Shown here in pieces: positions 1 to 64,000 of a stretch of 64,000 bases of DNA; position 1 is the stretch's first letter, and every line of letters begins with the position of its first letter. Position numbers and translations under genes: made by a program. The notes under the pieces were generated by a model. It did no database searches, was not told the DNA's origin, and worked only from the letters and a program-made list of their open reading frames with translations. The DNA is from an uncultured Porphyromonadaceae bacterium (GTDB lineage: Bacteria; Bacteroidota; Bacteroidia; Bacteroidales; Muribaculaceae): the NCBI GenBank assembly GCA_947567425.1, contig CANOLV010000006.1, forward strand, positions 59,238 through 123,237, in the 5' to 3' direction.

Positions 1-1
1 C

Positions 2-364
2 CACGCAGGAACTTTCATGGACATGATGTATATGCCTGACGCTCTGCGCGCCGCCGTGGAGATAATGGAGGCAGATCCGTCGCGTCTGGTTCACCGCAAT
101 TCATTCAACATCGCTTCGATGAGCTTTGATCCGGAGATTATTTACAATAAGATTAAGGAATATGTGCCTGAATTCAAGATGGAATATGTTCACGATCCGT
201 TGCGTCAGGCCATTGCCGATTCTTGGCCTAACTCTCTTGATGACACATGTGCCCGAGAGGAATGGGACTGGAAGCCGGAGTATGATCTCGACAAGATGAC
301 TCAGGACATGCTGTCGCATCTGCGTGTGAAGCTCGGCGTTGCAGAAAAGGAAATGGCATATTAA
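2..364 (+). CDS. L-threonine 3-dehydrogenase (NAD-epimerase type), C-terminal part
   Basis: This is the last 120 residues of a gene that begins before the window; the frame is open from base 2 and reads HAGTFMDMMYMPDA at the edge. The stretch resembles the C-terminal half of the short-chain epimerase-type threonine dehydrogenases, with the MMYMPDA segment, the SFNIASMSF strand, the RQAIADSWP motif and a final amphipathic helix. Enzymes of this family oxidise L-threonine to 2-amino-3-ketobutyrate with NAD+, the first step of threonine breakdown to glycine and acetyl-CoA. The Rossmann NAD-binding half lies outside the window. The next gene starts 22 bases after the stop on the same strand, so the two may be co-transcribed. 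UDP-sugar epimerases share the fold, but the ADSWP signature favours threonine dehydrogenase. Confidence 0.88.
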   Translation, partial: HAGTFMDMMYMPDALRAAVEIMEADPSRLVHRNSFNIASMSFDPEIIYNKIKEYVPEFKMEYVHDPLRQAIADSWPNSLDDTCAREEWDWKPEYDLDKMTQDMLSHLRVKLGVAEKEMAY

Positions 365-386
365 AATTTGTAAAAAACATACCCAG

Positions 387-1691
387 ATGAATAAATATGG
401 ACCTTCGGTGGAGGGCTTGATGCAGTTTATGGACGAGAGCGTGTGCAACTTCTTTGCAGTGCGCACTCTCCGTGAAATGCTCGACGATGCCGGATTCAGG
501 ATGCTCGATCCCCGCGCCAAGTGGACGCTTGAACGCGGCGGAAAGTATTACTTTGTGAAAAATGATTCGGCTTTGTTTGCCTTCATCCCGGGAGAGGGTG
601 ATTGCTCTGACGGATTCAAGATTATATCCGCCCACAGCGATTCGCCCGGTTTCCGCATCAAGCCACGTCCGGAGATGCTTTCCGACGGCGGTGTGGTGAA
701 ACTGAATACCGAGGTCTACGGCGGGCCGATTTTGTACACGTGGTTCGACCGACCACTTTCAATAGCCGGCAGGGTGCTTCTCAAAAGTGATGATCCGCTT
801 AACCCGGAGATGCGCTTGATCAGATTTGACAAGCCGTTGCTGACGATTCCGCATCTTGCTATTCATTTTAACCGTGCGGTCAACGATGGCAACCCTCTGT
901 CAAAGCAGAAGGATATGCTACCGGTGCTCGGCATGATAAATGATGCTGCTGAGAAGGACGGGTATGTACTTCGTCTGGTGGCCGACAGACTCGGTGTGGT
1001 CGCTTCGGAGATTCTTGACTTTGATCTTTCGCTTTACGATACGACCAAGGCATCGCTTGTGGGCGTAAACGGCGAGTTTGTCACGTCCGGACGCCTTGAC
1101 GATCTTTCGATGGTGCACGCCGCCGTGTCGGCTCTTCTGACGGCCAAGGACGGCGACAGGCGTATGAGGGTGATGGCCATCTTTGACAACGAGGAGACAG
1201 GCTCCGGCACCAAGCAGGGAGCGGCATCTCCGGTGCTGATGAACGCCATGCGCCGTATAGTCGGAGCTTTGGGTGGAGAAGAAGAGGATTATCTCCGTGG
1301 CATAGCTAATTCGTTCATGGTTTCGGCCGACAATGCCCATGCGCTTCATCCCAACTATCCGGAGAAGCAGGATCCTACTAACCATCCTGTGCTTGGCGGA
1401 GGTCCGGTGATCAAGATAAATGCCAACTGCAAGTATATGACCGATGCCGATTCAGCCGCCGTGTTTAAAAGCGTATGCGAGGGAGCCGGGGTTCCGTTCC
1501 AGTATTTCGTCAATCATTCAGATGTGGCCGGAGGCTCCACTTTGGGCAATATACTGACCTCGCAGATAGATCTGCGCGGTGTGGATATGGGCGCGGCTAT
1601 GTGGGCTATGCACTCTGTGCGAGAGACTGCATCAGCCGTCGACCACGAATATATAATCCGTGCGTTCAGGCATTTTTATGAATTAAGATGA
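387..1691 (+). CDS. M18 family aminopeptidase
   Basis: A 434-residue cytoplasmic metallo-aminopeptidase of the M18 (aspartyl aminopeptidase-like) family, which removes N-terminal residues, typically acidic ones, from peptides with two zinc ions. Visible ligand motifs are HSDSPGFRIKP near residue 83, DNEETGSGT near 268, DADS near 353, NHSDVAGG near 375 and MHSVRE near 408. The length fits bacterial members. The frame stays open 16 codons further upstream to an ATG at 339, but that would overlap the preceding gene and add a basic segment foreign to the family; the ATG at 387 gives the usual N-terminus leading to LMQFMDES. It follows the threonine dehydrogenase gene and ends at a hairpin shared with the convergent glycosyltransferase gene. 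Confidence 0.9.
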   Translation: MNKYGPSVEGLMQFMDESVCNFFAVRTLREMLDDAGFRMLDPRAKWTLERGGKYYFVKNDSALFAFIPGEGDCSDGFKIISAHSDSPGFRIKPRPEMLSDGGVVKLNTEVYGGPILYTWFDRPLSIAGRVLLKSDDPLNPEMRLIRFDKPLLTIPHLAIHFNRAVNDGNPLSKQKDMLPVLGMINDAAEKDGYVLRLVADRLGVVASEILDFDLSLYDTTKASLVGVNGEFVTSGRLDDLSMVHAAVSALLTAKDGDRRMRVMAIFDNEETGSGTKQGAASPVLMNAMRRIVGALGGEEEDYLRGIANSFMVSADNAHALHPNYPEKQDPTNHPVLGGGPVIKINANCKYMTDADSAAVFKSVCEGAGVPFQYFVNHSDVAGGSTLGNILTSQIDLRGVDMGAAMWAMHSVRETASAVDHEYIIRAFRHFYELR

Positions 1692-1721
1692 TTCGCGGCC
1701 GAGTGCCGTGCGATGAATAGG

Positions 1722-1759
1722 AAAGGTGGGATCGTGGATTGCGCGGTCTCACCTTTTTA
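1722..1759 (+). terminator. Rho-independent terminator after the M18 gene
   Basis: AAAGGTGGGA (1722-1731) pairs with TCTCACCTTT (1747-1756), with one G-U pair and a 15-base loop, and runs into TTTTT. It lies between convergent genes and its distal arm overlaps the stop codon of the minus-strand glycosyltransferase. Confidence 0.7.
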
Positions 1760-2747
1760 TTTGGCTGAATCTGTGCCGTCCAAGCAGATAATACTGTATG
1801 ATTATATTGGGACGTTTCGGTAGCAGGTCGATGTCCGGAAATTCAGTGTATGCTCCCTTCATCCGTCGAAAATCGCGATGAGCCTTTAGAACGGCTCCGG
1901 CATTGCCGAATTCAAATTTCAGCAGGAACATCCCCCAGGCAAGCGTGTCGTACAAACGTCTAACGATAAGACGGCGTGTGCGCGACTTGTCGGGAAGGTT
2001 TTTGTAGAGAAGCAGTAGGTTGTTGCGGAAATTGAGGTAGGTCTTGCGGGGGTCCGATGCGGGCAGTGTGCCTCCGCCGAGATGGTAAACCCTGCTTTCC
2101 GGAAGAGCCATTATGTCGTAGCCCGCGAGCTTTACGCGCCAGCACAGGTCTATTTCCTCCATGTGGGCGAAAAATCCGGCATCGAGTCCGCCGAGTCTGA
2201 CATATAGTTCAGTCCGTATCATAAGCGCCGCTCCGGAGGCCCAGAATATGGAGGCTACGGTGTCATATTGTCCATGGTCGGGTTCGGACACCGCGAACAG
2301 TCGTCCGCGGCAGTAAGGGTAGCCGTTCTTGTCGAGGTAGCCGCCGCATGCACCTGCATATTCAAACTGCTCTGGGCGGCGGTATGACAGAATTTTCGGC
2401 TGGCATGCTCCGGTGTCGGGATGCGATTCCATATATGAGTGCAACGGCCCGAGCCATCCGGCGGCCGGAGCTACGTCGCTGTTAAGGAGCACGGTGTACT
2501 TGTGGGGCAATTTGCCGACGGCTATATTATAGCCTTCGGCAAAGCCATAGTTTTGGCCCAGCTCCATTACTGTCACTTCCGGGAACATGGACTTCAGTAT
2601 CGACAGCGAATCATCCGTGCTGCCGTTGTCGGCCACGATTATATCGGCAATAGAGGAATCGGTGTTAGCCGTTACCGCCGGCAGAAATTCCGGGAGCAGC
2701 TTTGCGCCGTTCCAGTTAAGGATGACTACGGCTATAGGTTTTGTCAT
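1749..2747 (-). CDS. Glycosyltransferase family 2
   Basis: A 332-residue GT-A fold glycosyltransferase. It begins with VVILNWNG, followed by the nucleotide-binding VADNGSTDDS and the metal-binding LNSDV, and HMEEIDLCWR lies in the acceptor half; the C-terminal part is basic and hydrophobic. This pattern is typical of rhamnosyl- or other sugar transferases for lipopolysaccharide or surface glycans; the actual donor cannot be read from the sequence. A longer frame reaches 2819, but the ATG at 2745-2747 overlaps the stop of the upstream acyltransferase in an ATGA arrangement and puts the ILNWNG strand right at the N-terminus, as in relatives. Third gene of the mtaB - acyltransferase - glycosyltransferase operon. 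The neighbouring acyltransferase suggests work on lipid A or O-antigen, which is inference. Confidence 0.87.
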   Translation of the reverse strand: MTKPIAVVILNWNGAKLLPEFLPAVTANTDSSIADIIVADNGSTDDSLSILKSMFPEVTVMELGQNYGFAEGYNIAVGKLPHKYTVLLNSDVAPAAGWLGPLHSYMESHPDTGACQPKILSYRRPEQFEYAGACGGYLDKNGYPYCRGRLFAVSEPDHGQYDTVASIFWASGAALMIRTELYVRLGGLDAGFFAHMEEIDLCWRVKLAGYDIMALPESRVYHLGGGTLPASDPRKTYLNFRNNLLLLYKNLPDKSRTRRLIVRRLYDTLAWGMFLLKFEFGNAGAVLKAHRDFRRMKGAYTEFPDIDLLPKRPNIIIQYYLLGRHRFSQIKR

Positions 2748-3670
2748 TGTACAGTCGTTGTTACGGGTTCGGCGGGCATCTCTACGGGCTTTTTCCATCG
2801 CTTGTGCGTCCAAAGCCATATTGCCGGGTTACGGCGTATGGTCTGTTCGAGCATGCGTCCATACATGTCGGTGATGGAGTACATCGGCATTTCGTTCGGA
2901 TGTAACGATATTTCCCTTACGGTCAGTCGGTAGTGTCCGCGCTTTGGCTTTTCGACATCCCAATAAAATACGGCGAGATCAAGTCTGCGCGCGAGCACCT
3001 CCGTGCCGGTAATGATGGCGGTGGGGTGGTTGAGGAACATCATTATGTGGCCTACATCGCCGTGTGAAGGTTTCTGGTCGGACATGAATCCGGTGATGGA
3101 CTGAATGCCGTCGCGCTTTAGCCGGAGAAGGTCGCGGAACACCATCTTTTTGTCAAACGATACTGATCCGAACCTGCTTCTGAGCTTGAGGAAATATTGG
3201 TCGAACCATTGGTTTTTAAGAGGCCGGTAGACTTGCGCGAATACGAGTTTGTCCGATGGTCGGTGCTTTGACCACAATGTTATTGACGGGGCCCATTCCC
3301 AATTGCCGCAGTGGGAAAAGTAGATGGCAATGGAGCGTCCTTGGTCAAATGCTTTGTCGATCTCTTCGATTCCGACGAATTCCATCCGCTTCTTCATCTC
3401 CATGTCGGATATGTGTCCGAGCTTTACGGTCTCGACGAAGTAGTCGGCAAAGTTGCGGAAAAACCGGCGCAGTATCTTCTTGCATTCCTTCTCGTCCTTT
3501 TCGGGGAAAGAGGCTGTGATATTCTTAAGTGCTACCTTCTTTCTGTATCTGACCACATAGAACAGAAGCACGAATATGAAGTCGCTTATTCCGTATAAAA
3601 TCCCGAACGGCAGACGGGCGAGTCCGTTCAGAAGCCATTTCACAGGGAGATATTTTATGTCAGTTTTCAT
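2744..3670 (-). CDS. Lysophospholipid/lauroyl acyltransferase (LpxL/HtrB-like)
   Basis: A 308-residue inner-membrane acyltransferase of the HtrB/LpxL/LpxM family, which adds secondary acyl chains to lipid A from acyl-ACP. It has an N-terminal hydrophobic anchor around residues 20-40 and the family catalytic HX4E motif HCGNWEW with H120 and E125. FMSDQKPS near residue 190 and the NHPTAIITGTE segment that follows match the rest of the family. The start overlaps the mtaB stop by four bases (ATGA) and its own stop overlaps the glycosyltransferase start the same way, so the three genes are probably translationally coupled. Whether it acts on lipid A or on an ornithine/amino lipid is not decided by the sequence; lipid A is the usual assignment. 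Confidence 0.87.
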   Translation of the reverse strand: MKTDIKYLPVKWLLNGLARLPFGILYGISDFIFVLLFYVVRYRKKVALKNITASFPEKDEKECKKILRRFFRNFADYFVETVKLGHISDMEMKKRMEFVGIEEIDKAFDQGRSIAIYFSHCGNWEWAPSITLWSKHRPSDKLVFAQVYRPLKNQWFDQYFLKLRSRFGSVSFDKKMVFRDLLRLKRDGIQSITGFMSDQKPSHGDVGHIMMFLNHPTAIITGTEVLARRLDLAVFYWDVEKPKRGHYRLTVREISLHPNEMPMYSITDMYGRMLEQTIRRNPAIWLWTHKRWKKPVEMPAEPVTTTVQ

Positions 3671-4986
3671 TTAAGTATTGTTCCGTTGATAAGTTCACTT
3701 TCCGGTATAGGAGAGTCGAGCCTTACCGGTACGATGGTGTTGGCCAGCGAGAGGTCGGGGGCCATGCATACGCGCAGATAATTGTCGGTCAGCCCGAACA
3801 TGGGTTTTCCCTTTTTTGGTTCTTCGGGAAGTACGTCGCGCACGGTGCCGATGAATCTTGAAGTGAAGTCGGCGAGTTTTCTTTCCGAAAGCCCAAGCAT
3901 GAGGCACGTGCGTCGGTGTTTCTCCTGCTGGGTCACGATTCCGTCAATGTCAAGCGCTCTTGTGCCGGGACGTTCGGAATAAGGGAACACGTGGAGCCTT
4001 GAGATGTCGAGCGAGTCGACAAAGTCGTATGATTTTTGAAACAGATCTTCCGACTCTCCTCTGGCTCCGACTATCAGGTCGACGCCGATGAATGCATCCG
4101 GTATGGAGTGGCGGATGCGTTCGATGCGGTGTCTGAAAAGTTCGGTGTCGTAGTGGCGCCGCATTAGCTTGAGAATCTCGTCGGATCCGGCTTGAAGAGG
4201 TATGTGGAAGTGGGGCATGAATCTCTTGGAGCCGCCCACCCAGTCGATAATCTCATCGGTCAGCAGATTAGGTTCGATGGATGATATGCGGTATCGTTCA
4301 ATTCCGTCGACCTCGTCAAGTTCGCGAATGAGGTCAAAGAATGTGTCCGGCCGTCCTTTTCCGAAGTCTCCGATGTTTACGCCTGTTAGCACGATCTCCT
4401 TTCCGCCCTCCTCTGCCACTTTCCGGGCCTGTCCGACGATTTCGGCGATAGTGCCCGAGCGGCTTCGCCCGCGGGCCATCGGGATGGTGCAGTATGAACA
4501 CCAATAGTCGCATCCGTCCTGGATCTTAAGGAAGTAACGTGTGCGGTCTTCTCCAGAGCATGATGGATGAAATTCGCGTATATCTTTGGTCGGGGTCACT
4601 TCTCTGAGTTTCGGCCTACCGGCCAACCACTTGTCGATGTGTCGCGATATGGCGAGTTTCTGATCGGTACCCATTACGATGTCCACTCCCGGCATCTGCG
4701 CTATCTCCTGCGATTTGAGCTGGGCGTAGCATCCGGTGACGATGACCAAAGCTTCAGGATACTTCGATACAAAGCGGTGTATCACCTGTCGGCACTTTTT
4801 GTCGGCCATTTCGGTCACGCTGCATGTGTTGATAATCACAATGTCGGGCGTCTCACCTATGGATGCGCGTCTTATTCCTTTGGAAGCCAAAGCTTTTGCT
4901 ATCGTGGAGGACTCTGCGAAGTTGAGCTTGCATCCAAAAGTGTGGAATAGCGCGGTGGTGTTGTCAAAAGATGATGCATCAATCAT
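3667..4986 (-). CDS. mtaB: tRNA t6A37 methylthiotransferase MtaB
   Basis: A 439-residue radical-SAM methylthiotransferase that converts t6A37 to ms2t6A in tRNAs reading ANN codons. The N-terminal MTTase domain carries its three iron-sulfur cysteines at C19 (FGCKLN), C55 (NTCSVT) and C86 (TGCYAQ); the radical-SAM cluster motif is C159-x3-C163-x2-C166 (CDYWCSYC); a TRAM-like RNA-binding stretch closes the protein. This spacing and the short first domain fit MtaB rather than MiaB or RimO. It heads a three-gene minus operon. A -7 element (TAAATTTG on the minus strand) ends only five bases before the ATG, so the mRNA is probably leaderless. Confidence 0.93.
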   Translation of the reverse strand: MIDASSFDNTTALFHTFGCKLNFAESSTIAKALASKGIRRASIGETPDIVIINTCSVTEMADKKCRQVIHRFVSKYPEALVIVTGCYAQLKSQEIAQMPGVDIVMGTDQKLAISRHIDKWLAGRPKLREVTPTKDIREFHPSCSGEDRTRYFLKIQDGCDYWCSYCTIPMARGRSRSGTIAEIVGQARKVAEEGGKEIVLTGVNIGDFGKGRPDTFFDLIRELDEVDGIERYRISSIEPNLLTDEIIDWVGGSKRFMPHFHIPLQAGSDEILKLMRRHYDTELFRHRIERIRHSIPDAFIGVDLIVGARGESEDLFQKSYDFVDSLDISRLHVFPYSERPGTRALDIDGIVTQQEKHRRTCLMLGLSERKLADFTSRFIGTVRDVLPEEPKKGKPMFGLTDNYLRVCMAPDLSLANTIVPVRLDSPIPESELINGTILK

Positions 4987-4990
4987 AGTG

Positions 4991-4998
4991 CAAATTTA
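4991..4998 (-). promoter_or_regulatory. -7 promoter element of the mtaB operon
   Basis: The minus strand reads TAAATTTG, a full match to the Bacteroidetes -7 consensus TAnnTTTG. No clear TTTG lies 19-21 bases upstream. The start codon at 4986 is about where transcription should begin. Confidence 0.6.
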
Positions 4999-5049
4999 CA
5001 GCTTTTTTACGTTATGGAGAGTTATATGAAGAACTATTTGATACGGACG

Positions 5050-5084
5050 TTTGTATTAATTAAGTATAAAAATGACTATTTTTG
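5050..5084 (+). promoter_or_regulatory. Promoter of the acyl-CoA ligase operon
   Basis: TTTG at 5050-5053 and TATTTTTG at 5077-5084 (match to TAnnTTTG), separated by 23 bases. The -7 element contains the TTG at 5082 that would begin the longest open frame, which argues for the ATG at 5100 as the true start. Confidence 0.65.
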
Positions 5085-5099
5085 CAGAAAATAATACAG

Positions 5100-6770
5100 A
5101 TGAATAATCCAGACTTACTGAACGCTATTTACGCCCAAAGTTTTTGTGACAACTGGACGTTGCCGGCATTGTCGGAATATGGCAATAAAAAGGCTGTCAC
5201 TTACGGCGGACTTGCCGAGGAGATAGCAAAAATGCATCTGATGTATGAGATGCTTGGAATCAAACCGGGGGATAAAATCGCGCTGATAGGTAAAAATACT
5301 CCGGGATGGATCATGGTGTTCATGTCGACCATCACTTACGGCGCGACAATAGTGCCTATACTTCAGGAGTTTAATCCGGCTGACGCACAGCATATCATCA
5401 ACCATTCGGAATCGTCGCTGCTCTTCGTCGACAGGAATATATGGGAAAATCTTGAATTTGAGAAGATGCCTCACCTGAGAGGCGTCATATCCTTGACTGA
5501 GTCGAAGCTTCTGGCCGAACATCCTTTGAACGACAGGGCCATGGAGAGGCAGCTGAAGAAACTAAAGCGTGCATTCAAGTCGCGCTATAAGTCGGGATTC
5601 GGCCCGAAGGATGTCGTATACAGGGAGATGGATGCCGACGATGTGGCGGTGATCAACTATACTTCCGGCACTACAGGATTCTCGAAAGGGGTGATGCTGA
5701 CTTACAAGAATCTTTGGGGCAATGTGGTGTTCGGCATTCAGTCGAGACTGCACTTCCAGGGGTCGCGCTGTCTGTCGTTTTTGCCGCTGGCCCATGCCTA
5801 CGGATGCGCTTTCGATATGCTTGTCCCGTTGGCGGTCGGCACCCATGTTACCGTGTTCGGCAAGTTGCCTACACCGATTTTGCTTATGAAGGCTCTGTCG
5901 GAGGTGAGGCCGAATCTCGTGATCTGTGTACCTCTTATTCTTGAGAAAATCTACAGAAAGCAGATACTGCCGATGATAACCAAGTCGCCGATGCGTTGGG
6001 TATTGGCCATACCCGGCCTCGACAAGGCGTTGTATGTGATGATACGCAAGAAGTTGGTAGAAGCCTTCGGCGGAGAATTTGAGGAGATAATAGTAGGTGG
6101 TGCCCCGCTAAACCACGAGGTTGAGGATTTTCTGCATAAGATTAAGTTCCCGTTCACCGTGGGCTACGGAATGACGGAGTGCGGACCGCTTATAAGCTAC
6201 ACCCCGTGGCGTCAATTTCTGGTCGGGTCGTCGGGACGCACGCTTCCAGGAATCATGGAGAGCAAGATTCTGAGCGAGTCGCCTGAGACTGTTCCGGGCG
6301 AGATATGCGTCAAGGGCGTGAACGTGATGAAGGGTTATTATAAAAATCCGGATGCCACGTCGGCCGTGCTTGACGAAGACGGCTGGCTCCATACCGGCGA
6401 CATGGGAACGAGGTCGACCGACGGTACCATATTCATAAAGGGGCGGTATAAGACCATGATTCTGTCCTCCAACGGACAGAATATTTATCCGGAAGAGATC
6501 GAGGCCAAACTCAACAATATGCCGTTGGTGGCCGAAAGCCTTGTGGTGGAACGCAACAATCGTCTGGTGGCTCTCGTATATCCCGATTATGAGACCATGG
6601 ACCGCTATGGCATCACCAACTCCCAACTCCCGGCAGAAATGGAGAAGGTGCGCGGCGAGCTGAACAAACTTGTGGCTCCTTACGAAAAAATAGACAAGAT
6701 ACAGCTTATTGCGCAGGAGTTTGAAAAGACTCCCAAGCGCTCGATAAAGCGGTATCTTTATAACGCTTAG
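5100..6770 (+). CDS. Long-chain fatty acid--CoA ligase (AMP-forming)
   Basis: A 556-residue member of the acyl-adenylate-forming family. It would activate a carboxylic acid, most likely a fatty acid, to the acyl-AMP and then the CoA thioester. The P-loop-like motif YTSGTTGFSKG lies near residues 188-198, the YGMTECG motif near 356, DGWLHTGD near 430 and the hinge with GRYKTMILSSNG near 448, followed by IYPEEIE; a C-terminal catalytic lysine is plausible in TPKRSIKR. No signal peptide is present, so it is cytoplasmic. The frame is open from a TTG at 5082, but that codon sits inside the promoter. The cation antiporter follows after 8 bases and is probably in the same transcript. The acyl chain length is not visible. 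Confidence 0.9.
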   Translation: MNNPDLLNAIYAQSFCDNWTLPALSEYGNKKAVTYGGLAEEIAKMHLMYEMLGIKPGDKIALIGKNTPGWIMVFMSTITYGATIVPILQEFNPADAQHIINHSESSLLFVDRNIWENLEFEKMPHLRGVISLTESKLLAEHPLNDRAMERQLKKLKRAFKSRYKSGFGPKDVVYREMDADDVAVINYTSGTTGFSKGVMLTYKNLWGNVVFGIQSRLHFQGSRCLSFLPLAHAYGCAFDMLVPLAVGTHVTVFGKLPTPILLMKALSEVRPNLVICVPLILEKIYRKQILPMITKSPMRWVLAIPGLDKALYVMIRKKLVEAFGGEFEEIIVGGAPLNHEVEDFLHKIKFPFTVGYGMTECGPLISYTPWRQFLVGSSGRTLPGIMESKILSESPETVPGEICVKGVNVMKGYYKNPDATSAVLDEDGWLHTGDMGTRSTDGTIFIKGRYKTMILSSNGQNIYPEEIEAKLNNMPLVAESLVVERNNRLVALVYPDYETMDRYGITNSQLPAEMEKVRGELNKLVAPYEKIDKIQLIAQEFEKTPKRSIKRYLYNA

Positions 6771-6778
6771 GGAAATTC

Positions 6779-7750
6779 ATGGTTATAGATATATTATTGC
6801 TTGCGGTAGGCCTCGGGCTGATACTTATCGGAGCCAATTGGCTTACCGACGGCTCTTCGGCATTGGCAAAGAAATGGGGTGTGTCGGATCTGGTCATCGG
6901 ACTTACGGTGGTGGCTTTCGGCACGTCGGCTCCGGAACTTGTCATAAGCGTGGTGTCGGCCATTCATGGCAGTACCGGCCTGTCGATAGGCAATGTGGTG
7001 GGAAGCAATATATTCAATATCCTTGTGATCATAGGCTGTGTGGCGATAGTGTCGCCGGTAAAGGTCGACCGGGGCAATATGTCGAATGACATACCGCTTG
7101 TGATATTGTCGTCGCTGGCGTTGCTGTTCTGTGCCAATTCGGTCCTGCTCGACGGGTCGTCGGAAAATGTCATCACCAGGTCGGAAGGATTGTTACTGCT
7201 GCTGTTTTTCCTGATATTCATGCGCTATACGTTCTCGATAGCCCGCGGTGCCGAGGGTGCTGAGCCTCAGTCGCCGTCGGCGGCTATGCCTGTGATGCCG
7301 ATATGGAAATCGACGGTTCTCGTGGCTGTAGGGTTGGGAGGCTTGATTTTAGGTGGAGAGTGGTTTGTCGACGGAGCTTCCGGAGTGGCCCGCGGACTTA
7401 ATGTGAGTGATTCGATAATCGGTCTGACGATTGTGGCCGCGGGGACGTCGCTCCCGGAGCTTGCCACGTCGATAACTGCGGCGCTTAAGGGCAAGACAGA
7501 CCTTGCCGTCGGTAATGTGGTGGGGAGTTGCGTGTTCAACGTCTTTATGGTCCTTGGCATCTCGGCCACTATCCGTCCACTTCCTCTGGGAACTATAGGT
7601 AACTTCGATCTGTTGACGCTTGTCGGCGCCAGCGTGTTGTTTTGGTTCTTCGGCTGGCAGATCCGTAAGCGCACGATCACCAGGATCGAGGGTGTGCTGC
7701 TATTGGCGGTGTATGTCGGTTATACGGCTATTCTGATAGCCAAAGCGTGA
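6779..7750 (+). CDS. Calcium/sodium antiporter (CaCA, YrbG-like)
   Basis: A 323-residue integral membrane exchanger with two inverted halves, each carrying an alpha repeat: VVAFGTSAPELVISVVSA near residue 46 and VAAGTSLPELATSITAA near residue 220. Both keep the GTS-(A/L)-PE core that binds the cation, and each is followed by NVVGSNIFN or NVVGSCVFN. About ten hydrophobic segments are visible, as in YrbG and the archaeal NCX. The family exports Ca2+ in exchange for Na+ or H+. The gene begins 8 bases after the acyl-CoA ligase, which suggests co-transcription without an obvious functional link. Confidence 0.93.
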   Translation: MVIDILLLAVGLGLILIGANWLTDGSSALAKKWGVSDLVIGLTVVAFGTSAPELVISVVSAIHGSTGLSIGNVVGSNIFNILVIIGCVAIVSPVKVDRGNMSNDIPLVILSSLALLFCANSVLLDGSSENVITRSEGLLLLLFFLIFMRYTFSIARGAEGAEPQSPSAAMPVMPIWKSTVLVAVGLGGLILGGEWFVDGASGVARGLNVSDSIIGLTIVAAGTSLPELATSITAALKGKTDLAVGNVVGSCVFNVFMVLGISATIRPLPLGTIGNFDLLTLVGASVLFWFFGWQIRKRTITRIEGVLLLAVYVGYTAILIAKA

Positions 7751-7773
7751 GAGTGCAAGAATAATTAGGGTAT

Positions 7774-7809
7774 TTTGGCTGAAATTTAGATGCATATTTC
7801 GTAATTTTG
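7774..7809 (+). promoter_or_regulatory. Promoter of the DUF5686 gene
   Basis: TTTG at 7774-7777 and TAATTTTG at 7802-7809 with 24 bases between; the predicted transcript begins about 15-20 bases before the TTG start codon. Confidence 0.6.
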
Positions 7810-7831
7810 CGGAATTATTTAATCAGAGAGA

Positions 7832-10399
7832 TTGCTTAATTTGAGAGAAATACTATATTGTGCCATTTGGCGCAGGCTGTTGCTTTCGGTCGCATTTATG
7901 CTGGTAATGTTTTCTTCCGGTGCACAAGTCCCCGGTATAAAAGGCATAGTGCTGGACTCCGTCACCCGTCAGCCGGTGCCATACGCGGCTTTGTTGGTGC
8001 CGTCGACAGGAGCGGGGACTTTAACCGACGATAAGGGTGAATTCTTTATCCGCTGTTCATCGCGTCCTGACAGTGTGCGCGTGTCGGTGATGGGCTATAG
8101 CACAAAGATGATGTCGCTGGCCGGTTTGAATGCAGGCGATCTGAGGGTTGAGATTGTGCCCACGGGCGTGCGTCTTGACGAGATTGTGGTTCGTCCGAAA
8201 AAGGAGAAGTACAGTAAGAAAAATAATCCTGCGGTGGCGTTTCTGGAAAGGATCCGTGCCGCCCGCGGCATTACCGATCCGCGCCGCAATGACTATTTCA
8301 ATTTTGACAAATATGAACGAATGTCGATGGCTATAAACGACTTCAAGCCGTCGGAGGGTTCATGGATAGACAAAAAGTTTGACTTTTTGAAGGATTATGT
8401 AGATGTGTCGGAAATCTCGGGTAAGCCGATCCTAAATATCTCGGTACGCGAGAAAAGCTCTACGGTCAACTATCGGCGCAGTCCGCATTCGGAGCATGAG
8501 CATGTCACGGGTATGCGGCAGGAGGGAATCGATGATGTGGCCAACAATCAAGAGGGCATACGCCAGGCCATGGAGGATGTGTTCAGGGAGATCGATATAT
8601 ATGACAATGACATAACTCTTCTGCAGAACCGTTTCGTAAGTCCGCTTTCGCGGATAGCCTCGGATTTCTATAAATTCTACCTGACTGACACTCTCGTTGT
8701 GGAGAGCGACACATGCATAGTGTTGAGTTTTGTGCCTCATACACCGCAGACTTGGGGTTTTATCGGAAAACTGTATGTGCCTAAAAACGACAGCACGATG
8801 TTTGTAAAACGTGTTGACCTCCATCTGCCTCATACGATTAATGTGAATTTTATCGACGGGATGACAGTTTCGCAGACTTTTGAAAAGGCTGCTGACGGTT
8901 CCCGGCTCAAGACCAAGGACGACATGATATTTGAACTGTCGATACTTCCCGGTGCTCCAAAGATGTATGTGCGAAGAAACACGGCCTATGAAAATTTTAA
9001 TTTTGACAAGCCGGCCGACGCATCGGTGTTTGACCATGCCGAATATCAGGTCGTGACCGATGCCGCTTATGAGCGCCCCGACACATTCTGGACTGAGCGG
9101 AGGATAGTGCCGATGGACAGCGGGGAGAAAGGAGTGGGGGAGATGGTGGCCAAGCTTCGACGGCAACCGGTGTATTACTGGGCTGAGAAGGGGTTGAGGG
9201 TGCTCGTGAGCGGTTATGTGCATACGGGCAATCCGAGCAAGTTTGACTACGGACCTGTAAATACGAGCGTTTCTTACAACACTGTGGAAGGTGTCCGTTT
9301 ACGTGCCGGCGGCATGACCACGGCCAATCTGTCGAAACGCTGGTTCATGCGTGGTTATGTCGCTTACGGATTCCGCGACGAGAAGGTCAAATACCGGGGT
9401 GAACTTGAGTATTCGTTCCACGACAAGAAGTATCATTCGAGGGAGTTTCCGGTGCATTCGCTACGGTTCACGTCGTTATATGACATTGACCAGCTCGGAC
9501 AACGCTACTCGAATACTAACGCCGACAATGTGTTTCTGTCGTTAAAGCGCATGGAGGATGTCAGAGTGACTTATCAGCGTTACCAGCGGCTGGACTATAT
9601 TCTTGAACTAAGGAATAACTTTTCGATAGAGGCCGGAATTATGTATGAACGTCAGGAGGCTACTAAGTGGATTCCGTTTATCGACGGCCACGGCAGACAT
9701 TTCGGACATTATAACGAGACTTCCCTGGAGCTTAAGCTACGTTATGCACCGGGCGAGAAATTTTACCAGGGCAAGACCAACCGTCTGCCCATCAATCTTG
9801 ATGCGCCTGTGTTTGAGCTGACCCACACGTTTGCTCCGGGAAATGCGTTTGGAAGCAAGTTCACGATTAACCGCACTGAGATCCGCTACCAGCAGCGGTG
9901 GTGGCTGTCGGCATTCGGTTATGTGGATGCCATAGTCAAAGGGGGACATGTGTGGAGTTCGGTTCCGTATATGAATCTGCTTCTTCCAAATGCCAATCTG
10001 TCGTATACTATCCAGCCCGAGAGCTATTCGCTGATGAATCCTCTTGAATTTATCAATGATTCGTATGCTTCGGTGGACCTTACTTATTGGATGAACGGAT
10101 TGATATTCAGCAGGATTCCTCTCCTGAACAGGCTTAAGCTCCGAGAGGTGGTTAATTTCAAGGGGCTATGGGGACATCTTAGCGACAGAAACGATCCTGC
10201 ATGCAATAAATCGCTGTTCGTGTTTCCGTCGGATGTGCATACCAGACGGATGTCAGACACCCCGTATATGGAGCTGAGTGCAGGTATAGACAACATATTC
10301 AGTGTATTGAGGGTGGACTATGTAACAAGATTGACGTACAGGGGTACTCCGGGAGCTCCGGACTGGGGAATCAGGGTGGGGCTTCACTTGGCGTTCTAA
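7832..10399 (+). CDS. DUF5686 outer-membrane protein with CarboxypepD_reg-like domain
   Basis: An 855-residue exported protein. After a basic start comes a hydrophobic signal segment ending near SSGAQ, then a carboxypeptidase regulatory-like beta-sandwich (GIVLDSVTRQPVPYA, residues about 37-110) as found at the N-terminus of TonB-dependent proteins. The rest matches the DUF5686 pattern: a soluble middle part and a C-terminal half with alternating aromatic strands typical of an outer-membrane beta-barrel, ending in F (GLHLAF). The function of the family is unknown. The start is a TTG at 7832, supported by the promoter just upstream and by keeping the positive charges before the signal peptide; a TTG at 7841 is an alternative. 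It appears to be transcribed alone. Confidence 0.82.
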   Translation: MLNLREILYCAIWRRLLLSVAFMLVMFSSGAQVPGIKGIVLDSVTRQPVPYAALLVPSTGAGTLTDDKGEFFIRCSSRPDSVRVSVMGYSTKMMSLAGLNAGDLRVEIVPTGVRLDEIVVRPKKEKYSKKNNPAVAFLERIRAARGITDPRRNDYFNFDKYERMSMAINDFKPSEGSWIDKKFDFLKDYVDVSEISGKPILNISVREKSSTVNYRRSPHSEHEHVTGMRQEGIDDVANNQEGIRQAMEDVFREIDIYDNDITLLQNRFVSPLSRIASDFYKFYLTDTLVVESDTCIVLSFVPHTPQTWGFIGKLYVPKNDSTMFVKRVDLHLPHTINVNFIDGMTVSQTFEKAADGSRLKTKDDMIFELSILPGAPKMYVRRNTAYENFNFDKPADASVFDHAEYQVVTDAAYERPDTFWTERRIVPMDSGEKGVGEMVAKLRRQPVYYWAEKGLRVLVSGYVHTGNPSKFDYGPVNTSVSYNTVEGVRLRAGGMTTANLSKRWFMRGYVAYGFRDEKVKYRGELEYSFHDKKYHSREFPVHSLRFTSLYDIDQLGQRYSNTNADNVFLSLKRMEDVRVTYQRYQRLDYILELRNNFSIEAGIMYERQEATKWIPFIDGHGRHFGHYNETSLELKLRYAPGEKFYQGKTNRLPINLDAPVFELTHTFAPGNAFGSKFTINRTEIRYQQRWWLSAFGYVDAIVKGGHVWSSVPYMNLLLPNANLSYTIQPESYSLMNPLEFINDSYASVDLTYWMNGLIFSRIPLLNRLKLREVVNFKGLWGHLSDRNDPACNKSLFVFPSDVHTRRMSDTPYMELSAGIDNIFSVLRVDYVTRLTYRGTPGAPDWGIRVGLHLAF

Positions 10400-10464
10400 A
10401 ACTCTTTAAAACACTTGTTTTTGTGTGATTTCCATGCGTGGCAGTTACAAATGAGTTAAGATAT

Positions 10465-10496
10465 TTTGTTTATGTTGGAAAATAATTGTAAGTTTG
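10465..10496 (+). promoter_or_regulatory. Promoter of the TM2-domain gene
   Basis: TTTG at 10465-10468 and TAAGTTTG at 10489-10496 with a 20-base spacer, a very good Bacteroidetes promoter. The TTG at 10494 that opens the longest frame is part of the -7 element. Confidence 0.75.
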
Positions 10497-10532
10497 CGAA
10501 ACCAATCATTAAAAAACCTAATATTAGATAAT

Positions 10533-10862
10533 ATGAACAACGGAAATTATTACGACAACGGCAACAACAATTATCCTCCTCAACCTCCAGTGAACAACGG
10601 CGGCGACATCTTTACGCCCGGACCTTCTGGAAAAAGCCGTGGTGTGGCAGGTCTGCTTGCAATATTTTTAGGCAGTTTCGGCATTCAGTATTTCTACCTT
10701 GGCAAGAATACCGCAGGAGTGATTACGCTGATTGTGACATTGTGTCTGTGCGGTATACCGAGCATATTGTGGTTGATTCAGGGTATTTTGATGCTGTGTA
10801 TGAATCAGCAGGACTTTGAGCGCAAGTATGTGTACTCGACCTCGACTTTCCCTCTGTTTTAA
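10533..10862 (+). CDS. TM2 domain-containing membrane protein
   Basis: A 109-residue protein with an Asn/Pro/Tyr-rich hydrophilic N-terminus (residues 1-33) followed by a TM2 domain: a first helix beginning GVAGLLAIFLGSFGIQYFYLG and a second one in VITLIVTLCLCG, with the short polar turn that defines the family. TM2 proteins sit in the inner membrane; their bacterial role is not established. The ATG at 10533 is chosen because the upstream TTG at 10494 lies in the promoter. A strong terminator follows, so the gene is a single transcription unit. Confidence 0.88.
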   Translation: MNNGNYYDNGNNNYPPQPPVNNGGDIFTPGPSGKSRGVAGLLAIFLGSFGIQYFYLGKNTAGVITLIVTLCLCGIPSILWLIQGILMLCMNQQDFERKYVYSTSTFPLF

Positions 10863-10883
10863 GTAATATAATAAGGTATATGT

Positions 10884-10919
10884 CGGACTTTGCCGTTAAC
10901 GGCAAAGTCCGCTTTTTTG
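10884..10919 (+). terminator. Rho-independent terminator after the TM2 gene
   Basis: CGGACTTTGCCGTTAACGGC begins a near-perfect hairpin (10884-10911) whose arms read CGGACTTTGCCGT and its complement with no unpaired loop beyond TTAA, followed by CTTTTTTG. Confidence 0.9.
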
Positions 10920-10922
10920 TTT

Positions 10923-10966
10923 AGAGCCTGTCCCATAGTATATTTTAACGCTATGGGACAGGCTCT
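10923..10966. repeat. 16-bp perfect inverted repeat overlapping the umuC stop
   Basis: AGAGCCTGTCCCATAG (10923-10938) is the exact reverse complement of CTATGGGACAGGCTCT (10951-10966), with a 12-base AT-rich loop. It lies 4 bases after the terminator of the TM2 gene and its distal arm touches the TAA stop of umuC. It probably ends umuDC transcription or protects the mRNA 3' end, but on neither strand is it followed by a clean T run. Confidence 0.75.
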
Positions 10967-12234
10967 TATACGTGGATGGTGATTATGTCGGACAGACGGG
11001 TGGTGTAGAGCGGCGACGTAAGACTGCGCCGGACGAGCGGAGCCACTCCGCATCCCTGCGAAGCGAGGTGCAATATGTCGCCGGAAAGTGTGTATGAGTT
11101 TATGGAGTCGATGGCCTGCATGAGCCTGCGTCGTCTGTCGCGTGATTCCGGGTCGGAGAATAGTCCGTGCTGCAGTCCCTCGCGGGGTGTCATGCGGGTC
11201 ACTGTCAGTCCGGCTTTTTTGAATCTGTAGCCGTGGCGGTATATCCTGCGTAAAGATTCTACGGCGGCTTCCGTGATGGCTATGGTGTCGTTGGTGCCTT
11301 CCGGAAATGAGGTCTGCGAGCTGTCGAATATCTGAGGCTGGTCGGCGTGGAATCTGTTTGTGGCGAGATATACGGAAATTTCCAGAGCATACATGTCGTC
11401 GCGTCTCAGCTTTTTGGCTATCGAGGCTGCAAATTCGCTTATGGCTTCAGATAGTTTCGTGAAATCAGATATGTCGGAAGCGAACGACCGAGAAGAAGTC
11501 ATGGACTTTTGTCCGTGGTGGTCGGTCTCATACGGTATGCAGGGTTGTCCGTTAAGTTCTCGCCATGTGCGCTGAACGGCAATGTTGAACATGTCGCGTA
11601 TGCGTTCGTAGGGCATATCGGCAAATGCCAGCGCCGAGTGTATTCCGCTGCGGTGGAGCTTTTCGGCTATTCTACGTCCGATGCCCCATACATCCTCTAC
11701 CTGTATCAGGCTAAGAGCTTTCCTTGCTTTCTCCGGGGTGTCAATTACGGCCACTCCCTTGTATGCGGGATAGCGTTTGGCGAAGTGGCTTGCAAGCTTG
11801 CCGAGCGTCTTGGTCGGCGCGATTCCCATTGAGGCGGGAATTCCGACGTGGCGCAGGACTGTGTGCAGGACGTGGTGTCCGAATTCCGCCGGGTCGGGTA
11901 TGGCGGATTCGTCGACAGAGATAAATGCATCGTCAATGGAGTATATTTCAATGTTGTCGGTCAGCGAACGCAGAGTCGACATGACTCTTGCCGACATGTC
12001 GCCATAAAGCCGATGGTTGCAGGAGAAACAGACCACGCCATTGGCCTCGGCCATCTCCTTGAATTTAAAGAACGGCTGCCCGCGTTTGAGTCCGAGCTTT
12101 TTGGCCTCTGCCGACAACGAAGATATGCATCCGTCGTTGTTGGTCAGCACCACTACCGGTTTGCCTTCAAGGTCTGGACGGAACACTCTTTCGCATGACA
12201 CGAAAAATGAATTGCAGTCGATGTGCCCTATCAT
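10966..12234 (-). CDS. umuC: Translesion DNA polymerase V subunit UmuC
   Basis: A 422-residue Y-family polymerase, the same length as E. coli UmuC, which copies past DNA lesions once UmuD is processed. The palm begins with IDCNSFFVSCERVF (metal-binding D6), then PVVVLTNNDGC, the second carboxylate motif YSIDDAF at residues 98-104, a helix-hairpin-helix (VEDVWGIGRRIAEKLH) and a little-finger domain containing KSMTSSRSF. At residue 102 there is Asp where family members normally have Glu. The frame is open to 12288, but the ATG at 12234 overlaps the umuD stop (ATGA) and gives the expected N-terminus. The umuD-umuC order and coupling are the usual ones; regulation by DNA damage is expected from the family, not shown. 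Confidence 0.95.
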   Translation of the reverse strand: MIGHIDCNSFFVSCERVFRPDLEGKPVVVLTNNDGCISSLSAEAKKLGLKRGQPFFKFKEMAEANGVVCFSCNHRLYGDMSARVMSTLRSLTDNIEIYSIDDAFISVDESAIPDPAEFGHHVLHTVLRHVGIPASMGIAPTKTLGKLASHFAKRYPAYKGVAVIDTPEKARKALSLIQVEDVWGIGRRIAEKLHRSGIHSALAFADMPYERIRDMFNIAVQRTWRELNGQPCIPYETDHHGQKSMTSSRSFASDISDFTKLSEAISEFAASIAKKLRRDDMYALEISVYLATNRFHADQPQIFDSSQTSFPEGTNDTIAITEAAVESLRRIYRHGYRFKKAGLTVTRMTPREGLQHGLFSDPESRDRRRRLMQAIDSINSYTLSGDILHLASQGCGVAPLVRRSLTSPLYTTRLSDIITIHV

Positions 12235-12689
12235 GGTCTTCGCCGTAGTCGCCGGTTGGCTTTTATGGTATGGGTCACTATGCCCCATATCCGGAATTCG
12301 TTGTCGGGAGTGATCTCTATGGGCTTGAACTCCTTGTTTGACGGCATGAGGAATATTCTTCCTTTTTGGACTTTGATTCGTTTGAGCGTAAAATCCCCGT
12401 CAATGCAGCATACGGCGAGGTCGCCTTCTTCCGGTTCGAGCGATCTGTCCACGATTACTATGTCGCCTTCGTCGATGCCTTCCTCGATCATGGACAAACC
12501 TTCGACTTTGGCTAAAAAAGTGGCCGCAGGATGCCGGATAAGGGCCTTGTTCAGGTCGATGCGCTCGTTGACATATTCCTGTCCGGGAGAGGGGAAGCCT
12601 GCTCTGACACCTCCGTCGGCATACGGCAACGACAGTTCTGTCGAGTCGTCGGAACTGTAGAGCGCAAGTCTTAAGTCTTTTGTTTCCAT
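12231..12689 (-). CDS. umuD: UmuD-like S24 peptidase, translesion polymerase subunit
   Basis: A 152-residue LexA/UmuD-type serine peptidase that cleaves itself when RecA filaments form and then joins UmuC. The scissile bond should be A30-G31 in VRAGFPSPG, the nucleophile S66 in EGLSMIEEG and the general base K103 in DFTLKRIK, all at the spacing of E. coli UmuD. There is no DNA-binding domain, so it is not LexA. It has an N-terminal arm of about 30 residues before the cut site. The ATG at 12687-12689 (METKDLR) is chosen over an upstream ATG at 12710, because a -7 element lies at 12698-12705. Confidence 0.92.
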   Translation of the reverse strand: METKDLRLALYSSDDSTELSLPYADGGVRAGFPSPGQEYVNERIDLNKALIRHPAATFLAKVEGLSMIEEGIDEGDIVIVDRSLEPEEGDLAVCCIDGDFTLKRIKVQKGRIFLMPSNKEFKPIEITPDNEFRIWGIVTHTIKANRRLRRRP

Positions 12690-12697
12690 AGATAATG

Positions 12698-12705
12698 CAA
12701 AGATA
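12698..12705 (-). promoter_or_regulatory. -7 element of umuDC with nearby palindrome
   Basis: The minus strand reads TATCTTTG here, matching TAnnTTTG, 9 bases before the umuD start. Just upstream, AAGAT-TT-ATCTT at 12713-12724 is an inverted repeat inside the expected spacer region and could be an operator; no known LexA box of this group was recognised. Confidence 0.55.
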
Positions 12706-12782
12706 GCCAATAAAGATTTATCTTCAGCCGGTAGATTCGCTTTTTTATCGACGGCGGAGAAATATATTTAACGGGCTAAAGT

Positions 12783-12813
12783 TTTGTTTTTAAATGAAAA
12801 TTGTATACTTTTG
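12783..12813 (+). promoter_or_regulatory. Promoter of the HAD-IIA gene
   Basis: TTTG at 12783-12786, a 19-base spacer and TACTTTTG at 12806-12813. The 18 bases from 12806 to 12823 are identical to 14893-14910 in the glpA promoter. Confidence 0.8.
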
Positions 12814-12848
12814 TTGCGAAACTAAATATAATATACCGAATTTCAATT

Positions 12849-13718
12849 ATGGCAACTTTAGAAAAGTATATGTCGCCTATGAGCGACGAGAAGCTTATGG
12901 AAGCATGTTCCAGAATAAAGCATGTGGCGCTTGACATGGATGGAACCATCTATCTCGGGTCGAAATTGTTTGGATTTACCAAGGATTTCCTTAAGTCGCT
13001 TGAGGACAACGGAATTGGGTATTCGTTTCTGACCAACAATCCGACCAAGAGCATTGCCGACTATCTGAAAAAGCTTGAAGGTCTGGGTATTGAGGCTGAT
13101 AAGGAGCGTATGTATACCACCGCCGTGGCTACTATTGAGTATCTGAAAGCTACTATGCCGGAGGTGCGTCGGGTCTATGCGGTGGGGACTCCGAGCATGT
13201 TGAAGGAGTTTGAAGAGGCCGGATTTGAATTGACGTCGGCTGACGCTTCCGATATGCCCCAGGCCCTTGTCGTGGCCTTTGACACTACGCTCGTCTATGA
13301 GAAATTGTGCCATGCCTCATGGCTTGCATCGCAGGGCTTGCCTTATATAGCCACTAACCCTGACCGCGTGTGTCCGACCGACCAACCTACGGTGCTTGTC
13401 GACTGCGGTTCGCTGTGCGAGTGCATTTACCATGCCACAGGACGCAGGCCGGATATAGTCATAGGTAAGCCGAATCCCGACATGCTTACAGGAATCCGTC
13501 GCCGTTATGGCCTTGAAGCTAATGAGATAGCGATGTGCGGCGACCGTATCTACACTGATGTGGCGATGGCCAACAACGCCGGTGCTCTGGGAGTGCTTGT
13601 ACTGTCGGGCGAGACCACGCTTGATACTGCCGTTAATTCGGATCCCCAACCTCCGGTGACGGTGCCTTCGGTGGCTGAATTCGGGGAGTTGCTTATAAAA
13701 TCGCGCAAAAAAGCCTGA
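12849..13718 (+). CDS. HAD-IIA family phosphatase (NagD/PGP-like)
   Basis: A 289-residue HAD hydrolase of subclass IIA. Motif I is LDMDGTIYLG (nucleophile and acid Asp) near residue 31, motif II is FLTNNPTKS near 62, the lysine motif is GKPNPDML near 210 and motif IV is MCGDRIYTDVAMANNAG near 229. The C2B-type cap lies between motifs II and III. Relatives dephosphorylate small phosphoesters such as phosphoglycolate, glycerol phosphate or UMP; the substrate here is not visible. The long frame from a TTG at 12801 runs through the promoter, so the ATG at 12849 is the start. It is 10 bases upstream of the secreted propeller-like gene. Its promoter nearly duplicates the glpA one, which hints that the two units may be controlled alike. 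Confidence 0.9.
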   Translation: MATLEKYMSPMSDEKLMEACSRIKHVALDMDGTIYLGSKLFGFTKDFLKSLEDNGIGYSFLTNNPTKSIADYLKKLEGLGIEADKERMYTTAVATIEYLKATMPEVRRVYAVGTPSMLKEFEEAGFELTSADASDMPQALVVAFDTTLVYEKLCHASWLASQGLPYIATNPDRVCPTDQPTVLVDCGSLCECIYHATGRRPDIVIGKPNPDMLTGIRRRYGLEANEIAMCGDRIYTDVAMANNAGALGVLVLSGETTLDTAVNSDPQPPVTVPSVAEFGELLIKSRKKA

Positions 13719-13728
13719 TTACGCAGTG

Positions 13729-14697
13729 ATGTACAGAATACTGATTGTCGCGTCGTTCCTGATGTCGGCGTTTTGCTCCGTGGGCCAGAGTCTCGGCTCG
13801 GAATACCGTCTGAAGAGGGTGATCCCTGTTGAGGGCAGGCAGGGAATAGCCATTGACAGTACATATTATTATGTGTCGGACACCAAGGCACTTTATAAAT
13901 ATGACAAGACGGGTAAACTTGTCGATAAGAACGACGCGCCGTTCAGGCGTCCCGACATAGCCAATCACTTCGGCGACATAGATGTGTGGAACGGAGAGAT
14001 CTATTGCGGCATAGAGAAGTTTGAGTACGGACGCGGGTATAATATCGCCGTCTCGATCTACGACGCTTCCACACTTCAGTGGAAACGTGATTTGCCTTGG
14101 GTTCCGGAGTCGGGTCAGGTGGAGGTATCGGGACTTGCCGTGGACCGTGACAGGAACATGGTGTGGATGTCTGATTGGGTCGACAGCCGTTACGTCTACG
14201 GCTATGACCTTGGAACCGGCGAGTACTACACGAAACTCCAGTGCGCGCCTACGCCTTATTGGTGCCAGGGCATCTTCATAGCCGACGGAAAGATGATCTT
14301 CTCTGCCGACGACGGAGACGCGGGCTACCTGCTGCCTGACAATCTGTATGTGGCCGATATAGCCGATGTGCCGTTCACAGGACTTGTCGACGGCCGCGAG
14401 GTAGTCAAGGATACGCCGTTCAGCGTCAAGCTCGACGATTCGGGCCGGCCGGTTATGCGCGAGGGTAAAGTGGCCGGCGGAGCTTCTGCGGCGAGGGTGA
14501 GGCATCTGAGAGAGATGAACGACTTTATACGTGCCGGCGAAATCGAGGGCCTGTCGATAGATCCGGTGACCGATGATCTGGTGGTGCTTAACAATCGCGG
14601 TACGCGCATAGTGCTCGGTATGTCGGAAGGGCCGTTGACCGACGAGGGCTATACTGGCGAGGTCCATGAACTCTATATATATGAGAAGGTGAAATAG
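13729..14697 (+). CDS. Secreted propeller-like protein of unknown function
   Basis: A 322-residue protein with a cleavable signal peptide (MYRILIVASFLMSAF, ending near SVGQS). The mature part shows repeated units with short beta strands and aspartates: GIAIDSTYYYVSD, GDIDVWNGEIYCG, GLAVDRDRNMVWMSD, GIFIADGKMIFSAD and GLSIDPVTDDLVVLN. This resembles a six-bladed or similar beta-propeller of the SMP-30/phytase-like/SdiA-regulated type with possible metal sites. I do not recognise a named family. A GTG at 13726 is possible, but the ATG three bases later is preferred. It follows the HAD phosphatase closely and is likely co-transcribed, so a phosphoester-linked role is conceivable but unproven. 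Confidence 0.8.
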   Translation: MYRILIVASFLMSAFCSVGQSLGSEYRLKRVIPVEGRQGIAIDSTYYYVSDTKALYKYDKTGKLVDKNDAPFRRPDIANHFGDIDVWNGEIYCGIEKFEYGRGYNIAVSIYDASTLQWKRDLPWVPESGQVEVSGLAVDRDRNMVWMSDWVDSRYVYGYDLGTGEYYTKLQCAPTPYWCQGIFIADGKMIFSADDGDAGYLLPDNLYVADIADVPFTGLVDGREVVKDTPFSVKLDDSGRPVMREGKVAGGASAARVRHLREMNDFIRAGEIEGLSIDPVTDDLVVLNNRGTRIVLGMSEGPLTDEGYTGEVHELYIYEKVK

Positions 14698-15028
14698 CCG
14701 ATGGTTTTGGGTTGCGAATCGAAAGTGTGCTGTGATGCAATGAAACGGACGAGGTGCGAAGTTGCTGTTGCTTTTGATGTTTCGTTTAATAAATTTAGCT
14801 AAAAATATGCTTCCGGCCTGTCTTAAAACAAAATTTTAAGGGGTAAATGCCAAAAAAACCGTAAAAAGTTTTGTTGCAATTGTAAAAATGGCTACTTTTG
14901 TTGCGAAACTTGACTGTCGATTTTATTTTTCAGGATATTTCACTGTGAACCAATTGACGGTCATGCGTATTATATTAATATGTGAATTTACATACTAAAC
15001 CCAAATATAAATACTTACCATACCAACC
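14698..15028. other. Intergenic region upstream of glpA
   Basis: About 330 bases without a gene. The first 170 bases hold nothing recognised. The rest carries the glpA promoter at 14870-14900 and a leader of roughly 120 bases. A near-palindrome TTGCAATTGTAA at 14874-14885 lies in the promoter spacer and could be an operator for a glycerol-phosphate regulator; this is a guess. Confidence 0.6.
14870..14900 (+). promoter_or_regulatory. Promoter of the glpABC-glpT operon
   Basis: TTTG at 14870-14873, a 19-base spacer and TACTTTTG at 14893-14900. Both elements match the Bacteroidetes consensus, and the segment TACTTTTGTTGCGAAACT recurs at the HAD-IIA promoter. Confidence 0.8.
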
Positions 15029-16684
15029 ATGGACAATAAATTCGGCAAGAAGCACTATGACGTCATAGTGATAGGAGGCGGTGCCACCGGAGCGGGCACG
15101 GCACGCGACTGCGCTATGAGAGGACTAAAGACATTGCTGGTGGAACGGTTTGACTTTACTGCCGGAGCCACCGGACGCAACCATGGTCTGCTCCATAGCG
15201 GTGCGCGATACGCCGTGACCGATCAGGAGTCGGCAACCGAGTGTATAAAGGAGAACATGATACTCAGGCGCATAGCCAGACACTGCGTGGAAGATACGGG
15301 CGGCCTGTTTGTCACATTGCCGGAAGATGACCTCGACTACCAGAAAAAATTCGTAGAAGCTTGTATGAAGGCCGGAATCAGCGCGGAAGTCCTTGATCCG
15401 AAGGAGGCGTTGCTGATCGAGCCGGCCGTCAATAAAGATATCATAGGCGCTGTCAGGGTTCCTGACGGTGCGATAGACCCGTTCCGCCTGACGGTGGCGA
15501 ATGTCGTTTCGGCACGTCGCGACGGCGCGGATGTGCTTACTTACCATGAGGTGGTGGCTTTTGAACGCGAACAGAACCGCTTGACCGGTGTGCGCCTTCG
15601 CGATACGCGCACGGGTGAGGAGACTGTGGAGCATGCCGACCTTATGATCAATGCCGGAGGAATCTGGGGGCACCATATCGCTGAATTGGCGGGTGTCAAG
15701 GTGAATATGTTCCCGGCGAAGGGCGCATTGCTTATCTTCGGCCACCGTGTGAACGATGTGGTCATCAACCGGTGCCGTAAGCCTGCGGATGCCGATATCC
15801 TCGTTCCGGGCGACACGATCTCGCTGATCGGAACAACCTCCACCCGTCTGCCCTACGACCAGATAGACAATATGGAGGTTACGCCCGAGGAGGTGGACAT
15901 CCTTTTGCGTGAGGGAATCAAGATAGCCCCGTCGTTGGCATATACCCGCATACTTCGCGCATATGCCGGCGTGAGACCTCTTGTGGCCGCTGACAACGAC
16001 CCGTCGGGACGTACTATAAGCCGTGGCATAGTGTGTCTGGACCATGCAACCCGCGACGGTCTGGATGGATTCATCACGATCACCGGCGGTAAGCTTATGA
16101 CTTACCGACTGATGGCAGAGTGGGCCACCGACCTTGCCTGCAAGAAGCTTGGCCGCACTGCGAAATGCCAGACTGCGGAAACTCCGCTGCCCGGATCGGA
16201 GCTTGACAAGTCATACGGGCCGGAGGATCATAAGAAGTCGCATATCATAGAACTCAGCACTGACCAGAAGGCGGCGGAAGGCCGTCATGGTTCGCTGAGC
16301 GAACAGATAGAATATAAGACCGAGGACGACGAGGCTCTCGTATGTGAATGCGAGCAGGTGTCTGTCGGCGAGATCAAGTATGCCATAGAGCATCTCCATG
16401 TTGGCAATCTTATAAATTTGCGCCGCAGGACCCGTATGGGCATGGGTACTTGCCAGGGAGAGCTTTGCGCCTGCCGCGCGGCAGGAATCCTGGTTAACTA
16501 TAACAAATGCGCCGAGCGGACGCTGCGTGACTTATCGTCGTTTATCAACGAACGCTGGAAAGGTATGTATCCGGTGTCATGGGGAGAGACTCTCGTAGAG
16601 GGTCAGTTCATGTCGTGGCTTTATGAAGGGGTGTGCGGAATCGACCAGCTGGCACGTCCTGAGGATTTAATCGATGCAAAATAA
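15029..16684 (+). CDS. glpA: Anaerobic glycerol-3-phosphate dehydrogenase subunit A
   Basis: A 551-residue flavoprotein, close to the 542 of E. coli GlpA. It binds FAD through VIVIGGGATGAGTARD near residues 12-27 and oxidises glycerol-3-phosphate to dihydroxyacetone phosphate. The FAD-dependent oxidase domain covers the first 380 residues (TGRNHGLLHSGARYA is the conserved FAD/substrate segment), and a C-terminal BFD-like [2Fe-2S] domain shows VCECEQVS near 438 and MGTCQGELCACRA near 471. The presence of that C-terminal domain and of glpB and glpC downstream separates it from aerobic GlpD. GlpAB is anchored to the membrane by GlpC and passes electrons to the quinone pool. First gene of glpABC-glpT. 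Confidence 0.95.
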   Translation: MDNKFGKKHYDVIVIGGGATGAGTARDCAMRGLKTLLVERFDFTAGATGRNHGLLHSGARYAVTDQESATECIKENMILRRIARHCVEDTGGLFVTLPEDDLDYQKKFVEACMKAGISAEVLDPKEALLIEPAVNKDIIGAVRVPDGAIDPFRLTVANVVSARRDGADVLTYHEVVAFEREQNRLTGVRLRDTRTGEETVEHADLMINAGGIWGHHIAELAGVKVNMFPAKGALLIFGHRVNDVVINRCRKPADADILVPGDTISLIGTTSTRLPYDQIDNMEVTPEEVDILLREGIKIAPSLAYTRILRAYAGVRPLVAADNDPSGRTISRGIVCLDHATRDGLDGFITITGGKLMTYRLMAEWATDLACKKLGRTAKCQTAETPLPGSELDKSYGPEDHKKSHIIELSTDQKAAEGRHGSLSEQIEYKTEDDEALVCECEQVSVGEIKYAIEHLHVGNLINLRRRTRMGMGTCQGELCACRAAGILVNYNKCAERTLRDLSSFINERWKGMYPVSWGETLVEGQFMSWLYEGVCGIDQLARPEDLIDAK

Positions 16685-16696
16685 GGTATAAGAATC

Positions 16697-17959
16697 ATGA
16701 AATACGATACTATCATCATAGGCGGCGGTATGAGCGGTCTTGTGGCCGGAATCAGATTGAGAAAAGCCGGACAGAAAGTTGCCATCGTATCGGCCGGACA
16801 GAGTGCCCTGCATTTCAATTCGGGCTCGATGTCGCTTTTGGGACATGAGCAGGGAAGGGATGTTGCCAACCCTCTTGTGGCTATAGAACGCCTGCACCCT
16901 GGACATCCTTATAGCAAGCTTGGCGCCGAGACTATCCGCAAGTATGCTTCAGAAGTAGCTCCGCTTTTTGCCGAAGCCGGAGTGACACTGAAAGGTTCAG
17001 CCGAGCGCAATCATTACCGGTTGACTCCGATAGGCATGTTCAAGCCCGCATGGCTCACACTTGAGGGCTATGCTTCGGTAGACGACCCCAAATCGCTTCC
17101 GTGGGGCAAGGTGCTTGTGGTCAATGTGGCCGGTTTTGTCGATTTTTATCCTCAGTTCATTGAGCTTGGTCTCAGCAAGGCGGGTTTGGAGTGTGTGTCG
17201 CGCACGTTTATCCTGCCCGGACTTGAGACTTTGCGCAAGAGCGCTACAGAAATGCGTGCCACCAACATAGCCAGAGTGCTCAAGGATGAAGTGGTTCTTG
17301 AGATGGCGTCGCAGATTAATTCTTATCTGAAAGAGACAGGATCCGACACGGTATTGATGCCGGCCATTCTCGGACTTTATGATGAAAATCCTATACGCCT
17401 GCTTAGAAGCAAGGTGGTTAAGCCGATCCATCTGGTGTCTACTATGCCTATGTCGGTAGGCGGAATGCGGGCCCAGATGAGTCTGTGCAAGTATTTCCAG
17501 AAGCTCGGAGGCACTTACCTGATCGGCGATAAAGTGACTGCCGGACGGTTTGAGGATGGCAGTCTGAAGGCTGTCAGCACTCAAAATCTTGGAGATATGC
17601 CTCTGGAAGCCGATAATTTCATCCTGGCCACCGGCAGCTTCTTCAGCCACGGACTTGAGGCGAATCCGACGTCGATATATGAGCCAATTTTCGGACTTGA
17701 CGTCGAGGCTTCGGAGCATCGTCCGGAATGGTGCGATATGGATATCTATAAGAAACAGAACTATATGCAGTACGGAGTGGTCAATGACGACGATTTCCAC
17801 GTATTCCTTCAAGGAAGGCGGATCGACAATCTGCGGGCGGTAGGTGCCGTTTTGTCCGGTTGCAATTCGATGAAGGAGGAATCGGGCGGCGGAGTTTCGC
17901 TAATGACTTCGTTGAAAGTGGCCGACGATATCTTAAACGGGAAAGGAGGCAAAAAATGA
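16697..17959 (+). CDS. glpB: Anaerobic glycerol-3-phosphate dehydrogenase subunit B
   Basis: A 420-residue flavoprotein subunit, nearly the same length as E. coli GlpB (419). It has an N-terminal dinucleotide-binding motif TIIIGGGMSGLVAGIRLRKA at residues 4-23 and the family pattern LHFNSGSMSLLG and ATGSFFSHGLEA. In E. coli, GlpB binds FMN and couples GlpA to GlpC. It starts 12 bases after glpA and its TGA overlaps the glpC ATG, so expression of the three subunits should be tightly linked. The product is cytoplasmic and peripheral to the inner membrane. Confidence 0.93.
   Translation: MKYDTIIIGGGMSGLVAGIRLRKAGQKVAIVSAGQSALHFNSGSMSLLGHEQGRDVANPLVAIERLHPGHPYSKLGAETIRKYASEVAPLFAEAGVTLKGSAERNHYRLTPIGMFKPAWLTLEGYASVDDPKSLPWGKVLVVNVAGFVDFYPQFIELGLSKAGLECVSRTFILPGLETLRKSATEMRATNIARVLKDEVVLEMASQINSYLKETGSDTVLMPAILGLYDENPIRLLRSKVVKPIHLVSTMPMSVGGMRAQMSLCKYFQKLGGTYLIGDKVTAGRFEDGSLKAVSTQNLGDMPLEADNFILATGSFFSHGLEANPTSIYEPIFGLDVEASEHRPEWCDMDIYKKQNYMQYGVVNDDDFHVFLQGRRIDNLRAVGAVLSGCNSMKEESGGGVSLMTSLKVADDILNGKGGKK
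17941..17950 (+). promoter_or_regulatory. Strong Shine-Dalgarno before glpC
   Basis: GAAAGGAGGC precedes the glpC ATG (17956) by 5 bases. It lies within the last codons of glpB. Such a perfect anti-16S match is unusual in Bacteroidetes, where most starts here lack one. Confidence 0.6.
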
Positions 17960-19209
17960 ATTATCAGGAACAAAACATAAGCGCCAATAATTTTGAGGAT
18001 TGCATCAAATGTACCATCTGTACGGTATATTGTCCGGTAACTCCGTTCAATCCCAATTATCCCGGTCCGAAGCAGGCCGGTCCCGATGGAGAGCGCTACA
18101 GGCTTAAAAAGCCGTATTTTTATGACGAAGCTCTTAAATATTGCCTAAACTGCAAGCGCTGCGAAGTGGCGTGTCCGTCCAATGTCAAGATCGGCGACAT
18201 CATACAGTCGGCGCGTATAAAATATACGAAGTCAAAGCCAAGTCTTCGCGACACGATGCTTGCCAATACGGATTTTGTGGGTACGATGTCTTCGGCATTC
18301 GCTCCCATAGTCAATGCTACTCTGAAGCTTAAGCCTGTAAAGGTAGTGCTTGATTCTGTGCTGAAGATTGACGAACACCGTCAGTTTCCGGCCTATTCGT
18401 CGCAGAAATTCACTACGTGGTACAAGAAGGAGGCCGCTCAAAAGCAGGATCGTTTCGCAAACCATGTGTCGTATTTCCACGGGTGCTACGTGCAGTATAA
18501 CTATCCTCAATTAGGCAAGGACCTTGTCACTGTGATGAATGCCGTGGGCTACGGTGTGCATCTGCTTGAGAAGGAGCGTTGCTGCGGTGTGGCCAAAATC
18601 GCCAACCGTCTTGTCAAGGAGGCTACCCGCGACGCCAATATCAATCTTGCTTCCATAAGGAAGTCTGTAGCCGACAACAGGGTGGTGCTCGGCACGAGCT
18701 CGACATGTACGTTTACGATGAGGGACGAGTATCCGCATCTGCTCCATATCGATAATGCCGACGTGCGCGACGACATAATGCTTGCCACTCGGTTCCTGTT
18801 CAATCTGGTCGACGAAGGCAAGGTGAAGCTCGTGTTCCGCAAGGATTTCCACAAGAGAGTGGCTTACCATACTCCGTGCCACATGGAGAAGCTCGGTTGG
18901 TCCGTCTATTCGACTTCACTGCTTAAGATGATTCCCGGCCTGGACTTCGTGGCTCTTGACTCCGTATGCTGCGGTATCGCCGGAACATACGGCTTCAAGA
19001 AGGAGAACTATAAATATTCGCAGGAGATAGGCTCTGCGCTGTTCAAGCAGATACTCTCTGAGAGGGTCGATGCGGTGGCTACCGACTGTGAAACGTGTAA
19101 ATGGCAGATTGAGATGTCGACCGGCGTACATGTCGACAATCCGATCTCGATCGTGGCGCAGGCTCTCGACGTGGAGGCGACGATGAAGGCAAACGGCGTC
19201 TCAATCTGA
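17956..19209 (+). CDS. glpC: Anaerobic glycerol-3-phosphate dehydrogenase subunit C
   Basis: A 417-residue iron-sulfur protein. Two [4Fe-4S] motifs open it: CIKCTICTVYCPV near residues 16-28 and CLNCKRCEVACPS near 64-76. Two CCG-type domains follow, with KERCCGVAK near 213, HTPCHMEK near 306, DSVCCGIAGTYG near 334 and DCETCKWQ near 375. GlpC anchors GlpAB to the inner membrane and transfers electrons towards menaquinone, feeding anaerobic respiration. The longest frame starts at 17860 inside glpB; the ATG at 17956 is supported by the ATGA overlap with glpB and by an exceptionally good ribosome binding site. Third gene of the operon; glpT follows 58 bases later. Confidence 0.94.
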   Translation: MNYQEQNISANNFEDCIKCTICTVYCPVTPFNPNYPGPKQAGPDGERYRLKKPYFYDEALKYCLNCKRCEVACPSNVKIGDIIQSARIKYTKSKPSLRDTMLANTDFVGTMSSAFAPIVNATLKLKPVKVVLDSVLKIDEHRQFPAYSSQKFTTWYKKEAAQKQDRFANHVSYFHGCYVQYNYPQLGKDLVTVMNAVGYGVHLLEKERCCGVAKIANRLVKEATRDANINLASIRKSVADNRVVLGTSSTCTFTMRDEYPHLLHIDNADVRDDIMLATRFLFNLVDEGKVKLVFRKDFHKRVAYHTPCHMEKLGWSVYSTSLLKMIPGLDFVALDSVCCGIAGTYGFKKENYKYSQEIGSALFKQILSERVDAVATDCETCKWQIEMSTGVHVDNPISIVAQALDVEATMKANGVSI

Positions 19210-19267
19210 TAATTTTCTTAATTCTTAATTATAAACCAGTTAAATACTCATAATAAACAATCTTGTA

Positions 19268-20827
19268 ATGGCTAAGGTAGACATATACGCTAATTGGGAC
19301 CCGGCGGTGACCAAGCGCTTCAAGTCGTGGCAGCTCCGCACTATTTTGGTCTCGATGATAGGTTACGCTATCTATTATTTTGTAAGAAAGAACTTCTCTC
19401 TGGCGATGCCCGGATTGACGGCTCAATACGGCATATCGAACACGAGTTTCGGTATTGTGATCGGTATCGGGTCGTTGATCTACGGCGCGTCGCGTTTTGC
19501 CAACGGCTTTATCGTCGACAGGTTCAGTGCCCGTGCGGTTATGGCCATAGGCCTTCTGCTTTGCGCATTGTCTAACTTCGCGTTTGGTTTCGGTGTCAAT
19601 ATTTCATCGTGGATCACCGGTGTAGAGCAGGGTCCTGACCTTATCAACATGCTTGTGCTGGTGATGGCCATTACGATTGTGCTTAACCAGGCATTCCAGG
19701 GAGTGGGCTATCCTCCGTGCGCGAGATTGCTGCCGAGCTGGATCCACCCGTCGGAACTGGCTACAAAGATGTCGATCTGGAATACGTCGCACTCCATCGG
19801 AGCCGCCGCGGCAGTAGTGGCATGCGGCTATATTATGGGATCGCTCGGAACCGACCTCAGCAACAATCCTGAGATTATCGACACCGTTGCCAAGAATCTC
19901 GGGGTAGACAAGAACAGCGCCGAGGGCATGAAGCAGATACTCCAGTATGCCCAGCATTGGGACGCATGGCGTTGGTGCTTCTGGATTCCCGCGGCTATAG
20001 CCGTATGCGGTTCGCTTTGGCTGTATTTCGGTCTGCGCGACGATCCTCGTTCGGTAGGACTTCCCGAACTTCCCGACACCAACACCGGCAAGACCGACGC
20101 ATCGAAGCAGACCAAAGGCGGCCGTTCGCGTTTCCTCAAGGCCATGGTTTGGTCCAACCGCTGGATCTGGACCCTGTGTGTGGCCAATGTGTTTGTGTAT
20201 GTCATGCGTATGGGTATCCTTGACTGGGGTCCTAAATTCCTGACGGAGTCGCGCGGCATGTCGATCGAGGATGCCGCATGGTCGGTAGCAGTGTTTGAGA
20301 TATTCGCCATCGTTGGTACTATCTTTGCAGGCTGGGCCACAGACCATATTTTCAAGGGTAAGTCGCACAGAATGTGCTTGTGGTGCATGGTGTTTGCATC
20401 GCTGTTCATGGGCATATTCATATTCTTCCCAGGCATGCCTTCATTGATCTCGCTGATGGTGCTTGCATTGGCCGGTTTCTTCATCTACGGTCCTCAGGCT
20501 TTGATCGGCATCGGCTCGGCCAACCAGGCCACTAAGGAAGCCGCCGCCACTGCCAACGGGCTTGCAGGCATATTCGGATATGTCGGATCGTTCCTCTCTG
20601 CAATCGGAGTCGGCATCATCGCCGACCACTATGGATGGAACGTGGTGTTCTATCTGATCATCGGAGTCGGTGTGCTCGGCGCGATAACGTTCCTGACCAT
20701 GTGGATGGCTCCGCGCGACGGTTATGCCCGTGCCCAGAAGTTCTATGCCCTTGAAGCCCACAATGTGGCTGAGGCGGAAGAGAATGTGGCAGACAATTCC
20801 GGCAATGCCGCTGATACCGATGTGTAA
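19268..20827 (+). CDS. glpT: Glycerol-3-phosphate/organophosphate transporter, GlpT-like MFS
   Basis: A 519-residue major facilitator of the organophosphate:phosphate antiporter family. The first helices carry YYFVRKNFSLAMPGL, which matches the substrate-binding arginine region of E. coli GlpT (R45). About twelve hydrophobic segments are present, and GGRSRFLKAMVWSNRW marks the central loop before the second half. It exchanges external glycerol-3-phosphate for internal phosphate across the inner membrane. It is longer than E. coli GlpT (452), with an added hydrophilic stretch between helices near residues 195-225 and a polar alanine/asparagine-rich tail. Its place after glpABC supports glycerol-3-phosphate as substrate, although hexose phosphates cannot be excluded by sequence alone. 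Confidence 0.9.
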   Translation: MAKVDIYANWDPAVTKRFKSWQLRTILVSMIGYAIYYFVRKNFSLAMPGLTAQYGISNTSFGIVIGIGSLIYGASRFANGFIVDRFSARAVMAIGLLLCALSNFAFGFGVNISSWITGVEQGPDLINMLVLVMAITIVLNQAFQGVGYPPCARLLPSWIHPSELATKMSIWNTSHSIGAAAAVVACGYIMGSLGTDLSNNPEIIDTVAKNLGVDKNSAEGMKQILQYAQHWDAWRWCFWIPAAIAVCGSLWLYFGLRDDPRSVGLPELPDTNTGKTDASKQTKGGRSRFLKAMVWSNRWIWTLCVANVFVYVMRMGILDWGPKFLTESRGMSIEDAAWSVAVFEIFAIVGTIFAGWATDHIFKGKSHRMCLWCMVFASLFMGIFIFFPGMPSLISLMVLALAGFFIYGPQALIGIGSANQATKEAAATANGLAGIFGYVGSFLSAIGVGIIADHYGWNVVFYLIIGVGVLGAITFLTMWMAPRDGYARAQKFYALEAHNVAEAEENVADNSGNAADTDV

Positions 20828-20912
20828 GTTAAAAAGGTATAAACAATCATAGTCTATAGTAGAAATGTCCCAGCTTCCCGCGCCGTGTAATGCGGCGCGG
20901 GAATGCAAATTA

Positions 20913-20939
20913 CCGGCAGATATATCATGCCGTTTTTTT
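20913..20939 (+). terminator. Terminator of the glp operon
   Basis: CGGCA (20914-20918) pairs with TGCCG (20928-20932) around a 9-base loop and runs into seven Ts. A stronger hairpin without a T run precedes it at 20875-20903. Confidence 0.65.
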
Positions 20940-20972
20940 AAGCATTGTTGGTTCTCATTTTAACTAAAAATA

Positions 20973-21004
20973 TTTGTACAAAATTAAATGCTTGCATATC
21001 TTTG
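20973..21004 (+). promoter_or_regulatory. Promoter of the phosphodiesterase-SusCD unit
   Basis: TTTG at 20973-20976, 20-base spacer, TATCTTTG at 20997-21004; both match the Bacteroidetes consensus. The transcript should begin near 21010. Confidence 0.78.
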
Positions 21005-21133
21005 TTTATATATCTTATGTTAGATTAAGTTTATGTGCGCAGTCTGTACTGTATTTTAGTTGTAAATGAGGGGACATATATCCCGGATAATTATAAATAC
21101 CAATTCCGAAATATAAAATAACTTAAATATACA

Positions 21134-21892
21134 ATGAAACGAGTATTATTTTCCGCGCTATGTGCATTCATGGCGGTTGCCGGTTTTTCGCAGACCAAGG
21201 TGATAGCCCACCGTGGGTATTGGAAGACCGATGGTTCTGCCCAAAACTCAATCCGTTCGCTTGTCAAGGCTGATTCCATTAAGGTGTTCGGTTCTGAATT
21301 TGACGTATGGCTGACAAATGACTACCATATCGTGGTCAATCACGACAGGGTGTTCAAAGGTGTTAACTTCGAGACTGCTACACTTGACGAAGTGCGCAAG
21401 GTTCGCCTCGACAACGGTGAGGTGGTGCCCACTCTCGACGAGTATCTGGCTAAGGCAGTCGAGATGCCCGACACCCGCCTCATACTTGAGCTGAAGTCGC
21501 TCACAGATCCTACCCGTGAGGATAAGGCCGCAGAGATGATCGTGGCCGACCTTAAGAAGTATGGCCTGCTCGACCGTACAGACATAATATGTTTTTCGAT
21601 CAATGCCTGCATACAGTTTAAGAAACTTTGTCCTGTGGGTGTGAAGATCTACTATCTTGACGGCGACCTGCCTCCGAAAAAGATAGCCAAGCTCGGTCTG
21701 GCCGGTGTGGATTATTCCATGAAGGCTCTGCGCAAGCATCCGGAATGGATCAAGCAGGCGCATGATCTTGGTCTGGAGGTGAATGTATGGACCGTCGACA
21801 AGGAGGAGGATATGAAATACTTCCTTGAGCAGGGTGTGGACTATATAACCACCAATCACCCCGAACAGGCCCTGAAGATGATCGCGAAGTAG
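21134..21892 (+). CDS. Glycerophosphodiester phosphodiesterase, exported
   Basis: A 252-residue GDPD-family TIM barrel with a signal peptide (hydrophobic residues 4-18, cut near GFSQ-TK), so it is periplasmic. Catalytic and metal residues of the family are visible: H26-R27 in VIAHRGYW, E55 and D57 in GSEFDVWL, H70 in VVNHDRVF, E and K in LILELKS, and NVWTVDKEEDM at the C-terminal end of the barrel. It should hydrolyse glycerophosphodiesters such as deacylated phospholipids to glycerol-3-phosphate plus an alcohol. That product is the substrate of the GlpT and GlpABC encoded just upstream. First gene of a unit with its own promoter. Confidence 0.93.
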   Translation: MKRVLFSALCAFMAVAGFSQTKVIAHRGYWKTDGSAQNSIRSLVKADSIKVFGSEFDVWLTNDYHIVVNHDRVFKGVNFETATLDEVRKVRLDNGEVVPTLDEYLAKAVEMPDTRLILELKSLTDPTREDKAAEMIVADLKKYGLLDRTDIICFSINACIQFKKLCPVGVKIYYLDGDLPPKKIAKLGLAGVDYSMKALRKHPEWIKQAHDLGLEVNVWTVDKEEDMKYFLEQGVDYITTNHPEQALKMIAK

Positions 21893-21961
21893 ACTCAGGC
21901 CTATCTCCGACGAATAATATAACCAAATTCAGCAATATCTTATTAACCTTAAAAATTGATT

Positions 21962-23923
21962 ATGAGAAATATATCCAATTATTTATTTTGGATGTTGATG
22001 ACCGTATTCCTGCCGTTTATGATGGTGGGATGCGGCTCGTCGTCTGACGACGATGAACCGAATGTCGACGATTTCGACATTCAGTTCACTCTTCCGTCTA
22101 CTATAGATGTTCCTAAAGGCGGAGAGTTTACGTTCATGCTGACCAACGGCGTTGCACCCCGTACCTCCGACTATCTGGTCATGGAGTCGGCTTCGGGTGT
22201 ATCGTATCTGTGTCCGGTGGTCAATGCTACGGCCACTCAGTTTACGGTAAGTTTTTCCGAGCAGGTGGTCGACGGCAGCTATAAGGTATATCTTAAACGC
22301 GACCAGCGGAAGAAGCTCATAGGACAGACGGCCGTCAACATCATTGACGAGGTTATCGATCCGCAGGATGCAAATGTCTACGGCAAGATTACCGCGGGCG
22401 AGGAGCCTGTGGCAGGTGTCGTTGTGTCCGACGGAGTAGAGGTGACCACCACTGACAGCGAGGGTATCTACCGTCTGAAGTCGGCCAAGAAGTACGGCTA
22501 CGTATTCATGTCGATCCCTTCTGGCTATGAGGCGGTTTCGGAGGGCGTGCTTCCCGTGCTGTATAAGCTTTTACCCTCTGACAGCAAGACAGCCGACAGA
22601 GCCGACTTCAAGCTCAACAAGGTCAGCGGCCAGGAGAATTATAAAGTGTTTTTCCTCGGCGACATGCATCTTGCCAACCGCACAGGCGATGCGGCGCAGT
22701 TCCAGCAGTTTACGGCCGATCTTAACAGCTACACCCAAAGCCACTACGGCGAGAAGATGTATGCCATCACGCTCGGCGACATGACGTGGGACACTTATTG
22801 GTATGACAATGACTATGAGTTGTCTAACTATCTTAAGACGGTCAACAGCCAGATTAAGAACCTTCAGATATTCCACACCATGGGCAACCATGACAATGAC
22901 TTTAAAGCTACATCCGACTTTACTGCCGAGAACCGTTATCGTACCGTGCTTGCCCCGACCTATTACTCCTTTAATATCGGTCAGGTGCACTATGTGGTGC
23001 TTGACGATATTGACTGTAGCAATTATGACGGAACAAAGTCACGTAATTATAAGAAGGGTATTTCTGTAGACCAGCTTTCATGGCTCTCAAAGGATCTTTC
23101 ATTCGTGCCGAAGAGTACTCCGCTCGTGATCACTATGCATGCGCAGGTGTTCAAGCCGGTAAAGACCGGAGGTTTCCGCGTGGATCACGATGCCACAAAC
23201 ACCGCGCAGTTCCTTTCGCTGATCGACGGCTATAAGGTGAACATAGTGACGGGCCATACCCATCAGATCTATAATGTGGTTCCCGAAGAGGATGTGATAG
23301 GCGGACGCGACATATTTGAACACAACGCAGGCGCCATCTGCGCTTCGTGGTGGTGGTCGGGCTATCTGACTCCCGGCATCCATGTCGGCATAGACGGTGC
23401 TCCCGGCGGTTATGCCATCTGGGATATCAAAGGCACTGATATGGAGTGGGTGTTTAAGCCGACCGGAAAGTCTGAAGACTACCAGTTCCGTTCTTACGAC
23501 CTAAACAATGTAAGTTTTTCGGCCGCGGACGTTCCTGACATGCCTTCTAAGGTTGCCGGCGATTTTGAACCTTTCACCAAGGCTTATCCCGCCAACAGCA
23601 ACAACGAGGTTCTTATCAATGTCTGGAACTACAATCCTAAATGGACCATCACTGTAACTACTGAGGGCGGACAGTCGCTCACTCCGACGGCAGTTTGGGC
23701 CTACGACCCATTGCATATTGCCGCTTTGACTGTTCCGAGGTTCAATAACTCCAGTATTAAAGAAGCTCCTAATTTTATAACAGAGGAGTTTACCCACTTC
23801 TTCAAGGTCACGGCTCCGGATGCCGACACCGATCTGACCATCACGGTCAAGGATGAATTCGGACATACATGGACTGAGCAGATGCAGCGTCCGAAGGCAT
23901 TCTCGATCGAAGCTTATAAATAG
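21962..23923 (+). CDS. Surface lipoprotein with calcineurin-like phosphoesterase domain
   Basis: A 653-residue predicted lipoprotein: hydrophobic signal, then lipobox MVGC with C24, followed by SSSDDDE, the acidic pattern that sends Bacteroidetes lipoproteins to the cell surface. An N-terminal beta-sandwich pair (residues about 35-215) precedes a calcineurin-type metallophosphoesterase with all metal motifs: GDMHL near 234, TLGDMTWD near 270, GNHDND near 308, MHAQ near 389 and TGHTHQ near 430. A C-terminal domain (about 500-653) resembles the MetallophosC type. The enzyme class cleaves phosphomono- or diesters. The ATG at 21962 is preferred over a TTG two codons earlier. The neighbouring GDPD and SusCD suggest it trims phosphate-containing ligands at the surface. 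Confidence 0.88.
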   Translation: MRNISNYLFWMLMTVFLPFMMVGCGSSSDDDEPNVDDFDIQFTLPSTIDVPKGGEFTFMLTNGVAPRTSDYLVMESASGVSYLCPVVNATATQFTVSFSEQVVDGSYKVYLKRDQRKKLIGQTAVNIIDEVIDPQDANVYGKITAGEEPVAGVVVSDGVEVTTTDSEGIYRLKSAKKYGYVFMSIPSGYEAVSEGVLPVLYKLLPSDSKTADRADFKLNKVSGQENYKVFFLGDMHLANRTGDAAQFQQFTADLNSYTQSHYGEKMYAITLGDMTWDTYWYDNDYELSNYLKTVNSQIKNLQIFHTMGNHDNDFKATSDFTAENRYRTVLAPTYYSFNIGQVHYVVLDDIDCSNYDGTKSRNYKKGISVDQLSWLSKDLSFVPKSTPLVITMHAQVFKPVKTGGFRVDHDATNTAQFLSLIDGYKVNIVTGHTHQIYNVVPEEDVIGGRDIFEHNAGAICASWWWSGYLTPGIHVGIDGAPGGYAIWDIKGTDMEWVFKPTGKSEDYQFRSYDLNNVSFSAADVPDMPSKVAGDFEPFTKAYPANSNNEVLINVWNYNPKWTITVTTEGGQSLTPTAVWAYDPLHIAALTVPRFNNSSIKEAPNFITEEFTHFFKVTAPDADTDLTITVKDEFGHTWTEQMQRPKAFSIEAYK

Positions 23924-23970
23924 AATATTTAGAGTTAACCAATAATTTAATTAAAACCAGATGCAAATTT

Positions 23971-26900
23971 ATGAAAGTAACTAAGTCCTTAATTCTAAGT
24001 CTGTTGCTGGCGGTGATGAGCTTCGTGCCCCTTGCCGCGCAGAACAGAACTGTGTCGGGCACAGTCGTCGACACCATGGATGAGCCATTGGCAGGCGTTA
24101 CCGTAATGCAGGTTGGAAGCCAAAACGGCGGCATGACCGACATGGACGGAAAGTTCACGCTTCAGGTTCCATCCGATGCTGTTGAATTGAATTTCACTTA
24201 CGTGGGATTCAAGGCTCAGAGAGTAAAAGTTGCTCCGGGCGAAAATGACATCCATGTAGTGATGCATGAGGATGCCGTGATGCTCGACGAGACAGTAGTG
24301 ATCGGCTACGGTACGCAGAAAAAGGTCAACTTGACCGGTGCCGTTGCCAGCGTAGGTTCAAAGGATCTTGAAAACCGTGTGTCGCACTCAGTGACCAACA
24401 TGCTTCAGGGTTCAGTGGCCGGTCTTAACATTACGACGTCTTCAGGTGCTCCCGGCCAGTCCGCAGCTATCAATGTACGTGGTACGACATCGATTAACGC
24501 TACCAATCCGCTGGTGCTTATCGATGGTGCTGAAGGAGAGCTCACCAATGTCAATCCTAACGACGTGGAGTCAATCTCTGTGATCAAGGATGCATCCGCA
24601 GCCGCTGTTTACGGAGCCCGCGCCGCATTCGGTGTAATTCTCGTGACCACCAAATCCGGTGCTGAGAAGGACGGCAAGGCCACAGTTCGCTATAGCGGGC
24701 GTGTTGGATGGGAAGAGCCTACCACTTCCACTGACTATGAGACTACCGGTTATTGGTCGGTCTACACGATGAACTTGTTCCAAATGGAGACCCGTGGCAC
24801 AAAGTATATCAATTATACCGACTACGATATGCAGCAGCTTCTTGCCCGCGTGCATGACAAGACTGAGCATCCCGACCGTCCATGGGTAGTTGAAGACACC
24901 CGCAACGGCCGTCGTCAGTGGGTATATTATGGCAACAATGACTGGTGGCACCAGCTTTACAATGACAAGCACCCGACTACTCAGCATAATGTGTCGATCA
25001 GCGGTGGAACAAAGGATATAAAGTACTATGTGTCCGGCGGACTTGATTGGCAGAAGGGTATTCTTAAGGAGAATCCTGATATTTTCCGTAAGTATAACTT
25101 GCGCTCGAAGATTGATTTCCGTATCAATAAATATGCTACATTCTCTAACAATACGTCTTATTATTCTTCCCAGTATGAATATCAAGGTGATGGAAGTGTC
25201 GAGAATACTCTTGCATACAGTGCGGCGCACGCTCTTCCGATATTCCCGATGAAGAACCCTGACGGTTCATGGTTGAGGGATACTCCATATTTCTCTTCAT
25301 CAAGCTACAGTGTTGCAAACGGTCGCCATATTTTGGCCGGCGAAGGCTCACACCGTAATGTCAAGCGCACCACCGACTTCTCAAATACAAGCCGCCTGGT
25401 GATCACTCCGTTCAAGCAGTTGAGCATTACAGCCGACTTCACATACCGATTCTTCCAGACTCGCAATACAAGCCGTTCGCAGAACATGACATATCGTGTA
25501 TATCCTGACGGACCTCTGCAGTCGTATGTGTCAGGTGCCGGTGAAGACCGTCTTGATGAAAGTGTCAACACCCGCAACTATATGTCGTATAACGTATACG
25601 CAACGTATACCGACACTTTTGCCGGTGCTCATAATCTTACCGTTACAGCCGGCTATAACAACGAATCCCTTAAGATTAAGAACATCGGAGTTGCTGCCGG
25701 AAATCTTTCCTCCTCTTCACTTGATGACTTGAATCTTGGAACAACTACCGCTTCTGACGGCAATTACAGCGGTGGTCAGAATGAATACATGCTTTCCGGT
25801 ATATTCGGACGTATCAACTATGACTACAAGGGACGTTATCTTTTTGAAGCCAGTGGACGTTACGACGGTTCTTCCAGATTCGGACGCGGCAACCGTTGGG
25901 GCTTCTTCCCGTCGGCTTCTGTGGGATGGCGTATTTCCGAGGAATCGTTCTTCTCACCGGCGCGCGACGTCGTTGACAATCTGAAGGTTCGTTTCTCTTA
26001 TGGTAGCCTCGGAAACCAAAATGTATCGTCTTATTATACGTTCTTGCGTCTTATTTCAGTTAATGACTTCGGTTCATTTACTTTTGGAGACGGTTCGGTT
26101 GGCAAGTATTCTTCTCTTGGAGCACCTATAGCTTCAGACCTTACTTGGGAAAAAGCTAATCAATATAATCTTGGTATCGACTACTCGATGCTTAATGGTA
26201 GGTTGAACTTTACCGGCGACGTATATATACGCGACACAAAGGATATGCTTACAGCAGGAGTAGCCCTTCCTGCAGTTTATGGTGCAGACGTGCCTGATAT
26301 GAACACTGCCGATCTCCGCACTAAAGGTTATGAACTTGCCATTAGCTGGCGCGATAACTTGCAACTGTTTGGCAAAACTCTTGACTATAGTATTGGATTC
26401 AATCTCAGCGACTACCGCAGTGAAATTACTAAGTATGATAACCCCAATAAGACTTTTGCAAAGGATTATTATGTAGGTATGCGTATAGGTGAAATTTGGG
26501 GATATGTTACGGATGGTCTGTATGCCACAGATGAGGAAGCTCAGGAGTATACCAAGAATCTCGCATTCTACAGTGGTCTTACCGGTAACCTGACCGGTGG
26601 ATGGAAGGCCGGTGACCTTAAGTTTATCGATGTCGATGGTGACGGAGAAATCGGTATAGGAAAAGATACTGCAGATAAACCTGGCGACCGTAAGATTTTG
26701 GGAAATTCGCTTCCAAGTCTTCAATACGGTATTACAGGAAGTTTGCGTTATTTAGGATTTGATGTTTCTGTATTCTTCCAGGGAACTGGTAACCATTATT
26801 GGTATCCTGAAAATGAGTCGTTCACGTTCTGGGGCCCCTACGGCTATCCTATGAACTCGTATCTGCCTACTAACTTTGTCAGCAACGTGTGGGCCGAGGA

Positions 26901-27234
26901 TAATCCCGGTGCATATTTTGCCCGTCCACGTTCTAATATAGCTACTGGCGGTTATCTCCGCTATGTCAATGACCGCTATCTGCAGAATATCCGCTACCTC
27001 CGCTTCAAGAATCTTACAGTGGGCTACACTATTCCTGCCAATATTACCAAGAAGGCCGGCATTGATCAGGTGCGTGTTTATTTCTCCGGAGAGAATCTCT
27101 GCTATTGGTCTCCTCTTAAGAAGCATTCAAAGTATATCGATCCAGAAGGTGCCATCAAGCGAAGCGGTTCATACAACCGTATGTTCTATCCTTGGCAGAA
27201 GACCTTTATGTTTGGTATAGACTTAACATTCTAA
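23971..27234 (+). CDS. SusC/RagA family TonB-linked outer-membrane transporter
   Basis: A 1087-residue TonB-dependent transporter. Signal peptide (residues 1-24, ending PLAAQ), carboxypeptidase-like domain with GTVVDTMDEPLAGV and DGKFTLQV, the SusC-type TonB box region DETVVIGYGTQKKVN near 105-120, a plug with NVRGTTSINA and VIKDASAAAVYGARAAFG, and a 22-strand type barrel ending in GIDLTF. Together with the SusD that follows, it forms a lid-and-barrel import pump for oligomers too large for porins, driven by TonB-ExbBD. The cargo cannot be read from sequence. The genes around it point to glycerophosphate-containing molecules rather than a plain polysaccharide, since no glycoside hydrolase is in the unit. 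Confidence 0.95.
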   Translation: MKVTKSLILSLLLAVMSFVPLAAQNRTVSGTVVDTMDEPLAGVTVMQVGSQNGGMTDMDGKFTLQVPSDAVELNFTYVGFKAQRVKVAPGENDIHVVMHEDAVMLDETVVIGYGTQKKVNLTGAVASVGSKDLENRVSHSVTNMLQGSVAGLNITTSSGAPGQSAAINVRGTTSINATNPLVLIDGAEGELTNVNPNDVESISVIKDASAAAVYGARAAFGVILVTTKSGAEKDGKATVRYSGRVGWEEPTTSTDYETTGYWSVYTMNLFQMETRGTKYINYTDYDMQQLLARVHDKTEHPDRPWVVEDTRNGRRQWVYYGNNDWWHQLYNDKHPTTQHNVSISGGTKDIKYYVSGGLDWQKGILKENPDIFRKYNLRSKIDFRINKYATFSNNTSYYSSQYEYQGDGSVENTLAYSAAHALPIFPMKNPDGSWLRDTPYFSSSSYSVANGRHILAGEGSHRNVKRTTDFSNTSRLVITPFKQLSITADFTYRFFQTRNTSRSQNMTYRVYPDGPLQSYVSGAGEDRLDESVNTRNYMSYNVYATYTDTFAGAHNLTVTAGYNNESLKIKNIGVAAGNLSSSSLDDLNLGTTTASDGNYSGGQNEYMLSGIFGRINYDYKGRYLFEASGRYDGSSRFGRGNRWGFFPSASVGWRISEESFFSPARDVVDNLKVRFSYGSLGNQNVSSYYTFLRLISVNDFGSFTFGDGSVGKYSSLGAPIASDLTWEKANQYNLGIDYSMLNGRLNFTGDVYIRDTKDMLTAGVALPAVYGADVPDMNTADLRTKGYELAISWRDNLQLFGKTLDYSIGFNLSDYRSEITKYDNPNKTFAKDYYVGMRIGEIWGYVTDGLYATDEEAQEYTKNLAFYSGLTGNLTGGWKAGDLKFIDVDGDGEIGIGKDTADKPGDRKILGNSLPSLQYGITGSLRYLGFDVSVFFQGTGNHYWYPENESFTFWGPYGYPMNSYLPTNFVSNVWAEDNPGAYFARPRSNIATGGYLRYVNDRYLQNIRYLRFKNLTVGYTIPANITKKAGIDQVRVYFSGENLCYWSPLKKHSKYIDPEGAIKRSGSYNRMFYPWQKTFMFGIDLTF

Positions 27235-27249
27235 TAACTAATGATTAAT

Positions 27250-29022
27250 ATGAAAAAATATATATTGCCATTTGCGGTTCTTTTGTCTATGGGATTTGTG
27301 TCTTGTGATGATTCACTTGATCTGAATCCGAAAGACCGCGTTGGAGAATCTGAATATTTCAGGACTGAAAGCGACCTTAAGCTGTTCACCAATCCTTATT
27401 ACAATAATATGCTTAATAAGGAGCCTTACGATGATCAGAGCGACTTGGTCGTATGCCAGAATCTTTCGAATGAAATGCGTGGCGGTACATTCCGTTCTAT
27501 TCCTAAGTCGGGTGGCGGATGGACATGGACAGATTTGCGTCGCATCAACTCTCTGTTGGCTCGTATAGACCGTTGCGAGGACGAAGATGCAGTGGTTAAA
27601 TACACGGCATTGTCCCGCTTTTTCCGTGCATATTTCTATTTTGAAAAGGTAAAGCGCTTTGGCGATGTGCCCTGGTATGACAAGGAACTTGGTTCGGCAG
27701 ATCCGGATCTATATAAGTCTCGCGACTCTCGTGAACTTGTTATGACCAATATGATTGCCGATGTTGATTACGCCATCGCTAATCTTCCTGATGAAAAGAC
27801 ACAGACCGATGTGCCTTATCGTGCGACAAAATGGGCAGCTATGGCATTGAAGGCTCAATTCTGCTTGTATGAGGGTACATTCCGTAAATATCATGGAGTT
27901 ACTCTTGAAGGCCACGATTATAAGTATTATCTCGAGCAGGCGGTTGATGCCGCGAACCAGCTTATGTCAGGAAATAAGTACAAGATTTATTCAAACGGAA
28001 ATCCCAACACTGCTTATCTGGAAATGTTCCGTGCGGAAAATGCAAACCCTGACGAATATATTTTGGCTATTAAGTTTGATGCCAAGACTCAGACTTTCCA
28101 CGATGCATACGGTTTTTCGTGTGTACTCTCCCGTGGTATGCCCGGTTATACCCGTAAGTTCGTCAATATGTATCTTATGAAGGATGGTACGGCATTCACC
28201 GATAAACCGGGATGGCAGGAGATGACATATGCTCAGGAAATGCAGAACCGTGACCCGCGTTTGCTTCAATCCATACGTTTCCCTGGATTTAAGTTGAATG
28301 GCAAAGCCGTAAAACCTAATCTTTCTGAGTCCGTTACCGGATACAATCCTATCAAATTTGTTCAGGATGGTATTACTCGAAGCGATAATTCTACTTGCGA
28401 TATTCCTGTTTACCGTTACGCCGAGGTGTTGTTGAACTATGCCGAGGCAAAAGCTGAGCTTGGTACTCTTACGCAGGATGATCTTGATAAGTCGATAAAC
28501 TTGCTTCGTGACCGTGTAGGTATGGCACATCTTGTTATGAGTTATGCAAATGCAAATCCTGACCGCTATTTATCTGATCCCGAGACTGGTTACAGTAACG
28601 TGGAAGGAGCGAATAAAGGTGTGATTCTTGAGATTCGTCGTGAACGGGCAGTTGAGCTTGCTCAGGAAGGTTTCCGTTGGAGCGACCTCGTGCGTTGGAA
28701 AGCCGGACTTTGTGTAAATCAGGATATTACCGGTATGTATTTCCCAGGACCTGGCGAATATGACTTTGATGGTGACGGAGCTGCGGATATTATTCTTTAT
28801 GGAGCAGGGCAGCAAAAGCCGACAGCGGCAGACGGAGTTCCTGTATATCAGATAGGTTCTGATGTATTTTTGACTGACGGTGATAAGGGTTACACCAATT
28901 ACCATCATAACATTACTCACGTATTCAATGAAGGCCGTGATTATTTCTATCCTATACCTTCCGATGAAATATCGCTATATCTGGAGAGAAATCCCGACTT
29001 TAAGCAGAACCCTGGCTGGTAA
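27250..29022 (+). CDS. SusD/RagB family nutrient-binding lipoprotein
   Basis: A 590-residue SusD-like lipoprotein: signal peptide, lipobox with C19 followed by DDSLDLNP, the standard SusD beginning. TPR-like helices show RFFRAYFYFEKVKRFGDVPW, and the C-terminal part has PVYRYAEVLLNYAEAKAE and RRERAVELAQEGFRWSDLVRW, both hallmarks of the family. It acts as the surface lid over the SusC barrel. The first ATG in the frame is at 27241, but MKKYILP at 27250 gives the normal signal peptide. It begins 15 bases after susC. Confidence 0.94.
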   Translation: MKKYILPFAVLLSMGFVSCDDSLDLNPKDRVGESEYFRTESDLKLFTNPYYNNMLNKEPYDDQSDLVVCQNLSNEMRGGTFRSIPKSGGGWTWTDLRRINSLLARIDRCEDEDAVVKYTALSRFFRAYFYFEKVKRFGDVPWYDKELGSADPDLYKSRDSRELVMTNMIADVDYAIANLPDEKTQTDVPYRATKWAAMALKAQFCLYEGTFRKYHGVTLEGHDYKYYLEQAVDAANQLMSGNKYKIYSNGNPNTAYLEMFRAENANPDEYILAIKFDAKTQTFHDAYGFSCVLSRGMPGYTRKFVNMYLMKDGTAFTDKPGWQEMTYAQEMQNRDPRLLQSIRFPGFKLNGKAVKPNLSESVTGYNPIKFVQDGITRSDNSTCDIPVYRYAEVLLNYAEAKAELGTLTQDDLDKSINLLRDRVGMAHLVMSYANANPDRYLSDPETGYSNVEGANKGVILEIRRERAVELAQEGFRWSDLVRWKAGLCVNQDITGMYFPGPGEYDFDGDGAADIILYGAGQQKPTAADGVPVYQIGSDVFLTDGDKGYTNYHHNITHVFNEGRDYFYPIPSDEISLYLERNPDFKQNPGW

Positions 29023-29055
29023 TAGTAAATCTAAAAGTAACAATCTGAAATCGAT

Positions 29056-30591
29056 ATGAAAATTAAACATTATATGATGGCCGCGCTCGTGCTGATGTCT
29101 TCATGCATGATGTCGAGCTGTAAGGACGACGACGATAATGGCGGTGTAGCCAAAGCTGTCCTTGCGAGCGCTTCTTTTCTGAATTTCCAGGAGACTTCAG
29201 CCACGCCCCAGTTGATCACGGTGTACTCCGATGCAAACTGGGTGGCAGAGGTGCCTGAATGGGTGAGCATATCGCCTGCTACCGGCGGTGCCGGAACTAC
29301 GGAAGTCACCGTATCGGTGACCGACAATCTCCGCGAGGGTACTCCGGACAATCCCCGTAAGGCTGATCTTATATTCCGTGGCAAGTCGCTTGCAAGCCGT
29401 GCATTCGTGACAGTGTCGCAGGCCGGTGACAAATACCGCGACTGCAAGGACTATACAGTGGAACAGCTGTATGGTGCCGCGGACGAGACCTGCATGTCGA
29501 TCACGAATGCTTTGATTACAGCTGTAACGGCTAATGGATTCGTGGTGACTAACAGCGACTATAAGTCATATATGCTCGTGACAAGCGATGCCGCTGTCAA
29601 TAAGGGTGACGTTGTGGATGTTCTATGTCAGAAGTTTACCGACAGCCAGTCGCTCGCGTATGTCGAGGCCGACGAAGTGACGGTAGTTTCTACAGGAAAT
29701 GTGGTTAACTTCCCGGAACCTGTCAATATCACTGAAAAGCTGGACGAATATAACTCTGACAAGCGCGAATATGTCGCAGTGGAAGGTTTGTTGAATGGTA
29801 CCAACGTCACGGTGACCGGTGCGAAACTTTCGATTTCTCTTGAGAATCTTCCTGCTTCGGTTGACTTAAGTGCCGTTAACGGTCATATCGTCAGAATGAA
29901 GGGTTACTTCGCCGGCGTGGCCGCTCCTGTGATGAAGCTTAATTATGCCGATATTGACGATCTCGGAGAGGCACAGACTATCTACTTCTCAGATGATTTG
30001 GAATGGCTTGCTCCGTGGTCGGCAGTAGGTAATGGAGAACCTGCCGGTCAGACAGTGGAGAAGAATGCCGACGACAATGCCTGCCAGCTTGCAACGCCGA
30101 AGATCGACGGTGTATCTGCTTATGACGAACTCGTTAACAGAGGTTATGCGATACCTGTGGTACACGCCGCCGGCAAGTCGGACCGTGCTCCGGGTGCGCA
30201 GACATACTTGCAGACAAACTACTTGAAGTTTGGTCTGACGGCTTATCAGTGCGGACTGACTCTTCCGTCGATAAGCGGAATTGAAGCCGGTGCTGCGGTT
30301 CACGTTTCGTTCCAGTGGTGCCCGATGGTACAGGGATCAGGAACTAAGGACCCGACAACTCTTGTGGTTGTAGTGGCTAACGGTGACGAAGAGATGATGT
30401 TTGATGTGGCTCCGCACGGAATCGGCAAGGAGGATGCACTTAAGTGGGTTGATGCCGACGTTGTGCTGACAGGCGCTACAGTCAACGAGAATACCAAGAT
30501 CACGATCCGCAACTCGGACGACCAGTGGCCGCACACAAGCACCCGCCGTTGGTTCATCGATAATATCAAGGTTTACAGTCCGATGCTCTAA
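29056..30591 (+). CDS. BACON-domain surface lipoprotein
   Basis: A 511-residue lipoprotein; either C17 or, more likely, C22 is the lipidated cysteine, since C22 is followed by the acidic surface-export pattern KDDDD. Residues about 38-122 form a BACON domain (PQLITVYSDANWVAEVPEWV), a carbohydrate- or mucin-binding type immunoglobulin-like fold. A middle domain (about 128-285) looks like the OB-type DUF5689 fold, and the last 220 residues are beta-rich with WFIDNIKVYS at the end, as in jelly-roll binding modules. There is no catalytic motif, so it is probably a surface ligand-binding protein for the SusCD pair. Last gene of its transcription unit; a strong hairpin follows. Confidence 0.83.
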   Translation: MKIKHYMMAALVLMSSCMMSSCKDDDDNGGVAKAVLASASFLNFQETSATPQLITVYSDANWVAEVPEWVSISPATGGAGTTEVTVSVTDNLREGTPDNPRKADLIFRGKSLASRAFVTVSQAGDKYRDCKDYTVEQLYGAADETCMSITNALITAVTANGFVVTNSDYKSYMLVTSDAAVNKGDVVDVLCQKFTDSQSLAYVEADEVTVVSTGNVVNFPEPVNITEKLDEYNSDKREYVAVEGLLNGTNVTVTGAKLSISLENLPASVDLSAVNGHIVRMKGYFAGVAAPVMKLNYADIDDLGEAQTIYFSDDLEWLAPWSAVGNGEPAGQTVEKNADDNACQLATPKIDGVSAYDELVNRGYAIPVVHAAGKSDRAPGAQTYLQTNYLKFGLTAYQCGLTLPSISGIEAGAAVHVSFQWCPMVQGSGTKDPTTLVVVVANGDEEMMFDVAPHGIGKEDALKWVDADVVLTGATVNENTKITIRNSDDQWPHTSTRRWFIDNIKVYSPML

Positions 30592-30619
30592 TAGTCTCAT
30601 AACCAATTTTACATAGGTG

Positions 30620-30660
30620 CGGGGGCCTGTCGATTTGCGGCAGGCCCCTGCTGTCATTTT
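30620..30660 (+). terminator. Terminator of the SusCD unit
   Basis: CGGGGGCCTG (30620-30629) pairs with CAGGCCCCTG (30641-30650) with one G-U pair, and TTTT follows at 30657-30660. Confidence 0.7.
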
Positions 30661-30680
30661 ATGGCTTGGGATTTTATGTT

Positions 30681-30688
30681 TAACTTTG
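30681..30688 (+). promoter_or_regulatory. -7 element of the ATP-grasp-like gene
   Basis: TAACTTTG matches TAnnTTTG and ends 7 bases before the ATG at 30696; no good -33 element is seen. This predicts a transcript with almost no leader. Confidence 0.55.
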
Positions 30689-30695
30689 TGGCGTA

Positions 30696-31820
30696 ATGGC
30701 AAAGGTCTATCTTTTTAATCCCGAAAATGATGTGGCGCTTGGATTCGGGCGTCGGAGTTTCACGCTCTCTCCGCTTGTTAAGGCTCTGCACGCCGACGGA
30801 GCTTCGCTGCCGATGTGGTATGCGGAGCCGGGCGGCTTTGTATATGATCCCTCGGCCGGCAGGTCGGTGGAGTGGTATGAATCGATGGCGGAGCTTTTCG
30901 GCATCGACGTATGCGTGGCCGACCGCGTCCCTTCCGGTCTTGACGGGAGTCCGTGGGGATGGTCGGAAGATGCATGCCGTCAATTGCGTATGGTCGGGGC
31001 TTCGGTGCTTGACGGTGAGGCCGTCGGCCGGTTAAGGCTTCTGAGCCACCGGCGCCTGACTGTGGATGTTATGACGAGGTTGAAAGCGGTGTTGTCGTTT
31101 CCGCTTCCGGAAGTCCCGGTTGAAGCCATGTCGGTCGATGATGTGCGGCAGGCATTCGGGATGTGGGGCGGACGGATGTTTGTCAAGGCTCCGTGGTCGA
31201 GCAGCGGTCGGGGTGTGATAATGGTGGAATCGTTGACCGAATCTGTAGAGGCGCGTGTGGCCAATATCCTGCGTCGGCAGGGGAGTGTTATGTGCGAGCC
31301 TGCAGTGGATAAACTGCGCGACTTTGCGATGGAATTCCGGGCATCGGAGGGCAGGGTGGAGTTTGCCGGATATTCTCTGTTTTTCAATGAGCATGGTTCG
31401 GCATACGGTGGAAACATTCTCGCTCCGGACCACGAACTGGAGTCGCTGTTGGTGGCCGACGGCGCATCGCCGGACCACCTGCATTCAGTAAGGCTTACGC
31501 TTACGGATATATTTAATGAACTTGTGGCGCCATATTATGATGGATATTTTGGAGTTGACATGATGCTTGCATCCGACGGTATGCTGGTGCCTTGCGTGGA
31601 GGTGAATCTGCGAATGACCATGGGAGCTGTAGCTGTAATCTGGCGCGACAGGTATATGTCGGAGGGGAGCCGTGGGCGGTTTTCAGTAGGACAGCTCACT
31701 GGTACAGGCCGTGGACCGCTTGTCGTGGAATCCGGTAGGCTTGTAGCGGGAAGCCTATGCCTTACGCCACCGCGCGACGTTGGTAAGTTTGAGTTTCGGA
31801 TAGATGTGTCAGAACTTTAA
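30696..31820 (+). CDS. ATP-grasp-like protein of unknown function
   Basis: A 374-residue soluble protein I cannot place in a named family. The second half has ATP-grasp features: MFVKAPWSSSGRGV near residue 166 fits the beta strand and glycine-rich loop that bind ATP phosphates, MEFRASEG near 211 and VDMMLASDGMLVPCVEVNLRMTMGA near 288 fit the metal-binding strand with its E-x-N-x-R pattern. The first 130 residues begin MAKVYLFNPENDVALG, conserved-looking and likely a pre-ATP-grasp domain. Such enzymes ligate a carboxylate to an amine or thiol; substrates are unknown. It is alone in its transcript, preceded by a -7 element at 30681 and ending 12 bases inside the convergent maf gene. Confidence 0.75.
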   Translation: MAKVYLFNPENDVALGFGRRSFTLSPLVKALHADGASLPMWYAEPGGFVYDPSAGRSVEWYESMAELFGIDVCVADRVPSGLDGSPWGWSEDACRQLRMVGASVLDGEAVGRLRLLSHRRLTVDVMTRLKAVLSFPLPEVPVEAMSVDDVRQAFGMWGGRMFVKAPWSSSGRGVIMVESLTESVEARVANILRRQGSVMCEPAVDKLRDFAMEFRASEGRVEFAGYSLFFNEHGSAYGGNILAPDHELESLLVADGASPDHLHSVRLTLTDIFNELVAPYYDGYFGVDMMLASDGMLVPCVEVNLRMTMGAVAVIWRDRYMSEGSRGRFSVGQLTGTGRGPLVVESGRLVAGSLCLTPPRDVGKFEFRIDVSEL

Positions 31821-32399
31821 CAGCTCATTGTAAAGTCGGTGGACCGGCAGCCCCATCACGTTGTAGTAGCTGCCGTGTATGCCTCTGATGCCAACCGCAC
31901 CGATCCATTCCTGTATGCCGTATGCGCCGGCTTTGTCAAGCGGCCGGAAAGTGGTCACGTAGTAGTCTATGACATCGTCCGGAAGAGGTGCGAACTCGAC
32001 GGCTGTGGATACTGAGAAAGTCACGGTCTTTTCCAAAGTGGCAAGCGTAACGCCTGTGACCACTTTATGGGTCCTTCCCGAAAGTTTATGCAGCATGGTT
32101 TTGGCCTGATCTTCCGAGGCCGGTTTGCCGAGTATCTCATTGTCGAGAATCACTATGGTGTCAGCTGTGACCACAAGCTGTTCAGGCTTCAGGATTCCGG
32201 CATATGCCTCGCTCTTTTTGCGCGACAGATAGGACGGAACTTCGTCGGGCGGCAACAACCTGGGATATGTTTCGTCGACTTCTATCGTATCGGCTATATC
32301 GAATTTCAGATTCAGCATCTCAAGCAGCTCCCGGCGTCGCGGTGAGTGGCTTGCCAATAAGATGCGGTGTTTAAGTCGGTTGTCCAGTGGGCTGTTCAT
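31809..32399 (-). CDS. maf: Maf-like nucleotide pyrophosphatase
   Basis: A 196-residue Maf/HAM1-fold protein. It opens with RILLASHSPRRRELLEML (residues 12-29), the conserved phosphate-binding segment, and has VDETYP, YLSRKKSEAYAG, VTADTIVILDNEILGKP with the catalytic aspartate, and SGRTHKVVTGV. Family members hydrolyse dTTP, UTP or modified nucleoside triphosphates to monophosphates and may guard against misincorporation or arrest septation. The longest frame begins at 32453 inside the kdsC gene; the ATG at 32397-32399 gives the standard N-terminus. Last gene of the five-gene minus operon, convergent with the ATP-grasp-like gene and overlapping it by 12 bases. Confidence 0.92.
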   Translation of the reverse strand: MNSPLDNRLKHRILLASHSPRRRELLEMLNLKFDIADTIEVDETYPRLLPPDEVPSYLSRKKSEAYAGILKPEQLVVTADTIVILDNEILGKPASEDQAKTMLHKLSGRTHKVVTGVTLATLEKTVTFSVSTAVEFAPLPDDVIDYYVTTFRPLDKAGAYGIQEWIGAVGIRGIHGSYYNVMGLPVHRLYNELLKF

Positions 32400-32430
32400 G
32401 TCGTTCTGACTTTGTGTTATACAGATTTGT

Positions 32431-32955
32431 CTACCATCCGAATGCCTTGGCATCGTTCATCCACAATCCTTGCGCCTTTAGAATCTCTTCGAGCAGGTCG
32501 CGGGCCACGCCTTGTCCGCCTGCTACGGGCGATATGTAGCGTGCCATCTCCTTTATGTCGACAGCAGCGTCTTTGGGAGCTACCGACAGCCCTACCTCCG
32601 CCATTGGTTGGTAGTCGGGAATGTCGTCGCCTACGAATGCTACCTCCTCGGGCTTCAGTGCCGACTGTCGCATCCATTCGTGGAGCACTTCGATTTTCCT
32701 GCCGGCTTTAAGATATATGTCTTTGATGCCGAGCGCCTCATAGCGCACTTTGATTGCGGGGGTGTCCGCTCCCGTTATTATGGCGAGCCGCAGGCCGCGC
32801 TTTACGGCCAGCTGGAGTGCGTAGCCGTCTTTGATGTTTACCATGCGCTGTGGAGTTCCGTCTGCTCCGAGCGGAATGCACGATGGAGAGAGCACGCCGT
32901 CGACATCGAATGCCACGGCTTTTATCTTGGTTAGGTCGTAGTCAATCTTGCTCAT
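32431..32955 (-). CDS. kdsC: KdsC-like 3-deoxy-D-manno-octulosonate 8-phosphate phosphatase
   Basis: A 174-residue capless HAD phosphatase of the KdsC/YrbI type. Motif I is AFDVDGVLSPS near residue 16, motif II IITGADTPA near 59, the lysine lies in YLKAGRKIEVLHEW near 80, and motif IV is FVGDDIPDYQPM near 106. The length and lack of a cap, with assembly as a tetramer, are typical. KdsC frees Kdo from Kdo-8-phosphate for lipopolysaccharide cores; the related Neu9P or KDN phosphatases are possible alternatives. It starts 6 bases after the DUF2520 gene in the same operon. Confidence 0.87.
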   Translation of the reverse strand: MSKIDYDLTKIKAVAFDVDGVLSPSCIPLGADGTPQRMVNIKDGYALQLAVKRGLRLAIITGADTPAIKVRYEALGIKDIYLKAGRKIEVLHEWMRQSALKPEEVAFVGDDIPDYQPMAEVGLSVAPKDAAVDIKEMARYISPVAGGQGVARDLLEEILKAQGLWMNDAKAFGW

Positions 32956-32961
32956 AATGCG

Positions 32962-33750
32962 TCAGCGGTTGTCGCTGTGGTTATAGTGGTTGAAAATGGA
33001 TTCCGACAATATTATGTATAGTTCGGCTTCTTCGCCGTCGAGCATTGCTTCGTGGCTTGCCATTATGGCTTTGTCACCGCGTCTGGCCGGTCCTGTCTGG
33101 CCGGTCTCCGGAGATATGGCCATGGCTTTTTCAAAAGTGGCAGATATCAGCGACCGGAACACGCTTATGTCGAGCCCGTCGGCTTTCAACAGTCCGTCGG
33201 CCTTCGACCACATGTAGTTGGTGAAGTTGCATGCGAACACCGCCGCTATGTGCAGCCTTTTTCGTCGGTCGGAATCGGCTTCGTATATGTGATCGGAAAT
33301 GAGTCCGGCGGTGGATTCGAGAAGCTTGCGTGCGCTGTCGGATGACGCTTCAATAAAGAACGGCACTTCCTTCATGTCGACCTCCGCTTCTTTGGAGAAT
33401 GTCTGGAGCGGATAAAGCACGCCGTGGGCATCTCCGACACCCTGCAACACGCCGGCAGGCGTAGATCCGGATGTATGCGCCCATACGCCCCCATATATGC
33501 CACGGAGCATTGAAGCGAGTCCGGCTATGGCATCGTCTTTTATGGATATGATGTAAAGGTCGGCACTTTTGTCGAGGTCGTCGAGGGAATCGACTGCTTG
33601 TGCGCCGACTTTGGATGCGAGTGTCGTGGCGGCTGGCAACCGATGGTTGTATATTTGGATTATGTCAGCCTTTTTTGACAATGACAGCGCAAGGTGCGTG
33701 GCTACGTTGCCGGCACCAAGGATGACGATTCGCGGGCGGAAAGCGGTCAT
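32962..33750 (-). CDS. DUF2520 / Rossmann-like NAD(P)-binding protein
   Basis: A 262-residue protein with an N-terminal Rossmann domain (RIVILGAGNVATHLALSLSKK, residues 6-26 in two runs: RIVILGAGNVATHLA and LSLSKK) followed by an all-helical DUF2520 C-terminal domain with HIAAVFACNFTNYMW and SPETGQTGPARRGD. The fold is that of F420/NADPH- and pyrroline-carboxylate reductase-like dehydrogenases; no substrate is known. The long frame begins at 33789 but the ATG at 33750 shares one base with the nitroreductase stop (TGATG), giving the compact Rossmann start. Operon partner of nitroreductase, kdsC and maf, an arrangement seen in other Bacteroidales as far as I recall. Confidence 0.86.
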   Translation of the reverse strand: MTAFRPRIVILGAGNVATHLALSLSKKADIIQIYNHRLPAATTLASKVGAQAVDSLDDLDKSADLYIISIKDDAIAGLASMLRGIYGGVWAHTSGSTPAGVLQGVGDAHGVLYPLQTFSKEAEVDMKEVPFFIEASSDSARKLLESTAGLISDHIYEADSDRRKRLHIAAVFACNFTNYMWSKADGLLKADGLDISVFRSLISATFEKAMAISPETGQTGPARRGDKAIMASHEAMLDGEEAELYIILSESIFNHYNHSDNR

Positions 33751-34286
33751 CAGCGTTCCTGCCAAGTTCCGATGTGGACTTTCTCCCAAAGCAGCTTCTC
33801 CGTGTTCTGCGGTTTCTTGGTCTCGTCGGGGTAGCCGAGGGTGATTATGCAGACTGGGAGAATGGTGTCGGGCATTTCAAGGATGTTCTGGACGTAAGTC
33901 TCCGACTCGATGTCGGTGGACGTGTAGCGTCCGCGTATCTGGATCCAGCATGAACCCAGTCCCAGATCCTGGGCCTGCAGCTGTATGTATGTGGCGGCGA
34001 TGGCGGCGTCTTCTATCCAGGGATCGCTCGCTTCAACGTCGGCCGCTACTACAATAGCCAGTGAACAGTGGGCTATAGGACCTGCTCCACCCTCCTTGCA
34101 TTTGCTTAATGCTTCGAGTTTGGCTGAGTCTTCTACGAGCACGAACTGCCACGGACGTGAACTTTTGGATGTGGGGGCCATGAGGGCGGCCTCCATGATA
34201 GTCTTGACTTTGTCGGCGGGAATTTCCTCTTCGGAGTACTTGCGAATGCTGCGCCGATTGACGATCAAGTCATGAAAATTTTCCAT
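33750..34286 (-). CDS. Nitroreductase family protein
   Basis: A 178-residue FMN-dependent nitroreductase-type enzyme. It shows the FMN-binding RRSIRKYSEEEIP near residue 12, MAPTSKSSRPWQFVLVED near 35 and GLGSCWIQIRGR near 113, the last being the conserved phosphate/isoalloxazine segment. Such enzymes reduce nitro, quinone or flavin substrates with NAD(P)H in the cytosol; the physiological substrate is unknown. It lies 12 bases after the HU-CCDC81 gene and its stop overlaps the DUF2520 start, so translation is probably coupled. Confidence 0.9.
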   Translation of the reverse strand: MENFHDLIVNRRSIRKYSEEEIPADKVKTIMEAALMAPTSKSSRPWQFVLVEDSAKLEALSKCKEGGAGPIAHCSLAIVVAADVEASDPWIEDAAIAATYIQLQAQDLGLGSCWIQIRGRYTSTDIESETYVQNILEMPDTILPVCIITLGYPDETKKPQNTEKLLWEKVHIGTWQER

Positions 34287-34298
34287 AGACTATGGGAT

Positions 34299-35291
34299 TT
34301 ATCGTTTGCAGACCCAAGCGTCGGGATAACGCCCGGACTTATTGAAGGAATTAGCTTCGGCATAAGTGGAGCCTGACGCCGCATAGACTCTGAATCGGCC
34401 GTCGGCTTCGAGCACTCCGAGATTCCTGGATTTGGAATGGTCGCGCACATATTCTTCGGCCAACTCTTTCGAAGGGAGCGAAGCCACGACAAGGAAGTAT
34501 TCGTCGTCGGGATTCAGTTTGCCACCGGCCATCGCGTCAGTATTAGCGTCAGACGCGGATAGTGTAGTGTCGATAGTGGCTACGGCATCTTCTATAGACG
34601 GTATGGCTATGTTAAGGCCGATATTGGGGGCGTCGTCAAACATCGGCGAATAAGCGTCGGCCGATGCGGTTTCGCCGATGGTTATGCCTATCGAAGCGCG
34701 GTTGGCGTCGTTGTCGATTATAGGGGTTGAAAGGGCGAATCCAAGCATCAGAAACACTGCGATCGATGCCGCTATTCTGGATATGCTTCTGCTTATCGGC
34801 AGATAGAATATCTCCTTTCGCGAGGAGTTTTCCTTTATGTCTGAGCTTTCAACAGCCGATAATTCGGTCAAAGTACGGATGCCAATGGGGGTGAATCCTG
34901 TGGATATCGGCGAGATATTGGTGGATTCGAATGGGTCGAACATGTAGGTCGAACTGTTTTCTTCGTTTATCCGAAGAATGCCAAGGCGGCCTAAAGCTAA
35001 TTCTTTTTGGGTGCGTATAAGTGCCTGTATTTCTTGAACCTGAACATTCACTCGGTTCATGGCCTCTTCGTAGGTAACACACTCTTTTCTGGCCACTGAG
35101 CTTACCAAAAGACCATCGTTATGTACGATTTCCGGATTGAACGACAAGTTTCTCGCAGGAGGGAATATGCGTCCTGACTGCTTATCTATGTACGCTGGAG
35201 TGCGACGCGCTATCAGCGCCCCGATTCCAGGTATCACCACGCATTCGTGGTGCAATATCAGGTATTCAATATGCCCTATTAAACTTATCAC
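34299..35291 (-). CDS. HU-CCDC81 and SPOR domain membrane protein
   Basis: A 330-residue protein. Residues 1-60 fit the bacterial HU-CCDC81 domain (ISLIGHIEYLILHHECVVIP, then GIGALIARRTPAY), a second copy of HU type follows (ECVTYEEAMNRVN, ALGRLGILRINEE, about 65-120), then one transmembrane helix near 182-200 and a C-terminal SPOR domain (YFLVVASLPSKELAEEYV to the end) that binds denuded peptidoglycan at division sites. An ATG at 35318 opens a longer frame, but a consensus promoter (35296-35326) lies inside those codons; the GTG at 35291 gives the family's usual beginning and would sit at the transcript start. It heads the operon with nitroreductase, DUF2520, kdsC and maf. Confidence 0.85.
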   Translation of the reverse strand: MISLIGHIEYLILHHECVVIPGIGALIARRTPAYIDKQSGRIFPPARNLSFNPEIVHNDGLLVSSVARKECVTYEEAMNRVNVQVQEIQALIRTQKELALGRLGILRINEENSSTYMFDPFESTNISPISTGFTPIGIRTLTELSAVESSDIKENSSRKEIFYLPISRSISRIAASIAVFLMLGFALSTPIIDNDANRASIGITIGETASADAYSPMFDDAPNIGLNIAIPSIEDAVATIDTTLSASDANTDAMAGGKLNPDDEYFLVVASLPSKELAEEYVRDHSKSRNLGVLEADGRFRVYAASGSTYAEANSFNKSGRYPDAWVCKR

Positions 35292-35295
35292 GTTA

Positions 35296-35326
35296 CAAAG
35301 ATAGCTACTTTGCGCCATATATCAAA
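35296..35326 (-). promoter_or_regulatory. Promoter of the HU-CCDC81 operon
   Basis: On the minus strand TTTG (35323-35326), 19-base spacer, TATCTTTG (35296-35303): both elements match consensus. It ends 5 bases before a GTG codon, which sets the start and predicts a leaderless mRNA. Confidence 0.75.
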
Positions 35327-35337
35327 GAAGTCCGGAA

Positions 35338-36819
35338 TTATTTTGACCAAAAGGCCGGTGTGAACAGGATTAGCACCGTGAACAGTTCCAGACGGCCGAT
35401 AAGCATAAGGAACGACAAAACCCATTTCCCGAGATCCGGAATGACATCGTAGCCCATGCCTCCGACGCCTGTGACTCCGGCCCCCAGACCAATGTTGGAC
35501 ACGCAGGAGAATGAACTGAAAAAGGCATCGACTATCGGTATGCCTATGGCGGTGAGTAGGATTCCTCCGAAAGCTATGACCATTACATATATGCATAGGA
35601 ATGCAATAACTTTGTCGACAGTCTCCGGCGACATTATTGAGCCGTTGATCCTGACGGATCGTATGGCATTGGGGTGTACTGACCGGTAAAGCTCATTATT
35701 GGTGTTTTTAAGCAGGTAAAGCAACCGGTCGATTTTTGCACCGCCACTCGTGGATCCTGCGCATGCGCCGAAAAACATCAGTATGAACACAAGAGCGAGG
35801 ACGAATGGCCCCCATGTCTCGAAGTTGTTGGCTGTCAGTCCTGTGGACGACATGGTGGTGACGATCTGAAATAGCGGGTCTATAGTGATGTCTTCCCAGG
35901 AATAGGCTTTCCCTGCCGTAGCGATGGCGATTACAAATGCCACGAACGACAGGACTATGATTTTTATGTAGGCCACGAAAGTATCGTTGCGCCATATAGC
36001 TTTAAGGTCGCCGTGGGCACCTTTGTAGATAAGGCTGAAGTTGACGCCTCCAAGAAACATAAATAAGGTGACAACAATCTTCACGTAGTTCGAGTCCCAG
36101 AATCCGATACTGTTGTCGCGAGTAGAGAATCCTCCGGTCGACATAGTAGACAGAGCATGGCAAATGCTGTCGAATAGATTCATCGGGCCTAACCACAGGA
36201 GTCCGAACAGAATAATGGTCAGGATGAAGTATATCGACCAAAGTCCTTTTGCAGTCTGGCTTATGCGCGGTCTGAGCTTTTCATGGGTGATTCCGGTCAC
36301 TTCGGCGTTGAACATCTGCATGCCTCCCGAGTAATTTAGCATCGGAAGCACGGCAAGAGTGAACAGGATTATTCCCATACCGCCGAGCCATTGGGTGAGG
36401 CATCGCCAAAGGTTGATGCCGTGTGAGAGCGTCTCCACGGTCGGATATACGGTGGACCCTGTGGTGGTGAATCCCGACATGGTCTCGTAAAAAGCATCTG
36501 TTACTCCTATCGGGGTATCGCATAGCATAAACGGAATCATTCCGAAGAATGAGAACACGACCCATACCGATGCGGTAAGCAGGAATCCTTCGCGTTTGGC
36601 CATGCTCGGCGATGCCGGACGGATGCAGAATGTCATCAATGCACCGCAGATTATGGTCACGGCAAATGCGGCTGCGAACGCCCAAACATCAGACTCTCCG
36701 TAGATTATACATGTCAACAGAGGAATGGACATAAAGGACCCTTCGATCATAAGCAGCCACCCGAGCACTCGCAGCAGCATGGGGTAGTTGATTCGTCGGG
36801 TGTTACTGAATGTGAGCAT
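35338..36819 (-). CDS. trkH: Trk-type potassium uptake membrane subunit
   Basis: A 493-residue TrkH/KtrB-type channel subunit with four M1-P-M2 repeats; the selectivity loops are marked by GFTTTGSTVYPTV, STMSTGGFSTRDN, MSSTGLTANNF and FSCVSNIGLGAGVTG. It conducts K+ inward under control of the TrkA ring. GGAKIDRLLYLLKNT lies at the cytoplasmic gating segment. The longest frame begins at 36948 inside trkA; the ATG at 36819 (MLTFSNTRR) follows the trkA stop by 22 bases and gives a normal N-terminus. Fourth gene of the small membrane protein-dxs-trkA-trkH operon; the next operon's promoter begins about 12 bases beyond its stop. Confidence 0.93.
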   Translation of the reverse strand: MLTFSNTRRINYPMLLRVLGWLLMIEGSFMSIPLLTCIIYGESDVWAFAAAFAVTIICGALMTFCIRPASPSMAKREGFLLTASVWVVFSFFGMIPFMLCDTPIGVTDAFYETMSGFTTTGSTVYPTVETLSHGINLWRCLTQWLGGMGIILFTLAVLPMLNYSGGMQMFNAEVTGITHEKLRPRISQTAKGLWSIYFILTIILFGLLWLGPMNLFDSICHALSTMSTGGFSTRDNSIGFWDSNYVKIVVTLFMFLGGVNFSLIYKGAHGDLKAIWRNDTFVAYIKIIVLSFVAFVIAIATAGKAYSWEDITIDPLFQIVTTMSSTGLTANNFETWGPFVLALVFILMFFGACAGSTSGGAKIDRLLYLLKNTNNELYRSVHPNAIRSVRINGSIMSPETVDKVIAFLCIYVMVIAFGGILLTAIGIPIVDAFFSSFSCVSNIGLGAGVTGVGGMGYDVIPDLGKWVLSFLMLIGRLELFTVLILFTPAFWSK

Positions 36820-36841
36820 ATTCGGTCGTTTCAAAAGGAAA

Positions 36842-38176
36842 TCAGTAGAAAAGCCGTTCGATCTTGTGGAGGGCGCCGGACAGGCAGAACACCACCACGT
36901 TGTCGCCGGGTTCGATAACCGTGTTTCCCGACACGAGCATCCCGACACCGTTTCTGACCAGTCCGGCGATGGTCATTCCATGGGGCAACGACAGGTCTCT
37001 TACCCGTCCGCGGGTGATCTTACTTTTAGGCTTTACTTCAATTTCGGCCACTTCCGCGTCGGCCATGGCAAGGCATTTGGTGGTCGTGACGTCGGAGTCC
37101 AAAAGTATCTGGAATATTTTGCTGGATGCAAGCAACTTCTTGTTGATTATTGTTCCTATGTTCAGTCCCTCGGCTTCCGAGATGAACTGCAGGTCCTCAA
37201 CTTCGGCTATTGTCTTTTTTATTCCAAGTTCCTTTGCGGTCAGACATGTCAGGATATTTGTCTCTGAACTGTCGGTCAATGCTACGAATGCATCGTAGTC
37301 CGTTATGCTCTCGTCGCGCAACACCTCGATGTCTCTGGCGTCGCCCTGCACGATGTCGCAGTTGGGGCATTTTTCGGGCAGAGCGCGGCATTTGGCCTTG
37401 TTATTCTCGATTATTTTGAATTTAAATTCGCCTTCAGCCAGGGCGGCGAGCCGGATGGCTATCCTGCTTCCTCCCATGATGAGCACTTTGCGTATGCGGT
37501 GGTGGGTCTTTCCGCAGATGTCGAGCAGGTCGTCGACATGGCTTCGTGTAGTGGCGAAATAAAGTATGTCGTTCAGCAATATCCTGTCGTCGCCACGCGG
37601 GATGATGGTCTCATGCTTGCGTTTGATGGCCGCTACGTGGAAATTATGTTCGGTCATGGCGAACTCTTTAAGCTGCATGCCGATTATTCTTGCCGTATCG
37701 CGGATTTTCACGCCGACTATTATCAGTTGACCGCCATGCAGTTCAAACCAGTGTCTGACCCACGAACGCCTCAGGGCCGTGATGATCTCCTGTGCGGCGA
37801 GATATTCCGGATAAATCAGCGCATTTACACCCAGGTCTGTGAAGAACCCGCGGTTGGTCATGTCCTGAAATTCGTAATTGTCGATTCTGGCCACAGTCTT
37901 TTTCGCTCCCAGACTCTTTGCCATGGCACAGGCCACTACGTTGCTGGTCTCGTCGGGGGTGACGGCTATGAACAGGTCACATCTGTCTACTCCGGCTTCT
38001 TTGAGCGACTTAAACGATATGGGATTGCCCCGAAGTGTCATCAGATTGTAGTTGGCATCGATATCGGCAAGACGTTCGCGGTTGTCGTCGATGAGGATTA
38101 TGTCCTGTTCCTCCCGCGATAACAGTTTGGCAAGATGCGATCCCACCTCGCCGGCTCCGGCTATAACTATCTTCAT
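36842..38176 (-). CDS. trkA: Trk system potassium uptake regulatory protein TrkA
   Basis: A 444-residue cytoplasmic protein with two RCK units. RCK-N 1 starts [18 protein letters not shown] with the acidic end IDDN, and RCK-N 2 starts [17 protein letters not shown] near residue 230; each is followed by a TrkA-C domain (about 140-220 and 360-444). TrkA binds NAD(H)/ATP and gates TrkH. Its ATG overlaps the dxs TGA by four bases, and trkH follows 22 bases later. Confidence 0.94.
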
Positions 38177-40098
38177 ACCTTATCGTGTGTTAGTTTGAGT
38201 ATGGATTCGTATATGGCGTCTGAATCCATACGGCATTGAGCCATGAGTTCAGGCACAGTTCCATGCTCAACGAATTCGTCGGGCACTCCAATGCGTATTA
38301 CCTCGGGATGGTAGCCATGGTCGTTCATCCATTCCTGCACGGCCGATCCGAATCCGCCGTCGCGCATTCCGTCTTCGACAGTTATTATCGGGCATCCGGA
38401 TTCACCGACTTCTTTAAGTATGGATTCATCCATAGGCTTCAGGAATATCATGTCGTAGTGGGCTATAGAAACGGCAGGCTGCTCGTCGGCCATGCGCTTG
38501 ATGGCTTTTGAAGCCTCGGAGGCCATCGTGCCGATGGTGAGCACGGCCAGATCAGAACCGCTGTTAAGTTTGCGTCCCTTACCTATTTCCAAGGCTTTCA
38601 GCGGTGTATGCCAGTCAGGATTGGATCCTTTGCCGCGGGGATATCTTATGACGAAAGGCCCCGAATCGGATGCCTGCGAAGTGTACATAAGATCGCGGAG
38701 GGTCTCTTCGTCGGCCGGGGCCGAGATGATTAGTCCGGGAATGGAACGAAGGTAGCATAAATCGAACACTCCATGGTGGGTCACGCCGTCTTCGCCGACT
38801 ATCCCGGCCCGGTCAATGCAGAATGTCACCGGAAGATGCTGTATGGCCACATCATGGATGATGTGGTCGAATGCCCTTTGCAGGAATGAAGAGTATATGG
38901 CGCAGAAAGGCTTCATGCCGTCTTTGGCGAGACCGCCGGCAAACGTGACGGCGTGTCCTTCGGAAATTCCGACATCGAATACCCTTTCAGGCATCTCCTC
39001 CTGAAGTATGCTCATGGAAGTGCCGGAGGGCATTGCCGCCGTTATTCCGATGATTTTATCGTTTTGCCGGGCGAGTTCGAGCAGTGTCTGCCCGAATACG
39101 TCCTGGTATTTTGCAATAGTATCGGCTTTCGGATCGGAAATCTTTTTGCCCGTGGCGGGATCGAATTTTCCGGGTGCGTGCCATGATGCCGGATCGGACT
39201 CGGCCGGTTTGTAGCCTTTGCCCTTTACCGTTCGCAGATGAAGGAGCTTTGGCCCTTCTATGTCCTTTATGTCTGACAGTACTCTGACCACTTTGTCGAT
39301 GTCATGTCCGTCGAACGGCCCGAAATATCGCAGGTTGAGTCCTTCGAATATATTCTGCTGGTGGCCGATTATTGACTTCAGGCTATTGTTGAAGCGTAGA
39401 ATGAAGTTTTTTTGCTTGTCTGTGACGAGGTGCATCTTTTTCAACAGCCTGTATAGCTTGAACCGGAAGTTGTTGTAAGCTTTAGTGGTGTTGAGATGAG
39501 TCAGGTATGAATTCAATGCACCGACGTTGTGGTCGATCGACATGTCATTGTCGTTGAGTATTATCAGAAGGTCGTTAGGCGTATTGGTAGCATTGTTCAG
39601 ACCTTCAAACGCAAGCCCTCCGCTGATCGAGGCATCGCCGATCACGGCTACGACATTGCGTTTAGGCGATTCGCCTTTAAGTTTAGATGCCACGGCCATT
39701 CCGAGCGCCGCCGATATGGAGTTGGAGGCATGTCCGGCCGTGAATGTGTCATATTCACTTTCAGCCGGATTGGGGAATCCGCTTAGGCCACCTTTTTTTC
39801 TGTTGGTATGGAATGATTCAAGACGTCCGGTGAGCAGTTTGTGTCCGTAAGCCTGATGGCCTACATCCCATACGATGCGGTCGTATGGAGTGTCGAACAC
39901 GTAGTGTAGGGCCACGGTCAATTCGACAGCACCCATGCTTGACGCGAAATGACCGGGATTGGAGGAGAGCGTGTTTATCAGAAATTCCCTTATTTCGCTA
40001 CACACTTCCGCCAATTGACCGGAGTCCATCCGGCGTAGATCGGCTGGCGATTTGATTTTTGAAAGTAATGTATATTTACGGTCGTCAGGCTTTTCCAT
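38173..40098 (-). CDS. dxs: 1-deoxy-D-xylulose-5-phosphate synthase
   Basis: A 641-residue thiamine diphosphate enzyme that condenses pyruvate and glyceraldehyde-3-phosphate, the first step of the MEP isoprenoid route (ispE of the same pathway is at 55.4 kb). Visible motifs are [21 protein letters not shown] in two parts (PGHFASSMG and VELTVALH), [11 protein letters not shown], the ThDP/Mg motif [15 protein letters not shown] to LNDNDMS, the catalytic-glutamate region [15 protein letters not shown] and [11 protein letters not shown]. The usual length is 620-640. An ATG at 40143 lies far inside the preceding small gene; the one at 40098 ([12 protein letters not shown]) overlaps it by only 14 bases. 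Confidence 0.95.
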
Positions 40099-40267
40099 TT
40101 CCGTTATTAAAGTATTTTTTATATAAAGGTATGAACACGACACCCCCTGAAATTATCATAGTCAGCAGGGTCCATCCGTTCAGACCGCGTCCGGCGATTA
40201 GAAAGTAGCATAGCAACAGCCATAGCGCAGTCAGACATGCCAGCCTGAAAATCGTGTAACCGTTCAT
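40085..40267 (-). CDS. Small two-helix membrane protein upstream of dxs
   Basis: A 60-residue protein with two hydrophobic segments ([20 protein letters not shown] and [16 protein letters not shown]) separated by a short polar turn GRGLNGW, and a basic, asparagine-rich tail (KKYFNNGNG). It overlaps the start of dxs by 14 bases and begins about 95 bases after a divergent promoter region, so it is probably the first gene of the dxs-trkAH transcript. I do not recognise a family. Its membrane nature and overlap make it more credible than a random open frame of this size. Confidence 0.6.
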
Positions 40268-40365
40268 ACATTAATCTTGTTTTAGAGTGTATCTAATGAT
40301 CCGATATAAATTGAAAGGCGCGCCGAAATCCGGTAAATATCGTGCCACAACGAGCCTTTACGCCA

Positions 40366-40373
40366 CAAAGATA
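40366..40373 (-). promoter_or_regulatory. -7 element for the small membrane protein-dxs-trkAH operon
   Basis: The minus strand reads TATCTTTG, matching TAnnTTTG, leaving a leader of about 95 bases. No good -33 element was seen. Confidence 0.5.
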
Positions 40374-40395
40374 CGAAACATTATTGAAATTTGAG

Positions 40396-40403
40396 TAATT
40401 TTG
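40396..40403 (+). promoter_or_regulatory. -7 element for the licD operon
   Basis: TAATTTTG matches TAnnTTTG; a leader of about 75 bases leads to licD. It lies only 22 bases from the oppositely directed -7 element at 40366-40373, so the two promoters share their upstream DNA. Confidence 0.5.
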
Positions 40404-40483
40404 CAACTGTGTTGGCGGACATGGACGATAACTGCACGGCTCCATGACCGCAGTATAATAAATGGACTCTAAAATCAGATATA

Positions 40484-41323
40484 ATGGCTAATTATGACAT
40501 AAGGACTCTGCAGATGCGCATATTGGATATATTGCTGGCATTTGACAAAGTATGTACGGAACATGGTTTGCGTTATTGCATATGCGGCGGCACGATGATC
40601 GGGGCTGTCCGCCATAAAGGGTTTATACCATGGGACGACGACCTTGACGTGTCGATGCCGCGGCCTGACTATGAACGTCTGATCGCGCATGCCTCGGAGT
40701 GGCTTCCAAGTCCGTTGGAGTTTGTCTGCGCCGAGAACGATCCGGAATATCCATTGCCGTTCGGCAAGATTCAGGATGCGTCGACTACCTTAATAGAGCG
40801 TCCGCACCTCTATTATCTCGGAGGATGTTATATAGATATATTTCCGTATGACGGTTTTGCCGACAATAAACTGGTGCGCTGGTGGCAATGCGCCAAATAT
40901 GCATATTACAGGAAATGTCTTTATCTGGTGCACCGCGACCCGTACAAGCATGGACGCGGACCAAGTTCTTGGGTGCCGCTTCTGGTGCGCAAGATGTACA
41001 CGATGCATGGTCTGCAGAAGCGTATACGCAGGATACTGACAAAGAATGATTATGACAAAGCCACTCTGGCTTCGAGCTATACCGACGGCTATAAGAAGGC
41101 CTTTCCGAAGAGAATATGCGACCACTACGGCCCATACGAGTTTGAGGGGCATACCGTCCAGGGTATAGTGGACTATGATCCATATCTTAAGGTGATGTAT
41201 GGCGATTACATGCAGATTCCGCCGGAGGACAAGCGGGTTCAACATAATTTCTACCATCTTGACCTCGAACACCCGTACCGCGATTATAGAGGTGACGATA
41301 AGGAGTCGTACAGAAGTAAATGA
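40484..41323 (+). CDS. LicD family phosphotransferase
   Basis: A 279-residue LicD-type nucleotidyltransferase-fold protein. The core motif is GLRYCICGGTMIGAVRHKGF near residue 28-47, followed by IPWDDDLDVSMPRPDYERL with its metal-binding aspartates. LicD enzymes move phosphorylcholine or other phospho-groups from a CDP donor onto surface glycans. There is no signal peptide or membrane helix, as expected. The final TGA overlaps the next ATG by four bases, so it is coupled to the HipA-like kinase gene. The real phospho-donor and acceptor are not visible. Confidence 0.9.
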   Translation: MANYDIRTLQMRILDILLAFDKVCTEHGLRYCICGGTMIGAVRHKGFIPWDDDLDVSMPRPDYERLIAHASEWLPSPLEFVCAENDPEYPLPFGKIQDASTTLIERPHLYYLGGCYIDIFPYDGFADNKLVRWWQCAKYAYYRKCLYLVHRDPYKHGRGPSSWVPLLVRKMYTMHGLQKRIRRILTKNDYDKATLASSYTDGYKKAFPKRICDHYGPYEFEGHTVQGIVDYDPYLKVMYGDYMQIPPEDKRVQHNFYHLDLEHPYRDYRGDDKESYRSK

Positions 41324-42105
41324 GAGAGATAAGACATCAGTCGGTGGTCAGGTATATAACCCCGCTCAGAGAGGGCGGTTCACTTCCGGCATTGGCGGAA
41401 GCCGACGACGGGTTTAAATATGTGATAAAATTCCGTGGTGCCGGCCATGGCAAGAAAGCGCTTGTGGCGGAACTTATAGGAGGCGAAGTGGCGCGTGCTC
41501 TCGGATTCAGAGTCCCGGAGTTGATATTTGCCGACGTGTCGGAGCATTTCGGACGTACGGAGGGGGATGAGGAGATTCAGGATCTTCTTCGTGCCAGCCG
41601 AGGACTGAACCTTGGGATGCATTACCTGTCGGGTTCGGTTACGGTGAATCCGTATATCAACGGCATAGATGAGATGACTGCATCTAAAATAGTATGGCTT
41701 GATGCATTTCTGACTAATGTCGACCGGACTTTCCGCAACACCAACATGCTTATCTGGAATAAAGAACTATGGCTTATCGACCATGGTGCATCGCTGTACT
41801 TCCATCATGCCTGGACGGATCCGGATAAAAGTGCGCTGTCGCCTTTTGTTTATATCAAGGATCATGCTTTGCTGCCGAGGGCGTCGCGTCTGGCAGAGGC
41901 CGACAAGGAACTGCGTCAACGGATCACGCCCCGGACGCTTGAGCGTATAGTGGACATGGTGCCGGATGAATGGCTCGATTATGACGGGCTGGATCTGTCG
42001 GCTGATGATGTCAGGCGTGTGTATAAGCGGTTTCTGACGGAGAGATTGAAAAATAGTGGCATATTTGTAAAACAGGCGATAGATGCACGACAGACACTTA
42101 TATGA
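41320..42105 (+). CDS. HipA-like (HipA_2) kinase-fold protein
   Basis: A 261-residue protein that resembles the shorter HipA-like kinases rather than full HipA toxins. An ATP-binding lysine is likely in FKYVIKFRGAGHGKKALVAE (about residues 30-49), the catalytic loop is WLDAFLTNVDRTFRNTNMLI near 126-145 with D and N in place, and the metal-binding segment is LWLIDHGASLYFHH near 150. The N-terminal HipB-contact domain of HipA is missing. It is translationally coupled to licD upstream and overlaps the DUF3037 gene downstream by 23 bases. HipA-like/DUF3037 pairs recur in many bacteria but, as far as I know, have no assigned function. Confidence 0.82.
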   Translation: MREIRHQSVVRYITPLREGGSLPALAEADDGFKYVIKFRGAGHGKKALVAELIGGEVARALGFRVPELIFADVSEHFGRTEGDEEIQDLLRASRGLNLGMHYLSGSVTVNPYINGIDEMTASKIVWLDAFLTNVDRTFRNTNMLIWNKELWLIDHGASLYFHHAWTDPDKSALSPFVYIKDHALLPRASRLAEADKELRQRITPRTLERIVDMVPDEWLDYDGLDLSADDVRRVYKRFLTERLKNSGIFVKQAIDARQTLI

Positions 42106-42463
42106 GTATGCGGTGATCCGATATGTGCCACGTGTGGAACGTGAGGAATTTATCAATGTCGGGTTAATAATGATGTGCAAGCGCAAGCGCTGGGTAAGGG
42201 CCGAACTTAACATAGACCAAAGGAAACTTGCAGTCTATGATTCGCCTCTATCCGCAGATGAACTGAACACCCAACTTTCAGAATTCAAACTTATAGGGGA
42301 GGGGAAGGCCGGATGCGGTCCTATGGGGTTGCTTGAGGCTGAAGAACGGTTTCGCTGGTTGACGGCTGTCAAGAGCTCGGTCATACAGACTTCACGACCG
42401 CATACGGGTCTGACGGAGAACCTTGATGCCACGTTTGACCGGTTGATGTCGGAGCTTGTATAG
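42083..42463 (+). CDS. DUF3037 protein
   Basis: A 126-residue soluble protein fitting DUF3037: it opens with YEYAVIRYVPRVEREEFINVGLI (in part YAVIRYVP and EREEFINVG), a conserved beginning that is followed by VIM-type strands and KRKRWVRAEL. The remainder is helical with GPMGLLEAEERFRWLTAVKSS. Function unknown. It overlaps the HipA-like gene by 23 bases, which points to tight co-expression and perhaps a complex. Its last base is 20 bases before the -7 element of the GH2 gene. Confidence 0.85.
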   Translation: MHDRHLYEYAVIRYVPRVEREEFINVGLIMMCKRKRWVRAELNIDQRKLAVYDSPLSADELNTQLSEFKLIGEGKAGCGPMGLLEAEERFRWLTAVKSSVIQTSRPHTGLTENLDATFDRLMSELV

Positions 42464-42483
42464 ATAAATTCATATTAAAACGC

Positions 42484-42491
42484 TATCTTTG
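42484..42491 (+). promoter_or_regulatory. -7 element of the GH2 gene
   Basis: TATCTTTG matches TAnnTTTG and leaves a leader of about 30 bases before the ATG at 42526. A TTG at 42456-42458 is the nearest, poorly spaced -33 candidate. Confidence 0.55.
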
Positions 42492-42525
42492 TACGGTATT
42501 AATAACCAATCATAATATTTTTGCC

Positions 42526-44946
42526 ATGAAATTAAGATTTTGGGGAGCTTTGATTCTGTCCGCAGCCGCAGTTGTGCCGGTTTTGGCCCAGCGGTCGACT
42601 TTCAATATCAATCAGGACTGGAGCTTCTTTGCCGGTGATGCGCCAGGTGCGGAAGCTTTGGATTTCGACGATTCGTCGTGGAATCGGGTCAATGTGCCTC
42701 ACGACTTTCAGATCCATCAGCCTTGGGTAGAGCCTGCGTCCGATGAAAAGCCTGATATGGACAATCCGATGGCCAACGTCAAAAGCCGTCTAAGTTCGCG
42801 CGGATTTAAAGAGATGGGTACCGGATGGTACCGCAGGACGCTTGCCGCTCCTGAAGAGTGGCGAGGCCGGAGGGTGTTGCTTGACTTTGAGGGCATAATG
42901 CTCGTGGGGGATGTATATCTTAACGGCGAGCTTGTGGGTGGAACGGACTACGGCTATCTCGGATTTGAAATAGATGTGTCGGACAAGTTGGTTTACGGCG
43001 GGAATAATGTCATAGCAGTCAGGGCCGACACCGGTAAACCGGAAAACTCCAGATGGTATACAGGCTGCGGTCTTTACCGTGATGTGAAGGTGACAGTGAC
43101 GGATCCTGATCAATATTTTATGCGTCATCCGCTTAGCATAACCACACCTAAGGCTGACGAAAAACTGTCGACTGTGGTGGTAGGCGGCGAAATAGCTTCT
43201 TTTGTCAAGGCCGACAGTATTTCTGTGGGAATAGAGATATTTGACAAGGATGGAAGGAGCATTTATTCTGAAACGCGGAGGCATTGGACGCATCCCCGCC
43301 AGCATGTGCGCGAATATTGTCTTGACAGCATTTCGGTGGTGAATGCTGATCTATGGGACTGCGATTCGCCGTCGCTTTACACTATGGAGGCTACTCTGTA
43401 CCGTAATGACGGGAGTGTAGCGGACCGCGTAAGGCAAAGGTTCGGCATACGGCAAATCGAATTTTCTCCTGAATTCGGATTTAAGCTAAATGGGAAGAAG
43501 GTGCTGCTTAAGGGTATAGCTAACCATCATACTCTCGGGGCACTGGGAGCGGCGGCATATCCCCGTGCGATCGAGAAGAGAATTCAGCTTCTTAAGGAGT
43601 TCGGATTTAATCATATACGCACCTCCCATAACCCTTATAGCGAATCTTTTATGGATTTGTGTGACGAGTATGGCATGCTGGTAGTGGATGAACTGTATGA
43701 TAAGTGGACCACCCAATATGCCGGCGGCAGGAAGGACTGGAGCGAGCAGTGGCAGAAGGATGTGCCTGAGTGGGTGAGGCGCGACCGCAATCATCCTTCG
43801 GTCATAATATGGAGCCTTGGAAATGAACTACAGCTCATACCTGATCTACCTTTCAACGACTGGGGAGTAACTCCGTATCGGTTGCAGAAGGCGTTGCTTA
43901 AGCGGTATGATGATACGAGGCCTGTCACGGTGGCCATGCACCCGCGCGGGCGCGACGAGCATACGGATTCTCTGCCGGCTCCATTGGTCAAAGTCACGGA
44001 CATAGCGGCATATAATTACAGGTACATGTATTTTCCCGGTGATTCGAAGAAATTCCCATGGATGATGTTCTATCAAAGTGAAGCCAATACTTCCGGCATG
44101 GGTCCTAACTATTACGAAATGGATCTTGACAAGGTGATCGGGCTTGCGTATTGGGGCATGATCGACTATCTCGGGGAGTCCAACGGTTGGCCGGCGAAGG
44201 GCTGGACCCAGGGCGTGTTTGATATTGCGTTGACCCCTAAGCCGGCCGCCTACTTTCTAAAAAGTATTTTTAAGCCGGAAGAACCTGTGGTGCATATCGG
44301 CATAGTGGACCGTGATGACAATACTGTATGGAACGACGTCAAGGTAGGTACTCGGAAAATGTCATCGCATTGGAATCGTGCGGAGGGTTGTATAGTGTCG
44401 CTTTATACGTTCACTAATGCCGACGAAGTAGAACTTATCGTCAATGGACGCAGTTTTGGCCGGAAAGTTAACGAGGTATCAGATCCGAAGCGCCGCAACC
44501 GTATATATTGGGACAGCATACCCTATAAAAAAGGGTATATCGAGGCTCGAGCTTACAATAAAGGACAAAGTAAGCCAGTGAAAAGTCACAGACTGGAGAC
44601 ATCTGGCAAGGCTGTGAAGCTTATGGCTGTCGCCGACAATGAAGAGTGGACATCAGACGGGCTTGACCTGCAGCATGTGAAGGTGACAGCGGTCGATGCC
44701 CGCGGCCGTCAGGATTATGGTGCTTCAGGCGAGATTAAGTTTGATGTTGAGGGTCCGGCCGAAATAGTAGGTGTGATCAACGGCGACATTTATTCTGAGG
44801 AGCTTACTGTAGGAAATGTACGGCGGATGTATGATGGAGAGGTGACGGTCATACTTCGCTCTCTGAATAGACCTGGAGATGTCGTGCTCAAGGCATTCGG
44901 TCCGGACGACATACGCCCGGTCACTCTGATGCTCAAAGCTCATTGA
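42526..44946 (+). CDS. Glycoside hydrolase family 2 protein (beta-galactosidase type)
   Basis: An 806-residue exported enzyme with a signal peptide ending VVPVLAQ. The order is a sugar-binding jelly roll (FNINQDWSFFAGD, WNRVNVPHDF, GWYRRTL), an immunoglobulin-like domain, a TIM barrel (LKGIANHHTLGALGAA, HIRTSHNPYS) and C-terminal DUF4982-like and immunoglobulin-like domains. The acid/base is the Glu in IIWSLGNEL near residue 434 and the nucleophile the Glu in MFYQSEANTSG near 518. Members act on beta-galactosides, glucuronides or mannosides; substrate is not fixed by sequence, but the short form with DUF4982 is common among Bacteroidetes beta-galactosidases. It is transcribed alone and ends at a long hairpin shared with a convergent gene. 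No SusCD pair is adjacent. Confidence 0.9.
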   Translation: MKLRFWGALILSAAAVVPVLAQRSTFNINQDWSFFAGDAPGAEALDFDDSSWNRVNVPHDFQIHQPWVEPASDEKPDMDNPMANVKSRLSSRGFKEMGTGWYRRTLAAPEEWRGRRVLLDFEGIMLVGDVYLNGELVGGTDYGYLGFEIDVSDKLVYGGNNVIAVRADTGKPENSRWYTGCGLYRDVKVTVTDPDQYFMRHPLSITTPKADEKLSTVVVGGEIASFVKADSISVGIEIFDKDGRSIYSETRRHWTHPRQHVREYCLDSISVVNADLWDCDSPSLYTMEATLYRNDGSVADRVRQRFGIRQIEFSPEFGFKLNGKKVLLKGIANHHTLGALGAAAYPRAIEKRIQLLKEFGFNHIRTSHNPYSESFMDLCDEYGMLVVDELYDKWTTQYAGGRKDWSEQWQKDVPEWVRRDRNHPSVIIWSLGNELQLIPDLPFNDWGVTPYRLQKALLKRYDDTRPVTVAMHPRGRDEHTDSLPAPLVKVTDIAAYNYRYMYFPGDSKKFPWMMFYQSEANTSGMGPNYYEMDLDKVIGLAYWGMIDYLGESNGWPAKGWTQGVFDIALTPKPAAYFLKSIFKPEEPVVHIGIVDRDDNTVWNDVKVGTRKMSSHWNRAEGCIVSLYTFTNADEVELIVNGRSFGRKVNEVSDPKRRNRIYWDSIPYKKGYIEARAYNKGQSKPVKSHRLETSGKAVKLMAVADNEEWTSDGLDLQHVKVTAVDARGRQDYGASGEIKFDVEGPAEIVGVINGDIYSEELTVGNVRRMYDGEVTVILRSLNRPGDVVLKAFGPDDIRPVTLMLKAH

Positions 44947-44995
44947 TCTGCCAAAAGTGCACTGAAGGATTACTTGGAATAGTATAGTATAAATG

Positions 44996-45039
44996 CAGGC
45001 TACTTCAGCGAGCGAAATTCCGCTCACTGAAGTAGCCTG
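44996..45039. terminator. Long hairpin between convergent GH2 and LEA-like genes
   Basis: CAGGCTACTTCAG (44996-45008) pairs perfectly with CTGAAGTAGCCTG (45027-45039), and GAGCG/CGCTC extend the stem inside. T runs on both sides are weak, so it may be a bidirectional terminator or an mRNA-stabilising stem. Confidence 0.7.
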
Positions 45040-45072
45040 TGCGTATTTTGAAGATTTGATGATGCTATAGGA

Positions 45073-45450
45073 TCAGCCTTTGAGCTTATCGGCGAGATTG
45101 TGGGCCATGTCGGCTCCGTTGTCGAGTGCATTGGCGGTCATATCCTTCACTTTGTCAAGCAGGTCGGATCCCTTATCCTTTGCATCGCCAATCTTGTCGG
45201 CGAGACTGTCTTTGATATCGCCGAGCTTGTCTGCGAGATTGTCCTTGGCATCGGCCAGTCCGGACTTGGCATCCGCTATTTTGTCTTGTGCAGTGGCTTT
45301 TGCGTCTGCAATCTTGTCTTGTGCCACGTCCTTTGCGGCGGAATACTCCGACTTCGCAGCTTCCTTAGCAGCCGTGGCGCTTACTTTTGCCGCATCGAGG
45401 CTTACCTGTGCCTCGGCTTTCGCGTCTTGTAATTTCTTGTTCACGTCCAT
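45073..45450 (-). CDS. LEA-like repeat protein
   Basis: A 125-residue, very hydrophilic protein made almost only of Ala, Asp, Lys, Leu and Gly. It consists of overlapping 11-residue-type repeats such as AQDKIADAKAT, AQDKIADAKSG, LADAKDN, LADKLGDIKDS and LADKIGDAKDK, forming a long amphipathic helix. This pattern resembles group 3 late embryogenesis abundant proteins and the bacterial stress proteins of that type, which protect membranes and proteins on drying or cold. No signal peptide or membrane segment is visible. It lies downstream of the nqr operon and is separated from it by a hairpin, so it is probably an independent gene. Confidence 0.78.
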   Translation of the reverse strand: MDVNKKLQDAKAEAQVSLDAAKVSATAAKEAAKSEYSAAKDVAQDKIADAKATAQDKIADAKSGLADAKDNLADKLGDIKDSLADKIGDAKDKGSDLLDKVKDMTANALDNGADMAHNLADKLKG

Positions 45451-45535
45451 AGTCTTTATTTTTTATTTCTTGTACAGTCATAGAAACGCATCCGGGCGGA
45501 ACTGTGTTCGTTTAGTTAACTCAATTTAGGATATA

Positions 45536-45577
45536 GAAAAATAGAGCGAGGCCATATTATTTCTATGGCTCCGCTCT
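45536..45577 (-). terminator. Terminator of the nqr operon
   Basis: A 14-bp stem with two central mismatches (45543-45556 with 45564-45577) is followed on the minus strand by ATTTTTC. It lies 33 bases after the nqrF stop. Confidence 0.7.
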
Positions 45578-45609
45578 GTTTTGTCATTTTTAGTCGGGAT
45601 TGGCTTTTG

Positions 45610-46914
45610 TCAGCCTCCGAAATTGTCGTACATGAGATTTTCGGATGGTACTCCAAGATCCCAAAGCATCTTTTCAACGGCTTTGCTCATCGGACCAGGA
45701 CCGCACATGTAGTATTCGATGTCTTCCGGTGCGGGATGGTCTTTGAGATATGTCTCGTAGATCACCTGATGGACAAATCCCGGTGTGTACTTTACTCCAG
45801 CCGCATCGGCTGCCGGATCCGGACGGTCGAGGGCGAGATGGAATTTGAAGTTGGGGAAGTCCTTTTCAAGCTGCAGGAAGTCTTCAAGATAGAATACTTC
45901 GTTGAGGGCACGGGCACCGTAGAAGTAGTTCATCACACGATCGGTGGTGTTGAGGGTGCGCGTCATGTGCATGATCTGCGCACGCAACGGCGCCATACCT
46001 GCGCCACCGCCTACCCACATCATTTCGGCCTTAGAGTTGAAGATCGGGTGGAAGTCGCCGTAAGGACCGCTCATCACCACTTTGTCGCCGGGCTTGAGAG
46101 TGAATATGTAGGAAGAGGCTATACCGGGCATAACGTCCTGGAATCCGACTTCAGGTTTCGGCTTGAACGGTGGAGTGGCTATTCTGACGGTCAGCATAAA
46201 GCGATCGCCTTCAGCCGGGTAGTTGGCCATAGAATAGGCGCGCACAGTCTCTGCCGTGTTCTTGCATTTTAGCGAGAACAGACCGAATTTCTCCCATGCC
46301 GGCAGATACTCGTCGCCTATGAGCGACTTGTCGATGTCGACATTGTAGTCCATCTCGTATTTTGGGATCTTAATCTGCGCGTATGATCCGGGGATGAAGT
46401 TCATGTGTGCGCCTGGAGGCAAGGCCACGATGAATTCCTTGATGAATGTGGCCACGTTCTTATTCGATACCACTTCGCATTCCCATTCCTTGACATCAAG
46501 TACAGATGCGGGTACGCCGATCTTCATGTCTTCCTTCACCTTGACCTGGCATCCCAGACGCCAATGATCCTTCATCTGTTTGCGTGTGAAGTGAACCGTC
46601 TCGGTAGGAAGCACTTCGCCTCCGCCCTCAAATACCTGTACTTTGCACTGTCCGCAGCTACCTTTGCCGCCACATGCCGATGACAGGAATATGTTTTGAT
46701 CGGCCATAGTCGACAGAAGTGACTTCCCGGACTGGGCAAATACGTCCTTGTCTCCGTTGATGTTGATTTTCACTTGACCCGTGTGTACGAGAAACTTCTT
46801 TGCTACGAGAAGCACGGTCACCAGAATCAGAGTGATGAGCAGGAATATCACTACTCCGGACATTACTGTGAGCTGTCCGGCGGATGCAAGCATTATCATG
46901 TTCAATATATTCAT
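45610..46914 (-). CDS. nqrF: Na+-translocating NADH:quinone reductase subunit F
   Basis: A 434-residue flavin and iron-sulfur subunit that accepts electrons from NADH. One N-terminal membrane helix (residues 17-38) is followed by a [2Fe-2S] domain with C81, C87, C90 and C122 (SACGGKGSCGQCKVQ and LGCQV), an FAD domain with RAYSMANYP, and an NADH domain with GGGAGMAPLRAQIMH and MCGPGPM. Last gene of nqrABCDEF, starting 7 bases after nqrE. The complete operon indicates sodium-motive respiration, which is typical of Bacteroidales. Confidence 0.96.
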   Translation of the reverse strand: MNILNMIMLASAGQLTVMSGVVIFLLITLILVTVLLVAKKFLVHTGQVKININGDKDVFAQSGKSLLSTMADQNIFLSSACGGKGSCGQCKVQVFEGGGEVLPTETVHFTRKQMKDHWRLGCQVKVKEDMKIGVPASVLDVKEWECEVVSNKNVATFIKEFIVALPPGAHMNFIPGSYAQIKIPKYEMDYNVDIDKSLIGDEYLPAWEKFGLFSLKCKNTAETVRAYSMANYPAEGDRFMLTVRIATPPFKPKPEVGFQDVMPGIASSYIFTLKPGDKVVMSGPYGDFHPIFNSKAEMMWVGGGAGMAPLRAQIMHMTRTLNTTDRVMNYFYGARALNEVFYLEDFLQLEKDFPNFKFHLALDRPDPAADAAGVKYTPGFVHQVIYETYLKDHPAPEDIEYYMCGPGPMSKAVEKMLWDLGVPSENLMYDNFGG

Positions 46915-46921
46915 GGTTGCA

Positions 46922-47539
46922 TTATAGTTTAATGCCGAGGAAGCTCATAAAAGCGATTCCCATAAGGCCGGTGATTATAAAAGTGATGCCAACTCCGCGG
47001 AGAGGTTTGGGGATGTTGCTGTATTCTTGCAGGCGTTCGCGTATGGCGGCAATGGCAACGATGGCCAGCAACCAGCCCAGTCCCCATCCGGCTCCGGCGA
47101 AGCATGCTGTCCATACATTGGGAAAGTCGCGCTGCTGCATGAACAGAGAACCTCCGAGTATGGCGCAGTTGACGGCGATGAGCGGCAGGAATATGCCGAG
47201 CGAAGCATACAGAGTGGGGCTGAACTTCTCGACGGCCATTTCCACAAGCTGTGTCAGGGATGCTATGACCGCAATAAACATGATCAGCGAGAGGAAGCTG
47301 AGGTCTACATCGGCGTATTCGGGTCCGAGCCACTGCAAGGCGCCTGCGCGCAGCACATAATTCTCAAGAAGGTAGTTGATAGGCAGTGATATGACGAGCA
47401 TGAATGTCACCGCCGCGCCAAGTCCGAGAGCCGTCTTGACGTTCTTCGACACGGCGAGGAACGAACACATGCCCAAGAAGTAGGCGAATATCATGTTGTC
47501 GACGAATATCGACCTGATAAAGATATTTAAATTTTCCAT
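46922..47539 (-). CDS. nqrE: Na+-translocating NADH:quinone reductase subunit E
   Basis: A 205-residue integral membrane protein with about six helices, of the NqrDE/RnfAE family. FAYFLGMCSFLAVSKN near residues 18-33 carries a conserved cysteine, and the second one lies in VNCAILGGSLFM near 124; in NqrD/NqrE these bind a buried iron centre. It pairs with NqrD in the membrane core. It starts 33 bases after nqrD and ends 7 bases before nqrF. Confidence 0.95.
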   Translation of the reverse strand: MENLNIFIRSIFVDNMIFAYFLGMCSFLAVSKNVKTALGLGAAVTFMLVISLPINYLLENYVLRAGALQWLGPEYADVDLSFLSLIMFIAVIASLTQLVEMAVEKFSPTLYASLGIFLPLIAVNCAILGGSLFMQQRDFPNVWTACFAGAGWGLGWLLAIVAIAAIRERLQEYSNIPKPLRGVGITFIITGLMGIAFMSFLGIKL

Positions 47540-47572
47540 TATACTCCAGTTAAAATATGGGGTTGGACATGT

Positions 47573-48199
47573 TTATTGTTCCTGTAGGTCTTTGTTGTAG
47601 GTGCGGTGTATCCAGATGATGCATGCCACTACGATCAGAGCCATGGGCGGAAGGATCATTAGACCGTTGTTGGCATAGCCCTGTTCGTAGAACGATGCGG
47701 GTATTATCTGTACGCCCCAAAGCGTGCCGCTTCCGAGCAGTTCGCGGAAAAAAGCCACGATGATTAATATTATGGCGTATCCGACACCATTTCCTATGCC
47801 GTCGAGGAACGAAGGCCAGGGTTTATTGCCCATGGCGAATGCCTCAAGGCGTCCCATCAGTATACAGTTGGTGACTATAAGGCCGATAAACACGGACAGC
47901 TGTTTGCTGACATCGTATTGGTAGGCCATAAGGAGCTGATTTACAATAACCACGAGTCCGGCCACTACCACGAGCTGAACTATGATTCGGATGTTAGTAG
48001 GAATAGTGTTGCGCAGAAACGATATTATCACATTGGAAAATGCGAGCACCGCTATGACTGAGATTCCCATCACGCATGCCGGTTCGAGCTTTGCAGTCAC
48101 GGCAAGGCAGGAGCAGATTCCCAGAATCTGGACGATGACGGGATTGTCCTTTGACAGCGGATTTATAAGTGCGCTGAGATTTTTATTGTTCGTAGCCAT
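47573..48199 (-). CDS. nqrD: Na+-translocating NADH:quinone reductase subunit D
   Basis: A 208-residue polytopic membrane protein homologous to NqrE, with the family cysteines in QILGICSCLAVTAK near residue 28 and VTNCILMGRLEAFAM near 110. It begins with the NPLSKDNPV segment found in NqrD and forms the membrane core with NqrE. It starts 5 bases after nqrC. Confidence 0.95.
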   Translation of the reverse strand: MATNNKNLSALINPLSKDNPVIVQILGICSCLAVTAKLEPACVMGISVIAVLAFSNVIISFLRNTIPTNIRIIVQLVVVAGLVVIVNQLLMAYQYDVSKQLSVFIGLIVTNCILMGRLEAFAMGNKPWPSFLDGIGNGVGYAIILIIVAFFRELLGSGTLWGVQIIPASFYEQGYANNGLMILPPMALIVVACIIWIHRTYNKDLQEQ

Positions 48200-48204
48200 T
48201 TTTC

Positions 48205-48915
48205 TTACTGAGCTTTAGTGGTAAGACTTTCAAGAAATTTAGTGTATCCGCCGAGGCAGTCGTCGATCATCGAAGCTACGCCTTTGGATGTGATGGTGCC
48301 TCCTGATATGGCATCGACATAGTCTTCTCCGTTCATTGGTGCCTGTCCTGCTTTAAGCACGGCTACAGGGAGGAATTTGCCGTCCTTTATAAGGTGCTTG
48401 TCGTTGAACTGATTGCTGAATGCCGGTTTTTCGATTTCGGCTCCGAGTCCCGGAGTTTCGCCCTGATGGGCGAAATATGCGCCGTAGATGGTAGATCCGT
48501 CGCTGTTGACGGCTACATATCCCCATATCGGTCCCCAAAGTCCTGCTCCGTACATCGGAAGGATATATTTGACGTTGTCCTGTCCGAGGGTACATTCATA
48601 GACAGGCATCTCTCTTTCTGCAAGAGGCTTCTTGAATTCGACCGATGTGTTCACGTCAAATGCGTTTCCATCGATACGCTGTCCTTCGGAGTTGACCATA
48701 TACATGTCGGTTATGTATTTGTTGAAGTCTTCGATGACTGCGCCTTTTTCCGGAACCACATGTACCGACGCAAGTATCTGCTTCATTTTGTCGGCGTTGG
48801 CGTTTTCGGTCTGGAGAGGTTTCAGACTTAGAGCTGTGAACGCCAATGCCGCGCCCACAACCACCACTAATATAATAATGTATATTATGGTATATACGTT
48901 GCTTTGCTTGTTCAT
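48205..48915 (-). CDS. nqrC: Na+-translocating NADH:quinone reductase subunit C
   Basis: A 236-residue subunit with one N-terminal helix (residues 8-28) and a periplasmic domain bearing covalent FMN. The flavinylation motif is DAISGGTITSKG near residues 200-211, with T206 as the expected acceptor; GYVAVNSDGSTIYGAYFAHQGETPGLG (in parts GYVAVNSDGS and HQGETPGLGAEI) is the conserved FMN site. The motif has GG where SGAT is more common. It starts 8 bases after nqrB. Confidence 0.95.
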   Translation of the reverse strand: MNKQSNVYTIIYIIILVVVVGAALAFTALSLKPLQTENANADKMKQILASVHVVPEKGAVIEDFNKYITDMYMVNSEGQRIDGNAFDVNTSVEFKKPLAEREMPVYECTLGQDNVKYILPMYGAGLWGPIWGYVAVNSDGSTIYGAYFAHQGETPGLGAEIEKPAFSNQFNDKHLIKDGKFLPVAVLKAGQAPMNGEDYVDAISGGTITSKGVASMIDDCLGGYTKFLESLTTKAQ

Positions 48916-48923
48916 AGGTCAAA

Positions 48924-50132
48924 TCATGCTTTAGCGTTAAGACGGCGCATGCGGCGTCGCATATTGGATTGAACGACACAGTAGTCGATGAGCGGAGCGA
49001 ATGCGTTCATAAGCAATACTGCGAGCATGGCGCCTTCGGGATAGCCGTTATTGTAGGTGCGGATAAGTATCGCGATCACTCCGACAAGGAATCCGTAGAT
49101 GTACTTTCCGGTATTGGTGCGGGCCGCCGTCACCGGGTCTGTGGCCATGAACACTGCCGCGAATGCGAATCCACCGAGGGTAAGCTGCTCGGCCGCGGTG
49201 AGCATTGACGCCGGATACGACGGTGTGGCAAACGTATGTGCCACCAGACCCATCAGGAATCCGCCGGCGAATACCGAAAGAATTATGCGCCAGCTGGCAA
49301 TGCCGGTGAGCAGCAGTATGGCGGCCCCGATAAGGATGCAGAGTGTTGACGTTTCTCCAAAGGATCCGGGAATAAGACCTAAGAACATATCCCAATATGT
49401 GAGAGGCTCTCCGACTACGTTGGTGAGGTGGAGCGTGTTGCCTACGTTTGTGGCTACCTGTCCGAGCGGAGTAGCGCCGGAAAAGCCGTCGACTGCCGTA
49501 CCGTCGCCAATGCCGAGCGTGCCCTTAAGAGGCACGAATACTCCGTCGCCGCTCATGTGGGAGGGGTATGCGAAGAAGAGGAAAGCGCGTGTCACCAAAG
49601 CCACGTTGAAAATGTTGTAGCCTGTTCCGCCAAACACTTCCTTCACGAAAATCACGGAGAATGCCGTGGCCACGGCGATCATCCACAAGGGAGTCTCGAT
49701 GGGGCATATAAGCGGAATCAGTATTCCGGAGACGAGGAATCCTTCCTGAATCTCCTCCTTGCGCCATTGTGCTACGCAGAATTCGATGCCGAGTCCGACT
49801 GCATAGGCCACCACTATACGCCAGAATACTTTACAGAATCCGTAGAGCATCAGTTGCCAGAACGGAAATTCGGAAGCTCCGATGGCAAGCCAGTGCTGAT
49901 AGCCGGTGTTGTACATTCCGAACAGCAGGCACGGAATAAGCGCGATCACCACGATGATCATCATTCGTTTGGAGTCGAGGCTGTCGTGGATGTTGACGCC
50001 TGACCTCGAAGTGGTGCTTGGTGTGAACAGGAACGTCTCAAATCCGTCGAATACGGAATGAAAAGACTGAAGCTTTCCACCCGGCTCGAAGTTGGGTTTG
50101 ATTCGGTCAAGATATTTTCTAAGTGATTTCAC
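48924..50132 (-). CDS. nqrB: Na+-translocating NADH:quinone reductase subunit B
   Basis: A 402-residue membrane subunit that conducts Na+ and carries covalent FMN. The flavinylation motif GFSGATPLG puts the FMN on T221. About ten membrane segments are present, with ILIPLICPIETPLWM near residue 138 and VKEVFGGTGYNIFNVAL near 163 as conserved regions, and GFAFAAVFMATDPVTAARTN near the end. It starts 27 bases after nqrA. Confidence 0.96.
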   Translation of the reverse strand: MKSLRKYLDRIKPNFEPGGKLQSFHSVFDGFETFLFTPSTTSRSGVNIHDSLDSKRMMIIVVIALIPCLLFGMYNTGYQHWLAIGASEFPFWQLMLYGFCKVFWRIVVAYAVGLGIEFCVAQWRKEEIQEGFLVSGILIPLICPIETPLWMIAVATAFSVIFVKEVFGGTGYNIFNVALVTRAFLFFAYPSHMSGDGVFVPLKGTLGIGDGTAVDGFSGATPLGQVATNVGNTLHLTNVVGEPLTYWDMFLGLIPGSFGETSTLCILIGAAILLLTGIASWRIILSVFAGGFLMGLVAHTFATPSYPASMLTAAEQLTLGGFAFAAVFMATDPVTAARTNTGKYIYGFLVGVIAILIRTYNNGYPEGAMLAVLLMNAFAPLIDYCVVQSNMRRRMRRLNAKA

Positions 50133-50159
50133 TGTTAGTAAGTTTATGTTTGAATATTA

Positions 50160-51500
50160 TCAGCTGAGTTCGTTGTAGATGTAGTCGATGCCGTCCTGCA
50201 GAATCTTTTGAAGTTCGAGTTTTGACGGATCCACGTATTCGCACAGTGCGATGTCTTCTGGGATGATTTCATAGATGCCGAGTTGCTCCATGCGGTCGAG
50301 GTTCTTTGCGAGACATGCTTTTATGAGATATTCCGGCATAATGTCCATAGGAAGCACTTTCTCATATACACCGGACATTATCATGGCGCGGCGGCCTCCG
50401 TTGATTCTGGCGTCGGGACAGAAGGGGCGCTTCAGGAAGTGTCCCGGGAAAGAGTGGTTGACGCTCATCTTTTCAGTAGACAGCGAGGCCCATCCAAGGA
50501 AGTCTGTCCGGTCGTCGCCTTCAGGTATGGCGGTCACCTGGCTGTAGGGATAACGCAGGAAGTGGTCGATTCCTACGGGAATTCCCGTCAGGACGTTTCC
50601 TGCTATGAGTCGGATGTGTTCGTCACCGTCGATATTTCCTGCTACGACCGAGGCCATGTCGGCTCCTATTTTCGTCTTGATATATTTGGGCTGCTTTATT
50701 TTGCATCCCGTCACAGCTACTATAGTGTCGTAGGACAGCTTTCCGGTGGTGACCAGGCCGCCGAGTCTGACCGCGGTGGGCAGGTCGAGGGTCCATACCT
50801 GTTCGCCTTTGTTTACGGGCTTTACGTTGCAGATCTGCACCCCTGCGTTTCCGGCAGGGTGGGGACCTTCAAATGCGATCACTTCCGCACCCTTTACGGC
50901 TTCAATTCTGCTGCCGGGTCTTACACCTATATATATATGTCCGGACGTCAGTGGCTGGAGAAATTTGACTGCGCTCTCGATCATAGGGAGACTGTCGGCC
51001 AGCATCGCTTCATGGTCTGGGGCGAGCGGGGCTGAGTCAAACGCGGTTATGAAGATGTCGCGTGCAAGGCCTCCGGGCCGTGGCACGATTCCGTATGGGC
51101 GCTGTCGGATCATAGCCCATATCCCGGAATCAAGCAGAAGGCGTTGCGCCTTTACCGGGTCGGATGAACACTTTGCATCGAGATTTATGCACTCGTCGGG
51201 TGTCTGCGACGGTTCGATGAGGATACGCTCGAGCTTGCGGCGTTCACCTCGCACGATTGCCTTGACCGTTCCGGCGACGGGTGACACTACTTTGATGTCG
51301 TAAAACTGTTTGTCGTGGAATAGCGGAGTGCCGACCAGTACGGTGTCGCCCTCTTTTACGTCCATTTTAGGCACGATGCCTTTGAAGTCGTCGGGGACAA
51401 CAGCGCAAGTGGCAGGGCATACATTTGCCGGCGTTCCGACGGGAGCGCTTCCGCTGATGTTTATGTCCAAACCTTTCTTAAGAGAAATTAGTTTCGCCAT
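50160..51500 (-). CDS. nqrA: Na+-translocating NADH:quinone reductase subunit A
   Basis: A 446-residue cytoplasmic subunit that contributes to the quinone site. It opens with ISLKKGLDINISG and has the RnfC-like barrel features PKMDVKEGDTVLVGTPLFHDK and GTVKAIVRGERRKL, then RPYGIVPRPG. A frame is open to 51533, but the ATG at 51500 gives the conserved beginning MAKLISLKKGLD. It is the first gene of the operon; a -7 element lies 30 bases upstream. Confidence 0.95.
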   Translation of the reverse strand: MAKLISLKKGLDINISGSAPVGTPANVCPATCAVVPDDFKGIVPKMDVKEGDTVLVGTPLFHDKQFYDIKVVSPVAGTVKAIVRGERRKLERILIEPSQTPDECINLDAKCSSDPVKAQRLLLDSGIWAMIRQRPYGIVPRPGGLARDIFITAFDSAPLAPDHEAMLADSLPMIESAVKFLQPLTSGHIYIGVRPGSRIEAVKGAEVIAFEGPHPAGNAGVQICNVKPVNKGEQVWTLDLPTAVRLGGLVTTGKLSYDTIVAVTGCKIKQPKYIKTKIGADMASVVAGNIDGDEHIRLIAGNVLTGIPVGIDHFLRYPYSQVTAIPEGDDRTDFLGWASLSTEKMSVNHSFPGHFLKRPFCPDARINGGRRAMIMSGVYEKVLPMDIMPEYLIKACLAKNLDRMEQLGIYEIIPEDIALCEYVDPSKLELQKILQDGIDYIYNELS

Positions 51501-51530
51501 GATATGTATATGTGACTTGAATTTTATATG

Positions 51531-51538
51531 CAAAGTTA
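51531..51538 (-). promoter_or_regulatory. -7 element of the nqr operon
   Basis: Minus strand TAACTTTG, matching TAnnTTTG, 30 bases before the nqrA ATG. No convincing -33 element at the normal distance. Confidence 0.55.
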
Positions 51539-51789
51539 TTCATTTATTTTGTAATCCATTAACTTTATTTGTGGATTTTGCCAAAAAAAGTAGGTTGACG
51601 GCATAATTCTGCCTATCCAGTCTTCCCAGAAACGTAATGCGGTAGGGCGAAATAGCGAAAGACGGGCATCGGGTCTTATCCAGATAGCGTGCATTTACCT
51701 TAAAATATGCTATAAAACATATTAATTCTCTAAGCCGCGACGTAAAAGTAGGTTGCATAACGAAATTTCACAAATTTCACTAAACAAAA

Positions 51790-51821
51790 TTTGGTCGGTA
51801 AAAAATATAATAATAAATTTG
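51790..51821 (+). promoter_or_regulatory. Promoter of the exbB-exbD-exbD-tonB operon
   Basis: TTTG (51790-51793), 20-base spacer, TAAATTTG (51814-51821). Transcription should begin near 51827, leaving a 5' leader of roughly 210 bases. Confidence 0.75.
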
Positions 51822-52037
51822 CATATCCTAAAAGGCCTACACCGCTTTTTGAGATGCGAGAGTAACATTGATCTATACCGGAGTGAACCATGATTGACTT
51901 CCACGGTGCCGTGCGTCCATCCTGACTATGCACTATATGAAGATGATCAAAATACCATGCCGGCAGATGACCAAAATTGAATATCCAAATTTAATCTTAA
52001 AAAATAGTAATTATTAATTAATCATTTAAAAAACATT

Positions 52038-52874
52038 ATGGAAGCTCAAAAGCCTACCGCAGCCGCTAAGCCGGCTCAAAAACTAAACGTTCACGAAGGC
52101 GGATCAAAAGTTCGCGGAATCAAGAATGCATTCCTTGTGATCGTTGCATGTTTCATCGTTGCAGTTTGCCTCTTCATTTTCTGGTTTGGCGCTGACTCTA
52201 ACTTCGACGAAGCCGGTCATCCTCAGAACATCATCGGTACTATCTACAAGGGTGGTTTCATCGTGCCTATTCTTCAGACATTGTTCCTTACCGTTATCGT
52301 TCTGTCAGTAGAGCGTTGGATTGCACTTTCAAGCGCAAAGGGTAAAGGCAACATCTCAAAGTTTGTCGCTTCAGTTAAGGAGTGCCTCAAGAAGAACGAC
52401 ATCGCTGGTGCGCAGGCTCTCTGCAAGAAGCAGAAGGGTTCAGTAGCCGCTGTTGTTTCTGCCGCTCTCGTTAACTACGAAGAAATGGACAAGAACACTA
52501 TCCTCACCAAGGAGCAGAAGGTGGCCAACCTCCAGAAGGCCGTTGAAGAAGCAACCGCTCTTGAAATGCCCGCTCTTCAGCAGAATCTTCCGATCGTCGC
52601 TACTCTTACCACACTCGGAACACTCGTCGGACTTCTCGGTACTGTGATGGGTATGATCAAGTCATTCCAGGCACTTGCCGCATCAGGAGCTCCTGACTCT
52701 ACTGAACTTTCTACTGGTATCTCTGAGGCACTTATCAACACTGCCTTCGGTATCGCAACCGGTGCTTTCGCTGTAATCTCTTACAACTTCTACACCAACA
52801 AGATCGATAACCTTACTTACGCTATCGACGAAATCGGTTTCTCTATCGTGCAGACATTCACTGCTACTCACTAA
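52038..52874 (+). CDS. exbB: MotA/TolQ/ExbB proton channel family protein
   Basis: A 278-residue inner-membrane channel subunit. An alanine/lysine-rich cytoplasmic start is followed by helix 1 (FLVIVACFIVAVCLFIFWFG, residues about 32-51), helix 2 (FIVPILQTLFLTVIVLSVERW) and the long family segment LPIVATLTTLGTLVGLLGTVMGMIKSFQ with helix 3, then ISEALINTAFGIATGAFAVISYN with helix 4. ExbB with ExbD converts the proton gradient into TonB motion. Codon use is very regular here, as in highly expressed genes. It heads exbB-exbD-exbD-tonB. Confidence 0.94.
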   Translation: MEAQKPTAAAKPAQKLNVHEGGSKVRGIKNAFLVIVACFIVAVCLFIFWFGADSNFDEAGHPQNIIGTIYKGGFIVPILQTLFLTVIVLSVERWIALSSAKGKGNISKFVASVKECLKKNDIAGAQALCKKQKGSVAAVVSAALVNYEEMDKNTILTKEQKVANLQKAVEEATALEMPALQQNLPIVATLTTLGTLVGLLGTVMGMIKSFQALAASGAPDSTELSTGISEALINTAFGIATGAFAVISYNFYTNKIDNLTYAIDEIGFSIVQTFTATH

Positions 52875-52914
52875 TTCCATTGTTCTCTAAAATTATTAAA
52901 TTAACGACGAAACA

Positions 52915-53616
52915 ATGGGAAAAGTAAAACCAAAAAGAAAGAGTACGCTCATCGACATGACCGCGATGAGTGACGTGACTGTTCTTTTGCTTACTTTCTT
53001 CATGTTGACCTCGACCTTCTTGCAGAAGGAACCGGTTACAGTGCTCACTCCGTCATCAGTATCGGAGTTGAAGGTTCCTGTGACCAATCTGACCACAGTG
53101 CTTGTCTCTCCGGAAGGAAAAGTGTTCCTTTCAGTGTCAGGTGACGCCGACTCTACTTACTCAAGCGAGAAAGTAAGGGCCGAAGTTCTCCAGACGGCAG
53201 TGGCTGAGTATAACAAGACTCATAGTAACAAGATACAGCTCACTCCGGCGCAGGTTGCCAAGTTCTCCAAGATGAACATGTTCGGCTATCGTCTGGCGGA
53301 TCTTCCCGCATATCTCGACAAAGAACAGTTCCAGCAGGATGAATTGTTGTCTGACCCGAATAATCCTCTTGCAGGTATTCCCATCGACGACAATAAGGAC
53401 TTGAACAAACCTAATGAATTCCAAATCTGGATGCGCGCTATCTATAATTCATCCAACCCCCACATGGAGCAGTCAATCAAGTCCGGTGAGGGAATCGCAG
53501 TCAAGGCTGACAAGGATACTCCGTACGAGACCGTACACAATATCCTTGACAATCTTCAGACTCTCAAGATGAATAAGTTTAGCTTGATGACCGCGCTGAA
53601 AACTGAAAACGATTAA
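52915..53616 (+). CDS. exbD: ExbD/TolR family biopolymer transport protein (first copy)
   Basis: A 233-residue ExbD-type protein with a short basic cytoplasmic start (KVKPKRKS), the membrane helix with the proton-relay aspartate in MTAMSDVTVLLLTFFML (residues about 16-32) and a large periplasmic domain. It is longer than the 141 residues of E. coli ExbD; the added part lies at 60-200. Two unlike ExbDs in one operon with ExbB and TonB is a common Bacteroidetes arrangement. It begins 40 bases after exbB and ends 5 bases before the next exbD. Confidence 0.92.
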   Translation: MGKVKPKRKSTLIDMTAMSDVTVLLLTFFMLTSTFLQKEPVTVLTPSSVSELKVPVTNLTTVLVSPEGKVFLSVSGDADSTYSSEKVRAEVLQTAVAEYNKTHSNKIQLTPAQVAKFSKMNMFGYRLADLPAYLDKEQFQQDELLSDPNNPLAGIPIDDNKDLNKPNEFQIWMRAIYNSSNPHMEQSIKSGEGIAVKADKDTPYETVHNILDNLQTLKMNKFSLMTALKTEND

Positions 53617-53621
53617 TCATT

Positions 53622-54356
53622 ATGGCACAGATAGAACAATCCGACGGCGGCAAAAAGAAAAAAGGCGCCCAGAAAAAAATGCAGATCCACGTGGACTTTA
53701 CGCCTATGGTGGATATGAACATGCTTCTGATTACGTTCTTCATGCTTTGTACCACGATGATTAAGTCGCAGACGCTGAACATCGCCCTCCCTTCAAACGA
53801 GAAGGTTGAGCAGGAACAGCAGAACAAAGCAAAGGAATCACAAGCAGTGACCCTTATTCTTGACACGGAGCGTGACGAGGAAGGCAACGTAAAATACGAT
53901 GCCGAAACCGGAAAGCCCGCGCACATGATCTACTATTATCTCGGAAAGCCCGATGTGGCCGACGAAGATAAGGACGGTCTGATCGACAATTCCAACCTCA
54001 AGGTAGAGAAGTTTATCGGCAACCAGAACGGTGAGGTGCAGGGAATCCGCAAGATCCTTCATGACAAGAATAAGACAGTTCTCGAGAAAATCGCAGTGCT
54101 GAAGCAGGACTGGAAAGATAAGAAAATCAGCGATGATGAATATCAGGCCCGTGCGAAAGAGATTCGTAACGACTCTCTTATCCAGGATCGTCCGGTTGTC
54201 ATCATCAAGGCCGGCCCCAATGCTTCTTGGGAGAGTCTGATCGGTGCGCTCGATGAGATGCAGATCAATCAGATATCCCGTTATCAGATTGACAACATCA
54301 ATGCCACTGACTCTGCGCTTATATTCGACTATCTTGCAAAGAATCCCCGCAAATAA
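53622..54356 (+). CDS. exbD: ExbD/TolR family biopolymer transport protein (second copy)
   Basis: A 244-residue ExbD-type protein. The lysine-rich start (KKKKGAQKKM) leads to the helix VDFTPMVDMNMLLITFFML with the family aspartate, and the periplasmic part ends in a typical ExbD domain (RPVVIIKAGPNASWESLIGALDEM). A charged insertion lies between residues 60 and 150. It shares little with the first copy outside the helix, so the two probably have distinct partners or stoichiometric roles. Confidence 0.92.
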   Translation: MAQIEQSDGGKKKKGAQKKMQIHVDFTPMVDMNMLLITFFMLCTTMIKSQTLNIALPSNEKVEQEQQNKAKESQAVTLILDTERDEEGNVKYDAETGKPAHMIYYYLGKPDVADEDKDGLIDNSNLKVEKFIGNQNGEVQGIRKILHDKNKTVLEKIAVLKQDWKDKKISDDEYQARAKEIRNDSLIQDRPVVIIKAGPNASWESLIGALDEMQINQISRYQIDNINATDSALIFDYLAKNPRK

Positions 54357-54396
54357 TGATGATCTATATGTTTAACTATTAAAACGGAAAAGTAAA

Positions 54397-55254
54397 ATGG
54401 CAAAAGATGTAGATCTTTCATCAAAAGAATGGCGCGACCTTGTCTTTGAAGGCAAGAATAAAGAATTCGGCGCCTACGAATTGCGTAAGGGCTCAGACTC
54501 TCGTCATAACAAGGCCATGATCGTCGTAGTGATTTTCCTGGCACTTGTATTCCTCATACCTCTGTTGATCAACACGGTGCTTCCCAAGGCCGAGGAACGT
54601 CCGGAGGATCTTACCGAGCAGGCGCTCGTAAGCCTCGACAACGCTACCGACGAACCGGAAGAAGAGCCTGAAGAAGAACTTGAGCGTTATGAGGAGCCGG
54701 AACCTGAAGTACTTCCCGAAGAGGTGCTCAACACCGTTAAGGTGACCGAGCTTGCCATCGTTGAGGACGACAAGGTAAAGGCTGAGGACGAAATCAAGAC
54801 TCAGGATGAACTTGCAGAAACCACTACCGCTTTCGGTCAGAGCGACTTCGACCAAGGTACTGACGACCGTAACGTCGTTCGTGAGCACAAGGACGAAATC
54901 GTTGTTGAAGAGAAGAAGGAGGTAGAGGAGAACAAGGTGTTCACTGCCGTTGAGCAGATGCCCCAGTTCCCCGGTGGCGATGCTGAGTTGATGAAGTATA
55001 TCAGTAAGAACCTCAAGTACCCGCCTGTGGCTATGGAGAATAATATCCAGGGTCGTGTGGTAGTACAGTTCGTCGTTACGAAGACCGGTAAGATCGGTGA
55101 GGTTAAGGTGGCCCGTGGTAAGGACCCCGACCTTGACAAGGAAGCTGTCCGTGTGGTTAAGTCACTTCCTGACTTTATCCCCGGTAAGATGAACGGTCAG
55201 ACCGTGAACGTATGGTATACGCTCCCCATCACATTCAAACTTCAGGGTATTTAA
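54397..55254 (+). CDS. tonB: TonB family energy transducer
   Basis: A 285-residue TonB. The cytoplasmic start has the Bacteroidetes pattern KNKEFGAYELRKG, the membrane anchor is MIVVVIFLALVFLIPLLIN (about residues 42-60), then an acidic glutamate/proline-rich linker (EEPEEELERYEEPEPEVLPEE) in which E replaces the lysine-proline type of proteobacteria, and a C-terminal TonB domain from QMPQFPGGDAELMKYISKNL to the end. It transmits force to SusC-type transporters such as the one at 23971-27234. A good terminator follows. Confidence 0.94.
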   Translation: MAKDVDLSSKEWRDLVFEGKNKEFGAYELRKGSDSRHNKAMIVVVIFLALVFLIPLLINTVLPKAEERPEDLTEQALVSLDNATDEPEEEPEEELERYEEPEPEVLPEEVLNTVKVTELAIVEDDKVKAEDEIKTQDELAETTTAFGQSDFDQGTDDRNVVREHKDEIVVEEKKEVEENKVFTAVEQMPQFPGGDAELMKYISKNLKYPPVAMENNIQGRVVVQFVVTKTGKIGEVKVARGKDPDLDKEAVRVVKSLPDFIPGKMNGQTVNVWYTLPITFKLQGI

Positions 55255-55274
55255 TCTGAATTATACCTAATATG

Positions 55275-55314
55275 AGAGACGCGTCAGTCAACTGGCGCGT
55301 CTCTTCTTTTTTTA
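55275..55314 (+). terminator. Terminator of the tonB operon
   Basis: GAGACGCG (55276-55283) pairs with CGCGTCTC (55296-55303) and is followed by TTCTTTTTTT. Confidence 0.85.
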
Positions 55315-55329
55315 TTGGGCCATATTTGT

Positions 55330-55337
55330 TAAATTTG
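55330..55337 (+). promoter_or_regulatory. -7 element of ispE
   Basis: TAAATTTG matches TAnnTTTG, 29 bases before the ispE ATG. Confidence 0.55.
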
Positions 55338-55366
55338 CATCTGAGTAAGTTTTTTTTAGTTTTCCG

Positions 55367-56203
55367 ATGATACTATTTCCTAATGCAAAAATTAATATAG
55401 GTCTCAATATTCTGGAACGGAGGCCCGACGGTTACCACAATCTTTCGACGGTGTTTTATCCGGTTGGATGGTGCGATGTGCTTGAAATCGTCCCGTCGAA
55501 GTCCGGAGCCACTACGCTCACTGTAAGCGGGCGCGCGGTGGACTGTCCGACTGAAAAGAATCTTGTGATGAAAGCCTACCGGATGCTGTCGGCTGTAGCT
55601 TCTATCGGGCCGGTCGACATGTATCTCCACAAGGTCATTCCTGACGGGGCCGGCCTTGGAGGCGGGAGCGCCGACGCGGCATTTGCATTGAAGGGACTCA
55701 ATGATATGTTCGGCCTTGGATTGACCGATGCCCGACTTGCGGAGATAGCTGTCGGGATAGGCGCCGACTGCCCGTTTTTCATCTATGACCGTCCGATGGA
55801 GGCTGCCGGGATAGGGGATATCCTTACCTCGTCGGCTGTATCGCTTGAGGGATATCTGATCGCTATAGTCAAGCCGGAGGAGTCGGTGTCGACCAAGGAG
55901 GCATATTCGGGAGTGCATCCCGGATTGCCTGATTTTGAATTGCGCGAAAGTGTGTCGGGGCCGGTGGATGATTGGCGCGGCAAGGTGGTCAATGATTTTG
56001 AGCGGTCGATATTTCCGTCGCATCCCGCTATCTCAGATGTGAAGTCGAAGATGTATTCCCTTGGTGCAGTTTATGCGAGTATGAGCGGTTCGGGAGCTGC
56101 TGTCTATGGCATTTTCCGGGAATCTGATGCTGACAGTTTGTCAGCACTCCTATCGAGGGAGTTCTGCGGGTTGGCTTCATGGTGCGGTCCGGCCCTGTAT
56201 TGA
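55367..56203 (+). CDS. ispE: 4-diphosphocytidyl-2-C-methyl-D-erythritol kinase
   Basis: A 278-residue GHMP kinase of the MEP isoprenoid pathway; it phosphorylates CDP-methylerythritol at the 2-hydroxyl. It begins FPNAKINIGLNILERRPDGYHNL (in parts AKINIGLNIL and RPDGYHNLST), the substrate-binding start of IspE, has the ATP-binding GAGLGGGSADAAFALKGLN near residues 90-108 and YASMSGSGAAVYGIF near the end. The pathway's first enzyme, Dxs, is encoded at 38-40 kb. Confidence 0.95.
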   Translation: MILFPNAKINIGLNILERRPDGYHNLSTVFYPVGWCDVLEIVPSKSGATTLTVSGRAVDCPTEKNLVMKAYRMLSAVASIGPVDMYLHKVIPDGAGLGGGSADAAFALKGLNDMFGLGLTDARLAEIAVGIGADCPFFIYDRPMEAAGIGDILTSSAVSLEGYLIAIVKPEESVSTKEAYSGVHPGLPDFELRESVSGPVDDWRGKVVNDFERSIFPSHPAISDVKSKMYSLGAVYASMSGSGAAVYGIFRESDADSLSALLSREFCGLASWCGPALY

Positions 56204-56306
56204 CGGTTGAAAATGAACGTTATTCCGCCAAACTTGTTATGAATGTAAGAAATATGATGGTCTAACGTGTTTTAGGCATTGTTTTTGTATTCTGTTCTAT
56301 AGGATT

Positions 56307-56948
56307 ATGAAATTCAAATTTAAACGATATATGGATAAAAAGCACAGCAGTCATGGAGCGGAGGAGTCGACCCCCGGATATGACGACAATGACGTTAACA
56401 TCAATGATGTGGATAATATAAATCTTCAGGAAGAGGAGACCGAAGCTGCAAAAGATATGGCTCAGGAGGCCGAAAGTGAAGCTGAAAAGCTTCAGAAGGA
56501 ACTTGATGCGGCTAAATCGGAGCTTGAAAAGGAGAAGAAAGAGTATCTCTTCCTGATGGCTGAGTTTGACAATTTCCGCAAGCGTACCATCAAGGAGAAG
56601 GGGGAGATCATAAAGAATGCCAGTGAGAATGCCTTGAAGGGGCTTCTTCCGGTGGTTGATGATTTTGAACGTTCGCTGCAGGCTATAAACGACAGTTCCG
56701 ACGCTTCTTCGATCAAAGAGGGTGTGGTTCTGATCTATAATAAGTTTGTCAAGTATCTTGAGCAGAATGGAGTCAAGGCCATGCCTACTGAGGTCGGTTC
56801 TGACTTTGACACTGAACTGCATGAGGCTGTCACGGTATTCCCCGTTGACGACGATTCTAAAAAAGGTAAGATCATTGACACTATACAGAAAGGCTATATG
56901 ATTAACGACAAGGTGCTTCGTCATGCCAAAGTCGTTGTAGGTCAGTAG
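56307..56948 (+). CDS. grpE: Nucleotide exchange factor GrpE
   Basis: A 213-residue GrpE. An acidic, disordered N-terminus (residues 10-60) leads to a long coiled coil (AEKLQKELDAAKSELEKEKK) and then the conserved MAEFDNFRKRTIKEK, LLPVVDDFERSL and the beta domain with DTIQKGYMINDKVLRHAKVVV. GrpE releases ADP from DnaK. It lies 28 bases before dnaJ; dnaK is not in the window. No standard -7 element was found upstream, so heat-shock control may use something else. Confidence 0.95.
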   Translation: MKFKFKRYMDKKHSSHGAEESTPGYDDNDVNINDVDNINLQEEETEAAKDMAQEAESEAEKLQKELDAAKSELEKEKKEYLFLMAEFDNFRKRTIKEKGEIIKNASENALKGLLPVVDDFERSLQAINDSSDASSIKEGVVLIYNKFVKYLEQNGVKAMPTEVGSDFDTELHEAVTVFPVDDDSKKGKIIDTIQKGYMINDKVLRHAKVVVGQ

Positions 56949-56976
56949 TCTGTAGCGGTTAAAATAGTCATTAAAG

Positions 56977-58149
56977 ATGGAAAAAAGAGATTATTACGAA
57001 ATATTGGGTGTGCAGAAGAATGCCACTTCCGATGAGCTTAAGAAGGCTTATCGAAAGATGGCTTTGAAGTACCATCCCGATAAGAACCCCGGCGACAAGG
57101 AGGCTGAAGAAAAGTTTAAGGAGGCCGCCGAGGCTTACGATGTGCTCAGCGATCCGGACAAGCGTGCCAAATACGACCAGTGGGGTCATTCAATGGGTCC
57201 GTCAGGATTCGGAGGCGGCGGAGGCGGCGGCTTCCGTGCGAGCGGAATGTCGATGGAGGACATATTCTCACAGTTCGGCGACATTTTCGGCGGCGGATCT
57301 TTCGGCGGTTTTGGCGGATTTGGTTCTGCGGCCGGCGGTTCGCCAAGACGTCGCCGTCAGCCTAAAGGTAGCGACTTGCGCATAAAAGTTAAGCTGACGC
57401 TTAAGGAGATAGCCGAGGGTGTTACGAAGAAGCTCAAGATACCCCGCTATGTCAAGTGTGAGCACTGTAACGGCACCGGTGCTAAGGACGGCACGGCATT
57501 CCAGACATGCCACCGCTGTCACGGTTCAGGAGTGATCGAGCATGTACAGCAGACTTTTCTCGGCCCGATGCAGTCGACGGCTACTTGTCCTGACTGCAAC
57601 GGCGAGGGTAAGACTATTACCCAGAAGTGCCAGTATTGCGGCGGCGAGGGCATAGTGCGTCAGGAGGAAGTGGTGGAATTCAGCATCCCGGCCGGAGTGA
57701 CCGACGGCATGACTTTGTCGCTTAAGGGCAAAGGCAATGCGGCGCGTCATGGCGGAGTCAACGGCGACCTGCTTGTCGTGGTCGAGGAGATTCCTGATGC
57801 CGAATTGATCCGCGACGGCAACGACGTCATCTATAACCTTATGCTCGACATCCCTACCGCGGCCTTGGGCGGTAGCGTCGAGATACCTACCATAAGCGGA
57901 AAGGCGAGAGTGAAGATTCCTGCCGGGACTCAGCCCGGAAAGGTGCTTCGTCTGCGCGGGAAGGGCCTGCCATCGACTGAAGGTTACGGCAATGGCGACG
58001 AGCTTGTCAATATAATGGTGTATATTCCCGAAAATCTTAACGATAAGGAGAAGGAGGCTATCGAGAGTTTGCGCGATCAGCCTAACGTAAAAGCCGACGA
58101 TTCGATAAAGAAGCGCATATTCAGTCGTCTGCGTCATATATTTGAATAA
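56977..58149 (+). CDS. dnaJ: Chaperone protein DnaJ
   Basis: A 390-residue type I J-protein. The J domain (residues 1-70) has [16 protein letters not shown] with the HPD motif, a Gly/Phe-rich stretch (about 75-125) follows, then four CxxCxGxG zinc motifs ([32 protein letters not shown]) at about 161-225, and the C-terminal substrate-binding domains with the conserved [16 protein letters not shown]. It delivers unfolded proteins to DnaK. It follows grpE and ends at a strong hairpin. Confidence 0.96.
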
Positions 58150-58185
58150 GATTCTGTCGGGTAAAGATAGCTGAAAGAGAAAGAT

Positions 58186-58230
58186 AGACAGTCGCGCAAG
58201 CCAAAAAGGGTTCGCGCGACTGTCTGTTTT
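58186..58230 (+). terminator. Terminator after dnaJ
   Basis: AGACAGTCGCGC (58186-58197) pairs with GCGCGACTGTCT (58214-58225) and is followed by GTTTTATT. The hairpin lies 26 bases from the stop of the broken minus-strand gene and may serve both. Confidence 0.82.
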
Positions 58231-58255
58231 ATTGCGTGCAGGAGTATCAGATTCG

Positions 58256-58921
58256 TCAGAATGTGTAGCCCAGTGTCACTGACACTATCTGATTGTAGTA
58301 GTCGTCATATTTCATCATCGAGTTGAGCTGGATGTCATAGCCCATCGACAGACGTTAGTGGTCCATAAATTCGAGACCTGCTTTCACGCCAATGCCTATT
58401 TCAAAACGTCGTATATCGCTGTCCTTGAATATATTGTCGATCTTGTATTCGCCGGGAGCTATATTCAATTCTGCCGGGACGTTTCCCTTGGTGGTTATTT
58501 TCGACGTTCCTTTGCCCCATAGTCCAATGCCGATGTAGGGTCCTGCCGACAGCGAAAGGTTCAGGTTGTCGTTCAGAGCCATTTTGTATCCCGCGTGTAT
58601 GGGTATGTTCAGATAGTAGGGTGTCATGTCTGCTTCGCCGTTTACTTCAAATGTTCCGTTACGGCCGTCCATAAAGTCACTTGAATAGTAAATCTCCTTG
58701 ATGGTGAAGGGCTTTTACGAAAGCTTCATCGCTCCTTCCAGATACCAAGCTTCGGTTAGGGGCAATTGGGCGTTTACTCCGACGTTGAATCCGCACTTGG
58801 TTCCATCGGCGTTCATTGTCGACGATACGTTGAGTCCACCTTCCACACCGTAGCGAATTCCCTGGGCACTTGCTCCGATGGCCGCAATGACCATCATGGC
58901 CCCGATAAATGATCGTTTCAT
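58256..58921 (-). pseudogene. Outer-membrane beta-barrel protein gene with two in-frame stops
   Basis: Read as one frame of 222 codons from the ATG at 58921 to the TGA at 58256, this gives a small porin-like outer-membrane protein: signal peptide (FIGAMMVIAAIGASAQ), strands such as YGVEGGLNVSS, YYLNIPIHAGYKMAL, LSLSAGPYIGIGLWG, FEIGIGVKAGLEFMDH and a closing VTLGYTF with C-terminal Phe. Two TAA codons break it, at 58715-58717 (after AMKLS) and 58355-58357 (after FMDH), without any frameshift. The frame resumes sensibly after each stop (KPFTIKEIYYS and RLSMGYDIQLN). It is either a recent pseudogene or read through. A near-consensus -7 element lies at 58953-58960. Confidence 0.8.
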
Positions 58922-59046
58922 AAAAGTTGAAGTTTTGAATTGGTTATTCTTGCAAATTAATGCATATTATTGTTGATATGCAAGAAAAAGTAATTTAATT
59001 ATTAGATTACTTTTAGATTGTTGAATGTTCTGTCTCGAATCATTTT

Positions 59047-60528
59047 CTACTTTTTAATGATTCTCATACCTCGCCAGTTTTCTCCGAATCTTGCGCATAC
59101 ATAAACTTCGCCTCCGGTTAATGTTACATTCTTTTGATTAACAGCATCAACAATAACATTTAGCCATGTATTGATCTGAGATGCATTAGAAGAATTTACG
59201 TTGTTCAAAAAGAATCCACTAAGGTTATTCCAACCAATGGTAAACTGCATATAATTTCGTGCGAATACGTGCGTGTACGACTTTACATTATATCTTACAA
59301 TGTCACCATCATTTACAATTATATACAGTTCTTTGGGTGTAGATATAATGCAAGCATTTGCCGATTCGAAATTTGTTGCTTTGTTACCAAATTTTTCTTT
59401 GATAAAATCACGCACTGCGTTTACACCAAGTGCGATAACTTGATCTTTTAAAGTTGATGGGAAATCGGGCATTATTAGAGTTGCCGCATTTGCGATACTA
59501 CCATTGATTTCAACCATCTGAGGAGGCATATATGCGTAATCCTTTACATTTTTCATTACTTGTGAATAATATGCAGGAATTGATTTTTTTAATAATACGT
59601 GTCTCCATCCAACTCTAATTTCGTCACATCTTGTTTTGCTCCAACCTATCCAATTCTTTTTGTCTGTCCATCCTTGTACACCTATTTCTCCATAAAATCC
59701 ATAATTATAGAAATAAAACGAACCTCTAACTCTCCTTTTCTTACTTATGTTGACTGTACACGCCTTAGTGGATCCAATTATGTTCTGAATAATTTTACCC
59801 ACAAACGTTTGCCTATCGGCAGAAAATGTTTTAAAGGAGTTATGATCTGGTTCCGGAACTCCTGCTCTTGAGCCTTTGTTACTAGTTTCATCGTCGTCAC
59901 CAAAATAGCTGTCGGGCAATTCTTCGTACTTGCCTTCATAGATAAGAGAATAGTCATCGGGATTTTCTTCAAATGTCTTAAATAACACTATGTTCTTTGT
60001 GATTTGATATGTCTGTTCGTCAATTTTAGTGCCATTTAATTGAGAATTTTTTATTGTTAAATTATCAAATTCGTTTTCGCAACCAATAGGAAACTTAAAA
60101 GTCCCTTTTGGTGTTATTTTTATTACGTAATTCCCAATTTCAAGTTCTCCTTTGGTATTCAATAATTTTGCCAAATTAAGATTAGGTACAAGCGAATCGT
60201 ATCCGTAAGCTTCATAAAATGTTTCGGTTGTGCTTCCGATGGAGGCATTTAAATCCGTTTTTGTATCCATTAAACTAATAAAGCGTGGATCTAATTTTGA
60301 AGCGATTGGATTTAATGAGGCTGGCTGAATATCTTTATCGTTGTCTGGACATATTAACGATATTAGTTCTTCTTCATTCTCAAATGATAATCTGAATGCA
60401 GAATCTGGTTCTTCTGAATTGGCCCTACTAATATTTGTCGTTTTGTTTTTATCAATATAGATATCCTCTTTTGAACATGATGATAACAATAGAACCATAA
60501 TGGCACTGAAAATAATAAACTGTTTCAT
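59047..60528 (-). CDS. Lipoprotein of unknown function
   Basis: A 493-residue predicted lipoprotein (signal peptide, lipobox LLLSSC with C18, then SKEDIYID). I do not recognise a family. The first half is acidic, including an FGDDDETSN stretch; the central part has RRVRGSFYFYNYGFYGEIGVQGWTDKK in parts (GSFYFYNYGFYG, GVQGWTDKKNWIGW) and a cysteine pair (KACTVNIS, KTRCDEIRVGW); the C-terminal 150 residues look like alpha/beta with VYVCARFGENWRGM at the end. Base composition is clearly more AT-rich than that of the housekeeping genes. It is last in a three-gene minus operon after a beta-barrel protein and a small exported protein, pointing to an envelope role. Confidence 0.7.
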   Translation of the reverse strand: MKQFIIFSAIMVLLLSSCSKEDIYIDKNKTTNISRANSEEPDSAFRLSFENEEELISLICPDNDKDIQPASLNPIASKLDPRFISLMDTKTDLNASIGSTTETFYEAYGYDSLVPNLNLAKLLNTKGELEIGNYVIKITPKGTFKFPIGCENEFDNLTIKNSQLNGTKIDEQTYQITKNIVLFKTFEENPDDYSLIYEGKYEELPDSYFGDDDETSNKGSRAGVPEPDHNSFKTFSADRQTFVGKIIQNIIGSTKACTVNISKKRRVRGSFYFYNYGFYGEIGVQGWTDKKNWIGWSKTRCDEIRVGWRHVLLKKSIPAYYSQVMKNVKDYAYMPPQMVEINGSIANAATLIMPDFPSTLKDQVIALGVNAVRDFIKEKFGNKATNFESANACIISTPKELYIIVNDGDIVRYNVKSYTHVFARNYMQFTIGWNNLSGFFLNNVNSSNASQINTWLNVIVDAVNQKNVTLTGGEVYVCARFGENWRGMRIIKK

Positions 60529-60545
60529 GATTTTTTATTTGTTGT

Positions 60546-61130
60546 TTAAAATGTGAATCCAAAACCGAATGAAAGCGAATTACGCCATATACTGATTTTT
60601 TGGTCAAAAGTATACCCCTCCCAACTATATCCGGCATGGTCTTTAAATTGATTCAGACAATAACCTATATGTGCATTTATACCAAAATGACTTCTAAACA
60701 TTTTTTGCCATCCTATGCCGAGGTTGAATAGCAAACCGGATGATAGTGACCTGTCGTTGTTATATGGTATTCCATAACCTATATTGGTGTAAGCATATAT
60801 ATTTTTTACTGTTATGTCATAAAATGGACGATATCGGAAAGTTCCGAATATTGGTAAGGTTTTGATGTTGGATTTGTAGCTGTCTATGCCGATTCCGGCT
60901 CCTATTGAAAAGGATTGGTTTAAATCGTAGATTCCCATGAAATGTAACATGCTTCCGGATGTCTCCATATAGCCTTGTGGTAAGTTGTGCCCTGCAACAG
61001 CGTGGCTTAAGCCTAAGCTATAATCATAGCTTATTTCGAAATGTAGCCTATTGATTAATTTTGCATGTATTTTAATTGGTGAAATACAGATTATAAGAAG
61101 GATAGTACTTCCCAATATGATTTTTTTCAT
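60546..61130 (-). CDS. Small outer-membrane beta-barrel protein
   Basis: A 194-residue protein with a signal peptide (LGSTILLIICISPIKIHA) and alternating hydrophobic strands: LHFEISYDYSLGLS, FSIGAGIGIDSY, IYAYTNIGYGIPY, GLLFNLGIGWQKM and the closing NSLSFGFGFTF with a C-terminal Phe that signals barrel assembly. It resembles eight-stranded OmpA/PorT-type barrels. It sits 17 bases upstream of the unknown lipoprotein gene and 58 bases after the small DUF3244-type gene. The partner lipoprotein may be bound or exported by it; this is inference. Confidence 0.75.
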   Translation of the reverse strand: MKKIILGSTILLIICISPIKIHAKLINRLHFEISYDYSLGLSHAVAGHNLPQGYMETSGSMLHFMGIYDLNQSFSIGAGIGIDSYKSNIKTLPIFGTFRYRPFYDITVKNIYAYTNIGYGIPYNNDRSLSSGLLFNLGIGWQKMFRSHFGINAHIGYCLNQFKDHAGYSWEGYTFDQKISIWRNSLSFGFGFTF

Positions 61131-61188
61131 TGTTAAATTGGTTTTAAATGTAATGAATTGAGTATATTAATTATAGCATCTGTTTTGA

Positions 61189-61554
61189 TTAGAGTATTAA
61201 CCATCCTTCATAGTCACCTCCGCCAGTGGTAGTGATTTCGATCTTCCACGGCTCTTCAGGAATACCGATGTACTTTTTGAATTCAAATGAGGTGTGGAAT
61301 CGGTCTTTTAAGACCGATTCACCTGAAACAGTTGAAACAAAAAGGTTGGCCCATCCTTCACTTTCGGGAAAAGTAATATTTAGTTCACAAGAGGGAACTA
61401 AATAGTATGCATCAATTTCTCCTATTAATGTCAGCGGTCTACATTTTCGATTGCGAAGTTCTATTTTAGTTTTTTTATTTTCTTTGGAAGATTCTGCGCT
61501 AAAGCCAATAGCAGCAAATGAAATAAACAGGATGATTGTTAAATTTTTGAGCAT
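61189..61554 (-). CDS. Small exported protein, DUF3244-like
   Basis: A 121-residue exported protein with a signal peptide (LTIILFISFAAIGFSA). The mature part, with IELRNRKCRPLTLIGEID, VPSCELNITFPESEGWANLFVST and FEFKKYIGIPEEPWKIEITTTGG (each quoted in part), fits the DUF3244 pattern of Bacteroidetes, a short immunoglobulin-like sandwich of unknown role. The frame is open upstream to an ATG at 61623, but a promoter lies within that stretch, so MLKNLTIIL at 61554 is the start. First gene of the three-gene envelope operon. Confidence 0.75.
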   Translation of the reverse strand: MLKNLTIILFISFAAIGFSAESSKENKKTKIELRNRKCRPLTLIGEIDAYYLVPSCELNITFPESEGWANLFVSTVSGESVLKDRFHTSFEFKKYIGIPEEPWKIEITTTGGGDYEGWLIL

Positions 61555-61574
61555 AGTTCTTCGATTTTTTTCTG

Positions 61575-61607
61575 CAAAGTTAGGGCTTTGAAGGTTTTTG
61601 TTCCAAA
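61575..61607 (-). promoter_or_regulatory. Promoter of the three-gene envelope operon
   Basis: On the minus strand TTTG (61604-61607), 21-base spacer, TAACTTTG (61575-61582), about 20 bases before the ATG at 61554. Confidence 0.75.
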
Positions 61608-61812
61608 TTTTGACATCTATCACTTGGTTTTATAATATGCTTATTAACAGTGATTTACAGGATGTGTTTTTAGTGATTTTATATCACTTGATTTTTATGG
61701 CAAAATATAGGGATGTTTTGTGGATGATTATAATTGTTTTATGGGATAGAGTTGCATAATAGAGGAATTTTTTATTATTTTGCGAAAAATGATTTTATAA
61801 CCTTAGCTTCCT

Positions 61813-63582
61813 ATGTCATTGTATATACGAATTCTGAATGTAGTTGTGCTAATCGGCTACGTGTGCATGCAGTTTTGCTCGTGCCAAAGCAAAAGTGATA
61901 TGGAAGTGCGTCTTGAAAAAATAGATAGTGAGATAATTTGTCATAATCCTGATTCGGTACTGATAATATTGTCATCTATTTTGCCGAATGAACTTTCGTC
62001 TGATCGAGCCATTGCTCTGCATACGCTGTTTCTTGAGTTGGCGAAGTATAAAACTCATGAGGATTTATCTGATGACAGACTGATTACTCAGGCTTATCAT
62101 TATTTTCGCAAACATGGAGAAAAGCGTTATGCCATGATGTCGATGTTTCTTAAGGCTGAGATACAATATGAAGAGAATGATTTTTCGCATAGCGTGATTT
62201 CGGCCATGCGAGCGGAGGGTATGGCTAAGGAATTGAACGACAATTATTATCTGGGAAGAATATATGATTTGCTGTCAGATATAAATTACCATACATATAA
62301 CTTTGGAGAAGATATAAAGTACTCTATTATGGCGTGTGATAATTTTAGACTTGCAGATAGTATGGCTCAGTACTATTTTGCTCTAACGGAATTAGCGGCA
62401 TCATATTCTAATAATGGGATGCCTGAACGGAGTATAGAGTTGCTTGACAGTATATCGTCATTAAAGCCGTTGAACCATTATAATGATTATAATTTGAACG
62501 CATATAGGCAGGGGTGCTATGTGATGCCTTTTTTGAGGCTGAAGAAATATAATCAGATTGACTCTATAGTGAGTGAGATGGAAGGTTATTCTGATTTTGA
62601 ATATTCGCTGTATGTTTATTCGCTTATTATAGAAGCTTATTCAGTGCAGGGACGCTTTGCGGAAGCAGATAAATTGATTTCAGACTGTTATGCCCGTTTC
62701 CCAGAAGATATTGAATCGGAGATTTCATTTCAAGACGCTATGTATGAGTATTATATGGCTAAAGGCGACTATAAAAATGCGATTATCCATCAAGATAATG
62801 TGTTAAGGATCAATAATGAGCGAATCAATGATGCGTTGGAGCAGACTGTTGCCATAGCTCAGCGTGATTATCAAGATCTTCAAAGACGAAGGTATGAGAC
62901 TATGTCGCATAGGCTTAGGAATTTGATAATTATTATATGTATAGCTGCCATAGTATCCGGAGCATGGGCAATCCTCTTTTTTAGGGAACGAATACGCCGA
63001 AAAAATAGTGAGATCAATGGTTATGTAGTCGATATACAGCGACTTAGCGAAGATGTACTCAATGAATCACGGCGTAGCGAGCAGCTAAATGCCCAATTGA
63101 ACGAGAAAGAGCGCGATATCGGTGAATTGAGTTTGCGTATTGATGCTGGTTCTGAACAGTTGTCAAGTCTGAGGGAACAAGTGAATGAGCTTTGGGGAAG
63201 TCGCTTTGCCGTGCTGAATTCGCTTTGCGACGAATATTTCGCCGTTCGTGACACTCCCAAGCAGCGTACTATGCTGTATAATAAGCTTAAGTCGGAGATC
63301 CAGTTGCTCTGCAGTGAGGAGTCTGTGGCTGAGATAGAGCGTCTTGTCGACAGATGTATGGATGGAATCGTGTCGAAATTACGGGAGCAGTTACCTAAAT
63401 TCAAGCCGGTAGACATAACTATATTGTCGCTGATATTCGCCAACTGTTCTCCGCGCACGATATGCCTGATAATAGACAAGGACCTGGGCTATTATTACAA
63501 CAAGCGCAAGCGTCTTAAGGACCGTATAGCCCAATCTGATGTTCCGGATAAAGAATTGTTTTTGGAAAAAATCGGTGGTTAG
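61813..63582 (+). CDS. TPR-containing membrane regulator with C-terminal helix-turn-helix
   Basis: A 589-residue protein. It starts with a hydrophobic export or lipoprotein-type signal (VVVLIGYVCMQFCSCQS), then helical TPR-like repeats (residues about 60-340, e.g. AMMSMFLKAEIQYEENDFSH and YYLGRIYDLLSDINY), one membrane helix (LIIIICIAAIVSGAWAILFF, about 374-393), a coiled coil (EVNESRRSEQ-type segment, about 400-470) and a C-terminal domain with KPVDITILSLIFANCSPRTI and DLGYYYNKRKRLKDRI that looks like a LuxR-type helix-turn-helix. Such one-protein membrane sensors are common next to surface loci in Bacteroidales. It is divergent from the envelope operon and is the obvious candidate to control it. 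Confidence 0.8.
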   Translation: MSLYIRILNVVVLIGYVCMQFCSCQSKSDMEVRLEKIDSEIICHNPDSVLIILSSILPNELSSDRAIALHTLFLELAKYKTHEDLSDDRLITQAYHYFRKHGEKRYAMMSMFLKAEIQYEENDFSHSVISAMRAEGMAKELNDNYYLGRIYDLLSDINYHTYNFGEDIKYSIMACDNFRLADSMAQYYFALTELAASYSNNGMPERSIELLDSISSLKPLNHYNDYNLNAYRQGCYVMPFLRLKKYNQIDSIVSEMEGYSDFEYSLYVYSLIIEAYSVQGRFAEADKLISDCYARFPEDIESEISFQDAMYEYYMAKGDYKNAIIHQDNVLRINNERINDALEQTVAIAQRDYQDLQRRRYETMSHRLRNLIIIICIAAIVSGAWAILFFRERIRRKNSEINGYVVDIQRLSEDVLNESRRSEQLNAQLNEKERDIGELSLRIDAGSEQLSSLREQVNELWGSRFAVLNSLCDEYFAVRDTPKQRTMLYNKLKSEIQLLCSEESVAEIERLVDRCMDGIVSKLREQLPKFKPVDITILSLIFANCSPRTICLIIDKDLGYYYNKRKRLKDRIAQSDVPDKELFLEKIGG

Positions 63583-63632
63583 CACATCTTATGGGCTAAA
63601 GGGTAGCGGTGGTATGATGGCAGACGGCGTGT

Positions 63633-63671
63633 GGTAAAAAGAAAGCGGGCATCCATAATCGGATGTCCGCT
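63633..63671 (-). terminator. Terminator between the TPR regulator and rpmA
   Basis: AGCGGGCATCC (63644-63654) pairs with GGATGTCCGCT (63661-63671) with one G-U pair. On the minus strand it is followed by TTCTTTTT, so it ends rpmA transcription; on the plus strand it may also stop the regulator gene. Confidence 0.75.
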
Positions 63672-63710
63672 CTTTGGTTCTTTGTTTGGACAGGTTATCC
63701 AGACGGTGGT

Positions 63711-63962
63711 TTATGCTTTTTCGTCCGGGGCGATGTTGATGAACTGACGTCCACCCTTGCCTTCGCTGAACACTACCACGCCGTCAACCAAAGCGTAGAT
63801 GGTGTGGTCCTTACCCATACCCACGTTTAGACCGGGGTGGTGTACCGTACCGCGCTGACGCTTGATGATGTTGCCGGCTTTAGCGTGCTGTCCGCCAAAA
63901 ATCTTAACTCCGAGTCGTGTGGTTTTTGTAACAACGCCCATGGTAGAAAAAACAACAACCAT
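63711..63962 (-). CDS. rpmA: 50S ribosomal protein L27 with atypical N-terminus
   Basis: An 83-residue protein whose residues 16-83 match L27 clearly: [44 protein letters not shown] and [10 protein letters not shown]. The usual N-terminal arm AHKKGVGSSKNGR, which reaches the peptidyl-transferase centre, is missing; instead the frame reads [15 protein letters not shown]. None of the other frames upstream encodes the normal arm. Translation may begin at the first ATG (63962) or at the second (63941), which gives 76 residues starting MGVVTKTT. The gene is normally the second of rplU-rpmA; rplU, if present, would lie beyond the window edge. Confidence 0.8.
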
Positions 63963-64000
63963 ATTATTTTGGCATTGATTTTTAGAATATTTATTTGGGT

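Follow-up and report, generated by a model that had tools for sequence, protein, structure and literature searches.

The window (the whole stretch of 64,000 nucleotides that was analysed, from a contig of an uncultured gut bacterium of the Muribaculaceae) carries nine genes in the order glpA-glpB-glpC-OPA transporter (GlpT-like), then GDPD-MPE-SusC-SusD-BACON, as found from its open reading frames and by profile searches. All nine had been proposed in an earlier sequence-only reading; they lie where it placed them, and Pfam and NCBIfam gave the families it named, with corrections for the transporter and for the start of glpC. A HAD phosphatase and a secreted protein encoded just upstream are also members of the glp set of the window. 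The features, all on the forward strand, are:

12783..12813, +, promoter-like site of the HAD unit (pattern scan; kept in the close relative L069)
12809..12823, +, 15-base box TTTTGTTGCGAAACT, possible operator common to HAD and glpA (exact-match genome search)
12849..13718, +, NagD-type HAD phosphatase, no signal peptide seen (Pfam Hydrolase_6/Hydrolase_like)
13729..14697, +, secreted 323-aa protein, working name propeller (putative fold), no Pfam family
14870..14900, +, promoter-like site of the glpABC-transporter unit (pattern scan; kept in L069)
14896..14910, +, the 15-base box again, as an exact copy before glpA (exact-match genome search)
15029..16684, +, glpA, anaerobic glycerol-3-phosphate dehydrogenase subunit A (NCBIfam 874 bits, cut-off 425)
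16697..17959, +, glpB (NCBIfam TIGR03378 412 bits, cut-off 174)
17956..19209, +, glpC (NCBIfam TIGR03379 591 bits, cut-off 280)
19268..20827, +, OPA-family transporter, GlpT-like, below the GlpT equivalog cut-offs
about 20873..20906, +, hairpin following glpT, where the glp unit may end
20973..21004, +, promoter-like site of the GDPD-SusCD unit (pattern scan; kept in L069)
21134..21892, +, GDPD, presumed periplasmic glycerophosphodiester phosphodiesterase (PF03009 E 8.8e-22; PDB relative 3no3 E 4.3e-68)
21962..23923, +, MPE, presumed surface lipoprotein, calcineurin-type phosphoesterase (MetallophosN-Metallophos-MetallophosC)
23971..27234, +, SusC, TonB-dependent outer-membrane transporter (TIGR04056 914 bits)
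27241..29022, +, SusD lipoprotein (PF07980)
29056..30591, +, BACON lipoprotein, presumed surface binding protein (PF13004 25.9 bits, cut-off 25; aligned with 17 relatives)
30619..30651, +, 14-pair terminator-like site downstream of the SusCD unit (terminator scan)

The glpABC and glpT genes form the canonical set for glycerol-3-phosphate (G3P) respiration in E. coli and others. As in this set, GlpA, GlpB and GlpC of the window each exceeded the NCBIfam equivalog cut-offs; unlike it, the genes adjoin an outer-membrane SusCD unit and the transporter scored below the GlpT equivalogs (274 against 632.55 bits, and 250 against 748). The start of glpC, previously placed at TTG 17860, was corrected, the most likely start being ATG 17956 with a 4-base overlap with glpB. 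The transporter belongs to the OPA family of the MFS. Among solved structures it comes closest to that of GlpT, 1pw4, and its alignment retained the Arg/His/Arg that we take to be substrate-binding positions. The GlpTs of L075 and L093 passed the TIGR00712 cut-off, and those of L105, L130, L097 and L069 failed it.

GDPD matched PF03009 above the cut-off, carries His-Arg-Gly near its start (AHRG in the translation) and, as read by eye, has a plain signal peptide and no lipobox. The signal peptides of MPE, SusD and BACON, also read by eye, end in Cys followed by acidic or polar residues. In MPE, residues D236, H238, D275, N311, H312, H395, H434 and H436 were invariant among 33 aligned sequences, giving the D-H, D, NH(D), H and H-H positions which we take to be the calcineurin-type metal-binding motifs. 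Of the PUL hallmarks, adjacent susC and susD are present at the locus and a GH, PL or CE gene is not: no CAZyme Pfam was matched in the ten proteins encoded at 15029-31817, nor in the ten flanking ORFs scanned (one of them a wrong-strand ORF).

A pattern scan of the window for TTTG-N17-23-TANNTTTG, which we assume to be the Bacteroides-type promoter motif, gave 9 sites where 1.02 would be expected; one of the 9 falls within glpT. Based on the promoter-like sites before HAD, glpA and GDPD, the hairpin after glpT, the terminator-like site after BACON and the spacings (63, 47, 6 and 33 bases within GDPD-MPE-SusC-SusD-BACON), the region reads as three adjacent putative transcription units, with GDPD inside the SusCD unit. 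The hairpin (z -4.33; 0 of 200 shuffles as stable) was folded with DNA parameters, has no T-run and is missing from the terminator scan list. Membership of GDPD in the glp operon of the window was set aside, since the hairpin and a promoter-like site lie between; in G092 and G119, GDPD follows glpT, with no core (MPE-SusC-SusD-BACON). A 374-aa ORF at 30696 was not taken into the locus, as the terminator-like site separates it from BACON and it matches no family. Exact copies of the 15-base box occur only twice in the 2.9-Mb assembly, before HAD and before glpA; both are kept in L069, and 13 of the 15 bases are kept upstream of glpA in HAN052. The box is absent before GDPD, and a single operator for all three units was set aside because only two of them carry it. 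With up to two mismatches, 7 genome sites were found against 10 for a reversed-pattern control, so that only the two exact sites count.

The NagD-type HAD phosphatase adjoins glp-side genes in G013, G144 and HAN052 as well. The secreted 323-aa protein gave no Pfam match, and its best PDB hit by sequence, at E 0.3, is not meaningful; copies 67-81% identical are present in L069, L093, L096, L067 and L192. A minus-strand ORF at 13693-14664 was rejected as a gene, being antisense to this conserved protein.

The surroundings of MPE were compared across the best 80 of 164 confirmed relatives, which include contigs of G152, G119, G144, G013, G105, G026 and G024. The core was present in 69 of these 80, and in 63 of the 66 loci with at least 7 kb beyond MPE (among 76 with a clean MPE frame). 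A GlpT-like transporter was found near MPE in 28 of the 80 loci, GDPD in 17 and a G3P dehydrogenase in 9, against 0, 1 and 0 of 40 control SusD regions (Fisher values 1.6e-6, 0.004 and 0.02, with kinship ignored, the controls being hand-picked and the relatives not independent). A SusD search of 14 genomes gave 615 matches, and the controls were taken from the top-scoring ones that were listed; L178 and L187 share one contig, L184 has two SusDs and L185 has a related MPE-BACON unit. The only control with a GDPD match, L187, comes from the genome of L130, where the core is present too. No glp-type gene was seen at 45 of the 80 loci, partly owing to contig ends, and the 13 regions around MPE paralogues gave no GlpA or GlpT match, with GDPD in 2.

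In 19 of 76 loci the GlpT-like gene was an upstream neighbour with the orientation of MPE, and 11 of the 19 genes overlapped the MPE frame or ended no more than 20 bases from it; 9 of the 28 GlpT-like genes were not upstream neighbours on that strand. MPE-GDPD fusion genes made up 7 of the 17 GDPD cases (7 of 76 loci), and Pfam confirmed the three scanned (L125, L073, L101). An MPE tree was built by a quick method with 77 rows, comprising the window and 76 of the 80 loci; the other four had no single clean MPE reading frame. On this tree, at least 13 changes were needed for GlpT-like, at least 10 for GDPD and at least 5 for G3P dehydrogenase, with rows having cut flanks and no match left out (n = 57, 57 and 54; positives 28, 18 and 10, window included). 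The three-subunit GlpABC is found in the window and HAN052, and a single-subunit GlpD-like enzyme has the same role in Maribellus, Mariniphaga, a Dysgonamonadaceae MAG and Proteiniphilum; as GlpA and GlpD are homologous (28-31% identity), these are different enzyme types and not unrelated ones. The arrangements include:

window and L069: glpABC-GlpT-GDPD-core
L074, L075, L077 and L083: GlpD-GlpT-(HAD)-GDPD-core
L105: GlpR-type regulator, GlpD-GlpK-GlpF-GlpT-HAD-GDPD-core (GlpD under its NCBIfam cut-off, 273 against 360)
L102: core-GDPD, with glpABC and transporter divergent
L127: core-GDPD-GlpA, where the contig ends
L093: regulator-GlpD-GlpT-porin-propeller-core

An order-wide search added G388 (L215), where a divergent MPE and a different type of SusCD are accompanied by a regulator, GlpD, GlpT and HAD.

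Within the genus of the window, the glp half and the core were linked in two of six core carriers; in the other four (G092, G119, G144, G013) the glp-side genes lie elsewhere, as judged, except in G092, from separate contigs. The earlier expectation that the two units stay together in relatives was borne out in several other families but only in part in the genus itself. GlpA is general there, all 9 of the near-complete genomes having it. In G013 and G057 glpA adjoins a DeoR-type regulator and a ComF-like gene, and in G037 and G106 it adjoins the ComF-like gene. In the genome of the window the regulator/ComF-like pair is on another contig, so the glp-SusCD linkage looks recent and local.

Distant relatives have repeatedly brought these functions together, so that they probably belong to a single feeding system for glycerol-phosphate compounds. 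We consider it likely that the region serves for feeding on molecules that contain glycerophosphodiesters, most probably polymers or oligomers too big for a porin. BACON and SusD would bind the molecule at the cell surface, MPE would cut the glycerophosphate-containing polymer or oligomer there, and SusC would bring the pieces across the outer membrane with TonB energy. GDPD would free G3P in the periplasm, the OPA transporter would carry G3P in and phosphate out across the inner membrane, and GlpABC would oxidise G3P to dihydroxyacetone phosphate, with the electrons going to the quinone pool. Such a chain from surface binding through hydrolysis and import to G3P oxidation had been suggested in the sequence-only reading, with glycerophosphocholine, phosphoinositol headgroups or teichoic acid as possible substrates; it is favoured by the same functions recurring beside the core, in separate clades, with two dehydrogenase types (GlpABC or GlpD-like) and as MPE-GDPD fusions, but not by the linkage in two of six carriers within the genus.

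As to the molecule itself, glycosylated poly(glycerol phosphate), namely teichoic acid of neighbouring Gram-positive bacteria, is a tentative candidate, possible but some way from probable. MPE would then act as a surface endo-teichoicase, SusCD would import the oligomers, and GDPD would act as an exo-teichoicase whose glycerol phosphate would be respired. Lipoteichoic acid fits less well than wall teichoic acid, the units of which yield sn-glycerol-3-phosphate. The earlier statement that no glycoside hydrolase is present holds for the window but not for HAN052, in which GH31, GH36 and GH89 join the gene set; in L097, GH31 follows the core. On the teichoic-acid reading, these accessory alpha-glycosidases would strip alpha-sugars that would otherwise stand in the way of GDPD. 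Since GH36 (1/80 core loci against 1/40 controls), GH89 (1/80 against 1/40), GH92 (2/80 against 1/40), GH123 (1/80 against 0/40) and sulfatase (5/80 against 3/40) are near control level, they do not identify the substrate, and GH31 (3/80 against 0/40) is too rare to weigh. GlpQ and PhoD of Bacillus subtilis are a teichoicase pair according to the consulted portion of PMC7086022, and, as a likeness of working only, a chain-end glycerophosphodiesterase and an endolytic phosphodiesterase could serially degrade poly(glycerol phosphate). The locus differs from this pair in its added Gram-negative import system and in MPE, for which Pfam gave only MetallophosN, Metallophos and MetallophosC and no PhoD-named match. 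Among the open-access titles and abstracts listed as matches, no teichoic-acid or glycerophosphodiester SusCD locus was found, and the consulted portion of PMC3547664, on PhoB in B. fragilis, held nothing relevant to the locus.

A substrate that is small or comes from the host (glycerophosphocholine, another deacylated phospholipid or a GPI-anchor glycan) is compatible with the feeding-locus reading, and we regard it as rather doubtful. GDPD, GlpT and G3P dehydrogenase would suffice for glycerophosphocholine; as far as we know, small diesters should not need SusCD. GPI-anchor glycans consist of inositol-phosphate-glycerol with alpha-glucosamine and mannose. In HAN052, GH89 is accompanied by a DUF5009-like acyltransferase, in G092 and G119 (L071) GH123 precedes the core, and in G105 (L099) a divergent GH92 lies beside it. 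All of these could fit such glycans, but each of the hydrolase families is present at no more than one or two of the 80 loci compared, which are the best of 164.

It is unlikely that the locus scavenges phosphate from mixed organic phosphate esters, for phosphorus and not carbon, as a counterpart of the Flavobacterium phosphate utilisation systems. The PUS/PusCD work is reportedly that of Lidbury and colleagues (ISME J). In the consulted portion of PMC8115612, SusCD complexes of Flavobacterium are encoded together with phosphomonoesterases, phosphodiesterases and transporters for organophosphates in the inner membrane, and are induced by phosphate depletion. The locus resembles them in grouping SusCD with phosphoesterases and organophosphate transporters and holds, by families, SusCD, a phosphodiesterase and an inner-membrane organophosphate transporter; the HAD phosphatases and an alkaline phosphatase beside an MPE in L214 would also fit. 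However, the Flavobacterium systems are recognised by their induction, whereas the partner genes at this locus are for G3P oxidation, and that portion of PMC8115612 describes no G3P dehydrogenase adjoining PusCD. In the main text of the paper, 'GDPD' occurs 0 times and 'glycerophospho' once. The repeated G3P dehydrogenase and, at a few loci, GlpK, GlpF and DeoR-type regulators point instead to use of the glycerol carbon.

That an ordinary glycan SusCD unit merely lies beside a housekeeping glp operon, with no common task, is in keeping with the generality of GlpA in the genus and the recent look of the linkage, but we find it distinctly improbable, as members of other families combine these functions with this core, and do so with another type of dehydrogenase, and GDPD appears to lie inside the SusCD unit. 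A survey of susC/D loci is said to be the work of Lapebie and colleagues. In the consulted portion of PMC6499787, phosphodiesterase Pfams occur in 576 of 14,713 susC/D loci lacking CAZymes, sulfatases and peptidases; these resemble the locus in combining SusCD with PF00149-type proteins and no CAZyme. Nucleic acids are suggested there for some, whereas the context of the locus points to glycerol phosphate; nucleic-acid scavenging, with MPE as a nuclease-like phosphodiesterase and SusCD importing oligonucleotides, is very improbable here, since the recurrent partners are GDPD, GlpT-like and GlpD or GlpABC, and nothing nucleotide-specific was seen among the partially annotated neighbours looked at.

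Hundreds of SusCD loci with phosphodiesterases have no known substrate, and for one subset of them the recurrent link to G3P oxidation is a specific alternative that can be tested. With it, SusCD systems for organophosphates extend beyond the supply of phosphorus to that of carbon and energy. Should teichoic acid be the substrate, gut Bacteroidales would draw nutrients directly from the cell walls of Gram-positive bacteria by a route in which the architecture of a glycan locus would be turned to a non-glycan backbone and Bacteroidales would eat the walls of other bacteria.

Family profile searches found the nine genes named by the sequence-only reading (glpA-glpB-glpC-glpT, a glycerophosphodiester phosphodiesterase [GDPD], a MetallophosN/C calcineurin-type phosphoesterase [MPE], SusC, SusD and BACON) to be present as claimed in the window, which lies on contig C6 of a 2.92 Mb assembly of 57 contigs. 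Two further genes, encoding a NagD-type HAD phosphatase and a secreted protein (“propeller”, a working name that rests on no fold), were located 5' of these nine. Promoter-like sites were detected by pattern scan 5' of HAD, glpA and GDPD, a hairpin was computed 3' of glpT, and a 14-pair terminator-like site was located 3' of BACON. Based on these sites, the window reads as three adjoining putative units, namely HAD-propeller, glpABC-transporter and GDPD-MPE-SusC-SusD-BACON. The nearest named record sharing this gene order was L069, from the MAG Muribaculum sp. NALB_7813_2 (MPE identity 83%). A second GDPD-family gene of the window's own genome was found on contig C53. Two products matched no family:

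13729-14697, secreted protein of 323 amino acid residues (propeller), without a Pfam family
30696-31817, ORF of 374 amino acid residues beyond the terminator-like site, with a copy in L069 (58% identical)

Profile and PDB sequence searches with the propeller returned no Pfam match and no meaningful PDB sequence relative. It is well conserved, at 67–76% identity in L093, L096, L067 and L192, and the MPE of those genomes is ∼49–59% identical; its gene lies beside HAD in the genome G013 and directly 5' of MPE in Proteiniphilum (L093) and in L096. The 374-residue ORF matched neither Pfam nor NCBIfam.

Only two exact copies of the box TTTTGTTGCGAAACT are present in the whole assembly, one at the promoter of HAD and one at that of glpA, which suggests that these two glp-side units may be under common control. 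L069 retains both copies, and the sequence 5' of glpA in Muribaculaceae HAN052 retains 13 of the 15 bases; at up to two mismatches, the box was not found in the glp regions of other genus members. Given that the GDPD unit of the window lacks the box, the co-control reading is confined to the two glp-side units. A DeoR-type regulator on contig C41, called GlpR-type by position alone, is perhaps the controller of both; its HAN052 counterpart scored best as AgaR, under the cut-off.

The core (MPE, SusC, SusD and BACON) was intact in 69 of 80 named relatives (the best 80 of 164), and, among the 76 loci whose MPE frame is clean, in 63 of the 66 with at least 7 kb beyond MPE. Its carriers include Bacteroides, Phocaeicola, Alistipes, Prevotella, Maribellus, Mariniphaga, Proteiniphilum and many rumen Bacteroidales. 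The distribution of close MPE relatives is sporadic: 5 of 295 genomes sampled evenly across the order (the window genome included) matched the MPE profile at E ≤ 1e-150, which may be an undercount as the search scored no more than four candidates in each genome.

Near the core, at least one gene for a GlpT-like transporter, GDPD or glycerol-3-phosphate (G3P) dehydrogenase was found in the fetched flanks of 35/80 loci versus 1/40 hand-picked control SusD regions. Separately, the counts were 28/80 versus 0/40 for GlpT-like, 17/80 versus 1/40 for GDPD (seven of the 17 being MPE-GDPD fusions, with the domain order borne out by Pfam in all three scanned) and 9/80 versus 0/40 for G3P dehydrogenase; all three were found at 7/80. 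On the MPE tree these labels require a minimum of 13, 10 and 5 changes, respectively, so that the link is more than one inherited event, losses being counted along with gains. The GlpT-like gene was the same-strand upstream neighbor in 19 of 76 loci, and 11 of these 19 overlap the MPE frame or end within 20 bases of it. In seven loci (L097, L114, L119, L130, L132, L134, L144), an ORF judged by eye to resemble a LacI-type regulator (cluster c13) lies 5' of GlpT-MPE-SusCD, with KDG kinase-, KDPG aldolase- and hexuronate transporter-like genes (by eye) further out in several.

Among linked loci the functions are constant while the parts vary. The dehydrogenase is of the GlpABC type in the window, L069, HAN052 and probably L127, where GlpA alone is in view before the contig ends. 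Maribellus, Mariniphaga, Proteiniphilum and a Dysgonamonadaceae MAG (only the last family-scanned) have a GlpD-like enzyme of one subunit, which is homologous to GlpA (28–31% identity). GlpK (Pfam) and GlpF (by eye) are added in L105, and in L093 they lie divergently beyond BACON.

Evidence against the link was also found. No glp-type gene was in view at 45/80 core loci, and in 13 regions around MPE paralogues GlpA or GlpT was found in none and GDPD in two. Separately, in L193 (G013; 7182-10464), GDPD and then a predicted esterase come immediately after another MPE paralogue. The core SusD was found at ≥65% identity in 6 of the 14 genomes of the window's genus. The proposal that the two units stay together in relatives held for the window genome and G152 (the L069 assembly) and failed for the other four carriers (G092, G119, G144, G013), where the halves are apart, on separate contigs except in G092 (one contig). 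GDPD is 3' of glpT rather than beside the core in G092 and G119. Beyond their glp genes and GDPD, L189–L191 (G092, G119) carry a radical SAM/SPASM protein, a sulfatase-superfamily protein (motif STPSR in L189), another SusC and then an ORF resembling SusD by eye, with a GH85-like protein added in G092; these SusC/SusD-like genes are a possible second SusCD partner of the glp operon. In G013 and G057 the neighbors of glpA are a GlpR-type regulator and a ComF-like gene, and in G037 and G106 the ComF-like gene adjoins glpA as well; the window genome has this regulator and ComF-like pair on another contig, with no GlpA in the 3.8 kb fetched there. Given the separated halves and these glpA neighbors, a recent rearrangement appears to have brought the two halves together in the window.

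Three genomes outside the genus were taken from the order-wide search without regard to context, and the glp link was repeated in one, with a different SusCD type. G388 carries HAD, a DeoR-type regulator and GlpD-GlpT-MPE, after which come SusC and a SusD that belongs to a different Pfam type (SusD-like_2); in G273, which carries the core, no glp gene lies within 20 kb. G373 had no SusCD match within 20 kb of its divergent MPE. Genes for alkaline phosphatase and glycerate kinase lie 3' of this MPE gene (L214, 9281-13855), which suggests a phosphoglycerate-type substrate for some members.

As in the window locus, SusCD occurs together with phosphoesterases in the Flavobacterium PUS loci (PMC8115612), and SusCD loci with phosphodiesterases have been counted, with nucleic acids tentatively proposed (PMC6499787). 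Among the matches listed in open-access titles and abstracts, none described G3P oxidation combined with such loci; the new element would therefore be this joining, SusCD with phosphoesterase being already known. In B. thetaiotaomicron, as listed in PMC10434189, BT0438-BT0454 includes in one stretch an alpha-N-acetylglucosaminidase, SusCD, DUF5009 and a protein with a calcineurin-like phosphoesterase C-terminal domain, and BT4724-BT4727 has a SusCD pair near a GDPD gene; this would be a possible tractable relative.

The metal-binding residues of MPE are kept across 33 aligned sequences; MPE looks like a surface lipoprotein by its sequence, and the signal peptide of GDPD is a plain one. On the basis of these residues, the predicted locations and the neighboring genes, we infer that MPE would cleave the substrate at the surface, the pieces would be imported through SusCD, exo-cleavage by GDPD would yield G3P, the transporter would swap G3P for phosphate, and GlpABC would oxidize it to dihydroxyacetone phosphate. 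A possible role for the HAD protein is the processing of surplus phosphate esters.

The use of SusCD implies a substrate larger than glycerophosphocholine. HAN052 (L039, L063, L067 and L102) carries the full gene set in another order, joined by GH31, GH36, GH89, a DeoR regulator and a DUF5009-like acyltransferase (weak match), and in L097 a GH31 lies 3' of the core. Across the 80 loci and 40 controls, glycoside hydrolases showed no excess near the core, GH31 being perhaps an exception (3/80 versus 0/40). Further candidate substrates are GPI glycans, other glycans containing glycerol phosphate, and the headgroups of phospholipids. According to PMC7086022, B. subtilis wall teichoic acid bears alpha-glucose, the glycerophosphodiesterase GlpQ halts at glycosylated units, PhoD cuts the glycosylated polymer internally, and intact lipoteichoic acid, with units of opposite stereochemistry, is not cut by GlpQ. 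An alpha-glucosidase and an endo-acting phosphoesterase aiding GDPD would overcome the blocked units, and for this reason wall-type teichoic acid would be the boldest reading of the substrate.
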